Assembly: GCA_037783545.1 (NCBI GenBank)
Contig: JBBELK010000836.1
Location: 62,001-126,000, forward strand
DNA from: Henricia sp. BOLD:AAB3569
Taxonomy: Eukaryota > Echinodermata > Asteroidea > Spinulosida > Echinasteridae
Direction: 5' to 3'
Length of the DNA stretch: 64,000 nucleotides
Numbering within the stretch: the first letter of the stretch is position 1; every line of letters begins with the position of its first letter. The translations under genes were made by a program, and so were the position numbers. The notes under the pieces were generated by a model. It was not told the origin of the DNA. It did no database searches and saw only the letters and a program-made list of their open reading frames with translations. Of this stretch, positions 1-64,000 are shown piece by piece.

Positions 1-477
1 CAACGAACAGTTGATGTCCGTTGCGTTGGTGTTTCAGATTTGTTGTTGAGAGAAACAAGCTGTAAATTTGTAAATATAAAATCCCATCGAAAAACCAGAA
101 GTCTTTCTGTTTTCAATCAACAAATCCCAGCGATCGTTTTGGGCGATTAAATACTGCAACCATGATTGTCAAGTTCGGTCACTTGATCGAACTTGGCCCA
201 TTTTTTACGACACGTTGAAAAAGATGTAAAGATATCAAGCGCCCTCTGTCGTCTCTTCAGTGATATGGAAGTGAACCGTAGAAATGATTTTGCGCCCTCT
301 CTCTCGCTCTTTTTGTACAGGTGCAGCGGAAATCGCCAAAAGAACCTGCTGAAGTCATTTAATTGTCATCTTGGCAATATCGTTTTCTCGCCAGGTTTAC
401 TATAAGACATTGTTAAATACATACTTGTGTTGCCAAGATGATAAAAAGATCTCTTTGTAGCTTCTTCTGTTTATATT

Positions 478-799
478 GGGGTACCGTGGGCTAAGTGGTT
501 CGGATCACTGGCTCGCAATACTCGGGTTAAAACGTGCCTTAAAAGGCAATTAAACACACTTGCTCCATCCTTCGGAAGGGATGTGAAGCCGTTTGTCCAG
601 TGTGTTAGGCAACGCATTTTAAAAATCCCAGAGCATTCTTTCGTGAAGAGCAAGGGGATTCCCCAGTGTCTTTGACCGTTTCTAATTATCCTCATGGGTT
701 TCCTCACGCTTGCGAGTGACAGTGCAATAGGCACTTTTGAGGGATCCTTGGTTTCAGTATACCAGAAAGAAATATTAATAAAAATAATAATAATAAGTG
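478..799 (+). mobile_element. tRNA-derived SINE
   Basis: The head GGGGTACCGTGG followed by CTAAGTGGTTCGGATC looks like a tRNA A-box region. A body motif CCATCCTTCGGAAGGGATGT and GAAGCCGTTTGTCCAGTG resembles marine invertebrate SINE bodies. It ends in an AATAATAATAATAA tail. The same GGGGTACCGTGG head starts the copy at 4693. Confidence 0.6.
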
Positions 800-2670
800 T
801 TCGAACGTGAAAGTGTTCGCGTACTCTCACAGGGCACAAACCCGCAAAATTTCAACATTGTACCTATATTCTTTACCTTCTGCGTGGTTCGATTGTTTTT
901 GTCGGTATAATATGTCTCATTCAAGATGAAAACATCCACACAATGGCCCTTTGAAAATCATCGTCAAAAATAGGAAAGAGAGAGCCAGTGTTCTTGCACT
1001 CGTGACATTTTACCCCTCCACATTGGTAAACAGCCGTAAGCACGAGGCGACAGGTGTATCCTGATAATGCTGTATATGGTTGTGAACTCGCCCCCTAACG
1101 CTGAAGGTTTGGTTACAAACTGAAGGAGAGTACGCAGGGTTCGTGTATGGCACAGCAGTGTTATTATGATATTGCTCCAAAATTGAATCAAGTCAATCTT
1201 TTCGTACATCCAATAACAACTGGAATAACAACTGCTGGTATTCATCGGTACAAACCTTAATATTAATTCAACCATTGCCTCAAGACAGTACTCAACATTC
1301 AAAACACCGTTACAGGCCGCGCCGCTGCCTGTAACGGTTCATATGATTCAACTTGCTCACATCACATCACCTGAATGTGACAAGAAAACCATGCCCGAAA
1401 ATCGTGGCATCTGAAATCTCAAGCTAGGCTAAAAATTGGTTTGTAATATATTTACGATGTCTAAATTATGTATACTGCTGACGAGTAGCAATATATACAC
1501 GCATCGGCCTCTTTAAAGGTAACAAGTCGCTTAAATCTATGTCATTATGATTATGATTATTATTATTATTTATTCGGCCAATACATCAACAAAAACAAGC
1601 ACACACAAATTACATGCTGTGAACAATAAACAAAAGTTACATAAGAAAGCGCAATTTACGATGTAATACTGAATAATGCAGAGAAAAATAGACAGGAGTG
1701 AACTAGGACAAAACAGTACAAGCCGGCCAGGGTAAGCAAAAGTGAACCTAAACACTAGCCCTATAAAGCCTGCTTACCCAAGCTTGAACTGTTCACAAAA
1801 GGATAGACAAATATAAATATTTTGTAAATTAAATAAAACATTATAGAAACAAATATATATATATAACGGCAGATATGATAAAACAACGACACCGAACACC
1901 CTCATACATAGCAACAAATCATATACGCGTTGTGCGCTTCTTTATTAATTTGTGGTCATTTGCTAGTGAATCAACCTAGCCACAAAATTGAAACGGTCTA
2001 TGGTTGGTAAGGCAAATGAGTGTTCTCATTAACAACACATAATAATCCAAAGAGCACAAGGGAAACCAAGTATAAACACAATTCATTATCTTTTTTCGTC
2101 CACGCATTACTAATCTTTGAAATGTTGCATGCCAGTATTGGTGATGCGACAGTGTGACCAAAAAGGTTTCATTAGAAACAAAATTATGAGAAGCACGGAG
2201 GTGGAAAATGTTTGCTTTATCTTACGGTCCCGTGAGGAAATATTAATAATCGCCAGAAAGTGCGAAGCGGAAAAACATCAAGTATACAAAGTGCTATCTT
2301 GGTGGATTAATGACAAGGATGAAGCACTATATGAAATCAGTCAGCCACCCGATCGAGTATTTTCCAATCAAGGTTCCAGGACATAATGATATTGACGGCG
2401 CGTAAAAACACCTACTTTTAATTTTCAGGTAAATGAAAGTCCCCTAGGCCTAAGCCTGATGAGAAATAATAGGTGTATATAAAACAATGGAGGCACAATC
2501 AGGTTCTACGTCTTCCTACAGGACTTAAAGATACAAGATTGGTAAACTGTTACAAATAGTTCTATCCCCCTGTGTGATTGAAGATATGCATGATTAAAAC
2601 CAACCTGAGCAAAAACCAGCTCCGTACTTCGTCTAACTTTTGAGAAAACAGTCAAAAAAGGGTTTGCAGT

Positions 2671-2845
2671 CATTTCGCCCCAAAACTACTTCGCCCTGAA
2701 CCATTTTGCCCTGAACCACGGCCTGTGCACGAAGTGGTTTTGGGCCGAAGTAGCATTTGGGCGATGTCGTGTTTGAACGAAGTGATTTGGGGCGAAATGG
2801 CACTCGGGCGAAGTGGTTTGGGGGCGAAATGGTTTTGGGGCAAAT
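2671..2845. repeat. Degenerate TTCGCCC/GGGCGAA repeat cluster
   Basis: Short units such as TTCGCCCCAAAACTAC and GGCGAAGTGGTTTGGGG recur about a dozen times, in one orientation on the left and the opposite on the right, so the cluster can fold back around about 2730. Confidence 0.6.
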
Positions 2846-4692
2846 TGAATTTACGTCTCGCGAGACGAAAAACTATAGCACTTTAGACAAAACCATTTCA
2901 GGGGAAGTTTTCTGCCGTCATCATGTTTATATCGTTTATATCGAGATACCAATCATGTATACTGCCTTTAAGTCAGCTGGAGAATTGTGGCAATTTTTAT
3001 CTGGGTTTTTTTCGATAATGGGAATCGCATTTCAAGACGAAGGGGCGCATGGTGAAACCGAACGCTGCACCAATTACCACCATGATCACACAACGAGTAA
3101 GATCTAATGCTTCAACGTTCAATGCTTCAACGTCAACTCCGATCGTGGCCCACTTTTTTGTATCCATATTAACAATTTAATAAATCTCCCCAAGGACACA
3201 CAAGACTTTACAAAAATACAAAATCGGCCAAAAATAGTTCCTGCGGATCTGTCTAAACATCCGCTGAATGGTTCGGGCGAAGAAATCGTTGGATTTCAGG
3301 CGGAACACTCCAAGCAAAACAAATTTGATTTAATTAATAAACTGACCAGATGCTCATTGTTTTAACAATATATTTTTGTAAAATCCCCAGTATCCAAAAA
3401 CCAAAATAAACACGCATTATAAACATGCATGTTTACGTACAGATTGTTAATTTCACCCAAAAATACCACGCAGCACGTAGACCCTTTGCACTATCGGTCA
3501 TAAATATTCACATAAAATGCACCAATCAGAAACAGGCAAGTCCATTGAGGTCCTCTCATCCTGGGGAAGGGAACAGTTACCAAAGGGATCTCTGACATCT
3601 TTTAATGTGATAATAACACCGTGACTAGTCATTGCTCCCGACGCGTCTCGGCTGATCACCATTTGACATAGATCTGCATCTCAGCAGAACAATTTCATAA
3701 TTTTTGAGATATGAATCTAACTTTACAGTTATATTAAAACATCTGACAATGATTCATTTCAACTGCCGTCGCTTGTTAGTCAGGAACCCTCAGATGTGTC
3801 TGGAAACACTGTCCTCTCCCCTGAGAGTTCATTTAATTATTTCAAAACTCATCAGTATCTTATCATCGTCTTGATAGTCATCAGTTTGATCTATCTTGAA
3901 TGTTTAAACAGCATACTGGCCATATTAACGAGCTAACTTGTCGACTTTTAAGTCCTATGTTGACAATACCATTATAATTACATTAGCACGGTATTACAGA
4001 GGTTAATAATTGGCTATGGATTGTGCGATCTGATACGGGAGCGTGTGTGGGCAACGATACACGAGGACACTTGATGGCGACGATCGACGTTTGCGAAACA
4101 GGGCATGCGTTGGTCTCGGGCTTTGCTTTCTATATGTGCTTCAAGTTGCGTGTCGTTTTAATTGCCTGATAACTTCGTTTTGTTCATCTAGAAGACGAGG
4201 GCTACAGATTTAGAAAGGTTTTTGTCGCCGGACGTATTAGAAGAATGACATTTCGTACGTAAGGCTGTTGCCCTTTGTCAGGTTAAACCACGTGTTTGTC
4301 TCAATTTGGAATACATGAATAAAATAATCTGCACACAAACACACGATAAATAAAACCTATTCAGAAAATGTATTCATTATTTTGATAGCGCAAATAAGAA
4401 AATCAACACGGTAGAGATTGGAAATGTTTCCAACGTCATTTGTATTCCGAAGGAAAGGGCATTTTCACTGCCAATATAGTATCCACAATGCGCATTTAGA
4501 TTAAAACATTTCCCGTGTAAATAATTGACCCGTGACAGACCTGTAACCCTTGCAGATTTTCACATTTTTATCCTCAGAAGAAACGTGTCTTTTGTTCCTT
4601 TTGAGCAAAACAGCAGAAAAATGTATGCGCATATTGAACAGAAAAACACCTGTCATTAGATAACCACTGTCCAGTATAAGATTCATGCGTTT

Positions 4693-5105
4693 GGGGTACC
4701 GTGGTCGAGTGTTGAATCTAAGACTATGGTAAATCCATAGGTCGTGGATTCGAATCCCATCCCGGCTTGTCCTTGGTGCGTGTGCTCTTATTGGGCACGA
4801 AATGCCTCTCTCCAGGAGGAAACGGGTACCTGTGAGGGTAGAGAAAGCTATACTGTGTTTGATTAGTACCCAGAGGCGAATCCAGCCTTCATTGTATTCC
4901 TGTATTTTAATGAGGCTGGATCCGCCACTGGGAGGTGAGAAGGATTAATAAATGATATTACTTCTTCTTTTTTCGTATGATCCCCTAAAGGGATCTGGTT
5001 GCTGAGATTGGCCGACTTATTACTGAGCCCAATGAGGTAATAATGCAGAAAGCGCATTGTATGGCGGATCTGTAATGCGCTATATAAGAACTGCGTAATA
5101 TTATT
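4693..5105 (+). mobile_element. tRNA-derived SINE interrupted by a MITE
   Basis: The element starts GGGGTACCGTGGTCGAGTG, has a B-box-like GGATTCGAATCCC at about 4746, and ends GCGCTATATAAGAACTGCGT followed by an ATTATTATT tail. The short GGCGGATCC MITE (4871-4930) sits inside it, so the MITE inserted after the SINE. Confidence 0.6.
4871..4930. mobile_element. GGCGGATCC-family MITE, copy 1 (60 bp, internally deleted)
   Basis: Inverted ends CAGAGGCGAATCCAGCC and GGCTGGATCCGCCACTG enclose a very short core with CCTGTATTTTAATGA. Two further copies are at 22230-22330 and 28743-28853. No clear target site duplication is visible. The ends resemble hAT-type termini, which is an inference. Confidence 0.65.
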
Positions 5106-5605
5106 ATTTTGTTATTCTCTCAAGTGACCGTCCTATGGTTTCATAACGTCTGCATCTTCCATGCATTTACGATGATGTACCAGAGGGATGCACCATATCA
5201 TCACACCCCCCTTGGAGAATTCACTGCAGGATGTAAAAACAACCAAGGATTAATGCGAGATGACAGGCGGATGGATGCGGCTAAGTCAGCCACGGTCCGG
5301 TGAGTCCACGTCTCCGGTATACGAAGATGATGGAATTAAGAAACTGAGAGCTTGGTCCGTTAAGATGTCAGTGATCGGTCTTATATCGAGGGGTGCTGGA
5401 AATGGGAAGACACTTGTTGGAGCCGGGAAAAGGCGGAAGATACGGAATGTTGTTATGTGTCCTACAGCCGGACTGAATCAAACTAAAGCACTGTTGATTC
5501 TCTAAAACATTTCTTATGTTGTTTGACTTTATTCCAACATGCTGGGGACTCTTAAAAAATGCAACTTGCAGGCACACTTGGGATGAGAGAAAACCCGTAT
5601 GGGCC

Positions 5606-5754
5606 TATAGACCGTAATGAATAGCTGCCATCTTGTAGGGCAACTTTTGTTGTTTAAATTGGTCAACAATGTAAGCACAAAATGCGCAACCATGCATGTC
5701 CTCATGGAACAAAGAAACTGCCCTACAAGATGGCAGCTATTCGATATGGTCTAC
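5606..5754. mobile_element. Palindromic MITE of the TATAGACCGT family, copy 1
   Basis: Ends TATAGACCGTAATGAATAGC and GCTATTCGATATGGTCTA form about 35-base inverted repeats carrying GCTGCCATCTTGTAGGGCA. TA at the ends would fit a mariner-type target, as an inference. Confidence 0.7.
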
Positions 5755-5980
5755 TCTCATCTCAGATTCGGTAGTTATGATAATTAGGCACCATACCATA
5801 TATACACTGCGTTTGTCAACCTACAGCACGATTTCGTTATGCTTTTTTGAAAAGGTCGATCACTTTAATCGGGGAAATGCAGAGAGAAAATTTGCCACTT
5901 TGACACAATTACGAACTTGTTATTTTCGGGTGTAAAGTAGACCCGAGAGAACAAATTAAATCAGTAGCTCAATGAAGTGG

Positions 5981-6740
5981 TGTTACGCCCCAACTACGGC
6001 AACGGTCCCAACTATAGTTGGGCCGGTCCCAACTATAGTTGGGCCAGTCCCAACTGCGATACCGTAGTTGGGAAATCCCAACTATAGTTGGGAGAATTAT
6101 GGTGCGTTGATTAAAGGGGCTGTTCACGGTTTGCACATGTGCCAAATCCTTTTAAATTTTGGACGTGTTTGTTTCATGACAGATCCGAATCCAGATCCCG
6201 AGATTATTACGGTATCGGTCCTACCTCCATGCTATATGTAACTCCTTGGGAAAGAATTAGGATTAAAGTTGATCATGGCTTCAGACCTATGTGCAAAACA
6301 TGAGACAGGCTGAAAATTTTCCTCAGAAAATCTTAATTTTTTCCCATCAAATCTGCAAATTCCAATGCTAGATGAGTCATTTTAAAGAAAACAATTTCTG
6401 GTCAACTTCCCAACTCGCTGAGTACTTGAAACAATCATGGCCTTGTGTAACAAAATTACACTACAGAGCCTACATTAGACTGAGCGCGCACGTGTGTCAT
6501 CGGGCGTGTTTGTTTCGGTTAAGCGCTAGATCCAAAATGGCGACAAAACATCCTGAAGATTTTTGTGCAAACCGTGACCACCCCTTTAATCAACTCGCCC
6601 TTATTCTCCCAACTATAGTTGGGAGTTCCCAACTACGGTATCGCAGTTGGGACGGGCCCAACTATAGTTGGGACGGGCCCAACTATAGTTGGGACGGGCC
6701 CAACTATAGTTGGGACCGTTGCCGTAGTTGGGGCGTAACA
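5981..6740. mobile_element. Inverted-repeat DNA transposon with CCCAACTATAGTTGGG palindromes, non-autonomous
   Basis: The left end TGTTACGCCCCAACTACGGC matches the reverse complement of the right end at 6740. GTGG flanks both sides (5977-5980 and 6741-6744), a 4-bp target duplication. Each arm holds several copies of the 16-bp perfect palindrome CCCAACTATAGTTGGG. TGT...ACA ends and a 4-bp duplication fit Ginger-type elements, as an inference. No transposase is encoded. Confidence 0.75.
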
Positions 6741-7037
6741 GTGGCACTCGTGAAACGCGGTAGGGATAATTGGTACAAACCGCAAGCACGTATCATGCTT
6801 AGATGTTTAGGTTTCTCCTATGTCATATCTTAGTCTTTCCAAAGTCGCATCTGAGTGCAAATTAATTTACGGTCCATGCAAATATAAGATTGATGAGACA
6901 ACCTATGATTTACGCGTGTCAGGTGTGCTATCATAATTGGTTGTATTGGCGCCTTTAATATACGGGCACAATCATTTGGCGCTATCTTTATCTGTGTGGC
7001 TGAAATTATAACTTTGGGGAAAAATTCTCCCTAATTT

Positions 7038-7395
7038 TCGTGACTCGGACTCGACTCGAGTCACATTGGAAAATGACTCGGCCTCGGACCCGACCATGAT
7101 GACTCGGACTCGAACATGGTGACTCGTAACTCACGAGTCACATATTTCAAAAAAAGATAAAATATATATATTTGCCCGCTTAATGCAGGATTCTTGGGAA
7201 AAACAGTCCGATGCGTTAATATGTACACTGCCCCACCAGGCCGGCAAGGAGCGCATGAGTACATCATCATTTCACATAATTGTGTGAACGAAATATAGCA
7301 GAATCAGTTTCATTAATTTTGCGAACAAGTGACTCGTGACTCGGACTCGGACTCGAGGCTAATGACTCGAGACTCGGACTCAATATTGGTGACTC
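7038..7395. repeat. GACTCG-rich repeat cluster
   Basis: Runs of GACTCG and GACTCGGACTCGAC occur at 7041-7140 and 7330-7395, flanking an AT-rich centre. Both blocks read mainly in the same orientation. Likely a low-complexity or transposon-terminal repeat. Confidence 0.5.
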
Positions 7396-7851
7396 GACTA
7401 CAGATATGAAAACCTACCTCCTGTCATGGTCGCCGGCGCAAACGGTCTATACACTGAACTTTAAGTTGGTACAGCTGGAGTTTGTAATATGACTTATGAT
7501 TGAGTTAAAAGTGCATCATCATTTCCCGCTTGTAAAAACCGTACCGTAACTACAGGTATATTGTATTGGTTACAAAATTTACGCCTTGCACAGTGAAACG
7601 CATCATTAAATGGGCGTAATGAAGCGTGGTCATGTTTGCAATCGGCAACCATTGCCAGCAATCTAGCCATATTTGAATCGCCCAAAGCATGCACACGCTG
7701 CGTCTAATATCTATACCGTGTATAATGATAATGAAGCGATGCATGCTTCATTGCACGCACTGTCTGCTTGATATTTGGCGATCCGAGCAAAATGACCGCG
7801 TTCAGATGGCCTCTTTAACGATACCTTGTATTGAGCTCGTGCCAATGACGT

Positions 7852-8046
7852 CATTTTGGGAGTAAAACAATGCCGCGTCGTTGTGGAAGCAATGTGCGTG
7901 CGCGTTGTGTGTGTCCATAGCGCGCGTAACGCGCTATGCTGAGGCTCCTATTGGTGAACTAAACCGCGTTGCGCCCACCAGAGAGACACACAACGCGCAC
8001 GCACATTGCTTCCACAATGACTCAGCATTATTTGACTCCCAAAATG
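7852..8046. mobile_element. Fold-back element with a perfect 32-bp inverted repeat
   Basis: 7881-7912 is the exact reverse complement of 7986-8017 (TTGTGGAAGCAATGTGCGTG...). Outer ends CATTTTGGGAGT and ACTCCCAAAATG also pair. The loop holds a smaller palindrome, AGCGCGCGTAACGCGCT. The exact match suggests a young insertion. Confidence 0.75.
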
Positions 8047-11000
8047 GCATATTCGCACGTGTTCGAAAGGGGTCAATAAAAGGTTCTATAACTACGAGCT
8101 ATTTACCAATTTATAGAGCTTTTAAGGAGAGAGAGAACAAACAAATGCAAGCATTTTGTTGTGCACACATATATAGGCCTACACGGTTCGTCAGAAATCT
8201 ATAATCCGCGTGATTTGAACGATCATGCTGGACCGTTTATACCACAAAAATGATATCAAATTCGTTTTTGGTTGTGATGGAGAATTTATTTTCGAATTAA
8301 CATCACAAATTGTTTTCACAAAATCAACGTTGCTCGCACGAAATAGTTTTCAAGTTAAAGGTTTTATTATTCTTTTTGCTCCAAGTATATAGAGATTGTT
8401 TTTTTGAACCGCAGACGAACTATTTAATTGTCTTTACATGTGCTCTCGCTACGTTACATCCCGTGAGGTATTTGAATTGAACGCAGCGTACCGTGGACAT
8501 CAGCGAAAGCCATATGTTGCCTTCAAATATTTCGATGACAGATCTGCGACTTAATGAATTTTTGGTTTTCTTCTAATAATGGATTGGGATGGTAATTGGT
8601 GCTCAAGAGGCCGGCCCGACCTTCTCCCTTGAGCAGTCAACTGTGTAGGCCGGGAGGAGAGGGTTAGATGGCCGTGCAACCAGGTTGTCAGTCGCCGCGT
8701 GCATGCACGCTCAAGTCAGACTCCCGGGGTCGTTGCCTCGTTAATAACTTCAAATGAAAGCCCTTTTTAAAGATAATTTCATTTTATTTTATTGCTGGAG
8801 AGCTCGAGGTACGCGGAAGAAGTGCAACTTATTCTGCAACTCGGGATTCCCATAGCGACTGACATGCCCATTATGTGTTGCAGTGGTGAAACTGCAAAAC
8901 CGACATTTCAAAATGCTCTCAGATATCTTCATATCAAATTTTAAACTTACGTCCCAACAGTATCAAAAATAAGTCTTGGAGTCAAAATGTCCAAAGTCCT
9001 CAGAGCCCTAAGGCGTCTGTTACCGTCAGAAACAAAACGATGAAGAGATTGTTGAAACCCTACACCAAGCCATCGTTTGCAGATGCCAAATACTCCACGT
9101 CCAAATCGATTTATTTTGGTTTAACTTTTAAAAAAATGCACACAATTAAGACGAAAAGCAAGTCTTTGGGGGTCATCGCCCGCTGAGGCTGTAATTAACC
9201 CTTACCTACACTAGGATTACTCTTGCCCAGGGCGTGCCTGTAAAAAGAAGAAAAAACTTCAATCAGCAAAAACAAAAAGTACCAGAGACTGCGAAGGTCG
9301 ATCTGTCGGGAGAGGGGGCGAAGTCTCGTCATTTGACCCAGTGTGTGGATACTAGATCGATGTACGTGGCGCGACCCAGTGGTAGGCCTATATTGCCCAA
9401 TGTAGGGATTGCTCACACGCTGTGATAGTGTGGATATTCACTGGTCGTCTCAGATAGATCTTACGGGGAAGGGCTTCAAAACAGTTAAAGGTCAGTGCTC
9501 GGGATCAATATAATTAATTGAGATGTGGATTAATTTTCGAATCAGATATCGTAAGCTTACTATAAGGAACTCCATGCATGATTTTCCATTAAAATTAGTA
9601 TTTTTGGCCAGATAAAATCTTTTGAATACTAATAATATTTGTCACAAACCTACAAGGGAACAACATTTCACAAAGTTCACAACATAGCTCCTTAAAAGTC
9701 TACTCTTGTTGGAAAAGGAAACAAAACCGTACGTATATATCTAGCGTCGAGCACTATTGCTGAAAACTCGAACTCTTGAGGGCGGGCTAGGTCAATTTGC
9801 TGCCACCAAGAGGAGGCATTATTACAACGTCCAAAACAAAAATAGCAAAGCGCTGTTTAAAACGACTCCCGATGCTAACAGGTGTCACTGCATATCAGAA
9901 TGAAGCAGATATATACGGAGACACTAAAACTACAACGAATCAATTCCTTCTACGAATCCATATACCGACTATACCCTTTCGCTCTGCTCCACCTTAAAAG
10001 CGCCCTCTCGTGAAAGCTAAAATCTAAACAGGTGGTCGCGATTGTCTTGTCTATCCCTCAACATCATAATTCATCCACAAGGGACCGCGCACAGACAGAA
10101 ATGAGTCAAGACGGCCGAGCAATAGTCCGTCAGTTCTCCAAGGTTGCTAGGAGATGACGCGCGGTCTAATATCGGTCCCGATACTCCCGCATCATAAAAC
10201 AACAGGCATCTTAGAGTGAGACCATCTGGCGAAACCCGGAGCGTCATTCTGTGGTTATTTTAAAAGACCAAGGCAAAACATTTTGCTTCGACTAAATTCA
10301 ACGTCGTGTGTCAGGATATTTCCTTGCGGGATGGTTTAAAAGAGCACAGAATCGAAGATTGGAAATTCCTCCGTCTCTAAACAGTTTCTTCATGTGGCAA
10401 ATTATTCACGTCTTGATGAGGAATAAGTATCCCTTCCCACGTTCTTCAATGGACTGTACCCATTGATTTTGGTGTCATATTGGCCAAGCGAAACGGGTGT
10501 CCCGACGAGTTTTAGTCACAACCGGCCCACGCGTAAACGGACCGGGGACACCGGGTTTGCATAATCGTTCGGCACGGTAGATTACGTGATGGGTTTCTGG
10601 TTCTAAGATCGGTTGCAATTCCCATATCACGCGGCCTCTACTGGTATCGATTTGTTCCGAAGAAGCTGGATCGCGCGAGCCGTCCCAACGACCCGGGAGA
10701 GAGAGAGAGCCAACTTCTGGCTCTAAATACCTGCACACAGAATCATCATCCATGAATCCTGCTGTAGACGCCGAGCCTATACCGAATATTGGGCATAAAG
10801 ACAACGGAGAAGGACCATCTATAACGCCATCAATGTAACAGTTCGATACTTCTTACCTTCTTTGCGATTCCACAATTACAACGGAGCAATCTCCTGAAAC
10901 CACTTGGAAGCCCATTCAATATTCTTGAGGACTCTTTGCATATAGTCCATTGTTTTAATACAAGAGCCTGTAAAAGCGAAAATAAAACTAGGTAAACTAG

Positions 11001-11182
11001 GCCTATTTTAGATTCAAGATTTTGGCCGGACCATCGCGAGATCGGTTGAATCCCTGCAGAACGAAATTGCAAATCACGGAGCAACTAATCTGCACCCATC
11101 TTTAAAACTTTTGCGACGAAACAAAGTGAACTGCCCTACTCGTTGAATTCCTAATTTGTTGACCGAACAGTAACCAGCACCA

Positions 11183-11243
11183 ATGTCTCAACACAGCTTT
11201 GGAGTTCTTCTGCTATCGCTGACGGCTCTGCGGTTTATTTCAG
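11183..11243 (+). CDS. Receptor exon 1: signal peptide
   Basis: This exon starts at the ATG at 11183 and ends in phase 1 before a GTAACT donor. It encodes MSQHSFGVLLLSLTALRFIS, a short N-region and a hydrophobic core typical of a secretory signal peptide. Joining it to the kringle exon at 23853 keeps the frame and places the mature chain just before the first kringle cysteine. The intron that follows is 12.6 kb. An alternative upstream non-coding exon or promoter cannot be excluded; no clear TATA box is visible. Confidence 0.75.
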
Positions 11244-14200
11244 GTAACTTGCTTTCACAAATTCTTAGAAATTTAGTAATTAACAGAGCCGATCCTACAT
11301 TTTAGAGGGGGGAGGGGGTGTAAAAGAATCCAACGACCTAATATATTGCGTCGGGGAGAATGAATATTAATTAGGGTTTGTTATGCCTTTACCCGACGTA
11401 TATTACCACTGTATACTCAGTGCTTTTCCGAGACACCATGAACAACTTCATAGCGTGCTCGGGTGCGACTCGAACCCACGACCACCTGCAAACAAGGCAG
11501 ACGTCTTAACCACTCGACCACCGAGCTAGCCGGTGTTTAATGGCCGGTTCAAATCATTTCGCAACGGGAATCGCAATTAATTAATAAATAATTGATTTAG
11601 CTTGCGTCGGAGAGAATGAATGTTAATTAGGGTTTGATTAATACAATTTTGTTTCTGTGTCTGTTATAAGTTACTGTAAGATGATGAAGAACAAACCTCG
11701 CCAGGATCATGAAATGCTGTACAAACAAACCGCAGATAGTCTGTTTTCATTTGTACTACGTAACAATCGATACACGAAGGACAGGATAAGCACCCCACAC
11801 GTTCTGTGGGATTTAGTGCGTTGAAATTGACCCAATGCGTAGAGCACAATTATAACATATAGACCGTATCGAATAGCCGCCATTTCGTGGGGCAGTTTCT
11901 TTGTTTCTTGAGGACATGCATGGTTGCACATATTGTGCTTCCATTGTTGAACGGTTTAAGTAACAAAGAGTGCCCCACAAGATGGCAGCTATTCGATACG
12001 GTCTATACTCTTGTTAACGTAACGAACAATGCAAAATGGTATCAGGATTGGTTGTTTTCCCGCGAGTGGTGGTGCATGGATAACTGGTTAAAAATAGCAT
12101 TAGTACGGATCCACGTATAAGCCTTACAAAGGGGCTTTTCCGGAGCAAAATGTGACATAAAAATGTTTACTTGATAATTTAACTCGATGTGTTTACCCAT
12201 TACCGTTCTGTAAATGTTTACCTTATCTTTCTCGCACTTTTTAACGGTTGTTTATTAATTTTGTTCCAAGTATGTGCCAAATTTCGCATGCTTTTTATTT
12301 ACTTTACTTTGTGCGCGATGTACTTTCACAAAATACAATAACAAAAAGCTCGCTAAAATCAATAGAGTAAAAAGAGATGTTTATTTTGTTTTCGCATTGC
12401 GCATCCTTGTGCATTTAGCCTTCAATTATTCAATGTGTCAGCAACAAGCGAAGGGAAAGCGATGGAATTATGGTTGTCCGAAAGCGACATTTTCCGCACC
12501 AAGTATATCCGATGTGTTCCGGCGCAAGTGTGTCTGCCCCAGGCTTATTTACGTCTAGTTACTGAACCGAATCCCCAAGCCGTTTACAAGATTCGACACG
12601 TTCACGCCCTTTACCGTGTCTGATATGCAATTGCTCCAGGGACGGGACTGGGGGCGTGAGATGGCGTGTTCTCGTCCCGTCAAAAACATGACGGATTCGT
12701 GCCGTCACATCCCAATTTATGCATCAGGAAAATGAGAACACGAAGGGGCAAAAGAGAAGCACTTGACGCATGGATGAGTGCCGACTAGCCAGATGGACGG
12801 GATAATTCCCACTTAACAGCTTGGGTGTCGTCCCTTTTATCTCTCCGTAATACCCACGATGCATGCAAATCAGAATTCTCTGGGATGGGTCAGATAAGAT
12901 CAGTGACATCAGATGTAAGTCTTACATCTTATGTCTTGGAATACATGCATTTCAGCGCTTTGAAGGAAGCACAGAACTATTAAAAAGGTCGCAGACCTCA
13001 AGTACATGTAATATGTCTGCACCATCAGATGTTTCTATCCAGCACCCCCATCGTTCCCTACCACCAATCCACCCCAGTAATATCGCAGGTGTAGTCGTAA
13101 TTTTACCAAATACAGGCAAAGTTAGTTTGTTTGTTTGTTTGTGTAGTTGATTATTGCTATCTGCGCGGTTGCTTGTTTTGTCACTCTAAAATATATATGC
13201 CATTTTGTCAAACCTGTACCTATCACGGCGTTCACGGAAAATAATCCGATCCTCTTAAGTGGCGTTCGGGCCATGTACTCGTGTTAACACGAACATACTC
13301 CTAGCGCGCAAACGACGAGAATAACGACACTCGGGTCAGCCGATCCGAGTGCAGTGCGCAGAACGACACGCACGAACGCAGCCTCATCCTTCAAGCGTCA
13401 AATGCTATTCAGCAGGACGATGTGTGCCGTCCAGTTACGTCATGAACTACACTCTCAAGACACTTTCATCCAAGCAGTTAAAGGCACAGGCTCGTCAGCA
13501 ATGCGCGCCCGCCAAATGTGTGCCACGCAATACGCAGCTCCATAGCAAAGGTATGGAGCTGCGTGTTTCGAGCACGAATTTGGCGGGCGCGCATTGCTGG
13601 CGAGCCTTGCCTTTAAAGGAAGAGGCAATACTTGTTTGGAATTATTGACGAATTTAATCAAAAATATTACCGATGTATTGCCCGGTGCATAAACCTTCAT
13701 GAAAATCCTTTTTTTTTGTCAACGTCGGCAAGACAATTTATTTTGAAATTTTAAAAGGGATGATGACGTCAACCATGCAATGATTGCATGGATGACGTCA
13801 AGATTGATGCCTTGTTTCCCGTCTGCCACACGACGTGAAGGCTGCGTTCGGGCGTGCAGTTCTCGTTACTCGGGAGTAATGCGTGCGCATTGCACTCGGG
13901 TCACATCACGCGAACGGCAAGTCCGCAGTCCGCGTGCGCGAATGGCAATCAGTGAAGATATGGCCGTCTCTTGCCATCACTGCACAAGAAACGCCGTTTA
14001 ATTGCTCACAAGAAACTGAGGAAATACAGGCCGTAAGTCGTGAGAACCTTTGATGCCGTCTAAAACAAACCTTAGTGAGTTATTGTTTCAGTTATTGAGT
14101 TGACACGTTGAGCAAATTCACCAAAAATCCCACCCATATTCCACCATCTTCGTACAAATCACATGACACTTGACAGGAGTACGAGCACACTCCCCATTTG

Positions 14201-17200
14201 TTGGGGAGTAGTGAGAGCATACTCTCACTGACCCGAGTGTCGTTATTCTTGCCGTTCACGCGCGCAGGAGTATAACTCGTGTTAACACGAGTACACGCCC
14301 GAACGCAGCCGAAGTGTGTAAAATATGTTGTGACCTGACCCACGTCCTCTCAAGTCCGAGCAAAAGATGGCGAGTTACATGAAGCATACAGAGTATGCAA
14401 CCCTTTGCAAATGTTGTCTCTTCCTTTAAAACTGAAAGGGGACCTCAATCCCTCGCAAGTTAACTCGATAGCAGCTAACGTTTAATATGACATGTGGCTT
14501 AATGACATCATTTCCGATTCTTCTCAATTCCATTTCCAAGTCTCAATCGCACATCACGTTTGCCCGCCAGTCGGTCGGCCCTACTTCCTGTTGTAAGTGA
14601 CAAATTAACGTGAGATGTCATTTCGAGAAATGACTGCAAGATTGACTAGAGGCGATGATCGAATGTCGTCTTTGACGTCTCAATGTTTGCATTGTACGAT
14701 GCTTTATTGCCTCAGGATGTATGGGTTCTGTATTGACGCGTGCTAGGTATAAAAATCGCATTTTCCAAACGGTTGTATTGGGTTCGCCTTAAGGATGTTT
14801 CTGCAGCAACGGATGCGATTTTTTCCCAAACGACAAAACAGGCAGCGACCTGAAAGTGAATGAAGTCGATTCGAAAACGCCTGAAGATGTTACAAGTAAA
14901 CACTCTTGTGACTTACTCTCAATTATTCTAAGTCAATGTCGTCCACATCACTTCAGAGTGGGAATATCAATGACTGTTTTCCTTCTACGTTGTTGCCTTA
15001 GACGCTGTATGTGCTGCGTTCCTATCACGTGAGGCTCCGAGTGTTTGAAGAGCCCCGGGCAGATGTATGTTGTTGCAGCGTTTTACATTCTTCCGCGCTT
15101 TGCATTTCCTGCGCTTTACATTTCCCGCGCTTTACAATTTCTCACCTTGTTAGTATGAGATAATTTCTGTCAATTCGCAATGAACTTGAAGGTTTTAGGT
15201 TTCAGGTTAAGACGCCCTTTGAGTCTTAACACTTCGCCCTGAGGGATATGACGAACGGTGCTAGGCGACGGTGGATAACGTCAGTGCTCCAAATACGCTA
15301 TGTGTTCAAGTTTCTTCCTTAAAGAGACACTATATATAGACTCGTGTCTTGGATTTGCGAAAATGTCTTTTGTCGTCTGTCCACTGTAAGACGGAGACCT
15401 TCTCGGGCCGGTGCTAATCATGCGCCTGTTCCTCTCATCCATATTATGCTAGCAAATACGGTTTCTCAATCAGAACTAGAATTGTCCACATGACGAGGGA
15501 CCAGCAAATATTTGACGTGCGAAAGTATCGCCTCCAGGCGCGCATTTGACGCTGGATGAGCACTGTGGATGCCGGTTAATATTTTCATACCGGGGCCACA
15601 TAGTGACTACACGAGTGGACTATATAGAACTACATTTGCTTTCACAAAATTAACATTAAAAACATTATACGTTTTCTTCTCAAAAACCTGAAACTTTCAA
15701 AGTGTTTCCAAAGTTTTGATGGGTGCAGTGTATGTCAACATTTTATGCAACCGGACGCAAATCAAATTTAATTTAAAAAACAACTTTGAAAGTAGGACAC
15801 AAATCTAAAAGTTTGGTGCTTTTCATTAAACGTTTGATTTTTAGTCCCAGGATATTTCGGAATACTACATATCCCAAGAAAGTTAAACATGACAAATTTG
15901 AGAGAAAAAAACGTTCCATTCTTGGCTTCGACTTGTTAGATTTTATAAATGTCAATTCTCGGTGAATTATTGTAACTCAGAAAAAATTACATTAATATAT
16001 TCTTATTTCTAAGACCGCATACGAAAGATATGTTAGTAATGAAGCACGCTCCCCGAAGCAGGACAAGCGCCGAACCGGAGCTTATACAGCCTCAAGGCAA
16101 CCGTTTCGCGAACATCTCACTTTCTCTTCGTTTGCAAACACACGAAGCTGCGAAAGAGGAATTTTGTTTTTATTTATAGAACTTGTAGCCCATTTTGGGC
16201 GAGACATTGACAGGATCGTGTTTCTATGTATTCTGGAACTGGAGCTCCGGACTGACGCAGGTAAACGAGCGTCCAGACGGATCTATTTACCGGGAAGAGA
16301 GATCCTAATTTCGCCTGGCAGTTTAATGCAACGCAAAACGCCAAAAGCTCCCCTCCCCAAACTATATAGTCTCGTTGAAGGGGATACGCTGAACGTTTTG
16401 CGTTGTGTTTAGAAAACGCACGTCTATGACTCCGGTTTGGCCAAAATTTCATAGCGCGGGGTCCTTTTACTCAAGGGGAAAAATAGAGATGCATCGTATT
16501 TGATGACTCGCGAATCCTGACACGAGACTATAGGCTAACAAGGTCGGGTTTCGCGCCTTCGTCGTGCATGCAAACTGGACACCCGGTTTTTGGTTTGTTT
16601 GCAGTAAAACTAGACGCATAGACGTCTGTTAAAGTGCCAATGTTATTCCTTTCGCTCGAACCTCTCAGCAGGGAAAGATATCAAAGAAAAACATGACTCG
16701 AAGATCTATAAAAGACGCCTTAATGCTGGAGTTTGAAGCCGTTTGCGTATAGGATGTAGTAATGTAAACATCCACTGCACTCCTGTTTGTTTTTGTAAGT
16801 TTCCTTCCTTGTTCGAGCTTGGTACTCGTTTCTATCGATTGATTTCGGACTGAGGGCCTACACCCTCTGGCCCTCTAAGATATCACAAGATTATCACTGC
16901 TTTACCTTAACAAATAACAATATGCTTAGAATTGCATGTAGAGTTACGACTGCGGCTTTGTTATGGTTTATCATATTTTTTCATAATTCGATATATATTT
17001 TTAGGAAGGGCCTGGCTTTTGCAGTTGAGCTGATGCAGCAGAAACGCACAATAGGGAAAATCACTCCACATTCTGTACGTGAAACCACCCTTTGATGCAT
17101 AGTGGTATTGTCTGACCCATCGGTGCCGTTTCATACTTCGTAAGACGACGTGGGTCCAGCAAAAGAGCGCCCACACGACTTGCAATGGCTTTTACCTCGT

Positions 17201-20200
17201 CACGTCTTCGATGCCAATTTGAAAATCACCGTATTATATGGCGAAGCACAATGCGTGCGCACAACTCAATTATGCCTTGGCGCATGTCTACCGTGACATC
17301 ATCGATTACACTATCTTTCAAACTTGGGCTGCTTTCGAGCGCTCGTCCCTGGTGCTCCCAGGCGTTGGGAACGTTGCGTCACACACATGCGTATACACAA
17401 TCGCGCTCAAAAGCGTTATCGGGATCCCTGGTGCACCACGGTCATTAGAAATTACATCCCCGCTAATAAAATCTTGGTCTTCCACAAAATAAATCACAGA
17501 TATCTGATGAAAATAAATCATGAAAATATTTACAACATTTTGTTTCGATGTGGAAGCTTGAACATTCAAAATATCAACCCAAATTTCCAGAATCCTTCTA
17601 CGACGCGCCAGCCATTTTCGCCGAGTCATGCATGAGTACGCGCAACTGGGCATGTCTCCCATTGTCCCGACGACGTGATGGTTGGGAGCAGTTGGTGCCA
17701 CCATCTGGTGCACCAACGCGCTTTCGGGCGAGCACCAGGGAACATCGGGGATCCCTGCAGGTGCCGCGCTCGAAAGCAGCCCAGGTCAGAACGCGTGCAT
17801 GTCTAATGCAATACTTCAGGCTGTCTCCCATGGCGCCAAAATACTTGATATTCATCAATTTAATTTAGACAGACAACGAGTATGATTCCCATATAAAAGC
17901 AACTACACTATACCAGCAATGTAATATCAATATGCCCGCTTTATATGACGTGTCAATGAAGTACAAGGACTATAAATGCCCTTTAATTCCGACTCTCTTC
18001 GTTTTCTCATTAATAATCCCGCACAGTGCCGTTTATTTCCTTTCAATATAGCCGTGCACCACCTGTTGACCGCCATGTCAGTCTTTGAATAGACCCTGCT
18101 ACGTCTGTATATTACTCGGGGCTTCTAATTTAATTGCCGCCAGATAGATCCACCTTCAAAGAGACTAAATTTTATTCGGTAAGCCTCGTCTATTTTTTTT
18201 TTCTTTCTTCTTTTTGCTTGGATGATGTCAATGAGCTCCTGATGTCGGCTCTGTGTGTTCAACAGAGCGCACCACCACGCGGCTTGCTTCACCAAGTTCA
18301 ATATTAATATACCGCAGTCTCCTATGGACCTCATCCATACCGTACCGCAGCCATGCAGAGGCCGCTTAACACGGGATGTTGCCTTCGCATTGGATTTAGT
18401 AACTAAAATGTGACACTTGTAAAGACTGCTTCAGCCCACTCACTATAGCCTTGATCAGAAGAAGGCGTGAATCTTCAGTCGTCCTTATGAAGACGTCAAG
18501 ACGTCAATATCATTATCGCAGTCTGTCCAAAAGGATGCAAAATTAATATCGCCCGTCGGTCGATAAATAAACGTGTATTTTCACACGGAAGTAAATGATA
18601 CAAGATATTGAAGACGGTTGGTCAGCTGTCAACTTGGACTATCGATATATTGAAGGAACGTGACATTTTTGACCACCCCGTTTTTCCCGTGGGTGTTGAG
18701 ATTTTCATACCACATCACGTGTCATATTTTTCTCATTACCATTCTGAAATTTCGCGTTCTCAATCTGTATATTTCATGGGGTATCGTAACAAATCCATCG
18801 AAGTTTATAGTAAACTAATTTATACGGTTAGGCCTACATAAAGCAGTGCAGTGGTTACACCAACCTTTCTGTCTCCACATCCAAATTGGAGATTGTAAAT
18901 TTTCCTGTTTTCTTCCCATGGATATTATTTTGGGGAGGTATTTTTTATTGATTGTTTAGAATAAAATCCATTTAAAAAAAAAATGTCTGCTCAGACACGC
19001 TGCTTTAAAGGCACAGGCTCGTCAGCAATGCGCGCGCGCCAAATTCGTGCACGAAATACACAGCTCCATAGCAAAGGCATGGAGCTGCGTATTTCGTGGC
19101 ACGAAATTGGCGCCCGCATTGCTGACGAGGCTGTGCCTTGAATATGTAGCCTCCACGAGTATGAGCTCAACCGTGAGCACGGCTGTGTCACTGGGTCGCG
19201 CGTGCTGTATAGATGCAAGCCAAACGACACATTGCACAAGAAGCACAGCACATCTCTCAGACCACAGCAACCCATAAACAGTAATACGTAACGACAGACC
19301 AAAGCCCTTCTACAACAAGACGGCTGGATATAGCGAAAATTATACAAGAAAAGTGAATGAAATCTGACAAGTTAATCTCAGTATGACATTTAGATGACTA
19401 GTACATAGCAAGGACTTGAATGAATAATTCATGACCAATGTGGCGCATGATTGCTATTCCCAATGCTAGACCTTGTTGCACATTATCTTCAATGTTTCCT
19501 CGACAAACACGAATTAATGCCTATAGACGATTGAGTATGCAAACTTTGGCCAACAGTGTTCTGAATAATAAAAAAATCTTGACCCACGCAATAGGCAGAG
19601 CTGTCCATACAACACCTTGTCTAGTGTCCGGGGTGTTTTCAAAGCGATGCCTGTCGAGTGTTTGTGGAGCACGTGCTCCTCGGCGGCAAAGGTAAAAAGA
19701 GGAGAGGTTAAAAGGTTTGAAGGAGTCGGCAATAAAACTCGGAGTGCATCCTGGGTGATATTGGAGCTAGTATGCTTGGTGTGTCATGAATACCGGTCAC
19801 TTAGCTTGGTAAACCCGGAGTGCATCCTGGGTGATATTGGAGCTAGTATGCTTGGTGTGTCATGAATACCGGTCACTTAGCTTGGTAAACCCGGAGTGCA
19901 TCCTGGGTGATATTGGAGCTAGTATGCTTGGTGTGTCATGAAAACCGGTCACTTAGCTTGGTAAACCCGGAGTGCATCCTGGGTGATATTGGAGCTAGTA
20001 TGCTTGGTGTGTCATGAATACCGGTCACTTAGCTTGGTAAACCCGGAGTGCATCCTGGGTGATATTGGAGCTAGTATGCTTGGTGTGTCATGAATACCGG
20101 GCACTTAGCTTGGTAAACCCGGAGTGCATCCTGGGTGATATTGGAGCTAGTATGCTTGGTGTGTCATGAATACCGGTCACTTAGCTTGGTAAACCCGGAG

Positions 20201-23200
20201 TGCATCCTGGGTGATATTGGAGCTAGTATGCTTGGTGTGTCATGAAAACCGGTCACTTAGCTTGGTAAACCCGGAGTGCATCCTGGGTGATATTGGAGCT
20301 AGTATGCTTGGTGTGTCATGAATACCGGTCACTTAGCTTGGTAAACCCGGAGTGCATCCTGGGTGATATTGGAGCTAGTATGCTTGGTGTGTCATGAATA
20401 CCAGTTACTTAGCTTGGTAAACCCGGAGTGCATCCTGGGTGATATTGGAGCTAGTATGCTTGGTGTGTCATGAATACCGGTCACTTAGCTTGGTAAACTC
20501 GGAGTGCATCCTGGGTGATATTGGAGCTAGTATGCTTGGTGTGTCATGAATACCGGTCACTTAGCTTGGTAAACCCGGAGTGCATCCTGGGTGATATTGG
20601 AGCTAGTATGCTTGGTGTGTCATGAATACCGGTCACTTAGCTTGGTAAACCCGGAGTGCATCCTGGGTGATATTGGAGCTAGTATGCTTGGTGTGTCATG
20701 AATACCGGTCACTTAGCTTGGTAAACCCGGAGTGCATCCTGGGTGATATTGGAGCTAGTATGCTTGGTGTGTCATGAATACCGGTCACTTTAGCTTGGTA
20801 AACCCGGAGTGCATCCTCGGTGATATTGGAGCTAGTATGCTTGGTGTGTCATGAATACCGGTCACTTAGCTTGGTAAACCCGGAGTGCATCCTGGGTGAT
20901 ATTGGAGCTAGTATGCTTGGTGTGTCATGAATACCGGTCACTTTAGCTTGGTAAACCCGGAGTGCATCCTCGGTGATATTGGAGCTAGTATGCTTGGTGT
21001 GTCATGAATACCGGTCACTTAGCTTGGTAAACCCGGAGTGCATCCTGGGTGATATTGGAGCTAGTATGCTTGGTGTGTCATGAATACCGGTCACTTTAGC
21101 TTGGTAAACCCGGAGTGCATCCTGGGTGATATTGGAGCTAGTATGCTTGGTGTGTCATGAATACCGGTCACTTAGCTTGGTAAACCCGGAGTGCATCCTG
21201 GGTGATATTGGAGCTAGTATGCTTGGTGTGTCATGAATACCGGTCACTTAGCTTGGTAAACCCGGAGTGCATCCTGGGTGATATTGGAGCTAGTATGCTT
21301 GGTGTGTCATGAATACCGGTCACTTAGCTTGGTAAACCCGGAGTGCATCCTGGGTGATATTGGAGCTAGTATGCTTGGTGTGTCATGAATACCGGTCACT
21401 TAGCTTGGTAAACCCGGAGTGCATCCTGGGTGATATTGGAGCTAGTATGCTTGGTGTGTCATGAATACCGGTCACTTAGCTTGGTAAACCCGGAGTGCAT
21501 CCTGGGTGATATTGGAGCTAGTATGCTTGGTGTGTCATGAATACCGGTCACTTAGCTTGGTAAACCCGGAGTGCATCCTGGGTGATATTGGAGCTAGTAT
21601 GCTTGGTGTGTCATGAATACCGGTCACTTAGCTTGGTAAACCCGGAGTGCATCCTGGGTGATATTGGAGCTAGTATGCTTGGTGTGTCATGAATACCGGT
21701 CACTTAGCTTGGTAAACCCGGAGTGCATCCTGGGTGATATTGGAGCTAGTATGCTTGGTGTGTCATGAATACCGGTCACTTAGCTTGGTAAACCCGGAGT
21801 GCATCCTGGGTGATATTGGAGCTAGTATGCTTGGTGTGTCATGAATACCGGTCACTTAGCTTGGTAAACCCGGAGTGCATCCTGGGTGATATTGGAGCTA
21901 GTATGCTTGGTGTGTCATGAATACCGGTCACTTAGCTTGGTAAACCCGGAGTGCATCCTGGGTGATATTGGAGCTAGTATGCTTGGTGTGTCATGAATAC
22001 CGGTCACTTAGCTTGGTAAACCCGGAGTGCATCCTGGGTGATATTGGAGCTAGTATGCTTGGTGTGTCATGAATACCGGTCACTTAGCTTGGTAAACCCG
22101 GAGTGCATCCTGGGTGATATTGGAGCTAGTATGCTTGGTGTGTCATGAATACTGGTCACTTAGCTTGGTAAACCCGGGCGGGTCAGCCTTGTATGTTTGA
22201 TATAACACGCCCTGCTGCCATGTTGTTGCCAGAGGCGGATCCAGCCTCATTAAAATACTTTTAAACAATAAAATTCAGGGGGTCGGACCCCTGAAATCCA
22301 ATGTATTCCTGTATTTTAATGAGGCTGGATAAACCAAAGTTTACCAAAGACGGCTGGAGTAAACAGTAAACAAACACATGTCTTGGACTTTTTAAAAGCC
22401 GTTATAGAAACATTTTGTGAAATTGACACATGGATAAAAATCAAGAAATAAAGCAGACTTCTTCAATTTATCTCTATAAAATGTAATGAGAAAACTCCTG
22501 CAACGACATATATATGAGGTTGTTTTTCGTTAACTTTACGGTTTAAAAATGTATTGAGATATATTTCTGTAACTTAAAGTGCACCAAGGTCGCAAAAACC
22601 TGTTGTTTGAACTTTCAGTTTATAACCACCTCGAGTCGGAAACTGCACTTCATTATTCCCAATTACTTTGAACTGCGGCGTGAAAGTCAAGTCCCTAGAG
22701 ACACAAAAATGTTGAGTAAACATTTTTGAAATGGACAATGATTTCGTATCGCAGACACGAGACGAATACTGCAATATAGATTGCGATATTTAGCTGAAGA
22801 TACAACGGCTTGCCTTGTGATTGATCACGGTGAATAGCGCGCTTGGCAGAAGCGTCATTGTCCAAGACGATCGATTTGCACCCGTCCACCATGCGCGGGG
22901 CAAACCACGTCGCAGCAGGCAATGTACCAAAATTAACTGAAATATCTCACTATCTCCCAAGGCAAAAAGTGTCGTAAGATTATCAACTGGGCTATGAAAC
23001 GCGATCAAAGATCTTTACATGCACACATTGCCTCGCTTTACAATTTATTGGACGAGGTTGCGCCTGCACTGGCAAAACATATTCCAGAAATAGCTTTCTT
23101 AAACTAAACAACCTTGTGTTTTAAGACGCCATTGGGACACATAAATATCAGGTTTCGCTGTGATATTTGGAGGATTTCTTATTCCAAAACGGAAATGATA

Positions 23201-26200
23201 GCGAGTATTAGCGACGCCTGTAAGATAGTTCTTGAGGTTAATGGTGCATTGCACTGAACACGAATCAATAGGATAGTAGAGCACCGAAACGTTTCCTTGA
23301 AAAACTCTTGAAATCGTCAAGTGGTAAGAAAGAGATTGCGTCTAAACTCGGCCCACGCGTGGCGCCGAGCCTGATGTTAACCATGCACCGTCACATCAGA
23401 ATTACTAGCACGGTATATTAATCAGCGGGTATTCTATACGTAATCTTTAAGGAGTATCTATCATATTTTTTCCAAAACAAAATGTAGGCCTAGCTGTTAC
23501 TTTTCTCCCAAAACTTTTAAAGATTAGGTATAGTTGAAGGAGCCGTACTTTCCACACCGTGTTCACCTTTGTGTTCCGACTTATGAGAACAGACATGCAG
23601 ACAGTGTCATACCAGAATATAGCGGCTTGGATTAGATATTTAAAGACCCAATATATACATAAGAAATACATAAGAAACATTTTTAAAGGATTCCTGGAAT
23701 AAGGGCATATAACACATCTAAAGAAGAAGGATCACGGTAAATGAGTCTGCAGAAATTTTAGCTGGGCTGCATATGCGTCAATAGTTCAGAAAAGCTGTTA
23801 ATCCCGAGACAGTCTCGGGATTAACCGGTCTCTTTTATGTTCTCATTCCCAGGTCAGTGGGATTGTTACGACCCGGGGAGGCGTGAGTACGATGGCACGG
23901 TATCTACAGCGTGTCTTAGCAGCACGAATGGAGAGGAGTGCGTGGAGTGTCTGCCGTGGGGGACCGTCATGGATCAAGTGGACAGTCTCGGGATTAACCG
24001 GTCTCTGGGTAAGTAAAAATCATCGATAAAAATTAACAAGAAACATCTCAGAATGTGAATCACAAAATATCAGAATACCGCTGCATCTTCGTCTAGTTAT
24101 ACCACCCGTGCTGATACTGTACATTTGAAATAAATAATAAGATATACGCGCCTTCATAAAGAACATTATGTAGCCTACATTCTATGACAAAGTAAAGTTA
24201 TTTTGTATGCACAAATTAACGATTGAAATCATTGAATCGAACAACATCTCAAAAATGTTAGTCGAAAAAAATGTACTGACCAATACATACAAGTATACTG
24301 ACCAATCAAAAACGTATTTTTGTAATTGTACCTAGGCCTATGCACTTTTAAAACGACTAGGCGATTTAGAACCAGTCGAAGGCATTATGGAAACCACAGT
24401 TTATTGAAGACTTTACTCCGAGAAGATGAATTCTGAAGACGCATATCAAAGCAGGTTCACGACCGATGTGAACTGAATCTTGAATCTGAAATGAATCCTG
24501 CTATTGCCGTCGACGATCGGCAAGAGACGATCGGCAAGAGACGATCGGCAAGAGACGATCGGCAATGTCCAGCGGAAACGGGAATGAGGTCACCCGCTCA
24601 AAACACCTGGTGGTCATGTGGTCCTAAAGGGACGCCTCTAATCGCCATTATACGCAATGACAATTTGTCAAATTCTTACGGCTTCTCTCGTCTATCTTTT
24701 ATTTCAATTTCGTGAGTTTCTGCATGAAACCCCGACAATAATTGTCTGATTCCATTAGCTAATTACAAATGTCATATACTGTAGAAGTATTTACGCGTTG
24801 GCGGCGGCTTACCAAGAGCGATTAATGTATTTAAAACATCGCGCCGATTTTTGACTTTGTGTCTCCAAAAAGGCGTAGCGGGCAGAGATGAACTACATGA
24901 TGTTTAAATTATGACAAGCTAAGACAGGACGTGCGTTTGTTTGTCCTGCGACACATGACCAAAGCAATATGTCACGTGACGACTTCAACAAGTAAACTTG
25001 CTAAAACTGGACCAATCAATCAATAATTTTTATAACAGCTCACAAGATTTTCCATAATATCCTCTGTGTAATTGCTTTTCTCTCGACTCATACACGGTGG
25101 TGCATCTCTACCTGTAAACGGTGTCTCAACACGTTGTGGATGTAGTTTTGTGTTACATGTCCCCAGAGGCAGTCTGCATGACTCAAAAACTCTCCATTGG
25201 CCCCATTTTCCGGAGGTATATACTCTAAAGCCACCTATAAAAGCAAGGAGATGGTTTTACGGGTCTCGGAATGTTTTCAAAACCTGCGAGATTAAATATT
25301 GTTTATTTGTCCTCAAAACCTATTTTCCAGCGCCTCACTTCCGTTTTTCTGGGGAGTAAACTTTCCCGAGCCGACGTGGGTGGCTAATCGCGAATAGAGC
25401 ACCCAATTTTGCGATATGCCTTGTCGAAACAATGATTGTCCTCCCTTTGTCCATGTTACATTCATCAAGATTAAATGCAGCGCATTGTCAACGTGTCCCA
25501 TCGGGCGCCCCTGACCATGATTTACTCTCGTCATAACACCCTATATACGCAAGGCAATCATCTCAACTCATTGTACATATACTGTCATTATTGCCGGATT
25601 GTGATCCCAACAAAGCCAATCCCCAGTGGGAATAAAAATAATCCACACAGCGCTAGATAATCAAAGAGTGTATCATGTCTAGAAGGAAAGGCGAAGAACT
25701 CGCATGCAAGATAAATAATCTTTTTCTAGAATGAAATGTCCACATGCAGGCAATCTTCAGTCATCAAGTGTTGTTGTACCTCTTGCCTCATTAACAATTC
25801 ATGGAGCAGGTTGGAAATTTAACACCTGCGTTTTGTTACCGTGAAGTATCTGGGTTTCCCCGCCTTATAACCTCCCCGTTTAAACGGAAACAGGCAGTTT
25901 GTGAGAGGATGATACGGTTTTAGCAATTTTCAACAGGTATATACATTCGTAAACAGAAGGTTTAAATCAATTGAAGACACCGGGGGTTCTAGACTATTCA
26001 AGGTGTCCCATTCAACGGGTGATATTTGCATCAAGTCACATAAAATATAAAAACAGGTTTCAATGGTCATGTAAAAACCATGGAGTTAGCAATATCTGTT
26101 GGTGTTTAAGTCAATTGAAAAAGGTTTTGTTTTTAACGCCAATCGACAAAATTCAAATATTACAAATATTACATCACGCATCTTTTCATTTGCAAATTTG

Positions 26201-29200
26201 CAAATCATAAAATAAACCACTGAGACCCTTGGTTATTATTCGAGGACATTTGAAATTCTCATTGTACCATCTGTGATGACAAATTGGCGCATTCTGTGAA
26301 GGTTAATTACAGCGCGCGAACAACAATCAAATTAGGAACACAAAATGCATTTATCGACATTACAAGACATCTGAAGTTGGTCCGTTCATGGAAATAAAGC
26401 ATCGAACGCAATTTCTAATCTCATAACTTTCCTTCCTATAATCTAAAACAATCAAATTGTCCAATGACCTTCCCTGTACGTTTTTAACCAATTGATAAAA
26501 CTATAACATCACGATCTGAAGACGATCACATCGAACTATCTTACACAAAATCCATCTCCTTCGACAGACAGAATGGTTTCCGTTTTCAAGAAACCGTGAA
26601 ATCTATGCACGTTATTTGTCACTGACAATCATGACATGACCTCCAAAGTAAATTATCAGGTGATGCAAGCTGTTCTCCGTTTACCATCTTATGGTGCCAT
26701 TTGGGCAAGAACCAACATGGGAATATTTGAGTCAGACACGGCACTGTTAACCCCTCTTAGACGCACTGTAACATGAGGAGGTTTGGGAAATTTGAGTGGC
26801 TATAAAATTCGTTTTTAAAATTTTAAAACCGTCTTGGATCGTTGTAATTCCATGTTTCATACCACTTGCATTCCAACTTTGAATATTAGGTTTCCACTGC
26901 AGAAGTTCATGTTTCATAATTTTCTATTCGATTCCAGTTCTCGACATTAAGGACAAGAACTACTGTCGATTTTTAAATGTCGATGAAACTGACACGGCAC
27001 CAAAATGCTTCTTCAACTCAACTCTGCACAACAGTCCTGTAACGCGAACTTGCGATATACCACCGTGTGATGGTGAGTAGTCAAGTCTTGTGTCAGATAT
27101 CGCGCAAGGTCCGGTCATTATGCTGACATTATAATACCCGTCATAGCAGAGTTTACATAAAACCAATCAGCCTACGTAGTCATCTGACCTTTTTTGCTAA
27201 GCGCCAACCTCTCTATACAAGGTCCTGATACAAATTCAGATGAGCTTATTTCAAACCGAAACCATTTGCAATGACGCCAAAGAAATACCGTATCCCATTT
27301 TCTGTGGCAGTGACAAACAAGCTGAAAATTGATACATTATACCGGGGATGTTTTGTGCCATATGCTCGCAAGTAGCTGAAGTATCGATTCGGTTTCTGGC
27401 CATGATGGGTTATAGCATTTGTGTCCTTGAGCAAGCCAATTTACCACATCTGAGAAATGTTGGGCAGTGGCATTTGGTTGCCATTTAGCAGGCTACAGCT
27501 ATATATTGATGCTATATTCACATCGTAGAGATACTCGTGTCAATGTGAAAGGGGTGGTACTTGACATTGATACTATTACCTTAAGCGGTCCATCGGTTCT
27601 GCACTATGCTTGGCTCTGTAATTACAAAAATAGCTTTGCCATCCTATTTCACAAAACCTAAGACTATGACGATCTGTCAACTATATCAAAGGTCCTCATG
27701 ATTTGTTTCAGCTCACGCCGGCTGTATGAAACTCGGAAACAGCGGAAGTTACCACGATGCAGCCATGTACACAGGGAGTGGGTTCCAGTGTTTGCGATGG
27801 GATGATATGATCGACCAGCCCGTCAACCCGAGGACATTCCCGCACGCAGGTGCCTTCATTCAATCGTCTCCTTGTTCTCGCTAGTTATAACATTGCAAAT
27901 TACATTGCCATTTACAACCCATCTCACGTCCATGACCGCTGGCTAACAAGTATCGTATCAGGTTACATCGCACATTCACGTCCCTGTCACATATTATCTA
28001 CTAGCTCGTGACTTGATTCAAAACTAGGGCTACCTTTATTTGGAATGACATTAAATCACTGATTTTATACTGATTTGTATTAGTCTCAGAAGTGACACAT
28101 TTGCCACCGAATTCGTCAGTTGTTTTGTTGTTATTCTCACCAGTTTCATTTCTTTGCACTATTAGGTGTTTTGAACGAAATATCTGGCATTATGGTGCTT
28201 AATCACCATTGAAATGAAACGACCAAACATGGGATTAGAAAAAAACGTACGGTCCTACTCATTGGGATTCGAACCCGAGACCTCTGACTCTAGATGGGGT
28301 AGATGTGTTATTAGCTGTTTTTGCTACCGCTGCTGCTGCTGCTGCCGCCAGTACTTCTGCTATTATATCGTTTTAATCCTTTTCTCACATTTTATTTGGC
28401 AGATCTCACTAAGAACTATTGTCGGAATCCTAACAATAGGACAGGGCCATGGTGCTACTATCGCGACCAGAATAATGACACCACCTGGGATTACTGCAGT
28501 ATTCCATTCTGTAAGTTTAAATCTAAACTTCGGCATTATTCTGTCAAATTTGTTCCGACAGAAGATCTGTTTTTCTAATAAATGTCTCTGCAAGAATGAG
28601 CACAGAACAAATACGTGAAATGATACAGCAGGCATATTACTTATGAATCCAGAAATTGGTTATTATATATAGCGCACATTTCAAATGGATATGTTCACGT
28701 GGGATGCACATTATAAAGGGTTTTACATTGCATGAAGCTGTCCAGTGGCGGATCTAGCCTCATTAAAATACAGGAATATAAAGGAAAAGCGGGGCTACAG
28801 CCCCCTGAAATCCATTATATTCCTGTATTTTAATAGGGCTGGATCCGCCACTGGTTTCTTCCACCGAAAAATCGAGATACACAGGTGGGTGGTTGCTTTG
28901 ACAAAAGAGGTAAGACTTGGTGGAAAGGTCACAGATGTTTAGGACTATAAGGAATCCCCAAGATGCATCTTGGAATATTTGTGGAACAAATTCCTAGGTA
29001 CCTGATAATGGCAATATTACAATCAGACAATAATTGACAACAGAGCGGCAACGATAAAAGAGACTAAAGATTGCAAATCTCCATGCGGTGTCTTTGGGGA
29101 ATTAGTGCGGTATAAAGTGCCGAGTACTTTCAGCGTTTTGAAGCCAGGGATCTTGTAATTGATGTTGGCGGTAATGGATCAAGTAAAATGGAACTAATTT

Positions 29201-29450
29201 GGTTTATATCATCATAAAGTACAGCTGACATAGCAAGACTGTGGGACTCTGCATACACTAACAAAACACCCTATATCGTTGACTGCACATGGTTAACTGT
29301 ATATATGCATTTTTTAAAATAATAAATGCATCGGCTAATGGCTACGTTCAAAAATTAGCTCAGGGTATCAAGATCATAATGATTGACCGAGCCGGCAATA
29401 ATATATTGCTGCTTATGCTGCCGGGGGTGAGAGGGGGAGGGGGAGGGGGA

Positions 29451-29482
<32 letters not shown>

Positions 29483-32400
29483 GAGATGCCATCTTGACGC
29501 TTTCTGCATAAGGATAAAAGCGCCGTAATTATAGCAAAGAAAGGATGGTGAAGATCGAGCAAGATAATTTATGTTGGCATTCACCTAAGATACTTAATGG
29601 AAGATGCTTACTTTTCAGGAGATGAGCATATTAATCTTAAGTTGATTCATACATTCCCATACAATTAAAAGATGAATACATCCTGTATCAAAGCTCCGCG
29701 GTGGATTGCAATATAACTGTCTTACATGTCGTGTATCATAACTTAATTTATATAGTGTACCGATTTTTTGTGTCCCAAGACAAAATAAATCTATGATGTC
29801 TTATGAAGACGTCTTAAGAGTAAAGACGTCCTTTATTGCAATCCACCCCAAAGCATTGATTGTTAAAAAGCTCATCATTATTCACGACAAGTTTAAAATT
29901 GTGGCCGCCACACTAATTTCTCAATAACGAGGAAAATGGGCCCACACTGTGCATGCACCTTTAATCCACCGAAATGCACTTCCGCGCAGATGGGGAACGT
30001 GGGACTTTTTGTCAACGATGGCTACCCCTAAAATGGACAGCTGCTCAAATCTAAATATTCATAACGGGCGGATAAGCATGCATGTCTGAAAAATGCGCGC
30101 GGAAAAAAAAGCGATCGTGTAAGTTAGGCCCGCTTCAAACGTCGCGCTTATGCCGTGTCGAATTAAATTCGACACGGCACAAGCACGACGTTTGAAGCCA
30201 TTTGGCTCGGCAAAATGAATTCGACACGGCAGAAAAAAATTAGCTCGACAGGGTCTGCCGTGCTAACTCAATTTAATGCGGCACTAGTACGGCTTGACTT
30301 CAAACGTCGTGCTTCTGCCGTGTCGAATTTAATTCCAGTTCGAAGTTGGTCCGCAATTTTGTTCACAACTAGGAATGCGCATGCTCGCAGCGCGTATGTG
30401 AGTAAAGAAATAACCAACAAACAAGTGCTTAAAAATAATAAATATGGCGACGTACAATGGACAGAATGGAAAACACACGTGCACAACGTCCATGACGTGC
30501 ACAATACTCATCCGCCATGTTGGATGTATTTGTATTTAAGCTCGACTGGGAGTTTGCAATTAAGTTCGACGTCTGAAGCCACTGCTGTGCTAACGTCGTG
30601 CCGATGTCGCGTCGTGCCAAGTTGAATTTATTTCGACACGGCATAAGCGCGACGTTTGAATTTCCTAACCACGGTTGAAAAATTAAAATAAAGGCCATAG
30701 CAACAGAATTGTCTTTAGTTCGACCTCTCAGTTGGTGTGTTGTGGCGAAGTAGACCATGACACGAAAATAAATAATTGAGAATAAAATACATTTCTAATT
30801 TATGAACAAGATGCATTTTAGACAAGAGAATGTCGCCACTAAACAACGTCAATTTCTCAGCAAATACAGTGTTTTTTCAGATACACGACGTGCTTTAAAT
30901 TGTTAATTAAAAAACTCGTACATATGTTAATGGACAGGGTAAGAACCTACGACATCCTTTGCAGGAATAAAAAATAAGATGTTAAATTTTCCAATCTACT
31001 TTTTTCATTAAAATGACAGGTCACCCAATTGATGCCCCAAACCTAGTGCCCATGGAGGCCTATAAATGTCTGTGTTTGTGTAACTGTTGACATTAACATA
31101 ACACTCATTCCTCCAAGATGGCCGCTGCAGGGCATGATGCCTAAACCATTTGGCGTTTCTTTGTAACAGGTAACTCGGACAGTTTGTCCCACTTCAATCG
31201 CACCGTAGCAGCAACTATCGATCTGAGTCTGGGCCTCCTCGGCCGGCAACCCTCTATCAGCAATGCCGAGGACTGCGCCCGTCAGTGCCTCGATGAAACC
31301 GATTTCACCTGTCGCTCCTTTATATTTAACGAGGTAAATGTCACATTTTGCAGTATCTCCGCGCTCTGCCTTACAGCTCTGCAAACATTACAGGTGCATT
31401 TTTGTTTGATCACGAATTTTAAACAGTGCTTATCGTTTAGACAGAATGGGGCTAGGAAGTGAAACAGAGTGGACGAAGCAAACAAATCTGAACCTTGCCC
31501 AATCTGAGAAAAGTACAAACAAAATTCTCTGAGAAATCTGTGATACTTAATTTATATATAGCGATGCCAAGTTGGTCTCAAACTGGTGTAGAGCAAGATG
31601 TGATTTAGTAAGACAGTTGCGGTTGGTATTTTATACTTCAATTCCTCGTAATATTATCTAATGGTAGATCTTGCTTTAGATCTTTTAAAAGATTCACCAA
31701 AAACCATAGCTTGATGAAGATTTGCCATTTTGAAAGCAGTGACGAACTGCCCAGTGATCACCTTAATGACGTGATGAACATAAAGTTCGTCGTGAACATA
31801 TCAATCGAAAGAACGGAAACTTAATATACACTGGACGGTTGTAGTAATTACATTTTACCATTGCACCACCGTGATGGAAAAGGAAAACTTGCCAAACTCG
31901 CTACTGAACGAAGAAAAGTAAACGAACAGATCGTAAACAAGGTACAGTGACAAGAGCTGTCAGAAAACCTACTTACGGGGGCTGTGTATATAAGGATAAC
32001 GCCAACGAGGTTACTTACGATTCAAGGAAAATGTCTCAAGCGTGGCTCAAATTGGAGCCACGGCCAAGGTTACTGCTTATCCATCAATATAACCACCTGA
32101 TTCGTACAGCGGCCTTTAGCTTTGGGGAAGGCTTTTAGTTTCTTGATATCAAACGATGGAGAGAGGGAGATGGAACGCTGATCGGGAGATTTGGGAAATA
32201 ATGGAGGGACAATGGCGAAAATGCGTCAAAAACAGCTCGCTTAATTCCAGGGCAAAATCTCAGTATAGTAGGCCAACAACAAATCTTCAAATAATAGCCT
32301 AATATTTTACATTTGTATCTATTCCCCATGCAAGAGTGAGCAACTGGCGAGACTTATCTCACCACTTATCGTCTGGGCTCAAAGCTTAAAGCTTGTAAAG

Positions 32401-35400
32401 CTAAGAAAACGTCCTCAGTCCCTTTTTCTACTAAAATGCATGGAAATTCGTTGGTAAGAAATGGATATAAACGGGGTCGAAGTCCAAAAATAAGTTCATG
32501 TCGTCTTTAAAATCAAAACTCCTTCCCCAAGCGAGCGGCTTGTACTTAACGCTGCGGTAGAAGATTAAAGAGTCATCCCTTGAGAAATGTCTTACAATAC
32601 CCCAGGCCCAAATTGTTTAAACATTCATTAACTCTCAAGGACTTCCATCTGCGGTCCTCATCATGTAAGCATCTCGTTCACGGAATTCATTCGAAGTCTG
32701 AAACAAAATCCCCGAATCTTCCATTTTCAGGCTTAGATTTCGCTTCCAATTTCCGGGCCCCAACAATCGATTTCACGATTATCCACCCGCTTCTAAATAT
32801 TCCCTTATTCCATCGGGGCCCGAGGTCTCCTTTTTAATCTGGCAAAATTCCCAATAATTATTTTCTTCACATGTAATTTCACCTCATCTCCCGATTTCTT
32901 TCGGAGAGTTTTAAATCAAAATTATGATCATTTTGAAATTGCATTAGATGGTTGAAAATCCCCCGAGGGATCGCTCCCGGGAATATTGCGACATGGTCTG
33001 TTTTGAAGTGGTTTGCACTTTACCGCACATTGGACTGCTTTAAATAACCGCGACCTATAGCACAAGTGTATTGCGGCTTGAATTTCTCCAAGGAGCTAAC
33101 GCTATAGCGTCTCGTGAATCTCAAGATTATTGAGAGCCCTAAAAATGAGGTCGCAACCCGGAAAACGATGACGTGGTTCCGAAAAAGATTAAGTTGTATC
33201 TTATGGATCGAGCATCGTTTCCGGAGAATACAACGAGATAACCGGGTACGGTGGGGATTGAAAATGGTTTTGGGGCCGGTGGTATATGGTGGAGATATGG
33301 TTGAAATGGGATATTTGAGTAAATTAGTTTTCACAAAGACGTACCTCGATGGCTGGCATATATAAAATATAAAACTGATCCTTGCAACATTTTTGTGTCA
33401 CTGTGTGAAAGTTTCCCAGGTCGCATATTATATTCGGTTTCCTTCAGATTTTCCTGAGATAATTGCTTTTTAAAATATCTCATGTATATGGCCTACCTCA
33501 ATATTTTCTGTTGTGCCTTAAAAACAAAAGAACAAGCAATGTAGCTCTGAGGCATTTAATTACTATTAGTAGAATTTACTTGATTTCACCAAATTAACAC
33601 CTTTCTTTTACTTTTTGTTGGATATTTTTTGAAATGTGCAACAAAAAATCACGAGTTATACATAAAACAAATTTAAATGGAGCTTATCTGTTTTTGCAAA
33701 TGAACTCTTCATTTGTATAAATTCATTTGTATAATTTTTTTATTTTTTTGCTAAACAGATTCAGAAACACGTCCACCACCCGGAAGGCCACTGCTATCTC
33801 ACCAATCTCAGCGTGTTCATGCTGGAGTTGTACCCAGAGCATAAAAACTCCAAACATTACGACCTCTTCACAAGACTCGACACAGGTAATTCTACCTCGA
33901 TTTAACTCGTCTTAACGAACCTCAAAATGGCACCATGTAACATAATAAACCCTCACCAAGCGTAAGCCATAAACAATTACAACCACGGCTAAACATCCCT
34001 TTAGTAACATGTACATTTGTTGAAAGGGACTTCTTTTTCTGTCCAAATTCTTGTGACTGAAGGGGACATACTTCTAACTTGTGGTCATTGTCTTGTCCGA
34101 CAATGCACAAATCAGCAATGGCAGAAGTAATATGTTTGTTTGTTATTTCTTTCCTCCAGTCTGTGACGCATATAAAGAAGACAGCTATCCAGGTAGGACG
34201 CATTGTTAAGTGGCTTTATGTATTAATTAATTATATTAATGCAAATCACTGTTTATATGAATAATAATTAATAATGTTCACTCATATTTCACAGCAGGTC
34301 CGATACCAGAGTTACACCAATTATAGAGCATGGCATGGCAGTTCGGCAGAACGGTCCAAACTGTTCACTCGTTATCTCGATCAGTTATTCCAGCACTAGA
34401 ATAGATTGTACAATGTAGGCTGACCAATACTCATTCCATAAAGCTATTCTGAACAACTTTTTATCTTTCCTAATGAACGTCACAGCATCTTGCCCTTTAC
34501 CACTGAGCATCGGCAACAGTAACATCGCCCAGATCCACGCCTCCTCGTACCTGGATGCAGACCACACCCCTAGCCACGCCCACATCGGTAACGACTCCTC
34601 CTGGCAGCCCCACCCTGCAGATGCCGATCCCTTTATGCTGATTAACTTCACGGAGCGAGTGCTGATCACGGGTTTGTTAGTCCAGGGTGGAGGGCTAGAA
34701 CACCGCTGGCTTAAAACCTTCAAGCTTCGCTTTGGTAACGACCTAAGTGTCTTCTGGAATTACGAACGCTACTTGCGACTGGAAATTAAGCCTATAGTGA
34801 GTGGCTAGACACTACAAAGTTAGATTTTAAAACCAAAGAACTCTTAATGGTGCTATGCCGATATGGGCGCCGCCATTTTGGCTTCACGCTATGGGTGCAT
34901 ACGGATTGAATTTGTTTTATCGAAAATGCTCTCTTTAAGGCTGTATAATGATGCGGGTTGTTACAGAATGCGAGTTCGAGGAAGGACGGCCCAAGACAAA
35001 TCTGTCCTTAAGCAAAGTGCTTTACCATACTCGAACCTTCCTTATGGCAGTCGGCCAGTTTCCGGAGGAACCCCTATCTTCCATACAAGCACCCCAAGCT
35101 GAAGTCATCATCAGTAGTACCACATACATGTACATCTTACATTATGTTACTATAATACACGCAGTACTCATATCTTACACAAACCCCTCTTACGCTCCCA
35201 TTTGTACTTCTTAGATAATCAAAGCCAACGGTGAACCCCATTGCGTGAAGTCGATCTACCTAGACCCACCGATCAAGGCTCGCTACCTAGAGATCAACCC
35301 GCTAGATTGGTACGGAGGCATCGCTCTACGGATCGAGGTGCTTGGATGCCGGGATAACGGTACGCATAGATACCCTACTAACATCGTATACAGAGTTATA

Positions 35401-38400
35401 CCATCTAAGACAGTAAAATATCGGAATTCCTTTCATCCAAGAACCATCCTTGACTGCAACAGGTTACCACTCTTCAATACCAAACAACCTCTTTATTACG
35501 TATCTGCCATGCACCACTTGCTTTTAAGCCTTTTATAATTTGGTTCATTAGGTTTAGGACATTCCATTATCTTGTTATAAATACCATTAAAGATGCCGAC
35601 AGTATCGCATGGCATTATCTAATGCAATGTTAGGCCATTCACTGGTGATTTTCTCTGACTTCTGGTGGCTACAGATTGTGACTTTGCGGCTGGTATCGCC
35701 CGAGGAGACATCCACAGCAGTCAGATTACGGCATCATCCAGCGTGGGTGACGACAGGGGATTACACGGCCCGGCAAACGCTAGACTCAACCCGTTCGGCG
35801 TCCACAAATCAGGTATACATATGACCAGGAATATCACTATTAGGGTCCCTTTCGTTTCCATAAGCAAATTTTACCACCACGAAATATCTCCATGTAATCG
35901 GATTACCCTTTACCATTCCTGACGCAAAGTATATAATTCCATGCATGTTTAATATAATATGACTCCTTGAGACATCATAACTCTTTCACATCTGCTTCGG
36001 TCATTCTGCATGTGGTAGGAACAGGTAGGCCTACCAGAGATCCATCCCGGGTTTTCATGGCATAGAGTGACAAGGAATAGGGGTACGCACCGAAACGGGA
36101 TGCCAGTTCCTCCAAATGTTAACCGAGTATTTAGTTTAGGTTCCCAACAGTACCTTGTTTCCCTTTCATACATCTGAGCAAAGAGAGAAAATGTGGCGTA
36201 ATTTTAAAGCATTTTTTTAAGGACACAAGGTATAGTACCAGTTCTTCGACCGTGGACCTTTCCCTCGCAGCTGAGCTATTACCCCCTTTACACATGTAAT
36301 TCTGCCCCCTTGCACAGGCTGGATGTCTTCTATGTCAGACACTGACCCGTGGTTACAAGTCTACCTTCCCGGCGTACATCAGATTACAGCCGTAGTGACT
36401 CAGGGCTGTGGTAATCTTAACGCATGGACACCAAGCTACAGTATCCGGTACTCGGCTGACAGGAACTTGGAGGAGCTGGTGAACTATCGCAGCAACGGAC
36501 ATGTTCAGGTTGGTAAAACGATCTTGACTAATCAATGTATATGTATTGACACAACGAAAACAAACTATATGAGGCTAGCACTCTCTGTTAGTACAGCTGC
36601 CTTTTAATTATACTCTGCAGAAGACAAACATTCAATCCATCTGGGAATGCTTCAGGACTTTTTGGACGCCACATTGACCTTAGACTTACTACAAACCACG
36701 CGTTATTTGCGGCGTTTGTTTTAATATTGAAATAAGCGGACACCAAGTTAGAAACAATCCTGGAAAAGACTACGCCAATGTTCGTCATATGTTCATAACG
36801 AGAAGTAACAGCTTCATAATGAACCTTTATTTAACACAACCGAAGTCATCCAAAAGAGGACAGAAAGACACAAACGATTGCGTATTATGACAAAAGCAGA
36901 AGGAACATAGAAACAAAGGAATCGAACGGACGATATGTCTCACCAAGAAGTAATTAGCTTCGATCTCAGTGCGGCCAAATGCCAGAGAGTACATTCTTCT
37001 GAAGGTGTTACGAAATTGTTTGTCAGTTTATACCCGAGAGGTATCCTTTTTCCATCTCAATACAGATATTTAGCGGCAACAGCGATCGGCACTCTTTAGT
37101 GAGGAATAACCTGGACCCGCCAATCCGAGCGGAAGTCTTCAGGATTTACCCCAACAAGTCTACAGAACCTCAAACTGATATCTGTCTGAGATTAGAGTTA
37201 GTTGGCTGCAAATATCGAGGTGGGTCTAAAGTGGTTGACATGCATCTTTGGTATGGTTCAGTTTTGGTGTCTTTTTAAAACATCAAAATGCTCAAGCAAT
37301 GTAAAAGTATGGCCAACACTCAAAATGTGTCCTCAGTATTACTCTAGACGTCCGAACATGCACAATATGAGTTATTTTATACGTGTATAGGGTCATTTTG
37401 TCATTTTCATCTGCTAAGTCTTTCAAAGGTATCTCCGTCCTCAAAAGGTATCTTTGTGTGTTCATGAGCAAGGCACTTTGTCATAATGCACGTATCGTGC
37501 TTTACTGGACCAATGAGATGCCTCCCAGAGAGATAACTTGTGCACATGTTGTGTGGTATGCAATGGATTTATGAGTTTCCCTTTGTTGTTTTACCGGCAG
37601 CTTGTGGCAAGCGTCTGGGAATGGAATCTGAAGCCATTACCCAATCACAGATAACGGAGTCATCAGAATACATCGGGCAGGAGACAGACATAGGCCGTCT
37701 ACACCACAGAGCTTGCTGGAAACCCAACGGAATGGGTGATAACCATTGGATACAGGTATACCTATAAAGACACACAAAGAAGCTCGTCTTCCACCTCTGT
37801 ACCCCTGGTCCGAATCCCGTTCGTGCCTGTACGTGGATTGGGGTTTTCAGTTGCTCATTGATTCCGTGGGTTTTCCTTCCACGCACTCCTAAAATTGAGC
37901 ATTTCTTCATCGTCTTCTCTTCATAAGTGTCTTCAGGCTTATAGCCTAAACACAAATCCCAAGTGACCCTGCTGATTTTCATTGTTGGTGGGCACCGGAT
38001 GCTGGAAAAGGAGGTTCCATCATATGCAAATTCTATTTCAATACCGAGAGTAAATTCAAAGCGTGCTGAAATATCAAGTTAGTCTTGAAAGCAAAACCCC
38101 GAAAGTCTTGAAAGCAAAACCCCGAAACATCTAACACGGATCATTTTGACCCTGCTGTTCTCAATCCAGGTGGATCTCCTCACGCTTCACACAGTGACGG
38201 GTTTGATCACACAGGGAGGTTTCAATGAATTCTTTCTGGGCGATCAGGAGGTTTATTATTGGCCCGATAGTTACCGAGTGCTCTACACCAGCTGGAAAGA
38301 CAACATCGACTGGCGAAAGTATTATGACTTGGAGGGCAATATCATGGTAAGATTATGAAGTTTTGTGTTGCCACGTTATCACTAAATGTTTCCACGAACG

Positions 38401-41400
38401 TAATGATCCCTCGGTTTATTTTGCTTCCTAACTCGGTCCTCGATATCTTGCAGAACTTCCCTGCCTACCCAGACCCACACACAGAGACCAGACACGACTT
38501 TGACAGGCCTTTCATCACACAGAAGATTCGCATTATTCCCCGTTCCTGGAGAGGCTACTGCCTGAGGCTAGAAATTATCGGCTGTAAACTTTCAGGTTCG
38601 TCTGATTGAATTTTGTTTAAACTTATACGCCAATAACATTCTTTCTTCGGGGCTTTCATCAGCTGTCAAATGCCTCATTTGCAAAGCTATACAAGGATTT
38701 TGCAACGTATTCTCTGGGAAAAAATCAGGACAAATCGGGAAAGGTTGGCAGCTCTGATTTGCATGCGTTTATTCGTATGACTAGAGGTCTACGGATCGTT
38801 ACTTTTTGTGATGACCAGCCAACACTTTGTTTGATCCTTTTTCATTCGCTTCCTATCCAGAGGGTCAGGTTTGCGGTGAAGCCTCCCTTCAACACGATGG
38901 ATTCTGCGTCGGCTCGGTCAACACGCAGTCCCGCGGCGCGTGTGACGACATCTTTGCAGAAGCCAGCCAGCCAATCACCATTAACTCCCTGGCTACGCAG
39001 CAATGGCTGGGGGTCAAACGTGACGACATTAAGGTCAATGACCGCCGTTACCAGTACAAAGTGGGACTGAGCACGCGGCCTGAAGAAGAGGCGTTTCGTT
39101 GGTCAGACGGCACGCCAATGACGTTTGTTAACTTCAGATGGCCTGCTAATATCACGGATAACAGTACAGAGTGGTGTGTGTATGTTGACATGAATGATGA
39201 GATGCGATGGAGGGAATTTCAGTGCAGAAACGATGCTGTGCCCAGAGCTACCATCTGCCAGTTAGGTACCAATCTTTTTCATTTTATGCACCCAGGAGGC
39301 TCAAAAGAAATGACGTTGTGTAGGGAGCTATCTGCCAGCTACTTAGACGCCGGCTTTATCATTTTGTGAGCTCATTTACTTATACGAGCTATCGAGCAAC
39401 CGCAGTACAAAAAAGAACATAGGAATAGATTTAAAATTACAAAGTTTAACACATGAACTGATCGTTTTATTTTCTTTGTTTGCTTTTTCTTAAAATAGCG
39501 ATGATCCTAATGCACCTTAAGATAATTGGCTTGCATCTTACTATAGGCAGGTGACGATGTCCTCAAAATCTCAAAGACAAAATGCCGACATTTCGGACTA
39601 CTATTCATAACCCTTCGGAATACTATCCGTAATCCTACTATCCGTAATGCAAAGTTGGTCTTTTGGCTCCGATAGATTTGGACGAATGCGCAGCTTCCAA
39701 TTCCCATTGCTCCCACGACTGTGCCAATTTCCCCGGAGGTTTTCAGTGTCTGTGCCCGAGAGGATTTCGTCTCGCTAACATGGACGACTCCGTCTGTACA
39801 AGTAGGTCTGATAGACCAAACAGTTTGGTTTTTGTTCTGGTGGACAATATATATGGGCTGGATGCAAAAGACAGTACATAAAATACACAGAGTGTGCCCA
39901 ATTAAAAACAAAATTAGTTATATTATTACACCAGTGGTCTGAGCATCCTCATCTAGAAAATGTTCTTTTGATCCAAGTGAGGAAGCAAGTTAAAGGTGCT
40001 TTGCTTGGGACCTCTTTGGGGAGTATTTAGCCCAAAAGCCAGCGAGTCATCATCACGTAGGCTTATAGGCAGGTGATTCTCAGAAAACGTGTGACTTCGA
40101 AATCCAACACTAAAAGAAAGGGGTGGTTACAACAATAAGGATGTGTACGTTGAGTCTCACGTCGTGCTATGCAACATAATGCAACACGGTTTCAAAAACA
40201 AAGAACAATGCATCTTTATCTCGTGGAATGTTTAGATTAGTGTACGACAGCTTTTGGTTACCAGTTTGGTTAGCTTGAGACTATAACAATGCCTTATGTC
40301 TATCCCCAGCCTTGTGCAATGAACACGAAAACACCTCTATCGACTGCTTCGCCGATCCCTTCGACCCAAGCTGTTTAGGAATCACGATCGAGTTGCCTGG
40401 TTCGGAAAACCCATGGACACAGGGAGGCTTTAGCGTCGATAGTGATAGCAGTGCGGTTTCCACCCTGGTGCCCGTCCTCTTGGAGGCAAGCACGTGCAGT
40501 GGTTAGTACCAAACCACGATACTCCGAAGAGTGTATGGTTTCAAATAAAGGAATCCTAGGGCGTGTTTGTTTCACGACAGATCCGAATCCAGATCCCGAG
40601 TTATTTTACGCGCAGAAACAAACGTAACTGCTCTCGACTAGGAATTCAAGTCACGTGAATTGGATCTGCGCAGATCTGAATCTGAATCCGTCCGAAACAA
40701 ACTCGCCCCTAGCAATGGAATAATCGCGCGCACGTTGCTCTACCAACGTCAAACAGAATGGCGTGTGTGAACGTACGTGTGTGTTGGTATTTGGTGATGC
40801 CACGCCATTATGTCCACGACGCCATGTTGGGTGACAGATGACATAAGATGAATGGCATATTCTTCTTAGTCTGCCTTTGTGGGGACGATTCAAAATTAAA
40901 CATAATCGCAATCATTAAAAATAATGCTTGCTTGCAATAAATGCTGTCAGGTATGCAGCAAATAATGACGGCGACACGTAATTTTGCTAAGGCGCGTTAG
41001 TGTCGCACACGTTTGCTGGACTGCATGTTTAGTTTGTGACATCGCAGAATTTCATTCGAAATGTTCTAAATGATCTTTCACTTTAATTACCAAAAACTGT
41101 GATCCGCATTTAGTTCATATACATGGCTGCTATTAAAAGTTCCAATAGTGAACGGAGCAGAATCGGCACTAACAAACAAATCCACAGCACTGTTTCTTTA
41201 ACTAACAGACGACCAAAAATCGTTAACGATTTGAGTGAAGTGGAAACCGTTCCACACCGAATGCGCCCTGAGGATATGTGAAGATAAAGTCCAATTGAAA
41301 ATCGAATGTGGCCTATGAATACTAAGTGTCAGGCCTTAGGGCGTATACTGTCCCGGTGATCGCGTGCATATATATCGCGCAGCGATAATGCTTAGGCCTA

Positions 41401-44400
41401 ATGTATTTAATGTCTGGTGCTTATTTGAAGCTTACGATCTAGCTAAAGGACGACAGGGTATAAACGTGTATCACACAACCTACCTACAACCACGAGTTAC
41501 ACAAAATACAATTAAGAGCTCCTTAATCGTTGAATTTGTTTAAATTATTTTGAATAGTAATTACGCGTATCATTGTTGAATTTAAAGATAACATCATTCC
41601 ACTTAATCTGTTGAGCTCAATACGCATTGAGCATAAAGTGGAATGTCTCAAAATGTCACGTTCGCTGACATTTTGAGAAAGAAGCTGTAATTGTATGAAT
41701 TATTCAGATGTAGCTGATGTGCGATGCGAGGAGATGTGGGCGCGGAATGTTAACTTGGAATACGTCTACTCGAAACAAGGCTACATTCACTCAATGGGTT
41801 TCCCCCCATGGTACAACCAAGCATCAACGTGTCAGATTAACATCCAGATACCTCCCGGTAACTCAGTCAGGTCAGTTGCGTCAACCATACATCTTTCTTT
41901 CATGAAACAAATTGAACATTTCTAGCTCAGAAGTCATTTAAAAACGACAAACAATCTTAGAGCTCCGTCTTTCCTTCTGTCGGTACCTATTGTAACTACC
42001 TTTTGACCCCAAGAGCCAATACAACAAGGCATCTAAGAAACGAGGATGAAAATCAAGTATTATTGCAACGTCCCACGGTTAAACACAACTCACAGAATAC
42101 AGTAAAAACTGGCGTAATTATCAGAATGGAAATGGAAAATGAAAACAGTGAGACAAACACGAACAGCGAAGGTAGATACAATGCCTCACTAATGTGAACA
42201 ATCACGAACAAGTACATCTTAGATTTGTTTTAAAAAAAAGATTATTTGGAACTCAGGTTAGAGATCCACGAAATGGTCCTCCGGAGAAAGCATCGGACCT
42301 CACGCTGTATAGACGTCTTAAACATCACAGACCACCTCACGCCCCATCACTCCATGTCACGTGGTTCATTCTGCGGGAAACTGCGAGACTTGGTGGTCAC
42401 GTGCCGATCTAACAACGTCACGCTCAAGCTGGACATTGGCGACATAGGACAAGACATGCCCAAGAAACTTGGCTTCATGGCGTCCTACACTATGGCTGGT
42501 AGGCCTCATTCTGTAGTGTCTTCATTTTTTTCCTGATGTCAAATGACATGACAGGCCATGTGCTTTATTTATTCCTCACTGCAGGCCAATCAGCAACTTA
42601 ACCCTATCGCTCCTCAATCCCTATAAAATCAATACGATTTATCACACCCTGGATAGATAAGGTTGTATGTCCCATGCATCTTAATCCATAAGGATAGTAT
42701 AGAATCGGTATATCTCGGTATATCTCAAAATACAGTAAAGATGGGTGAACTTACTGCATGAAATGAAGCCAATACCATGGTCTCTTGTTTTCAGACTGCA
42801 CAAGCTCAGCCGGTGAGTGCGATCCTGGTTGCGGCACTAAGGAGGTATTGACGTCACCTAGTGGTAACTTCTCTACCACCAACTTCCCTTCTAAACTCCC
42901 GCCCTTTTCCATCTGCACGTGGAACATCAACCTACGCAACGGTTCCTACATCGCTCTAAACTTCTCCGAGTTTCAAGTTGATGAAGATGAAGACAACACG
43001 GAATGTGTGGACTTTGTCCAGGTATGTGCAATCTTGAAATAACAATGGTACATGTTATCTTGCACACATGAATGTGCCCCCTAAAATGTTAAACTTTCTG
43101 GTCCGCTCTGCAGTCTTCTACTCGCAATCGTAATTACACCTACTCCGTGCGCCGAATCAAAACCTCAAACTAGTTGTTGAACGTTTGCATCGTTTGTGGG
43201 AGTAGAAAGCAGCTACTCTGTTACTCCTTTAAGAAGGTGTCTTGGAGGTTTCAGAAGGTTCTTGTTATGAGTTTCTTCTTGTATATGAATGTCTTATTGC
43301 TTGTTTGGTCCCCTCAGGTATTCCTGAGTGACAGTAGCGGGAAGTTCAAGGATGCCCCAGCGGGTCCTCCAATGTGTGGTTCCAAGCCTTCTCTCATCGT
43401 ATCCAACTCGTCCACAATCCAGGTCGTGTTCCGAACCGGTCTAGACTCCAAATCGCTCGGGTTTCAGGCGCACTACCAAAGCACAGGTATATATTGACTT
43501 TTACTCTGATAAACTTGATTATGCCGTTAGAGTCCAATTATCTTAAAACTCTGATTCATCTGCCGGTTTCTCAGTGTGGTTTCGAATCTTGTCCAGGATG
43601 ACGCACATTACTTGTATGCTAAGCTAGAAATTTTGCAAATCCTTAGGTGGTTCAACTTTCAAAACAATCACCGAGCAAACGATTTTACTAATTATTAGCC
43701 GAGGATGATTTCATGCGAACGGCTGCGGTCGGTTGTAGGTATTTTAGTTTGCGTCGGGGGATACTGCGGTTGTAATTATAATGTTCAAGCAGAATGTGTT
43801 GACAACCACGGCTAACGTTGGGGTTTCCTCTCTCACTTCAAGAGCAAACTGGAGACCCGAGTTTTCTTGTACTATTTTATAGATATCCCCGGCTGCGGTA
43901 TTGGTTTCTACCACGGAGACGGCATACAACATTGCACCATGTCCAAAGCCGCCATTGCATCAGAGAACTACCCTAGACCATATCTCGATGGTACCTCGTC
44001 TGTTTGGCACATTACCACGCACATCGGCACTTACATTGAGTTGGTATTCGTCACATTTGATGTACCCGATCCGTACGGCATATCCAACGTGCAAGTCCAC
44101 GACGGGGTACCAGACCGCAAACCCGCCATGCTGCTGGCAAAACTGTCCAATAACCGACGGCCACGTGGTCCAATCAGATCCAGTTTTAATGAGATGACCG
44201 TGCGCTTCCGGGGAGATGGTTCTGTGGCTGGGAATGGATTCTACGCGGAATACAGAGCAAAGACGTTCATCCCAGAGATTGATTTAAACACAAACAGAAG
44301 CAAAGGTGAGTTTGATGACAAGGTTTTATGATTGTCAATCAATTATGCTGCAAATTCAGCAAAACTGAGACCAACGTTTTACGTATGTTTACAGGTCAAA

Positions 44401-47400
44401 TCTGCCTATCAGAGCGGAGTTTCTTTAATGGCAAGTGCTACGCTTTTAGAACAACCAATCACTCGCTCCGTTGGACAGACGCACAACGTCTTTGCACAGC
44501 AGAGAGCGCCAATCTAGTCAGCATTAATGACTACGCAGAAATGAACTTCATCCATCGTCTTATGACGTCAGAGTGGCTCACCAATAACTCCAACACGTAC
44601 ATCGGTCAGTAAAATGGTCATGAATGTAAAGAACCACGGGAATAGATTTGTTATAATTAAAGGCACAGGCTCGTCAGCAATGCGCGCGCGCCAAATTCGT
44701 GCCACGAAATACGCAGCTCCATGCCTTGCTGACGAGCCTGTGCCTTTAATGTGAATCCATGCTGGGAACCATTCCTCTCTGTTCGATCATCATAAACAGT
44801 AAAACCAGAAACACCAGGTACTCCCCCTTTCTCTTGAGAGCAAATAGTCTGTGATCATTTAATTCAATAAACAACCACCTAAACCTACGACCGACATTAT
44901 ACATCCCGTCTAGTCTGGATTACGTATAATTAAGCGCTGTGCTTAGGAGACGAACTTAAACCAGCAACCTCAGCTTTGACGATCAGATTATTTCGAGACA
45001 ATGATAAAAACGACTCTGCCAAGCATACTTCCTTTTTTACAGGCTTAAGATATAATCACAATCTACAACAACATCGCTGGCAAGATGAAAGCCCTCTGAG
45101 CTACGCTGACTGGTCGGTACCACGAGATACAGGGTCCAGACAAATGTGAGTCGAGTCATTTGGTCAAAAAAATCATCTGGAGCAAAAGGTTTGGTTTGAG
45201 TTTATGCATACAGGGCAACTAGGCTTGAAGCATCCCGTTTATTAAAAGGAAATCAAAGAAATGAGGGAAACAATGAAATTGTTGAATTATAAATTGTTGA
45301 GATACTTGAGTCAAGCTGACTCACAACACCTCAGTGACTTCCTGCTCATTTGAAGATGATGAAGCAACTTGGATGCATTGTGAAAGCGTTCAGGCATCAA
45401 TTTAGTAAGTTTTCTTCGTGTCCATTTTCAGAGTGACGTCACTACACGTTACAAACAGTGCGCCCCAGCCGGATGGTGGCGCCCTGGAGAGATGCTCCCA
45501 GATCATTCTGCGCAATCTCCACTCTACCAGCCACTGGCACGATGTGCCCTGCGCATCCAAGAACTCCAATCAGTTTATTTGTGAAAAACTGGCAGAAATA
45601 CCAGGTATAAACACAAAATATCATCCAAACTGTAAAAAACAAACCGACTATTGATCGCTCTTGCCGTTAAGGTGTAAAAATAAATGCGAATTTTGTGTAA
45701 ATTGTAATCAAGCTGGTGTAGACTTTGTTCAATGTGATCTAATTTCGAATTACATTCACAAAATTCACCGCAGTATACATAAAGTTCACAGCCGAAACTC
45801 TGGCCACATTTGAATGATTGATTTCCATTCATTTGAATATCCCCACAGGTGAATCGGCGCACACGCCTCGTGGAGATCTTCAGGTGCTACACACGGCAGG
45901 TGCGTTGTAAGGATCGTTAATTTGGAGTTCATATCGACAGGTTGTTTTCGTAATTCTTCTGCATGTCCTGTTCTAATTGTTTCTCCTGTGATATTACTCT
46001 CGGCAGTTTGTCCTGCTAGATGGACTCTGATAGGCGGATTGTACTGCACGAAGCCACTGCTAAACCAAAGCGGCACATTCGTAAACCGATGCCCTGGTGA
46101 CTCCAAGCTGGCTACGTTAATGGATCCCGAGATCGACCACAAATTACCGTACTTCATGCAATACGTTTGGGGACTAGACTCGCGTGCCAGCAACAGATTT
46201 CTGATTGGACTGCGCGGATCAGGTGACCACGTGGTCTATGACGTCATGATGCACGTCGACGGTCATTGGACGAAAGTTCACGAACGCGATGCCAATGAAG
46301 TACATGGGGCGGTTTGTGCAAAAGAAGCAACCGGTAAATGAAATGAAATCAAACAATTTTAAATTCCAAACTGGCAACTAAAACTTTAATAATTTATTTT
46401 GGTGTTCAAAATTAAACCAATGTAAACGTATTAATTTTTAGCATCTTTTGTCTCATAGCAATAATTCCGCAGTGTGAAAGCAGTATGTTTACCTGCGGGA
46501 CAGGCGAGTGTATTCACACGGTGTTCGTTTGTGATCATCAAGATGATTGCATGGATAAAAGCGACGAGGCTTCCTGCATTAACGGTACGGTGTGGTCAGT
46601 TGGTGAGGAATAGTCCCGCCAAAAATTATAACACAACCACCAAAATCTTACAAAACATGTTTTCCACACTTCGTGCTGCCCACAAGTACATTAGAAATAA
46701 CGTCCACTAAAAAATAAAATAATCTTGTATATTCGCAATATCAGAAGTGAAATAAACCAAACATCAACAACAACAACATGAACTAGAACTTGGAACATTC
46801 TGTAACAATATAAACATATTTTTCATGTCATGAGATGCCTGCATGTGGGGATCCATATCGGGAAACGGAATCCTAGGAGATTTTTTTGAACTGATCAAGA
46901 TACTTTTATGATATATACAGAGGTTGGAGTCAGCGGCAGCGTATGCACCGATACAAGTTTTAAATGTGGGTCTGGCGAGTGCATTTCTCTCTCATTCTAC
47001 TGTGATTTCTACCCACACTGTCATGACGGTTCAGATGAGGCCGACTGCAGTAAGTAAATGACGTCACAATATCTGATAAATAATCAATGATCTGGGCAGA
47101 CATTCTTTAAATATCGCAAAACAAACAAAACGACATGCAGTTTTCGCGCCCTTTTACAGAGACCCAAACTGAATGAATACATTTCCTTGTCAGGTGTAGT
47201 AACTTGCACGGATTCCGAGTTTCGATGCGACAGTGGCCAGTGCATACGAAAAGATCTTCATTGCAATTTAGTGGTTGACTGTGTGGACGGGACGGACGAG
47301 CACGATTGTGGTGAGTTGGAATTATATCTGCACTTTTCATGACGATTTAGCCACATCGCGGTAAAATGACGCCGATTTGTTAAAACTTAAAATAACCAGA

Positions 47401-50400
47401 AAAGATAAAACGAAATTGAAAAAAGAAAGTTTAAAACGAACGTCTTTTAACAAGAATTAATTGCTTAAACATGTAACCTATTTAAAGTTATCTATAAGCG
47501 GTAACGTGGAGATTTAAACCGTCCCCAAATTCGCTCTGGGTCCCGCCTTAACTTCCTAAGCGCCTTGGACCTTTCAGCCAGCTGAAGTTTTAATTTGTAA
47601 ATGCGCTCATCCCGCGAGGTCCTGCAGACGAGCGGTTTCACAAAATTGTCGAGGCTTTGACTTCTAGGCAAAGATGATGTGGTATTCGGTGTCTTAGTGT
47701 CATGAGGCCACTTGTACTGTGGAAGCTTACTACCAATGATACTTCTGCCGTCGGAATCGATGCTGCAGTTGCCGGTATCGGAGGCTGGCAGGTGAAAGTT
47801 AGTGCATGATGACGTACTAAGGAGTCGACGCCGTTTGCAGGCGATACTGCTGGAATTAAATGTTGTAGTATCGATCGTGGACCCCACGGCACCAGAAGTC
47901 ATTATCGGCGAGTTGCTTCGACTGTTTGCAGACGGTGTCGGTGACGGCGGTCGCCATAAGAAGTTGGGATGACTTCCGTTGCAGTTTTCTGCGGCCGGGT
48001 GTCTCTCCAGCGACAATGGATCTGTAGTGGGGCCCGTCGGTGATTGGCGTGACGTCATATGCTTCTCGCGTCTCCTTGCGATTAAACCTTGCCACGATGT
48101 TGACCGTGATGACAGCGTGGCAGCATTTTTCTTCTCACTGGAAGGCGCAGGCTTAATGACCGAGTCAGACGCACTAGCTCTTTCGACCTTTGAAGACTTC
48201 AACATTGTCTGAATAGGCTGACATCTCGCGCAAATGTCTCCAAAATCTGGCAGACACCTTTTCCCTGACCTGTCTACGCGTCTCTCTGCATCTTTCGAGT
48301 TTACATCTTTGCTCTGTGCCCGACATTTGTTCACTCCATTGTCGACTCGATTGTTTAGCTTGCTATCATCCGGGCTCTGCTCCTCTGCTTTTGGCGGTGA
48401 CGGGGTACTCGCGTTAGTCTCCACCACCCGCCACGTTGGCTGGCTACACCGATCCAACCTACTAGACCCCTTGGAAAGTTTAATTCTGATGCGATGTTCG
48501 TCTGCCGAGGTGGTTGCCGTTCGTGATTTCTCACCAGGATCCTGACAATGCCTGCTTTCATTCATCTCGGGTGCAGTGTTCTTCATGGCATCATAATCAT
48601 CGTTGCTGATTGATTTCACGTCGGAGATGACCAGTTCCAAGCCGTCTAATTGCGGTCTCACATTTCCCGGTTTACTGGTCGTTGCTGAACCCGTGGAACA
48701 GTCGTTCTTGCTTTGGGCTTGCCTAACTTTGTTCATGGCACTCTTTAGCGCGCAATATGGAACCATCTTCATAAATGCCTGTCCGTTTTTCACAAGCAGG
48801 AGCGGCACGAAGGCGTTCGCTTGTCGAGCCCCAGTCGTTCGGTGGGTAGCCTCGCTCAATTTGCGGTTCATTATTGGAGTGGATACAGACATTTTCCTCC
48901 CGAACACTCGCAGACAACACCGTACAGACAGCCTCCCCAACTACTTTCAAAAGACAACTAGAAAGTACATGTACACAAAACTTCTAATAACACAGCAACG
49001 GGAGAATGTTCGTCACAACAGTTTGTTTACGACGCGCATTCAAATGAACCAATGACATTACTGCGCGCAATTCAAACACGCAGCACGCTGTTTATACTGC
49101 GCGCGAACGCGCTGCGCGAGAATTCGTCGCGCGCGCGAAGAACAAACTATCACACGCGCACAATACTTGCGCACAACTATTTACTGAAAGAACAAAGGTC
49201 AAAACAAAAGCCTAGGAAGCTGGCTTTCCGTAAATTTATTACTAAAGTTTTTTTTAATAGGCTTATCAGTTTATAGGGGATTCCCTGTTCAGGGTCGAGA
49301 TCATGGGAGTATGTCGATAACGGCTTTCGCTACTGCACTCGAATGAATATTGAACACGTGTGCGATGTTTTGTTTTGTTTTTGTTTCTTTATTTGTTTAG
49401 TATTTTTAGGGGGGAGGGGATAGAGTGTGCTCTCCAAAATTCCTTAAAGTTAGACACCAAAAGCAAAATGTCCATTAGCTATCCGTAACATTATGTTGTG
49501 GCATGTGTTACTTAACATTAACAGTGGAAGTGCAGTCTGGTTTCCAGTGTTATGATGGGGCGTGGCTTCCAGGCCACTCCCACTGTGACGGAACGAAGGA
49601 CTGTCCCGGAAACAACAGAGAGGACGAGCCGAAAGAAACTTGTGGTAGGTCAAATTTATAGCGACAGCAGTAGATTTTGTTTTGTTAAATCTCTATTTTT
49701 ATTTCCTAATTTAGTATTTGAATCTTTTTTCCTCGACTTCCCACAGTTCTCTTTCAGTGCAGTTCCGATCCAAACTTGATACAATGCAACAACGGCGCAT
49801 GCGCGGACAGAAGCCACATGTGTCTGTACGACTTCGATCAGTACGGGTATCAGACTGGTTGCCGTGACGTCACACACTTACGTTTTTGTGGTAGGTGAGC
49901 AAATTTAAGGTGCATGTCTTCAAGAAAATTATTTACATGGTTTCAATTTAGAAAGTTTCATTTATTTACATCAAGTGATGTGGCTTGCACCAAACCGATT
50001 TCACAAAGAAGCATAGACAAAAGTGTCATCATTTTTAAATTGCATGCAGACAATTTCGAGTGCAGCAACAACACCTTCAAGTGTCCCGGATCGTACTGCA
50101 TCCCTCTCCACCGACGCTGTGACGTCATCAAGGATTGCCCTGGAGGCGTAGACGAACTCAACTGTGGTAAGAAAATATTTGTGTTCCGTCAGAAACGAGG
50201 CACCTTTGACGAAATATCTATCATTTAACATCTTGAAGATGAAGCCATCATAGATGTGAACAGGCTACCAGTAGGCCTACTCTCCATTACCAAGCAACCA
50301 ACCCTGGAAGATTCAAAAGCTGTCTCTTTTAATTTGTTTTCCTAGTCTGCAGGCCCACGGCGTCATGGAATGTTAAGTTATGTTGCCGTGTAACACCAGC

Positions 50401-53400
50401 ATGAGGATGAAGAAGATGAAACATCTTGTCGTTATCCTGATATATTATTGTAAAAGTTCAGCATCTGAGCCAGATTTTAGTTCCTTAAAGTCGACGATGG
50501 TATCATTTCCTGGAATATTAAAGGTAACTTCTTTTCATGTCAATTTCACTTAGATAACTACACGTGTGTCGGCCATTACCGCTGTCGTGGCTCCCGGATC
50601 TGCGTGGCGCAATCGCACGTCTGTGACGGCATTAAGCAGTGTCCAGCCGGGGATGATGAGCTCTTTTGTGGTAAAACCTCGTTTTCTTTCATATTTAGAA
50701 GTAAAATTTATGTTGCTATACGTTCCTTTCTTTCTTACAAATCACAAACAAGTGAGTCAAATGATGACAACAATTAAACATTCGCGTTAATTACTCCGAC
50801 TTCGGCATTCCCTTCACGAGTAGCCGTTGCTTCTGTCCGATAATTCAGCTTGAATGACGATTCGAAATTTTGTCCGAAGACGGAGAGAAAAACCTAAATG
50901 CTATGTTGGGGCACCATCGTTGAATGTGGACGGTTTGTACTCCTTATGCGAGTTATAATTTTCTTCTTCGTTTTCATCCCAAAGAAGCACGATGTCCAGA
51001 AGGTTGCTCGTGTGCCGGTCTTTCGTACACATGCACCGGGGTGAGATGGACTCCCGAAACGGCCAATCAGATACCGAGAAATGTCCGCAAGCTGTAAGTT
51101 GACCATGCAAGAGCAGAACACTTGGGACTTGTTGAACCAAAAATACAAAACGTTTCTAGTCATAGACGCATATGACGATCCGAAGAGCTGACTGTGCGGC
51201 CTTGCCGTCGCGTCGTAGACTGTACCGTCTTGAGATGCTCTGATAGTTTTGTAACATTGCGCCATGCATATCAGAATGAAGTCACTCCGACGATTCCTTA
51301 TCCTTGCAAGATTGATTAAATAAACTTTTATGACAATTCAAATTTTTTCAGTCCAAAAGCTGAAAGATTTTCACATTTCTATAATGCAGGAAACTCCACA
51401 ATCATTTTGGGGTTAGCAGACAGCGAAGAGATACAGTGGACTACAACGTGACCGTGGAATACTCACTGTATCTACCGCTTGAGGAGTTACAACAACTTGC
51501 TGAATTGTAAGCTGTGCTGTAGACACGTAAACACCACAGATGTCAAATCGCTTCAATGTTTAAGTCCTCCCATCAATGCAGCGCGTTGCGCCTGCCACAC
51601 GCACACTGGCAATGCGCTAACAGACTGCTCCACTGACTCTTGACGCCCATTGCACAACTGTGTTCAAAACGTCTCACCGGCGTTTTATAGCAAAACATTT
51701 TATTAATGATTTAATTCATGTCATTTTCTTGTTCTTGATTGCAGAGATCTTTCTGGAAATGGTATCGACGCACTGAAACCAAGAATGTTTCAGAAGCAGA
51801 ATAATGTATACAAACTGTAAGTATTAGGCAAAGGTAGAACGAGGCGTATCTGAGAGCAGCAATATTACGTTTCCAAAAAGCTGACATGTGGCATTCTCCA
51901 AGCTTAAGGTATAATCTTGTCAAATTTTATTCCATGGTTTAACAGCGTTCTGGCGGACAATAACATCAGAAAACTTGAAAACAGAACATTCGAAGGACTC
52001 CACCGGCTGCAACGTCTGTAAGTATACCTTTTCCCGATAAGTTCAGATTTGATCCCAAGATCGATTCCGATTTAGATTTTATAACAACTAAACACAATTT
52101 GCCAAGAGGGCATTTCAGCCCATTATACGTCTTTTTCAAAATGTATTTCTTTTTTTACTACAGTAATTTATCCGGTAACCCGCTAGTTGAAATAGAATCT
52201 GGAGCATTTTGGGGCGTGGTTTCACTTCCGGTTTTGTAAGTATTAGCTCTTATTCTCATAGCTTTTTCTTCACATCCACCGACAAATATTACAATATTGA
52301 AACAAAACGCACAAACGAGCACAACAATTTAAGACGGAAATGCATTTGAGTTTGAAGAAGTATATTTTTAAAATTTTTCTTTGAGTAAATCTGTACGTCA
52401 TCAGCTGCTTCTTAATTAACGTGCCATTTACGTTATGGCTAAAACAAACACATTACTGTAAAAAGTGAAAAGAATATATAGTTTTTATATAGTTTTTATA
52501 TATGTTTTTGGTTTTTGTTTACAGAGATCTTGGGCAACTTGAGGTGCGCCATCTACAAGACGGCGTGTTCGAAGGACTGGATGCTTTAGAAGTGTTGTAA
52601 GTTGTCCACTTCGACGTCTTAGTTTACGACTCAGATATAAGCCTTATTATGTTACAATTATTCATACGTTCCTGTTTATGATTTTTCTTGGGCAGAAATG
52701 TCAGAGACAATCCACTGTCGGCGGTGGAACGAGGAGCATTCTACGGACTCGATAAAACGCAGACACTGTAAGCAGAAATATAACTTATAGTAAGCTATAA
52801 AAAGTTGAGAATGTACTTATATAGACCAATCCAAGCAGCCACCATACCAGTGCGACATTTCTCTGACGCGCGCGTACTGGCTAGTTACAGTATTCTATTG
52901 GTCGAGGGGGTATTCAACGCGTCCGTACTATCTCCACGCATGCGTCTCAATAACGGCTTCTAAGTTAGTAGTTGGCATGGACGATACAAGGCACTATACT
53001 TAAAATAACTTTACATAGCTATCGGTAGGCCTATTACCTTTTGGCATGGACGATTATCGTATGCATTTTACGAATTGTTGACCTTGATATTGCGCACTGT
53101 TTTCTTGACCTCGTCTTCTAGGGATATACGAGGGACACACATCATCAAGGTGGACCCCGAAATGTTTGAGGGACTTGAAAGCCTGGAGACACTGTAAGTT
53201 ATGCATACAGTGCTCTCTTTGTTACTGATTTTACCCCAAGGGGTCCCCGCTATTTAGCTGTAATGTGTTTCGTCTGGTATTATCTGGGATCATCGTGGTC
53301 CACAACGGCCTCAGTAAAAGTAACCATTGCAGAAAGATGAAAATGGTACACTGGATGATCTGGGTACGAGATGACTAGAGCACGAACGGCAGCAGATTTG

Positions 53401-56400
53401 AATATGACTATCATGCGTTAAGTTCACCAATGCTCGAAATTTCGGGGGTACGACTTGACCTGGGTAGTCGTACCCAGGTCAAGTCGTACCCCTGTTTTGG
53501 TCACGTGATTTGGTTTTAAAAAATACTTAAGAAAATCGGCTTACCTTTTTACAGGTACGCCGACAAGTATCTGTTCTGTTGTCTTCTGGGGGACTCCGTT
53601 GCCACTTGCGAGGCTCCCATGGACGAACTTTCCTCCTGCGAGGATCTGATGCGGAATCCCATACTCCGGGTCTTTATCTGGATCTTGGGATTCAGCGCGT
53701 TGGTCGGTAACGCATTTGTCATCGTGTGGAGGATCCGGATCAAGGATCGGGAACAATCCCGTAAGATCCAGACGTTTCTGATCCTAAACCTTGCCGTAGC
53801 GGATCTGCTCATGGGTGTGTATATGATCACCATTGCCAGTGCCGATCTTCACTACCGCAGTGATTACATGATTCACGCAGAGGAGTGGCAGGCAAGTTGA
53901 TCCATTTTTTTCTTCCCTGTCCTTGCCGCAGAATCTCTCAGAATTCGCCTGTGTAATGTATAAAAATTAAGTTTGTGTTAGCCACAAAGGCTCTCTAACG
54001 ACTTGTTGAGGTCAGGTAGAGCAATCAACAATTTCTTTTAGATCAAAGTTCATACGTGAACGATTGGGGTCCACGGGAAAAAGCGATCAATTTTGAGAAA
54101 TTGCATATCGTCTTTCAAAGATTATTAAGATATGTGGACAATGTCAAGTTTTTGAAAGCCACCCATTAACTCTGCCATGGCTTCTTGACCTCGAACACTA
54201 TAATTAGGACTTATTTTAGCTGCCTGTGGAATTGTTTCAAAATTAGGTAATATTGTGTTTGTTATTAATTTAGTACTATTAAGTACAATCCATAACCAGA
54301 TAGGTGATGGTAATAATTATATAAAAGTTGCCGAAGCATCTCTGTTGGACATTGGTTTTGAAGGAGAAAATAAAATCCTATTGAATTTTACTGCGTCTGC
54401 AAGAAGTTTACCAAGACATTTATTTTTACTTCGAGGTATAATTCCTCACGTCCGATGACCAGTCCTGGCCCGCCGTATCCCGGCAATCATAAGCCTTTCT
54501 GTCTCTATTTTGTCCAGGAAAGCATCGTGTGCCAGATGGCAGGTTTTATCTCAGTCCTTTCCAGCGAGTCATCGGTCTTTCTCCTGGTCCTAATTACCAC
54601 TGACCGATTCCTGGGCGTCGTGTTCCCCTTCAGCCGGTGGCGACTCCACACTAAATCGGCTCGCTACGCCGTGGCCGGTCTCTGGTCCATGGCGTTCTTG
54701 CTCAGCCTCCTGCCCGTCGTGCTCAAGCCGGCCTTCGGTGATCGTTTCTACGGTCGCTCCAGTGTCTGCCTGGCTCTGCCTTTTACCCAGACCAAGCTCC
54801 CAGGCTGGGAGTACTCGGTGGTCTTGTTTCTCGGCGTGAATCTGCTGGGATTTCTCGTCATCTTCATCTGCTATTTCTTCATGTACGTCGCCATCAAGAG
54901 GGCTTCTAAACAGGTAAACATATATCAAGTTGGTGTGCTTTCAAGCTGTTGGAGTTGACGCATAACTGGACAAACGCCGCATGGCTGTGGTGATATTTTT
55001 GAAAAACGTCAGCTGCACAATAAACAAGTTAAACTTTAAGTCGTTGGCATCAACTTTTCAACCTCTCTATAATGGTACTTTCTATAGTACCATATTGGTA
55101 CTATAGGTTGGTAATATTCTTTTGGTGCGGAACATTGCCAGTGATGAAGCTTCTATTTGGTACACATGTCGTCCAATGAGTGATCTTGTTAGCGCTATAT
55201 ACAGTGTACCAACATTTCTAATCTTAAACCGGCCTCCTGCTACTACAACTGAACTCGCCTCTTCGGTGCCTTGTTGCACCAATGACCTGCCACCATTTTC
55301 CTCTCAAACCAACATGGTGCCGCTTACAGACGTAAGGACGGCTCCTCAAAAATGACAAGGACTGGTGTTTGTGAAGTAATGTGAAAAATGGTCTATGATA
55401 CACGTTTTTCATTTTTACCAACAGTGCACAAGGAAGCGAGAGCACATGGAAGAAATCAAGATGGCGACCAAGATGGGCATCATAGTCGGCACGGATTTCT
55501 TCTGTTGGATGCCCATCATTATCATGGGTCTGCTGTCCCTGTCCGGGACGACCACCATCCCGCAGGAGATGTACGCCTGGGCGGCCGTCTTCATGCTTCC
55601 AGTCAACTCGGCTGCCAATCCATACCTGTACACCATATCTAGTCTTGATAGGTACGGAGTACATAATAAATGGCTCTCAATGATTATTTGTAGCGTAGAG
55701 AGAATTAAAGGATACGTGTGTGTATACTGTGCAGTACTGGCTTCTCGATCTCTACCTGTTTTTTGGGGGTTTGCTTTTTTTTGACTGGATATGTACATTT
55801 ACATGTTTACAGAAAACGCAAGAAGGCAAGAACGTCCACGTCGTCTCCAACGTGGAAGACGGAATGCACACGAGACGTCAGCCAAGACTTTGAGATGGTC
55901 AAATATGCAAAACCCGATAGTAATTCAAAAGGTATGATGCTGATCCGAATTGCGTTTCATATCCCTTGTTAATGTGACTATAAGTGTGTACGATGTGCTG
56001 CAAAATCTTTCAAAATCAGAAAACGGTTCCTGGAACATTATTTTTATCCATTTTCTTCCACTTTCATTCTGGCCAAGCAGACAACCATTCGCTGATGTCG
56101 ACTGTCATAACAGACCAGATGGAGCACCGGGTCTTGCCGCTCCTCGGTAGGCGTGGCTACTCCTTCCTCCTCAGGCAATACATAGCCGAGGTCAAAACGC
56201 CGTTGGGCGTCTCTGTCGTGTCAGCCATCGAGAATGACCTCAGGAGAGCGCTAGACTTCCTCCACAAGAGCGGCATTGCCCATGGTAGGATCGACGAGGA
56301 CTTTGTCGCCATTGACAAGGTACCAACGATTTGTCTAAGATCATGTTAACAATATGGAGCACGGAAGCGGAGGCACATATATTGGCAGTTAAAGCAAATT

Positions 56401-56866
56401 ATGTATTTGAGATTTGACAAAATGAAATCCATGTTATATCCCCTTAAGTCACAGGAATTTGGACAGAAAAAGAAATCCCTTTCAACAAATGTACACATTG
56501 TGATCGAAGGGGATATGCCGATTTGGAAACAAACTGGTGCATGATCCAGAGGGTCACGTACAGATAGAGTGCCTCAACAGAACGTTTAATGAGTCCTTAT
56601 GCCCAGCCATTTCAATTGACGCCACTATAAAAACTACCACCGCGTCTTTACCATTATGCGAACATTAAAGAGAATCTGAACGTTTTGTTCTCACCTAGGA
56701 GCGAAAAGAAGACAGAATAGCCTTCCTGATCATGCGGGGCGAGCCCCTTGATGGGGACGATAGCAGCGGCAGTGGGGCGTCTTCGAACGAGGAGGAGGTA
56801 CCGTTACTTCGACGCGATTACCGGCAGCTGGACGAGCTTCTCGCTAGATTGAGGGGATCGCACTAG
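11183..56866 (+). CDS. Giant mosaic LRR-type G-protein coupled receptor (GRL101/LGR-like), 50-exon model
   Basis: I see a 50-exon reading frame of 8160 nt (2719 aa) with a GT-AG splice at every junction except one GC-AG, and the phase agreeing throughout. Domain order by approximate residue: signal peptide 1-20, kringle 25-116, kringle 122-200, PAN 201-298, three F5/8C 309-459, 460-620 and 621-778, lectin-like 779-913, EGF 914-955, unrecognised 956-1019, CUB 1020-1154, 1155-1286 and 1287-1427, lectin-like 1428-1589 and 1607-1715, seven LDLa 1716-2005, LRR cap and LRRs 2006-2224, hinge and 7TM 2225-2544, tail 2545-2719. LDLa plus LRR plus 7TM is the family signature of relaxin-type LGRs and molluscan GRL101. 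Inferred role: cell-surface receptor for an unknown ligand signalling through G proteins. The adhesion and lectin modules suggest a large or glycosylated ligand. Exon boundaries are read by eye; skipped or alternative exons cannot be excluded. Confidence 0.93.
11457..11526 (-). mobile_element. tRNA-like head of a SINE (or tRNA pseudogene)
   Basis: On the - strand, GCTCGGTGGTCGAGTGGTTA forms an acceptor and A-box region. A CTGC/GCAG anticodon stem encloses the loop CTTGTTT, GGGTTCGAGTC is a B-box, and CCGAGC closes the acceptor stem. The T-stem has a mismatch and loop position 37 is T, so a working tRNA is unlikely. Near-identical 36-base direct repeats flank it at 11347-11382 and 11604-11640. 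Confidence 0.55.
11858..12007. mobile_element. Palindromic MITE of the TATAGACCGT family, copy 2
   Basis: Ends TATAGACCGTATCGAATAGC and GCTATTCGATACGGTCTATA are inverted repeats. The core GGACATGCATGGTTGCACAT is the reverse complement of the core of the copy at 5606-5754, so the two are inserted in opposite orientation. Confidence 0.75.
13261..14310. mobile_element. Composite inverted-repeat element carrying a nested MITE
   Basis: The left arm 13261-13339 (GTACTCGTGTTAACACGA ... AATAACGACACTCGGGTCAG) pairs with the right arm 14228-14310. Inside are partial extra copies of the GCTGCGTTCGGGCGTG end near 13838 and the nested TTAA palindrome at 13478-13616. Confidence 0.6.
13478..13616. mobile_element. 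TTAA-flanked palindromic MITE, copy 1
   Basis: TTAA flanks AGGCACAGGCTCGTCAGCAA and its near inverse. The middle is the palindrome GCAGCTCCATAGCAAAGGTA followed by TGGAGCTGC. The TTAA duplication suggests piggyBac-type mobilisation, as an inference. Confidence 0.75.
17323..17786. mobile_element. Inverted-repeat element, about 460 bp
   Basis: The left CTTGGGCTGCTTTCGAGCG pairs with the right CGCTCGAAAGCAGCCCAGG. Inner blocks (CCCTGGTGCTC / GAGCACCAGGG and GGGATCCCTG) repeat in both arms. No coding capacity is evident. Confidence 0.5.
19005..19142. mobile_element. TTAA-flanked palindromic MITE, copy 2
   Basis: It starts TTAAAGGCACAGGCTCGTCA and ends GACGAGGCTGTGCCTTG; the right TTAA is altered to TGAA. 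The same GGAGCTGC palindrome forms its centre. Confidence 0.75.
19741..22175. repeat. 76-bp tandem repeat (minisatellite/satellite), about 32 copies
   Basis: The unit starts GGAGTGCATCCTGGGTGATA, contains GGAGCTAGTATGCTTGGTGT and ends TTAGCTTGGTAAACCC. Starts at 19741, 19817 and 19893 give a 76-bp period that continues to about 22175. Copies are almost identical. Three carry an extra T (CACTTTAGC), so they are 77 bp. The period is not a multiple of three, so no repeated peptide is encoded. It lies in receptor intron 1. Confidence 0.97.
22230..22330. mobile_element. GGCGGATCC-family MITE, copy 2 (right end truncated)
   Basis: It starts CAGAGGCGGATCCAGCCTCA and ends TTTTAATGAGGCTGGAT, lacking the last nine bases of the inverted terminus. 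It lies directly after the 76-bp array. Confidence 0.65.
23799..23833. repeat. Intronic palindrome that copies the end of the next exon
   Basis: GTTAATCCCGAGAC, one A, then GTCTCGGGATTAAC form a 14-bp perfect inverted repeat. The 26 bases at 23808-23833 are identical to 23981-24006, the last part of kringle exon 2. Confidence 0.9.
23853..27072 (+). CDS. Receptor exons 2-3: kringle domain 1
   Basis: Exons 23853-24008 and 26938-27072 together encode one kringle. It begins WDCYDPG and ends CDIPPC, with the NYCR core at the start of the second exon. It has eight cysteines where a canonical kringle has six; the extra two fall between the first cysteine and the LPW motif, in ACLSSTNGEECVECLPW. The PWC motif of kringle 2 is replaced by PKC. 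Both outer junctions are phase 1, as for a shuffled module. Kringles in this family are extracellular protein-binding modules; this one may have an additional disulphide. Confidence 0.88.
24512..24567. repeat. 14-bp tandem repeat, four copies
   Basis: GACGATCGGCAAGA is repeated at 24512, 24526, 24540 and 24554; the last copy ends GCAATG. Confidence 0.85.
27712..28510 (+). CDS. Receptor exons 4-5: kringle domain 2
   Basis: Exons 27712-27849 and 28403-28510 encode a canonical six-cysteine kringle with FQCLRW, NYCRNPNN, GPWCYY and DYCSIPF. The final cysteine codon is split across the junction to the next exon at 31170. The exon structure (two exons split before the NYCR motif, phase 1) matches kringle 1, so the two domains most likely arose by tandem duplication of an exon pair, with kringle 1 diverging further. 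Confidence 0.93.
28743..28853. mobile_element. GGCGGATCC-family MITE, copy 3 (complete, 111 bp)
   Basis: The left end CAGTGGCGGATCTAGCC is the reverse complement of the right end GGCTGGATCCGCCACTG, with similarity extending about 38 bases through ATTAAAATACAGGAATATA. The core holds GGGGCTACAGCCCC. It lies in the receptor intron after kringle 2. Confidence 0.8.
29426..29481. repeat. G-rich tract ending in a run of 30 G
   Basis: GGGGGAGGGGGAGGGGGAC precedes an uninterrupted G run at 29452-29481. It could form G-quadruplex structure. The exact length of such a run is prone to sequencing error. It lies in the intron between receptor exons 5 and 6. Confidence 0.85.
29698..29850. mobile_element. 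Short inverted-repeat element (possible MITE)
   Basis: GGTGGATTGCAATA on the left matches TATTGCAATCCACC on the right, about 150 bases apart. The interior holds GAAGACGTCTTAAGAGTAAA. No clear target duplication. Confidence 0.4.
30123..30669. mobile_element. Fold-back transposon with CGTCGCGCTTATGCCGTGTC termini
   Basis: The left TTCAAACGTCGCGCTTATGC followed by CGTGTCGAA is inverted at the right end (TTCGACACGGCATAAGCGCG then ACGTTTGAA). Additional internal copies at about 30158-30197 and 30300-30328 form smaller palindromes. GTTAGG and CCTAAC mark the probable outer ends. It lies in the receptor intron before the PAN exon. Confidence 0.65.
31170..34192 (+). CDS. Receptor exons 6-8: PAN/apple-like domain and linker
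   Basis: Exons 31170-31333, 33759-33885 and 34160-34192. The pattern AEDCARQCLDETDFTCRSF, then HCYLTNLS about 25 residues later, fits the PAN/apple cysteine spacing C-x3-C-xn-C-x2-F-xn-C-L. The third exon is only 33 nt and encodes a linker (VCDAYKEDSYP) leading into the first F5/8C domain. PAN domains bind protein or carbohydrate outside the cell. The junction between exons 6 and 7 is phase 0, inside the domain; the outer junctions are phase 1. Confidence 0.82.
34486..35359 (+). CDS. Receptor exons 9-10: F5/8 type C (discoidin) domain 1
   Basis: Exons 34486-34796 and 35215-35359. It begins ASCPLPLSIGNSNIAQIHAS and ends with the diagnostic ARYLEINPLDWYGGIALRIE followed by VLGC. The opening and closing cysteines are in the family positions. 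F5/8C domains bind lipids, glycans or proteins. The internal junction is phase 0 and the outer ones phase 1. Confidence 0.94.
35675..37219 (+). CDS. Receptor exons 11-13: F5/8 type C domain 2
   Basis: Exons 35675-35812, 36318-36508 and 37066-37219. Recognisable parts are DIHSSQITASSSVGDDRG near the start, PWLQVYLPGVHQITAVVTQG in the middle and ICLRLELVGCKY at the end. This domain is split into three exons whereas domain 1 uses two. All outer borders are phase 1. Confidence 0.94.
37601..38595 (+). CDS. Receptor exons 14-16: F5/8 type C domain 3
   Basis: Exons 37601-37755, 38170-38346 and 38454-38595. The chain runs from ACGKRLGMESEAITQSQITE through HWIQVDLLTLHTVTGLITQG to YCLRLEIIGCKLS. The three-exon structure with phase 0 internal introns is the same as in domain 2, so domains 2 and 3 are probably the more recent duplicates. 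Confidence 0.94.
38861..39265 (+). CDS. Receptor exon 17: C-type lectin-like domain 1
   Basis: A single 405-nt exon encodes a divergent C-type lectin-like fold, with the segments AFRWSDGTPMTFVNFRWP, TEWCVYVDM and a final ATICQL. The EPN/QPD and WND calcium and sugar-binding motifs are absent (the WND position reads MRWREFQC), so classical calcium-dependent sugar binding is unlikely. Protein or non-classical ligand binding is an inference. Confidence 0.85.
39676..39801 (+). CDS. Receptor exon 18: calcium-binding EGF-like domain
   Basis: One 126-nt exon, phase 1 at both ends, encodes DLDECAASNSHCSHDCANFP followed by GGFQCLCPRGF and a final VCT. It has six cysteines in EGF order, and the DLDEC start is typical of calcium-binding EGF modules. 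It sits between the first lectin-like domain and an unrecognised segment. Confidence 0.95.
40310..40501 (+). CDS. Receptor exon 19: unrecognised extracellular segment
   Basis: This is a 64-residue exon with phase 1 borders, canonical splice sites and an open frame. It has four cysteines (LCNEH, IDCFAD, PSCLG, STCSG) and an acidic serine-rich stretch near VDSDSSAVST. I do not recognise it as a known module. It could be a small novel disulphide domain or a linker between the EGF and CUB regions. Confidence 0.8.
40559..40708. mobile_element. Harbinger-like MITE, 150 bp, with CTA target duplication
   Basis: Ends GGGCGTGTTTGTTTC and GAAACAAACTCGCCC are inverted repeats, flanked on both sides by CTA (40556-40558, 40709-40711). 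A 3-bp duplication and GGGC-type ends fit PIF/Harbinger elements, as an inference. A related GTGTTTGTTTCATGACAGAT sequence occurs at about 6164 inside the element at 5981-6740. Confidence 0.65.
41708..42498 (+). CDS. Receptor exons 20-21: CUB domain 1
   Basis: Exons 41708-41870 and 42257-42498, with a phase 2 internal intron. Features of a CUB fold are GYIHSMGFPPWYNQASTCQ, then INIQIPPGNSVRLEI, FCGK and LGFMASY near the end. It is divergent: the first segment has a long basic loop, VLRRKHRTSRC. Confidence 0.85.
42795..43486 (+). CDS. Receptor exons 22-23: CUB domain 2
   Basis: Exons 42795-43021 and 43318-43486, with a phase 0 internal intron. A typical CUB pattern is seen: CGTKEVLTSPSGNFSTTNFP, then ICTWNINL, an acidic loop FQVDEDEDNTECVDFVQ, MCGSKP and GFQAHYQS. 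The acidic loop resembles that of calcium-binding CUB domains, which is an inference. Confidence 0.92.
43883..44305 (+). CDS. Receptor exon 24: CUB domain 3
   Basis: One 423-nt exon encodes GCGIGFYHGDGIQHCTMSKA, then IASENYPRPYLDGTSSVWHI, a beta-strand-rich middle, MTVRFRGDGSVAGNGFYAEY and a short hydrophilic linker. Unlike CUB 1 and 2 it has no internal intron and lacks the second cysteine pair. Confidence 0.88.
44395..45604 (+). CDS. Receptor exons 25-27: C-type lectin-like domain 2
   Basis: Exons 44395-44604, 45043-45145 and 45432-45604. This is the most typical lectin fold here: GKCYAFRTTNHSLRWTDAQR, LCTAESANLVSINDYAE, YIGLRYN, HRWQDESPLSYADW, then WHDVPCASKNSNQFICEK. The four framework cysteines are present. 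The EPN/QPD sugar-specificity motif is not seen. The intron between the first two exons holds a TTAA-flanked palindromic MITE. Confidence 0.93.
44657..44749. mobile_element. TTAA-flanked palindromic MITE, copy 3 (internally deleted)
   Basis: Intact TTAA on both sides and matching ends AGGCACAGGCTCGTCAGCAA and TTGCTGACGAGCCTGTGCCT. About half of the centre is missing. It lies in the receptor intron between exons 25 and 26. Confidence 0.8.
45849..46333 (+). CDS. Receptor exons 28-29: linker and degenerate lectin-like domain 3
   Basis: Exon 45849-45899 is a 51-nt phase 1 linker (GESAHTPRGDLQVLHTA). Exon 46007-46333 encodes a lectin-like domain with CPARWTLIGGLYC, KLATLMDPE, NRFLIGLRG and GAVCAKEAT. 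It keeps the IGLRG-type core strand but lacks the usual W-D-D-P-C segment, so I regard it as a degenerate C-type lectin-like fold; a distinct fold cannot be excluded. Confidence 0.75.
46459..47310 (+). CDS. Receptor exons 30-32: LDL-receptor class A modules 1-3
   Basis: Exons 46459-46584, 46921-47049 and 47194-47310 each encode one LDLa module with six cysteines and phase 1 borders. Their calcium-site ends read DDCMDKSDEASC, PHCHDGSDEADC and VDCVDGTDEHDC. All keep the D-x-S/T-D-E calcium-coordinating pattern. LDLa modules are essential for activation in relaxin-type receptors, which is family knowledge rather than something shown here. Confidence 0.96.
47492..48940 (-). CDS. Intronless nested antisense gene, product unrecognised (482 aa)
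   Basis: A single open frame of 482 codons lies entirely within the receptor intron 47311-49524 on the opposite strand. In this AT-rich DNA an unbroken frame that long is very unlikely by chance. I used the first ATG, but the second (Met17, MSVSTPIMNRKLSEATHR) is also plausible. The protein is hydrophilic, Ser/Arg/Lys-rich and mostly predicted disordered. Two blocks look conserved-like: NAFVPLLLVKNGQAFMKMVP near the N-terminus and ERIYKLKLQLAERSKALRKL at the C-terminus, the latter probably helical. I see no signal peptide or membrane segment. KRRR- and RRRE-type basic clusters suggest a nuclear protein. A retrogene origin is possible; no family assignment is made. Confidence 0.75.
   Translation of the reverse strand: MGRLSVRCCLRVFGRKMSVSTPIMNRKLSEATHRTTGARQANAFVPLLLVKNGQAFMKMVPYCALKSAMNKVRQAQSKNDCSTGSATTSKPGNVRPQLDGLELVISDVKSISNDDYDAMKNTAPEMNESRHCQDPGEKSRTATTSADEHRIRIKLSKGSSRLDRCSQPTWRVVETNASTPSPPKAEEQSPDDSKLNNRVDNGVNKCRAQSKDVNSKDAERRVDRSGKRCLPDFGDICARCQPIQTMLKSSKVERASASDSVIKPAPSSEKKNAATLSSRSTSWQGLIARRREKHMTSRQSPTGPTTDPLSLERHPAAENCNGSHPNFLWRPPSPTPSANSRSNSPIMTSGAVGSTIDTTTFNSSSIACKRRRLLSTSSCTNFHLPASDTGNCSIDSDGRSIIGSKLPQYKWPHDTKTPNTTSSLPRSQSLDNFVKPLVCRTSRDERIYKLKLQLAERSKALRKLRRDPERIWGRFKSPRYRL
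49030..49180 (-). promoter_or_regulatory. CpG-dense stretch upstream of the nested antisense gene
   Basis: The 150 bases just upstream of the 48940 start are packed with GCGCGC and CGCGCG steps, in strong contrast to the AT-rich surroundings. The position fits a CpG-rich promoter for the antisense gene. No TATA box is evident. This is inference from composition and position only. Confidence 0.4.
49525..50670 (+). CDS. Receptor exons 33-36: LDL-receptor class A modules 4-7
   Basis: Exons 49525-49644, 49747-49890, 50050-50166 and 50554-50670. Modules 6 and 7 are canonical (KDCPGGVDELNC and KQCPAGDDELFC). Module 4 has five cysteines and an altered acidic end, NNREDEPKETC. Module 5 is degenerate, with no SDE calcium motif (GCRDVTHLRFC). 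The intron before exon 33 contains the antisense ORF at 47492-48940. Confidence 0.92.
50985..53193 (+). CDS. Receptor exons 37-44: LRR N-terminal cap and leucine-rich repeats
   Basis: Exon 50985-51093 gives an LRRNT cap, CPEGCSCAGLSYTCTGVRW, ending IPRNVRKL. Exon 51390-51506 gives a longer, poorly conserved repeat. Then six exons of exactly 72 nt follow: 51745-51816, 51946-52017, 52164-52235, 52525-52596, 52696-52767 and 53122-53193. Each encodes one 24-residue LRR and every junction splits a Leu codon in phase 2. One repeat per phase 2 exon is a hallmark of LGR-family genes. The acceptor of exon 37 may lie three bases downstream (AAG/AAG). Confidence 0.95.
53445..53492. repeat. Perfect hairpin, 22-bp stem and 4-base loop
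   Basis: 53445-53466 (GGGGTACGACTTGACCTGGG then TA) is the exact reverse complement of 53471-53492, with the loop GTCG. It sits 62 bases before the exon that starts the hinge and TM1. Confidence 0.9.
53555..55651 (+). CDS. Receptor exons 45-47: LGR hinge and seven-transmembrane domain
   Basis: Exons 53555-53891, 54518-54913 and 55425-55651. The hinge has FCCLL and MDELSSCEDLMRNPILRVFI, as in relaxin and glycoprotein-hormone receptors. TM1 is near VFIWILGFSALVGNAFVIVW and TM2 contains NLAVADLLMGVY. TM3 contains the disulphide cysteine in SIVCQM and ends TTDRF in place of D/ERY. TM4 to TM6 follow, with TDFFCWMPI in TM6, and TM7 ends NPYLY, the NPxxY motif. The intron 53892-54517 uses a GC donor (CAG/GCAAGT); joining across it gives the expected sequence before TM3. 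Confidence 0.97.
55813..56866 (+). CDS. Receptor exons 48-50: cytoplasmic tail with kinase-like segment
   Basis: Exons 55813-55931, 56081-56319 and 56699-56866 (TAG at 56864). The tail starts with a basic, Ser/Thr-rich stretch (RKRKKARTSTSSPTW) that could be phosphorylated. Residues about 2634-2664 read like the helix E and catalytic-loop region of a protein kinase: LRRALDFLHKSGIAHGRIDE, then DFVAIDK. The HRD motif is replaced by HGR and the catalytic Asp and Lys are lost. A last helix, DYRQLDELLARL, resembles helix F. With no N-lobe or DFG, this is at most a pseudokinase remnant. An acidic serine loop (DGDDSSGSGASSNEEE) separates the two parts. Confidence 0.9.
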
Positions 56867-59800
56867 TTGACGGCGATATCTTACATTCCAAACTCACCTT
56901 CCGATTTACTTTACTTAATTTCAAAATTATTCACATAACATCAGAACAAAACAAAATAAGGGATCGTCTGTGGTGTCACAACTCAATTTTGTGGTATTAA
57001 ACAACACAGGGAGTGGCTTGTACCTGTACATATTTGTCTGTTACATAATGGGGTGAAATCAGGTCCTAAATCAGCCGGGTCTTTCTTTATGACACGGATG
57101 GAGCCAGGTAGTTTCAACCACGTTTAATTAAGACTTTGCAATTATTTTCTTAAAGAATGTACTATATGTAGTAATAAATATATTGTAAAAACGACTTTAA
57201 AATGTGCAATGTGCTTTACAACAAGAATATTGGATGACTGAAAATTTGATCTGTTTCAGTAATATATTGGAAAATAAAATTGTCAATGAGAAATTGAACT
57301 TGAAGAGATGGGATGAGGTTTATAAAAGATGCCAGGAGTGTAAGAAGCTCATGTGAGAAGTGTTAGTTTTTAGAATGGTGAGCCTGCTAATGTACATGTA
57401 TAGACGTGAAGAAGCGAGAAACCAAAGTGGAATGACGAGCTGAGAGTGAAAGGTGCGATTTGCGCTTCGCTTTGGTCAGAACGCCGAATACGACTGGGGT
57501 GATAGAAAGCGTCCACTGCAGGAGAAAGTTAAAGGTAGAGCACATCATTTGCAGTGACTCCGTTTTTTGTTCACAAGTTGACAGGAAAAACCTTGCTAAA
57601 AGTGTTAATAACAATGGTAACAAACACCACATGATTTTTATCTCAGTCCGAAATGATATTGTGTGTGTTTACTGAGAAATTAACAACTGATTAGAAGGTG
57701 GTTTACCATTAAACTCGACACAAAACCTATGCATGGATTTTTCAAGTTTTCAGAGGTATTACTGCACCTATGTGGCTAACATTTCTACATAATAATCACG
57801 AGTGGAAAAAAATATGTCCCTTTTAACAGTTTACCAATCATGTACTACCTTTAACATGAACAGAAACGCAAGCTGCAAGGGGAACATGACCTGATGAATG
57901 CATTGTGATTCAGAGTTGGAAGGATAGAAGTGCACTGAGCAAAATGTTTGGTGGATATTTAAAATGTCGAAAAGTGTTGAATCTGTTCGTTTCTTTCTGA
58001 ATCGAATCTCGTAATATTATTTAACATTTTCATATACGACATAACGGCAATTTGATGTTTTAGAAGGTAAGTATGTCTGCCCAGCCAAAGCCTTTCCAAC
58101 ATGTCTATATCGTCGTTCCGTTAAGTTAGTACAACAACAATCTTGAAAAAATATCTTTTCTAAAAAAGTTACTTTCCACTGAGCTGTGTATAGAGAGTGC
58201 ATGAGAGAATGTGCTGTGTAAATATTGGTTGTGTGGTACTGGGTCAAACGCAAGAATCGGTTTTAAAAAGAAATACAGAGGGAACACAGAGAAACTGTCT
58301 TTTGCTGTGGGGATCGTCTGATGATTTATGCAGATTTTAATGGCTTATAAAGTGCAATTCAGCTTGCTTGTTGTGCAGTGATTCTGACATTTTGAATACA
58401 GAGATAAATACAGAGATTACTGACGTCATTATGGTTGCTTTAAGGCAAGTATAGTTTCTCCAATAGACAGCCAAAGTGTGACGTGTTGCCATGGTAATTG
58501 GCTCTAAACATCATGGCCGTCGGAATAAGTACCATTGCAAAAACACAGGGACACGGTTCAGTGATTTTAGTGTAGAGCCATTGCCTCGGCAACTAACAAA
58601 AGACATGTATTCACTTCGGTTGTCTATTAGTGTGTTGTGAAGAATGTGAAGAGAGTGGTTACTCCATCGGCTATGACTTCAAACGAAATGCCGTATCAGG
58701 AAATACCAAATATGAAAGCAATGTTTACAGTATAGCTGGTTTCAAGAAAGTGCAAAAATCTGAATCGTATTATGTACAGTGTATATAATTTAGAGATCAT
58801 ATTGTGCAATTTTAATTAAGTGCAATTCGGGTGCTTGATTGGTTTTGATGCGAAAACTTTTTAATTTTTTTATTTATGAATGATCCGAGGTTGGTTTTGA
58901 TGGCATGTGCGCATATGCCATTTTTAAATTGATGTTCTTTTTACATACTTTTGTGAATTGTGTATACAATGTAGTTAATGTTTGAACAGACTCTTAATAT
59001 TTGTGAAATTTTATCGAATGTACAGTACTAGTAAATATTTAACGAACAAAAGCAGAACAAATTTATATGTACAGGCCCCTTTGTGAATTGGGTAAACCAC
59101 AAACTCTTAATGTTTGTAACATTTTAAAATTATTGTAAAGTAACAAACGAATAAGAAAATGGAACAAATTCAAAAATTGTTTAATTTGTATAAATCTGAT
59201 TCATACGTGATACTATCTTTGCAAATGTCACAAAACAAAAAAAGAAAGAACAAAACAAAATGTGTATATATATATATGTGTACTTTTCTGGTACATGGGG
59301 CATTTTCACCAACTTTTAAAAATCTTTCATTGTGCTGGTGAAAAATTGCATATTCAAAAGGTAATTAACTGTAATTTACCAAATATTCTAAGTGCAACTG
59401 ATTGGTGATAACATCATAAAAATAACCAATTGTCTTAGCGGAATATATAATTAAGTAACGATAAAGACATGCTTAAGCTTTTCGACTTGCACTCATCAGA
59501 GCAAAATGCAAAAATGGCATAGGTATGCTTATCGATATAATATAAGGCTGAAAGCGGGAATTACGTGTTCAGAATACTGCGCGCTGATTGGTCAGCTGAC
59601 AACAGAAGGGAGCGCATGTGCAGTTACACCATATGTAGCGTGTGAACAAATTCTTTCTGGCGACACAACACAGGTTTAGTGAAGTGTATGTATGTGACTT
59701 CGAGCATGTGCAGATGCATGATACTGCGTGCTCTGGCCAGTACAGTGAACTGCTTTTTGCTGTATTGTTTCGAGCACCCCAGGTGATCAAGCAAGTGTTG

Positions 59801-60668
59801 TCCTATAGCAGATGTGCATTCGGGCCGTGTGGCAGCTTTGCGAGCGTTCTTGCAGCCAACAAGAACGCCAACAGCCTAACCAATGTAGACGCGATTTTGT
59901 AAAATGAAGTTATTCATTGTTAAACTTAATGAACTAACTTAATTAAAATGTTTCAGAGCGACCTTTCTGCATTTTTAAGGTACTAATAATGCCACGAAAT
60001 AACCAATAGAGGATTCCCAAATTAACCAATTTGAGACCGGTCTGCTCACTTCCGTTGCTTTAACACGAAGAGTATCTTTATCAAACCCAAAAGTGAACAT
60101 ATATACGCATGTGAATGCACGATCAGTCCTACATGCCACGCAGAACAGCACACGTACACACTCAGTCACTCTTGTAGCGCATGCGTACTGCAGACTTGAC
60201 AGGAAGACCCTCAGTTTCAATGCAGCAGTGCGCAGACCGGGCTAATGTGAACAGTGACATATGTATACAGACATTGAAATTTGTCAACCAGCAGTAAGAT
60301 TTAAAACTAGATCCTCTTGATCACCGTTTTTTTAAGCTAAATCGCACAAATCAGATAGATGGTATGGTCCGCTGAGAGTACCATGGTCATGTATTTTATT
60401 TTCTCTGCCAGCAATCAGAAACTGCACTGACAACTGTCTACAGTACTATAAGCCAATAAAACAAAGAGACAGTATAGAACTTTGTCTTTAGTGATGTGAT
60501 TAAACTTGTAATTCTTGAGTACGGATTTGACATACCTGAAATCCACAAAAGGTATTGTTCCAGACATTTGGCACAAATCCAACTTTTCCAGAGCAGTACA
60601 AAAAATGTTGTTTCTACCCTCAACTCTTGCATTAAACAAATAATTGCAATTAGTCAGTTACCACTCAC
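56867..60668. other. Receptor 3' UTR and intergenic DNA between convergent genes
   Basis: No supported coding region. A possible polyadenylation signal AATAAA lies at 57173-57178, about 310 bases after the stop codon, and further AATAAA-like signals follow. The DNAAF3 3' end must also lie in or just right of this stretch, on the opposite strand. The rest is AT-rich with nothing I can name. Confidence 0.5.
57173..57178 (+). terminator. Candidate polyadenylation signal of the receptor gene
   Basis: AATAAA occurs in a TA-rich stretch about 310 bases after the receptor stop codon. Another AATAAA lies near 57275. Which is used cannot be told from sequence. Confidence 0.4.
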
Positions 60669-60773
60669 CATTGAGCCATAAAATCCTGGCAGGGTATCAT
60701 GGGCACCAGACATTAAATTCAAGATGACGACTTCGTCATGTTTTTCTCTCAAATCTGAAGCGAAGGAAGGAAT
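60669..60773 (-). CDS. DNAAF3: Possible further 3' exon of DNAAF3
   Basis: A 105-nt segment opens in phase 0 with the exon at 60933-61089 and ends at a good GTGAGT donor. It would encode IPSFASDLREKHDEVVILNL and FYGSM near its end. Its acceptor (TTGAAAG) lacks a pyrimidine tract; the better acceptor 18 bases further in (CTTCGCTTCAG) would break the phase. The exon is therefore tentative. Confidence 0.4.
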
Positions 60774-60932
60774 CTTTCAAGGCATCACCTTGTGAAGTTT
60801 TCTATAAGAAATTCAAAGGGAAATTAAAATTACATTGAATATTCATAGAGTATATGAAAGAGAACATATGCATATTTAAATGAATATGCGGATGTATTTA
60901 TGAATATGCATAAGCATGAATAATAAACGGAC

Positions 60933-62580
60933 CTGGCAGCCAACAGATGTTGCCATTCCGGTGACTTTGCTCAGGAATTCCTGACACTGTTCCGTTTTGA
61001 GTTCCAGCATAAATCGTGCTGTTTCGGTGACGATGGTTGCTTGGTCTGCAAAGACCGCCCTCAAGTCTTCGGTCAAGTAGTGCACCATGCTGATTGATAA
61101 GATAGTAATGACAATAATGGTTATGCATGACAGGAAAAATGATGTAAAATTGTTACCAGAATGTTGCAGCTACTGATCTGCAAACAAAAAATTCCAGCAT
61201 TACCAAAATGTCTGTGAAAGTTTTCCTACAGGTACGTTAGTCACTTTTTGATGCATTATAAATTCCCTGTTCCCAGGCAAGATAGCATTTCCAGGTAAAA
61301 ACTAGATATTTGGACCACAGCTGCAATCTCAATAGGGAGGGCAATGAACGCAATATTTGGTATGGTTCCTAATCACCTTTGAATTTATACAACCAAACTT
61401 GGGACGAGAGCAAAAAGGTTCAGTCCACAAAATGAAGAGAATATTAAGAAAAACCTCAAATAAAAACAAATTGTGAAATGATTTGAAACCAAAATATAAA
61501 CTACCAATTGTTTTGTTTTCTTCATAAAATAAAAAATGCATTCAACTTAGTTCACCATTTCAGAATCCCCTTGGACACAAAGTTGAAGATTTAACTCACC
61601 TGTTAGAGAGGTACACAATGTCAAACAAGGCTGCATATTTGCCTTTCTTGTGTATTTCACGAGCTGAACCAATCGGGAGAAAGTGGATCTTGACATCGTC
61701 TATTGTGATGAATTCTATGTGAGACGAAAACAATCTCAATCAGGGAGGACTTATTTGCTAGCATTTATTTTTAAATTATTTTAAATAATTTTGTTTTTAA
61801 TCAAAATCATTCCAGGACTGTAACAACTGATTTAAGCCCATAAAATTCCATTTCCAAAATAATAAAAAAATAACCCAAAAAAAACTCACCTTGCTCGACA
61901 TTAGTTGATTTCTTCAGACTATTTTCTTCAGATCTTTTCTCAGTATTTATCACTCCATTTTTATCACTCTCTTCTTCTTCTTCTTTCTCTTCTGTGATTT
62001 CTTCAAGTGTCGCTCCTTCTGATTTATCTTTGTCCTTGGTCTTTGCATCTTTACTTGGCTTTGGAAGAACGTATCTCTGTCCCGTTGACAGCTCGTGTAA
62101 GATGGCCAATACGTTGTATTCTGAGATGTCTTGTGACGTCTAAGAAATTGACCAGAAAAGGCATTATTAATGCGATAAAGTTGCTATGACTCAGTGGCTC
62201 AGTTGATGAACTTGTTTTCAAGCATAAATCATGGTTGTAATCAAGTTCATCGCAAATCAAGTTACAAGCTACAAAGGATAAACACGCAAAAAAGTCTTTG
62301 TTGGAATTCATTTGAATAGCTTGTGACTTGAATTAAGACCCAGGGACTTGTGGTTGACATATGAAGGCTTGTGAGGACTTATAAAGGCTTGCAGATGGAC
62401 TTGTGATGGACTCGACTACAATCCTGGCCCAACTTGAGTAATCTTGAGCAGACCAACCTTTGTATACATTTCATTAGTCTTCTTCATCAGGCTCGGTTCG
62501 TCACATTTGATACCAAATGCCAGATACGGACTGCCGACGATGTCTCCCCAGTACCCTCGCTGAGGTACGTTTCCACTGGG
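60933..62580 (-). CDS. DNAAF3: DNAAF3, dynein axonemal assembly factor 3 (partial, four exons)
   Basis: Four - strand exons join in frame: 62458-62580, 61890-62139, 61600-61714 and 60933-61089 (645 nt, 215 codons). The first encodes PQRGYWGDIVGSPYLAFGIK, the hallmark of the DNAAF3 family. Then come YNVLAILHELSTGQRYVLPK, a long Lys/Glu-rich insertion, the core IDDVKIHFLPIGSAREIHKK, YAALFDIVYLSN, and TARFMLELKTEQCQEF. DNAAF3 is a cytoplasmic factor needed to preassemble inner and outer dynein arms for cilia and flagella. The N-terminal exons lie beyond the right edge of the window. The C-terminus below 60930 is not resolved. The gene is convergent with the receptor. Confidence 0.9.
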
Positions 62581-62822
62581 CTGAAAAAGGAAAAGTCAAG
62601 TGTGTACTTTAACAAGGAGTTTGCCTGTACAGGTTCAACAATTTGTATGATGAGATTAGAGGATAGTAACTGATACTCGTGTGGTAGTATTGTGAGGTTC
62701 CAATCAACTTGCATTTCTTGTTTACTAGCTGGTTATATAGTCTATATTTGTGCAAATTCAACAAGACATTTTTTTTCCCAGTTTATTCACATCATTTGCT
62801 TTGATTTTCAATTCTGCACACC

Positions 62823-64000
62823 ATACTGGCCACTATAAAAAGGTGGCCACTTTACAAAGGTTGCAGTAGCATTATGCACATGGCATTTGGGACCAAAGAC
62901 AGGTAGCCACTATAAACAGGTGGCCACTTTACAAAGGTTGCAGTAGCATTATACACATGGCATTTGGGACCAAAGATGGGTGGCCACTATAAACAGGTGG
63001 CCACTTTACAAAGGTTGCAGTAGCATTATACACATGGCATTTGGAACCAAAGATGGGTGGCCACTCTAAACAAGTGGCCTCTTTATAAAGGTTGCAGTAG
63101 CATTATACACATGGCATTTGGGACCAAAGATGGGTGGCCACTATAAACAGGTGGCCACTTTACAAAGGTTGCAGTAGCATTATACACATGGCATTTGGGA
63201 CCAAAGACAGGTAGCCACTATAAACAGGTGGCCACTTTACAAAGGTTGCAGTAGCATTATACACATGGCATTTGGGACCAAAGACAGGTGGCCACTATAA
63301 ACAGGTGGCCACTTTACAAAGGTTGCAGTAGCATTATACACATGGCATTTGGGACCAAAGATGGGTGGCCACTATAAACAGGTGGCCACTTTACAAAGGT
63401 TGCAGTAGCATTATACACATGGCATTTGGGACCAAAGACAGGTAGCCACTATAAACAGGTGGCCACTTTACAAAGGTTGCAGTAGCATTATGCACATGGC
63501 ATTTGGGACCAAAGACAGGTAGCCACTATAAACAGGTGGCCACTTTACAAAGGTTGCAGTAGCATTATACACATGGCATTTGGGACCAAAGATGGGTGGC
63601 CACTATAAACAGGTGGCCACTTTACAAAGGTTGCAGTAGCATTATACACATGGCATTTGGGACCAAAGATGGGTGGCCACTATAAACAGGTGGCCACTTT
63701 ACAAAGGTTGCAGTAGCATTATACACATGGCATTTGGGACCAAAGACAGGTAGCCACTATAAACAGGTGGCCACTTTACAAAGGTTGCAGTAGCATTATG
63801 CACATGGCATTTGGGACCAAAGACAGGTAGCCACTATAAACAGGTGGCCACTTTACAAAGGTTGCAGTAGCATTATACACATGGCATTTGGGACCAAAGA
63901 CAGGTAGCCACTATAAACAGGTGGCCACTTTACAAAGGTTGCAGTAGCATTATGCACATGGCATTTGGGACCAAAGACAGGTAGCCACTATAAACAGGTG
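62823..64000. repeat. 77-bp tandem repeat, about 15 copies, running off the window
   Basis: TGGCATTTGG anchors occur at 62881, 62958 and 63035, giving a 77-bp period that continues to the end of the window. Within each unit a 17-base half is itself duplicated: TGGCCACTATAAACAGG followed by TGGCCACTTTACAAAGG. Two unit types (GACAGGTAGCC and GATGGGTGGCC) alternate irregularly. It lies inside a DNAAF3 intron. It is unrelated in sequence to the 76-bp array. Confidence 0.96.

What the first reader, a model, noticed from the sequence alone, without database searches (positions are those of the whole stretch)
11183..56866. A GPCR with an exceptionally large mosaic ectodomain
The sequence shows about 21 extracellular modules of eight recognised kinds (kringle, PAN, F5/8C, C-type lectin-like, EGF, CUB, LDLa, LRR) ahead of one relaxin-type 7TM domain, in a frame that closes over 50 exons. 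LDLa plus LRR plus 7TM receptors are known (relaxin receptors, molluscan GRL101). The addition of tandem kringles, discoidin, lectin and CUB domains makes this a possible pattern-recognition or adhesion receptor coupled to G proteins.
Basis: partly seen in the sequence, partly recalled or inferred. Interest (0 to 1): 0.78.

Follow-up and report, generated by a model that had tools for sequence, protein, structure and literature searches.

The report
Giant mosaic relaxin-type receptor gene
An animal's DNA holds what looks like one very long gene that puts a string of about twenty outside binding modules, of kinds more usual in blood and immune proteins, in front of a hormone-type G-protein receptor, and a second gene in the same genome carries these modules in the same order.

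Summary
Two more, an LDLa-like exon 35 and exon 30, are not recognised.

The strongest new evidence is a paralogue. On contig C264 of the same genome (54% identity in the 7TM) the modules recur in order over 63 kb: kringles, PAN, F5/8C, CTLD, EGF, CUB x3, CTLD, LDLa, LRR, 7TM. C480 carries the kringles, PAN, CUBs, CTLD and 7TM. The first F5/8C and signal peptide were not seen there. Separate genes joined by mistake are therefore very unlikely, although no transcript was available.

The LRR-7TM part is closest to RXFP1 among solved structures. By features it resembles GRL101-type (type C2) LGRs. Similar snail receptors (lectin, LDL, LRR, 7TM) lie in a schistosome-resistance region (PMC12297450). 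Ligand and coupling are inferred. A kinase-like stretch in the tail is a weak lead.

The parts
11183..11243 (+). exon 1, signal-peptide-like MSQHSFGVLLLSLTALRFIS, phase-1 donor
   Evidence: of 10 hydrophobic ATG starts listed in 5000-23853, two have a donor above the threshold: this one (61 nt, score 3.2) and 6537, which lies in tandem-repeat sequence. Followed by a 12.6-kb intron, so less certain
23853..27072 (+). kringle 1 (exons 2-3)
   Evidence: Pfam Kringle alone E 3.4e-4, below cut-off; part of it matched on C264/C480 at 51%
27712..28510 (+). kringle 2 (exons 4-5)
   Evidence: best Kringle stretch, family E 2.1e-19; C264 51% and 50%
28837..28884 (+). 16-aa linker exon 6 (uncertain)
   Evidence: gene finder only
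31170..33885 (+). PAN domain (exons 7-8)
   Evidence: Pfam PAN_1 E 3.6e-6; C264 39%
34160..34192 (+). 11-aa linker exon 9 (uncertain, strong splice sites)
34486..35359 (+). F5/8 type C (discoidin) domain 1 (exons 10-11)
   Evidence: Pfam F5_F8_type_C alone E 6.7e-14
35675..37219 (+). F5/8 type C domain 2 (exons 12-14)
   Evidence: exons 13-14 match C264 at 41%
37601..38595 (+). F5/8 type C domain 3 (exons 15-17)
   Evidence: C264 37-49%
38861..39265 (+). C-type lectin domain 1 (exon 18)
   Evidence: Pfam Lectin_C E 4.7e-6; C264 34%
39676..39801 (+). calcium-binding EGF (exon 19, 126 nt, same length in C264)
   Evidence: Pfam EGF_CA E 6e-10
40310..40501 (+). exon 20, unclassified linker with cysteines; the paralogue has a lectin-like stretch here (by eye)
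41708..42498 (+). CUB 1 (exons 21-22)
   Evidence: Pfam CUB alone E 4.6e-13
42795..43486 (+). CUB 2 (exons 23-24)
43883..44305 (+). CUB 3 (exon 25)
44395..45604 (+). C-type lectin domain 2 (exons 26-28), keeps a QPD triplet
   Evidence: Pfam Lectin_C E 3.6e-16; QPD seen, meaning of the motif recalled
45849..45899 (+). 17-aa linker exon 29 (uncertain)
   Evidence: gene finder only
   Evidence: not recognised by Pfam or PDB sequence search
46459..50670 (+). seven LDLa or LDLa-like modules, one exon each (exons 31-37), all phase 1-1; the fourth lacks two cysteines, the fifth (49747-49890) is not recognised by Pfam
   Evidence: Pfam alone: modules 1, 2, 3, 4, 6 and 7 match, 5 does not; C264 47-72%
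50985..51093 (+). LRR N-terminal cap (exon 38)
   Evidence: C264 43%
51745..53193 (+). six LRR exons of 72 nt, all phase 2-2 (exons 39-44)
   Evidence: Pfam LRR_8 E 7.7e-32
53555..55651 (+). hinge and 7TM (exons 45-47), class A motifs GN, ADLLMG, DRF, CWMP, NPYLY
   Evidence: 7tm_1 E 1.3e-35; RXFP1 E 1.9e-55 for this part alone; motifs
55813..56866 (+). cytoplasmic tail (exons 48-50) with a weakly kinase-like stretch, aa about 2606-2661
   Evidence: no other copy found in the genome

Best explanation
One gene encodes a type-C LGR (relaxin/GRL101-like class A GPCR) whose LDLa-LRR-7TM signalling core carries an extended antenna of kringle, PAN, discoidin, lectin, EGF and CUB modules. Shown by sequence: the predicted gene structure, the modules, the intact 7TM switch motifs, and a second locus with the same order of the modules found. 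Inferred: the outer modules capture a glycan- or protein-bearing target (microbial surface, apoptotic cell or matrix). Capture positions the LRR and LDLa part, which triggers the 7TM as the LDLa does in RXFP1/2, and a heterotrimeric G protein is activated. The outer modules would set specificity or location; the core would signal.
For: Independent 50-exon model with an open frame. Pfam domains. RXFP1 as best solved relative over LRR plus 7TM, E 1.7e-86. Kringle 1, kringle 2 and PAN follow upstream in order on C264 and C480; CUBs and CTLD2 also on C480. Three copies of the paralogue 7TM exon show purifying selection (raw dN/dS 0.068, 0.088, 0.137). Introns between module classes are mostly short and the scan found no new signal-peptide start in those of 150 bp or more. 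Published: LDLa needed for RXFP activation (abstract openings of PMC3822782, PMC5468325 and PMC4837482 in the listing); snail GRL101-like receptors with CTL, LDL, LRR and 7TM in a schistosome-resistance region (PMC12297450 passages).
Against: No transcript. Exons 1-12 of the window gene were compared with the paralogue only through search hits for kringle 1, kringle 2 and PAN; its signal peptide and first F5/8C were not seen, and exons 20, 29, 30 and 42-44 have no hit. No ligand, expression or coupling data. No second-haplotype copy of the window gene was found, so selection could not be measured on it. None of the other GPCR paralogue contigs appeared in the CUB/CTLD2 search (capped list of best candidates), so the antenna seems not to be general in the family. 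The C2 label rests on no GRL101 sequence; its clade has 86/89 support, below the program's own mark, and by BLAST score alone human RXFP1 is nearest to the C264-type 7TM (214 bits) rather than to the C448 group (190 bits, shorter rows).
Confidence: 0.62

Rival explanations
1. It is a hormone receptor for an insulin/relaxin/IGF-like peptide, like other type-C LGRs; the outer modules are lineage-specific decoration that localise or stabilise the receptor.
For: 7TM and LRR closest to RXFP1 among solved chains; GRL101 has been proposed as an IGF receptor (PMC8286064, passages); relaxin-like peptides act on starfish RXFP/LGR3-type receptors (PMC11863921, passages).
Against: The 7TM lies outside the clade of RXFP1 with C448/C124/C594. 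The long run of outer modules kept in order at two loci suggests that they matter. GRL101 is called an orphan receptor (PMC11863921).
Confidence: 0.25
2. Two or more neighbouring genes (for example a secreted kringle-PAN-discoidin-lectin-CUB protein and a CTLD-LDLa-LRR-7TM receptor) have been joined on paper.
For: The class boundaries fall in introns. AATAAA occurs in several of them: seven in intron 6 (exon 6 to PAN, 2285 bp), two in intron 20 (exon 20 to CUB 1, 1206 bp), one each in introns 5, 8 and 28. Gene-prediction errors are a known source of false architectures (PMC3927609, start of abstract in the listing).
Against: No new signal-peptide start found in the class-boundary introns scanned; several are only 89-410 bp. 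The same order of the modules found at an independent locus. All junctions in phase.
Confidence: 0.07
3. It is an Adhesion GPCR with a mosaic N-terminus, like the amphioxus Adhesion GPCRs with kringle, lectin, CUB and LDLa domains.
For: Shared kinds of modules (PMC2246102, passages).
Against: The 7TM is 7tm_1, with no 7tm_2 or GPS match in the pieces scanned; best relatives are RXFP1, TSHR, LGR4 and FSHR.
Confidence: 0.02
4. The gene is a decaying or chimeric locus (assembly artefact or pseudogene).
For: Found only on C836, although several related loci appear on two or three contigs; a long repeat-rich intron 1; one GC-AG intron and some weak splice sites.
Against: 8109 nt of open frame without an internal stop; class A motifs intact; same order of modules elsewhere.
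Confidence: 0.04

Closest known systems
GRL101 and type C2 LGRs (Lymnaea; arthropod LGR5; ambulacrarian orthologues)
   Same: Several LDLa modules (twelve in Lymnaea), about six LRRs, rhodopsin-type 7TM of the LGR group (PMC8286064, PMC11863921, passages)
   Different: GRL101 is described in those passages with LDLa and LRR only; here kringle, PAN, F5/8C, CTLD, EGF and CUB modules are added. No GRL101 sequence was available to test descent.
SudRes2 GRL101-like receptors of Biomphalaria sudanica
   Same: N-terminal C-type lectin domain with LDL, LRR and 7TM; several paralogues in the genome (PMC12297450, passages)
   Different: The words kringle, CUB domain and discoidin do not occur in that main text (PAN not looked for). 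Those genes are clustered; here no paralogue was found within 40 kb either side
RXFP1/RXFP2 and LGR3/LGR4 (type C1)
   Same: LDLa-LRR-7TM core; best PDB match RXFP1 1.7e-86
   Different: One or two LDLa modules (starfish receptors, PMC11863921 passages) and, as far as I recall, no outer modules; this 7TM is outside the clade that holds RXFP1
Amphioxus Adhesion GPCRs with kringle, lectin, CUB, LDLa, discoidin (PMC2246102, passages)
   Same: Same kinds of outer modules ahead of a 7TM
   Different: They belong to the Adhesion family (marked by GPS, recalled); this one is 7tm_1 without a GPS match

Membership tests
Type C LGR (relaxin/GRL101 group) | LDLa module(s), then LRR, then class A 7TM | tested here: met
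Type C LGR (relaxin/GRL101 group) | 7TM most similar to RXFP-type receptors | tested here: met
   among PDB chains RXFP1 E 1.9e-55 against TSHR 8.4e-45 for the 7TM alone
Type C1 (RXFP/LGR3) | groups with RXFP1 in a 7TM tree | tested here: not met
   RXFP1 joins C448/C124/C594 (98/95); the window gene is outside (two reference receptors only, long branches flagged, midpoint root)
Type C2 (GRL101) | several LDLa modules and about six LRRs | tested here: met
   6 recognised LDLa plus 1 LDLa-like, 6 LRR exons
Type C2 (GRL101) | groups with GRL101 sequences in a tree | not testable with these tools
   no GRL101 sequence in the collections used
SudRes2-type GRL101 with lectin | C-type lectin N-terminal to LDLa-LRR-7TM | tested here: met
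   CTLD2 (exons 26-28) precedes the LDLa array, with exons 29 and 30 (unclassified) between
Adhesion GPCR | GPS/GAIN and 7tm_2 | tested here: not met
   no such Pfam match; 7tm_1 E 1.3e-35
GPCR-kinase fusion | recognisable kinase domain in the C-terminal tail | tested here: inconclusive
   Pfam nothing up to E 10; own HMM ranks the tail third among 500 shuffles; hhalign score 33.9, 0 of 300 shuffles reach it; PDB hits E 0.59-1.7, 7 of 8 kinases
Functional G-protein coupling | ligand-dependent signalling | not testable with these tools
   only motif integrity seen

The most novel reading that the evidence does not exclude
A pattern-recognition receptor wired directly to G proteins: lectin, discoidin, kringle and CUB modules read glycan or particle surfaces and hand the signal to a relaxin-type LDLa-LRR-7TM core, with a vestigial pseudokinase piece in the tail. 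It would be the extreme member of a sensor family whose minimal form (lectin-LDLa-LRR-7TM) also occurs in snails at a parasite-resistance locus.
Probability: 0.25. Interest if true: 0.82.

Novelty: new variant of a known kind. Interest (0 to 1): 0.62.

Why it matters
Animal pattern recognition is usually thought of as Toll-like, scavenger or lectin receptors, and LGRs as hormone receptors. Two loci that keep some twenty recognition modules in the same order ahead of a relaxin-type GPCR make it directly testable whether GRL101-type receptors are surface sensors rather than hormone receptors. That question has been open since Lymnaea GRL101 and is a live one because of the snail resistance region. 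It also shows exon shuffling (many phase 1-1 exons) building a class A GPCR ectodomain of about 2200 residues.

Tried and rejected
Regex motif scan of six frames found almost nothing, because exons split the domains. Automatic models put exons in intron 1, in the LDLa gap and downstream of 56866 that I judged spurious; removed by hand. Amphioxus as source: suggested by literature only, not shown; a GFP-family check meant to support it did not complete. Copy number of the minus-strand ORF: not answered. Two single-sequence structure predictions (exon 30, exon 49) gave mean pLDDT 49 and 58 and were not used; no fold search was run. Kinase reading of the tail: an HMM of six own-genome kinases did not separate it from shuffles (rank 3 of 501, E 0.77), Pfam found nothing, phmmer only E 0.59 or worse; hhalign against the same six did separate it. 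Kept only as a lead. Intron 1 was searched with the window's own modules (tblastn: none at E 0.01) but not with Pfam. Tandem paralogues: none found in 40 kb either side.

Full report
What was checked. The window is animal DNA (G000:C836:62001-126000 of a 740.7-Mb assembly in 2104 contigs; many loci occur as near-identical copies on two or three contigs, so haplotypes are probably unmerged, an inference).

Gene model. After hand correction it gives 50 exons, 8109 nt, 2703 aa and no internal stop. Notable details are seven LDLa-type exons of 117-144 nt with phase 1-1, six LRR exons of 72 nt with phase 2-2, and a GC-AG intron in the 7TM that restores the expected reading. The first exon (11183-11243) encodes a signal-peptide-like stretch with a phase-1 donor that fits the phase-1 kringle exon. 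It lies 12.6 kb upstream and is uncertain, as are exons 6, 9, 20, 29 and 48-50.

Domains. The protein was scanned in eight pieces plus the minus-strand ORF, some parts again with a looser limit, and ten modules alone. Against a simple count: kringle 1 alone is below Pfam's cut-off (E 3.4e-4), LDLa 4 sits exactly on it (E 4.2e-5), LDLa 5 (exon 35) matches nothing although it has six cysteines and 72% identity to its counterpart in the paralogue, and exon 30 is unclassified. The LRR-7TM part matches RXFP1 best among PDB chains (E 1.7e-86); for the 7TM alone RXFP1 has 1.9e-55 and TSHR 8.4e-45. No GPS or 7tm_2 match was seen. The class A motifs GN, ADLLMG, DRF, CWMP and NPYLY are present (their roles recalled). 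The ectodomain has 27 sequons in aa 1-2240 and 115 cysteines in aa 1-2230.

One gene or several. Introns at class boundaries: kringle 2-exon 6 326 bp, exon 6-PAN 2285 bp, PAN-exon 9 274 bp, exon 9-F5/8C 293 bp, F5/8C3-CTLD1 265 bp, CTLD1-EGF 410 bp, EGF-exon 20 508 bp, exon 20-CUB1 1206 bp, CUB3-CTLD2 89 bp, CTLD2-exon 29 244 bp, exon 29-exon 30 107 bp, exon 30-LDLa1 125 bp, LDLa7-LRR cap 314 bp, LRR-7TM 361 bp. The longest inside an array is LDLa3-LDLa4, 2214 bp. In introns of at least 150 bp the scan found one signal-peptide-like start with a phase-compatible donor, in intron 2, which is inside kringle 1; shorter introns were not scanned. AATAAA occurs in introns 5, 6, 8, 20 and 28 among the class boundaries, so polyadenylation there cannot be excluded from sequence.

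The paralogue. A search of the animal's own genome with the 7TM and tail found the window gene only on C836, plus paralogues (best candidates only are scored): 55% identity on C264, C70 and C480, then C375, C23 (three), C930, C253/C158 (two pairs), C219 and C316/C80, and a C448/C124/C594 group at 38%. I read 53.9 kb of C264 (minus strand). Of window exons 13-47 (35 exons), 29 overlap a tblastn hit there (E up to 0.05), all in order; exons 20, 29, 30, 42, 43 and 44 have none. Six exon lengths are identical between the two predicted models. The predicted C264 product gives Pfam F5/8C x2, Lectin_C (E 6.7e-4, just under the cut-off), EGF_CA, CUB x3, Lectin_C (2.3e-14), LDLa x6 and 7tm_1 in the six pieces submitted. 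Further upstream, kringle 1, kringle 2 and PAN hits (E 0.005 to 2.5e-10) lie in order at C264:115176-112370 and again on C480. In the CUB/CTLD2 search the only contigs with hits below 1e-4 were C836, C264 and C480; weaker hits (8e-4 to 0.1) lie on other contigs, none of them a GPCR paralogue contig. C70, whose 7TM exon differs from that of C264 at 17 of 1086 nt, did not appear in that list although the contig seems long enough; this is unexplained. The C264/C70, C264/C480 and C70/C480 comparisons give 14, 25 and 23 synonymous against 3, 7 and 10 non-synonymous differences, raw dN/dS 0.068, 0.088 and 0.137. The same order of the modules found at an independent locus is the strongest argument that this is one real, selected gene.

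Placement. In a maximum-likelihood tree of 19 7TMs, RXFP1 groups with C448/C124/C594 (98/95). The window gene falls in a clade of 14 rows (86/89, not starred by the program), with 13 other rows of this genome, about eight distinct genes by my count; C264/C70/C480 branch first among them. The program warned of long branches, and only two reference receptors, typed, were included. Against this, by BLAST score RXFP1 is nearest to C70 and C264 (214 and 212 bits), ahead of the C448 group (190 bits over shorter rows). By features (several LDLa, six LRR exons) the window gene resembles GRL101, type C2 (PMC8286064 and PMC11863921, passages), but no GRL101 sequence was available.

How it may work. In RXFP1/2 the LDLa is needed for activation (abstract openings of PMC3822782, PMC5468325 and PMC4837482 in the listing). 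The window gene keeps the LDLa-LRR-hinge-7TM core, so a similar trigger is inferred. CTLD2 keeps a QPD triplet in both genes, a motif I recall as a galactose-type sugar site, although the companion WND is altered in both. Sugar or surface binding by the outer modules is inference. In Biomphalaria sudanica, twelve GRL101-like genes, ten of them with CTL, LDL, LRR and 7TM, lie in the SudRes2 schistosome-resistance region, where the authors suggest pathogen recognition; the validated variant lies in a neighbouring Zn-RING-IAP gene (PMC12297450, passages). An N-terminal lectin with LDL, LRR and 7TM is shared with the window gene.

Literature on novelty. Full-text searches found one paper with both GRL101 and kringle, in separate contexts, and nine with GRL101 and CUB. 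I looked for the word in three of these nine: in PMC8286064 and PMC7510291 it is a journal code in references, in PMC7217437 a separate Pfam entry in a table; the other six were not opened for it. Searches on domain combinations listed nothing that describes this architecture in a rhodopsin-type GPCR. The library holds open-licence PMC papers only, and database-only predictions were not searchable, so automatic annotations of such proteins may exist.

The tail. Residues about 2606-2661 resemble a kinase catalytic-loop region (LDFLHKSGIAHGRI). hhalign against six kinases of the same genome scores 33.9, with 0 of 300 shuffles (maximum 24.0) and 0 of 47 other 175-aa pieces of the protein (maximum 20.1) reaching it. 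An HMM search with the same six did not separate it from shuffles, Pfam gives nothing, the PDB search only E 0.59 or worse, though 7 of 8 hits are kinases, and no second copy was found in the genome at E up to 10. GPCR-kinase fusions are reported from choanoflagellates, sponges, oomycetes and amoebozoans (PMC12716839, passages), so a bilaterian relic would be new, but the evidence is thin.

Noticed in passing
56081-56866: Cytoplasmic tail resembles a degenerate kinase catalytic-loop region (hhalign score above 300 of 300 shuffles, but HMM search and Pfam negative); no other copy found in the genome.
   Followed up: partly
47492-48940, minus strand: 482-aa open frame inside the 2.2-kb intron between LDLa exons 3 and 4; the part from its first ATG (466 aa) has no Pfam match. 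Nested gene, retrocopy or chance; copy number unanswered.
   Followed up: partly
19735-22177: 32 copies of a 76-bp tandem repeat inside intron 1.
   Followed up: no
62829-64000: 77-bp tandem repeat, about 15 copies, continuing into the next 450 bp of the contig.
   Followed up: no
11455-11527, minus strand: tRNA-Thr (TGT) or tRNA-like element just after exon 1.
   Followed up: no
L020 (C70:1911182-1915126): Third near-identical copy of the C264/C480 7TM exon, but no CUB/CTLD hits listed on C70 although the contig seems long enough: partial duplicate or assembly effect.
   Followed up: no
L028-L036: GRL101-like paralogues (C23, C253/C158, C219, C930) with the 7TM in one open frame and a longer stretch between TM4 and TM5; their ectodomains were not read.
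   Followed up: no
49747-49890: LDLa-like exon 35 has six cysteines but an unusual acidic end and no Pfam match, yet is the best conserved module between the two genes (72%).
   Followed up: partly
40310-40501 and C264 (12714-14111 of the joined stretch): Between EGF and CUB1 the paralogue has an extra lectin-like stretch (by eye) where the window gene has a short unclassified exon.
   Followed up: partly
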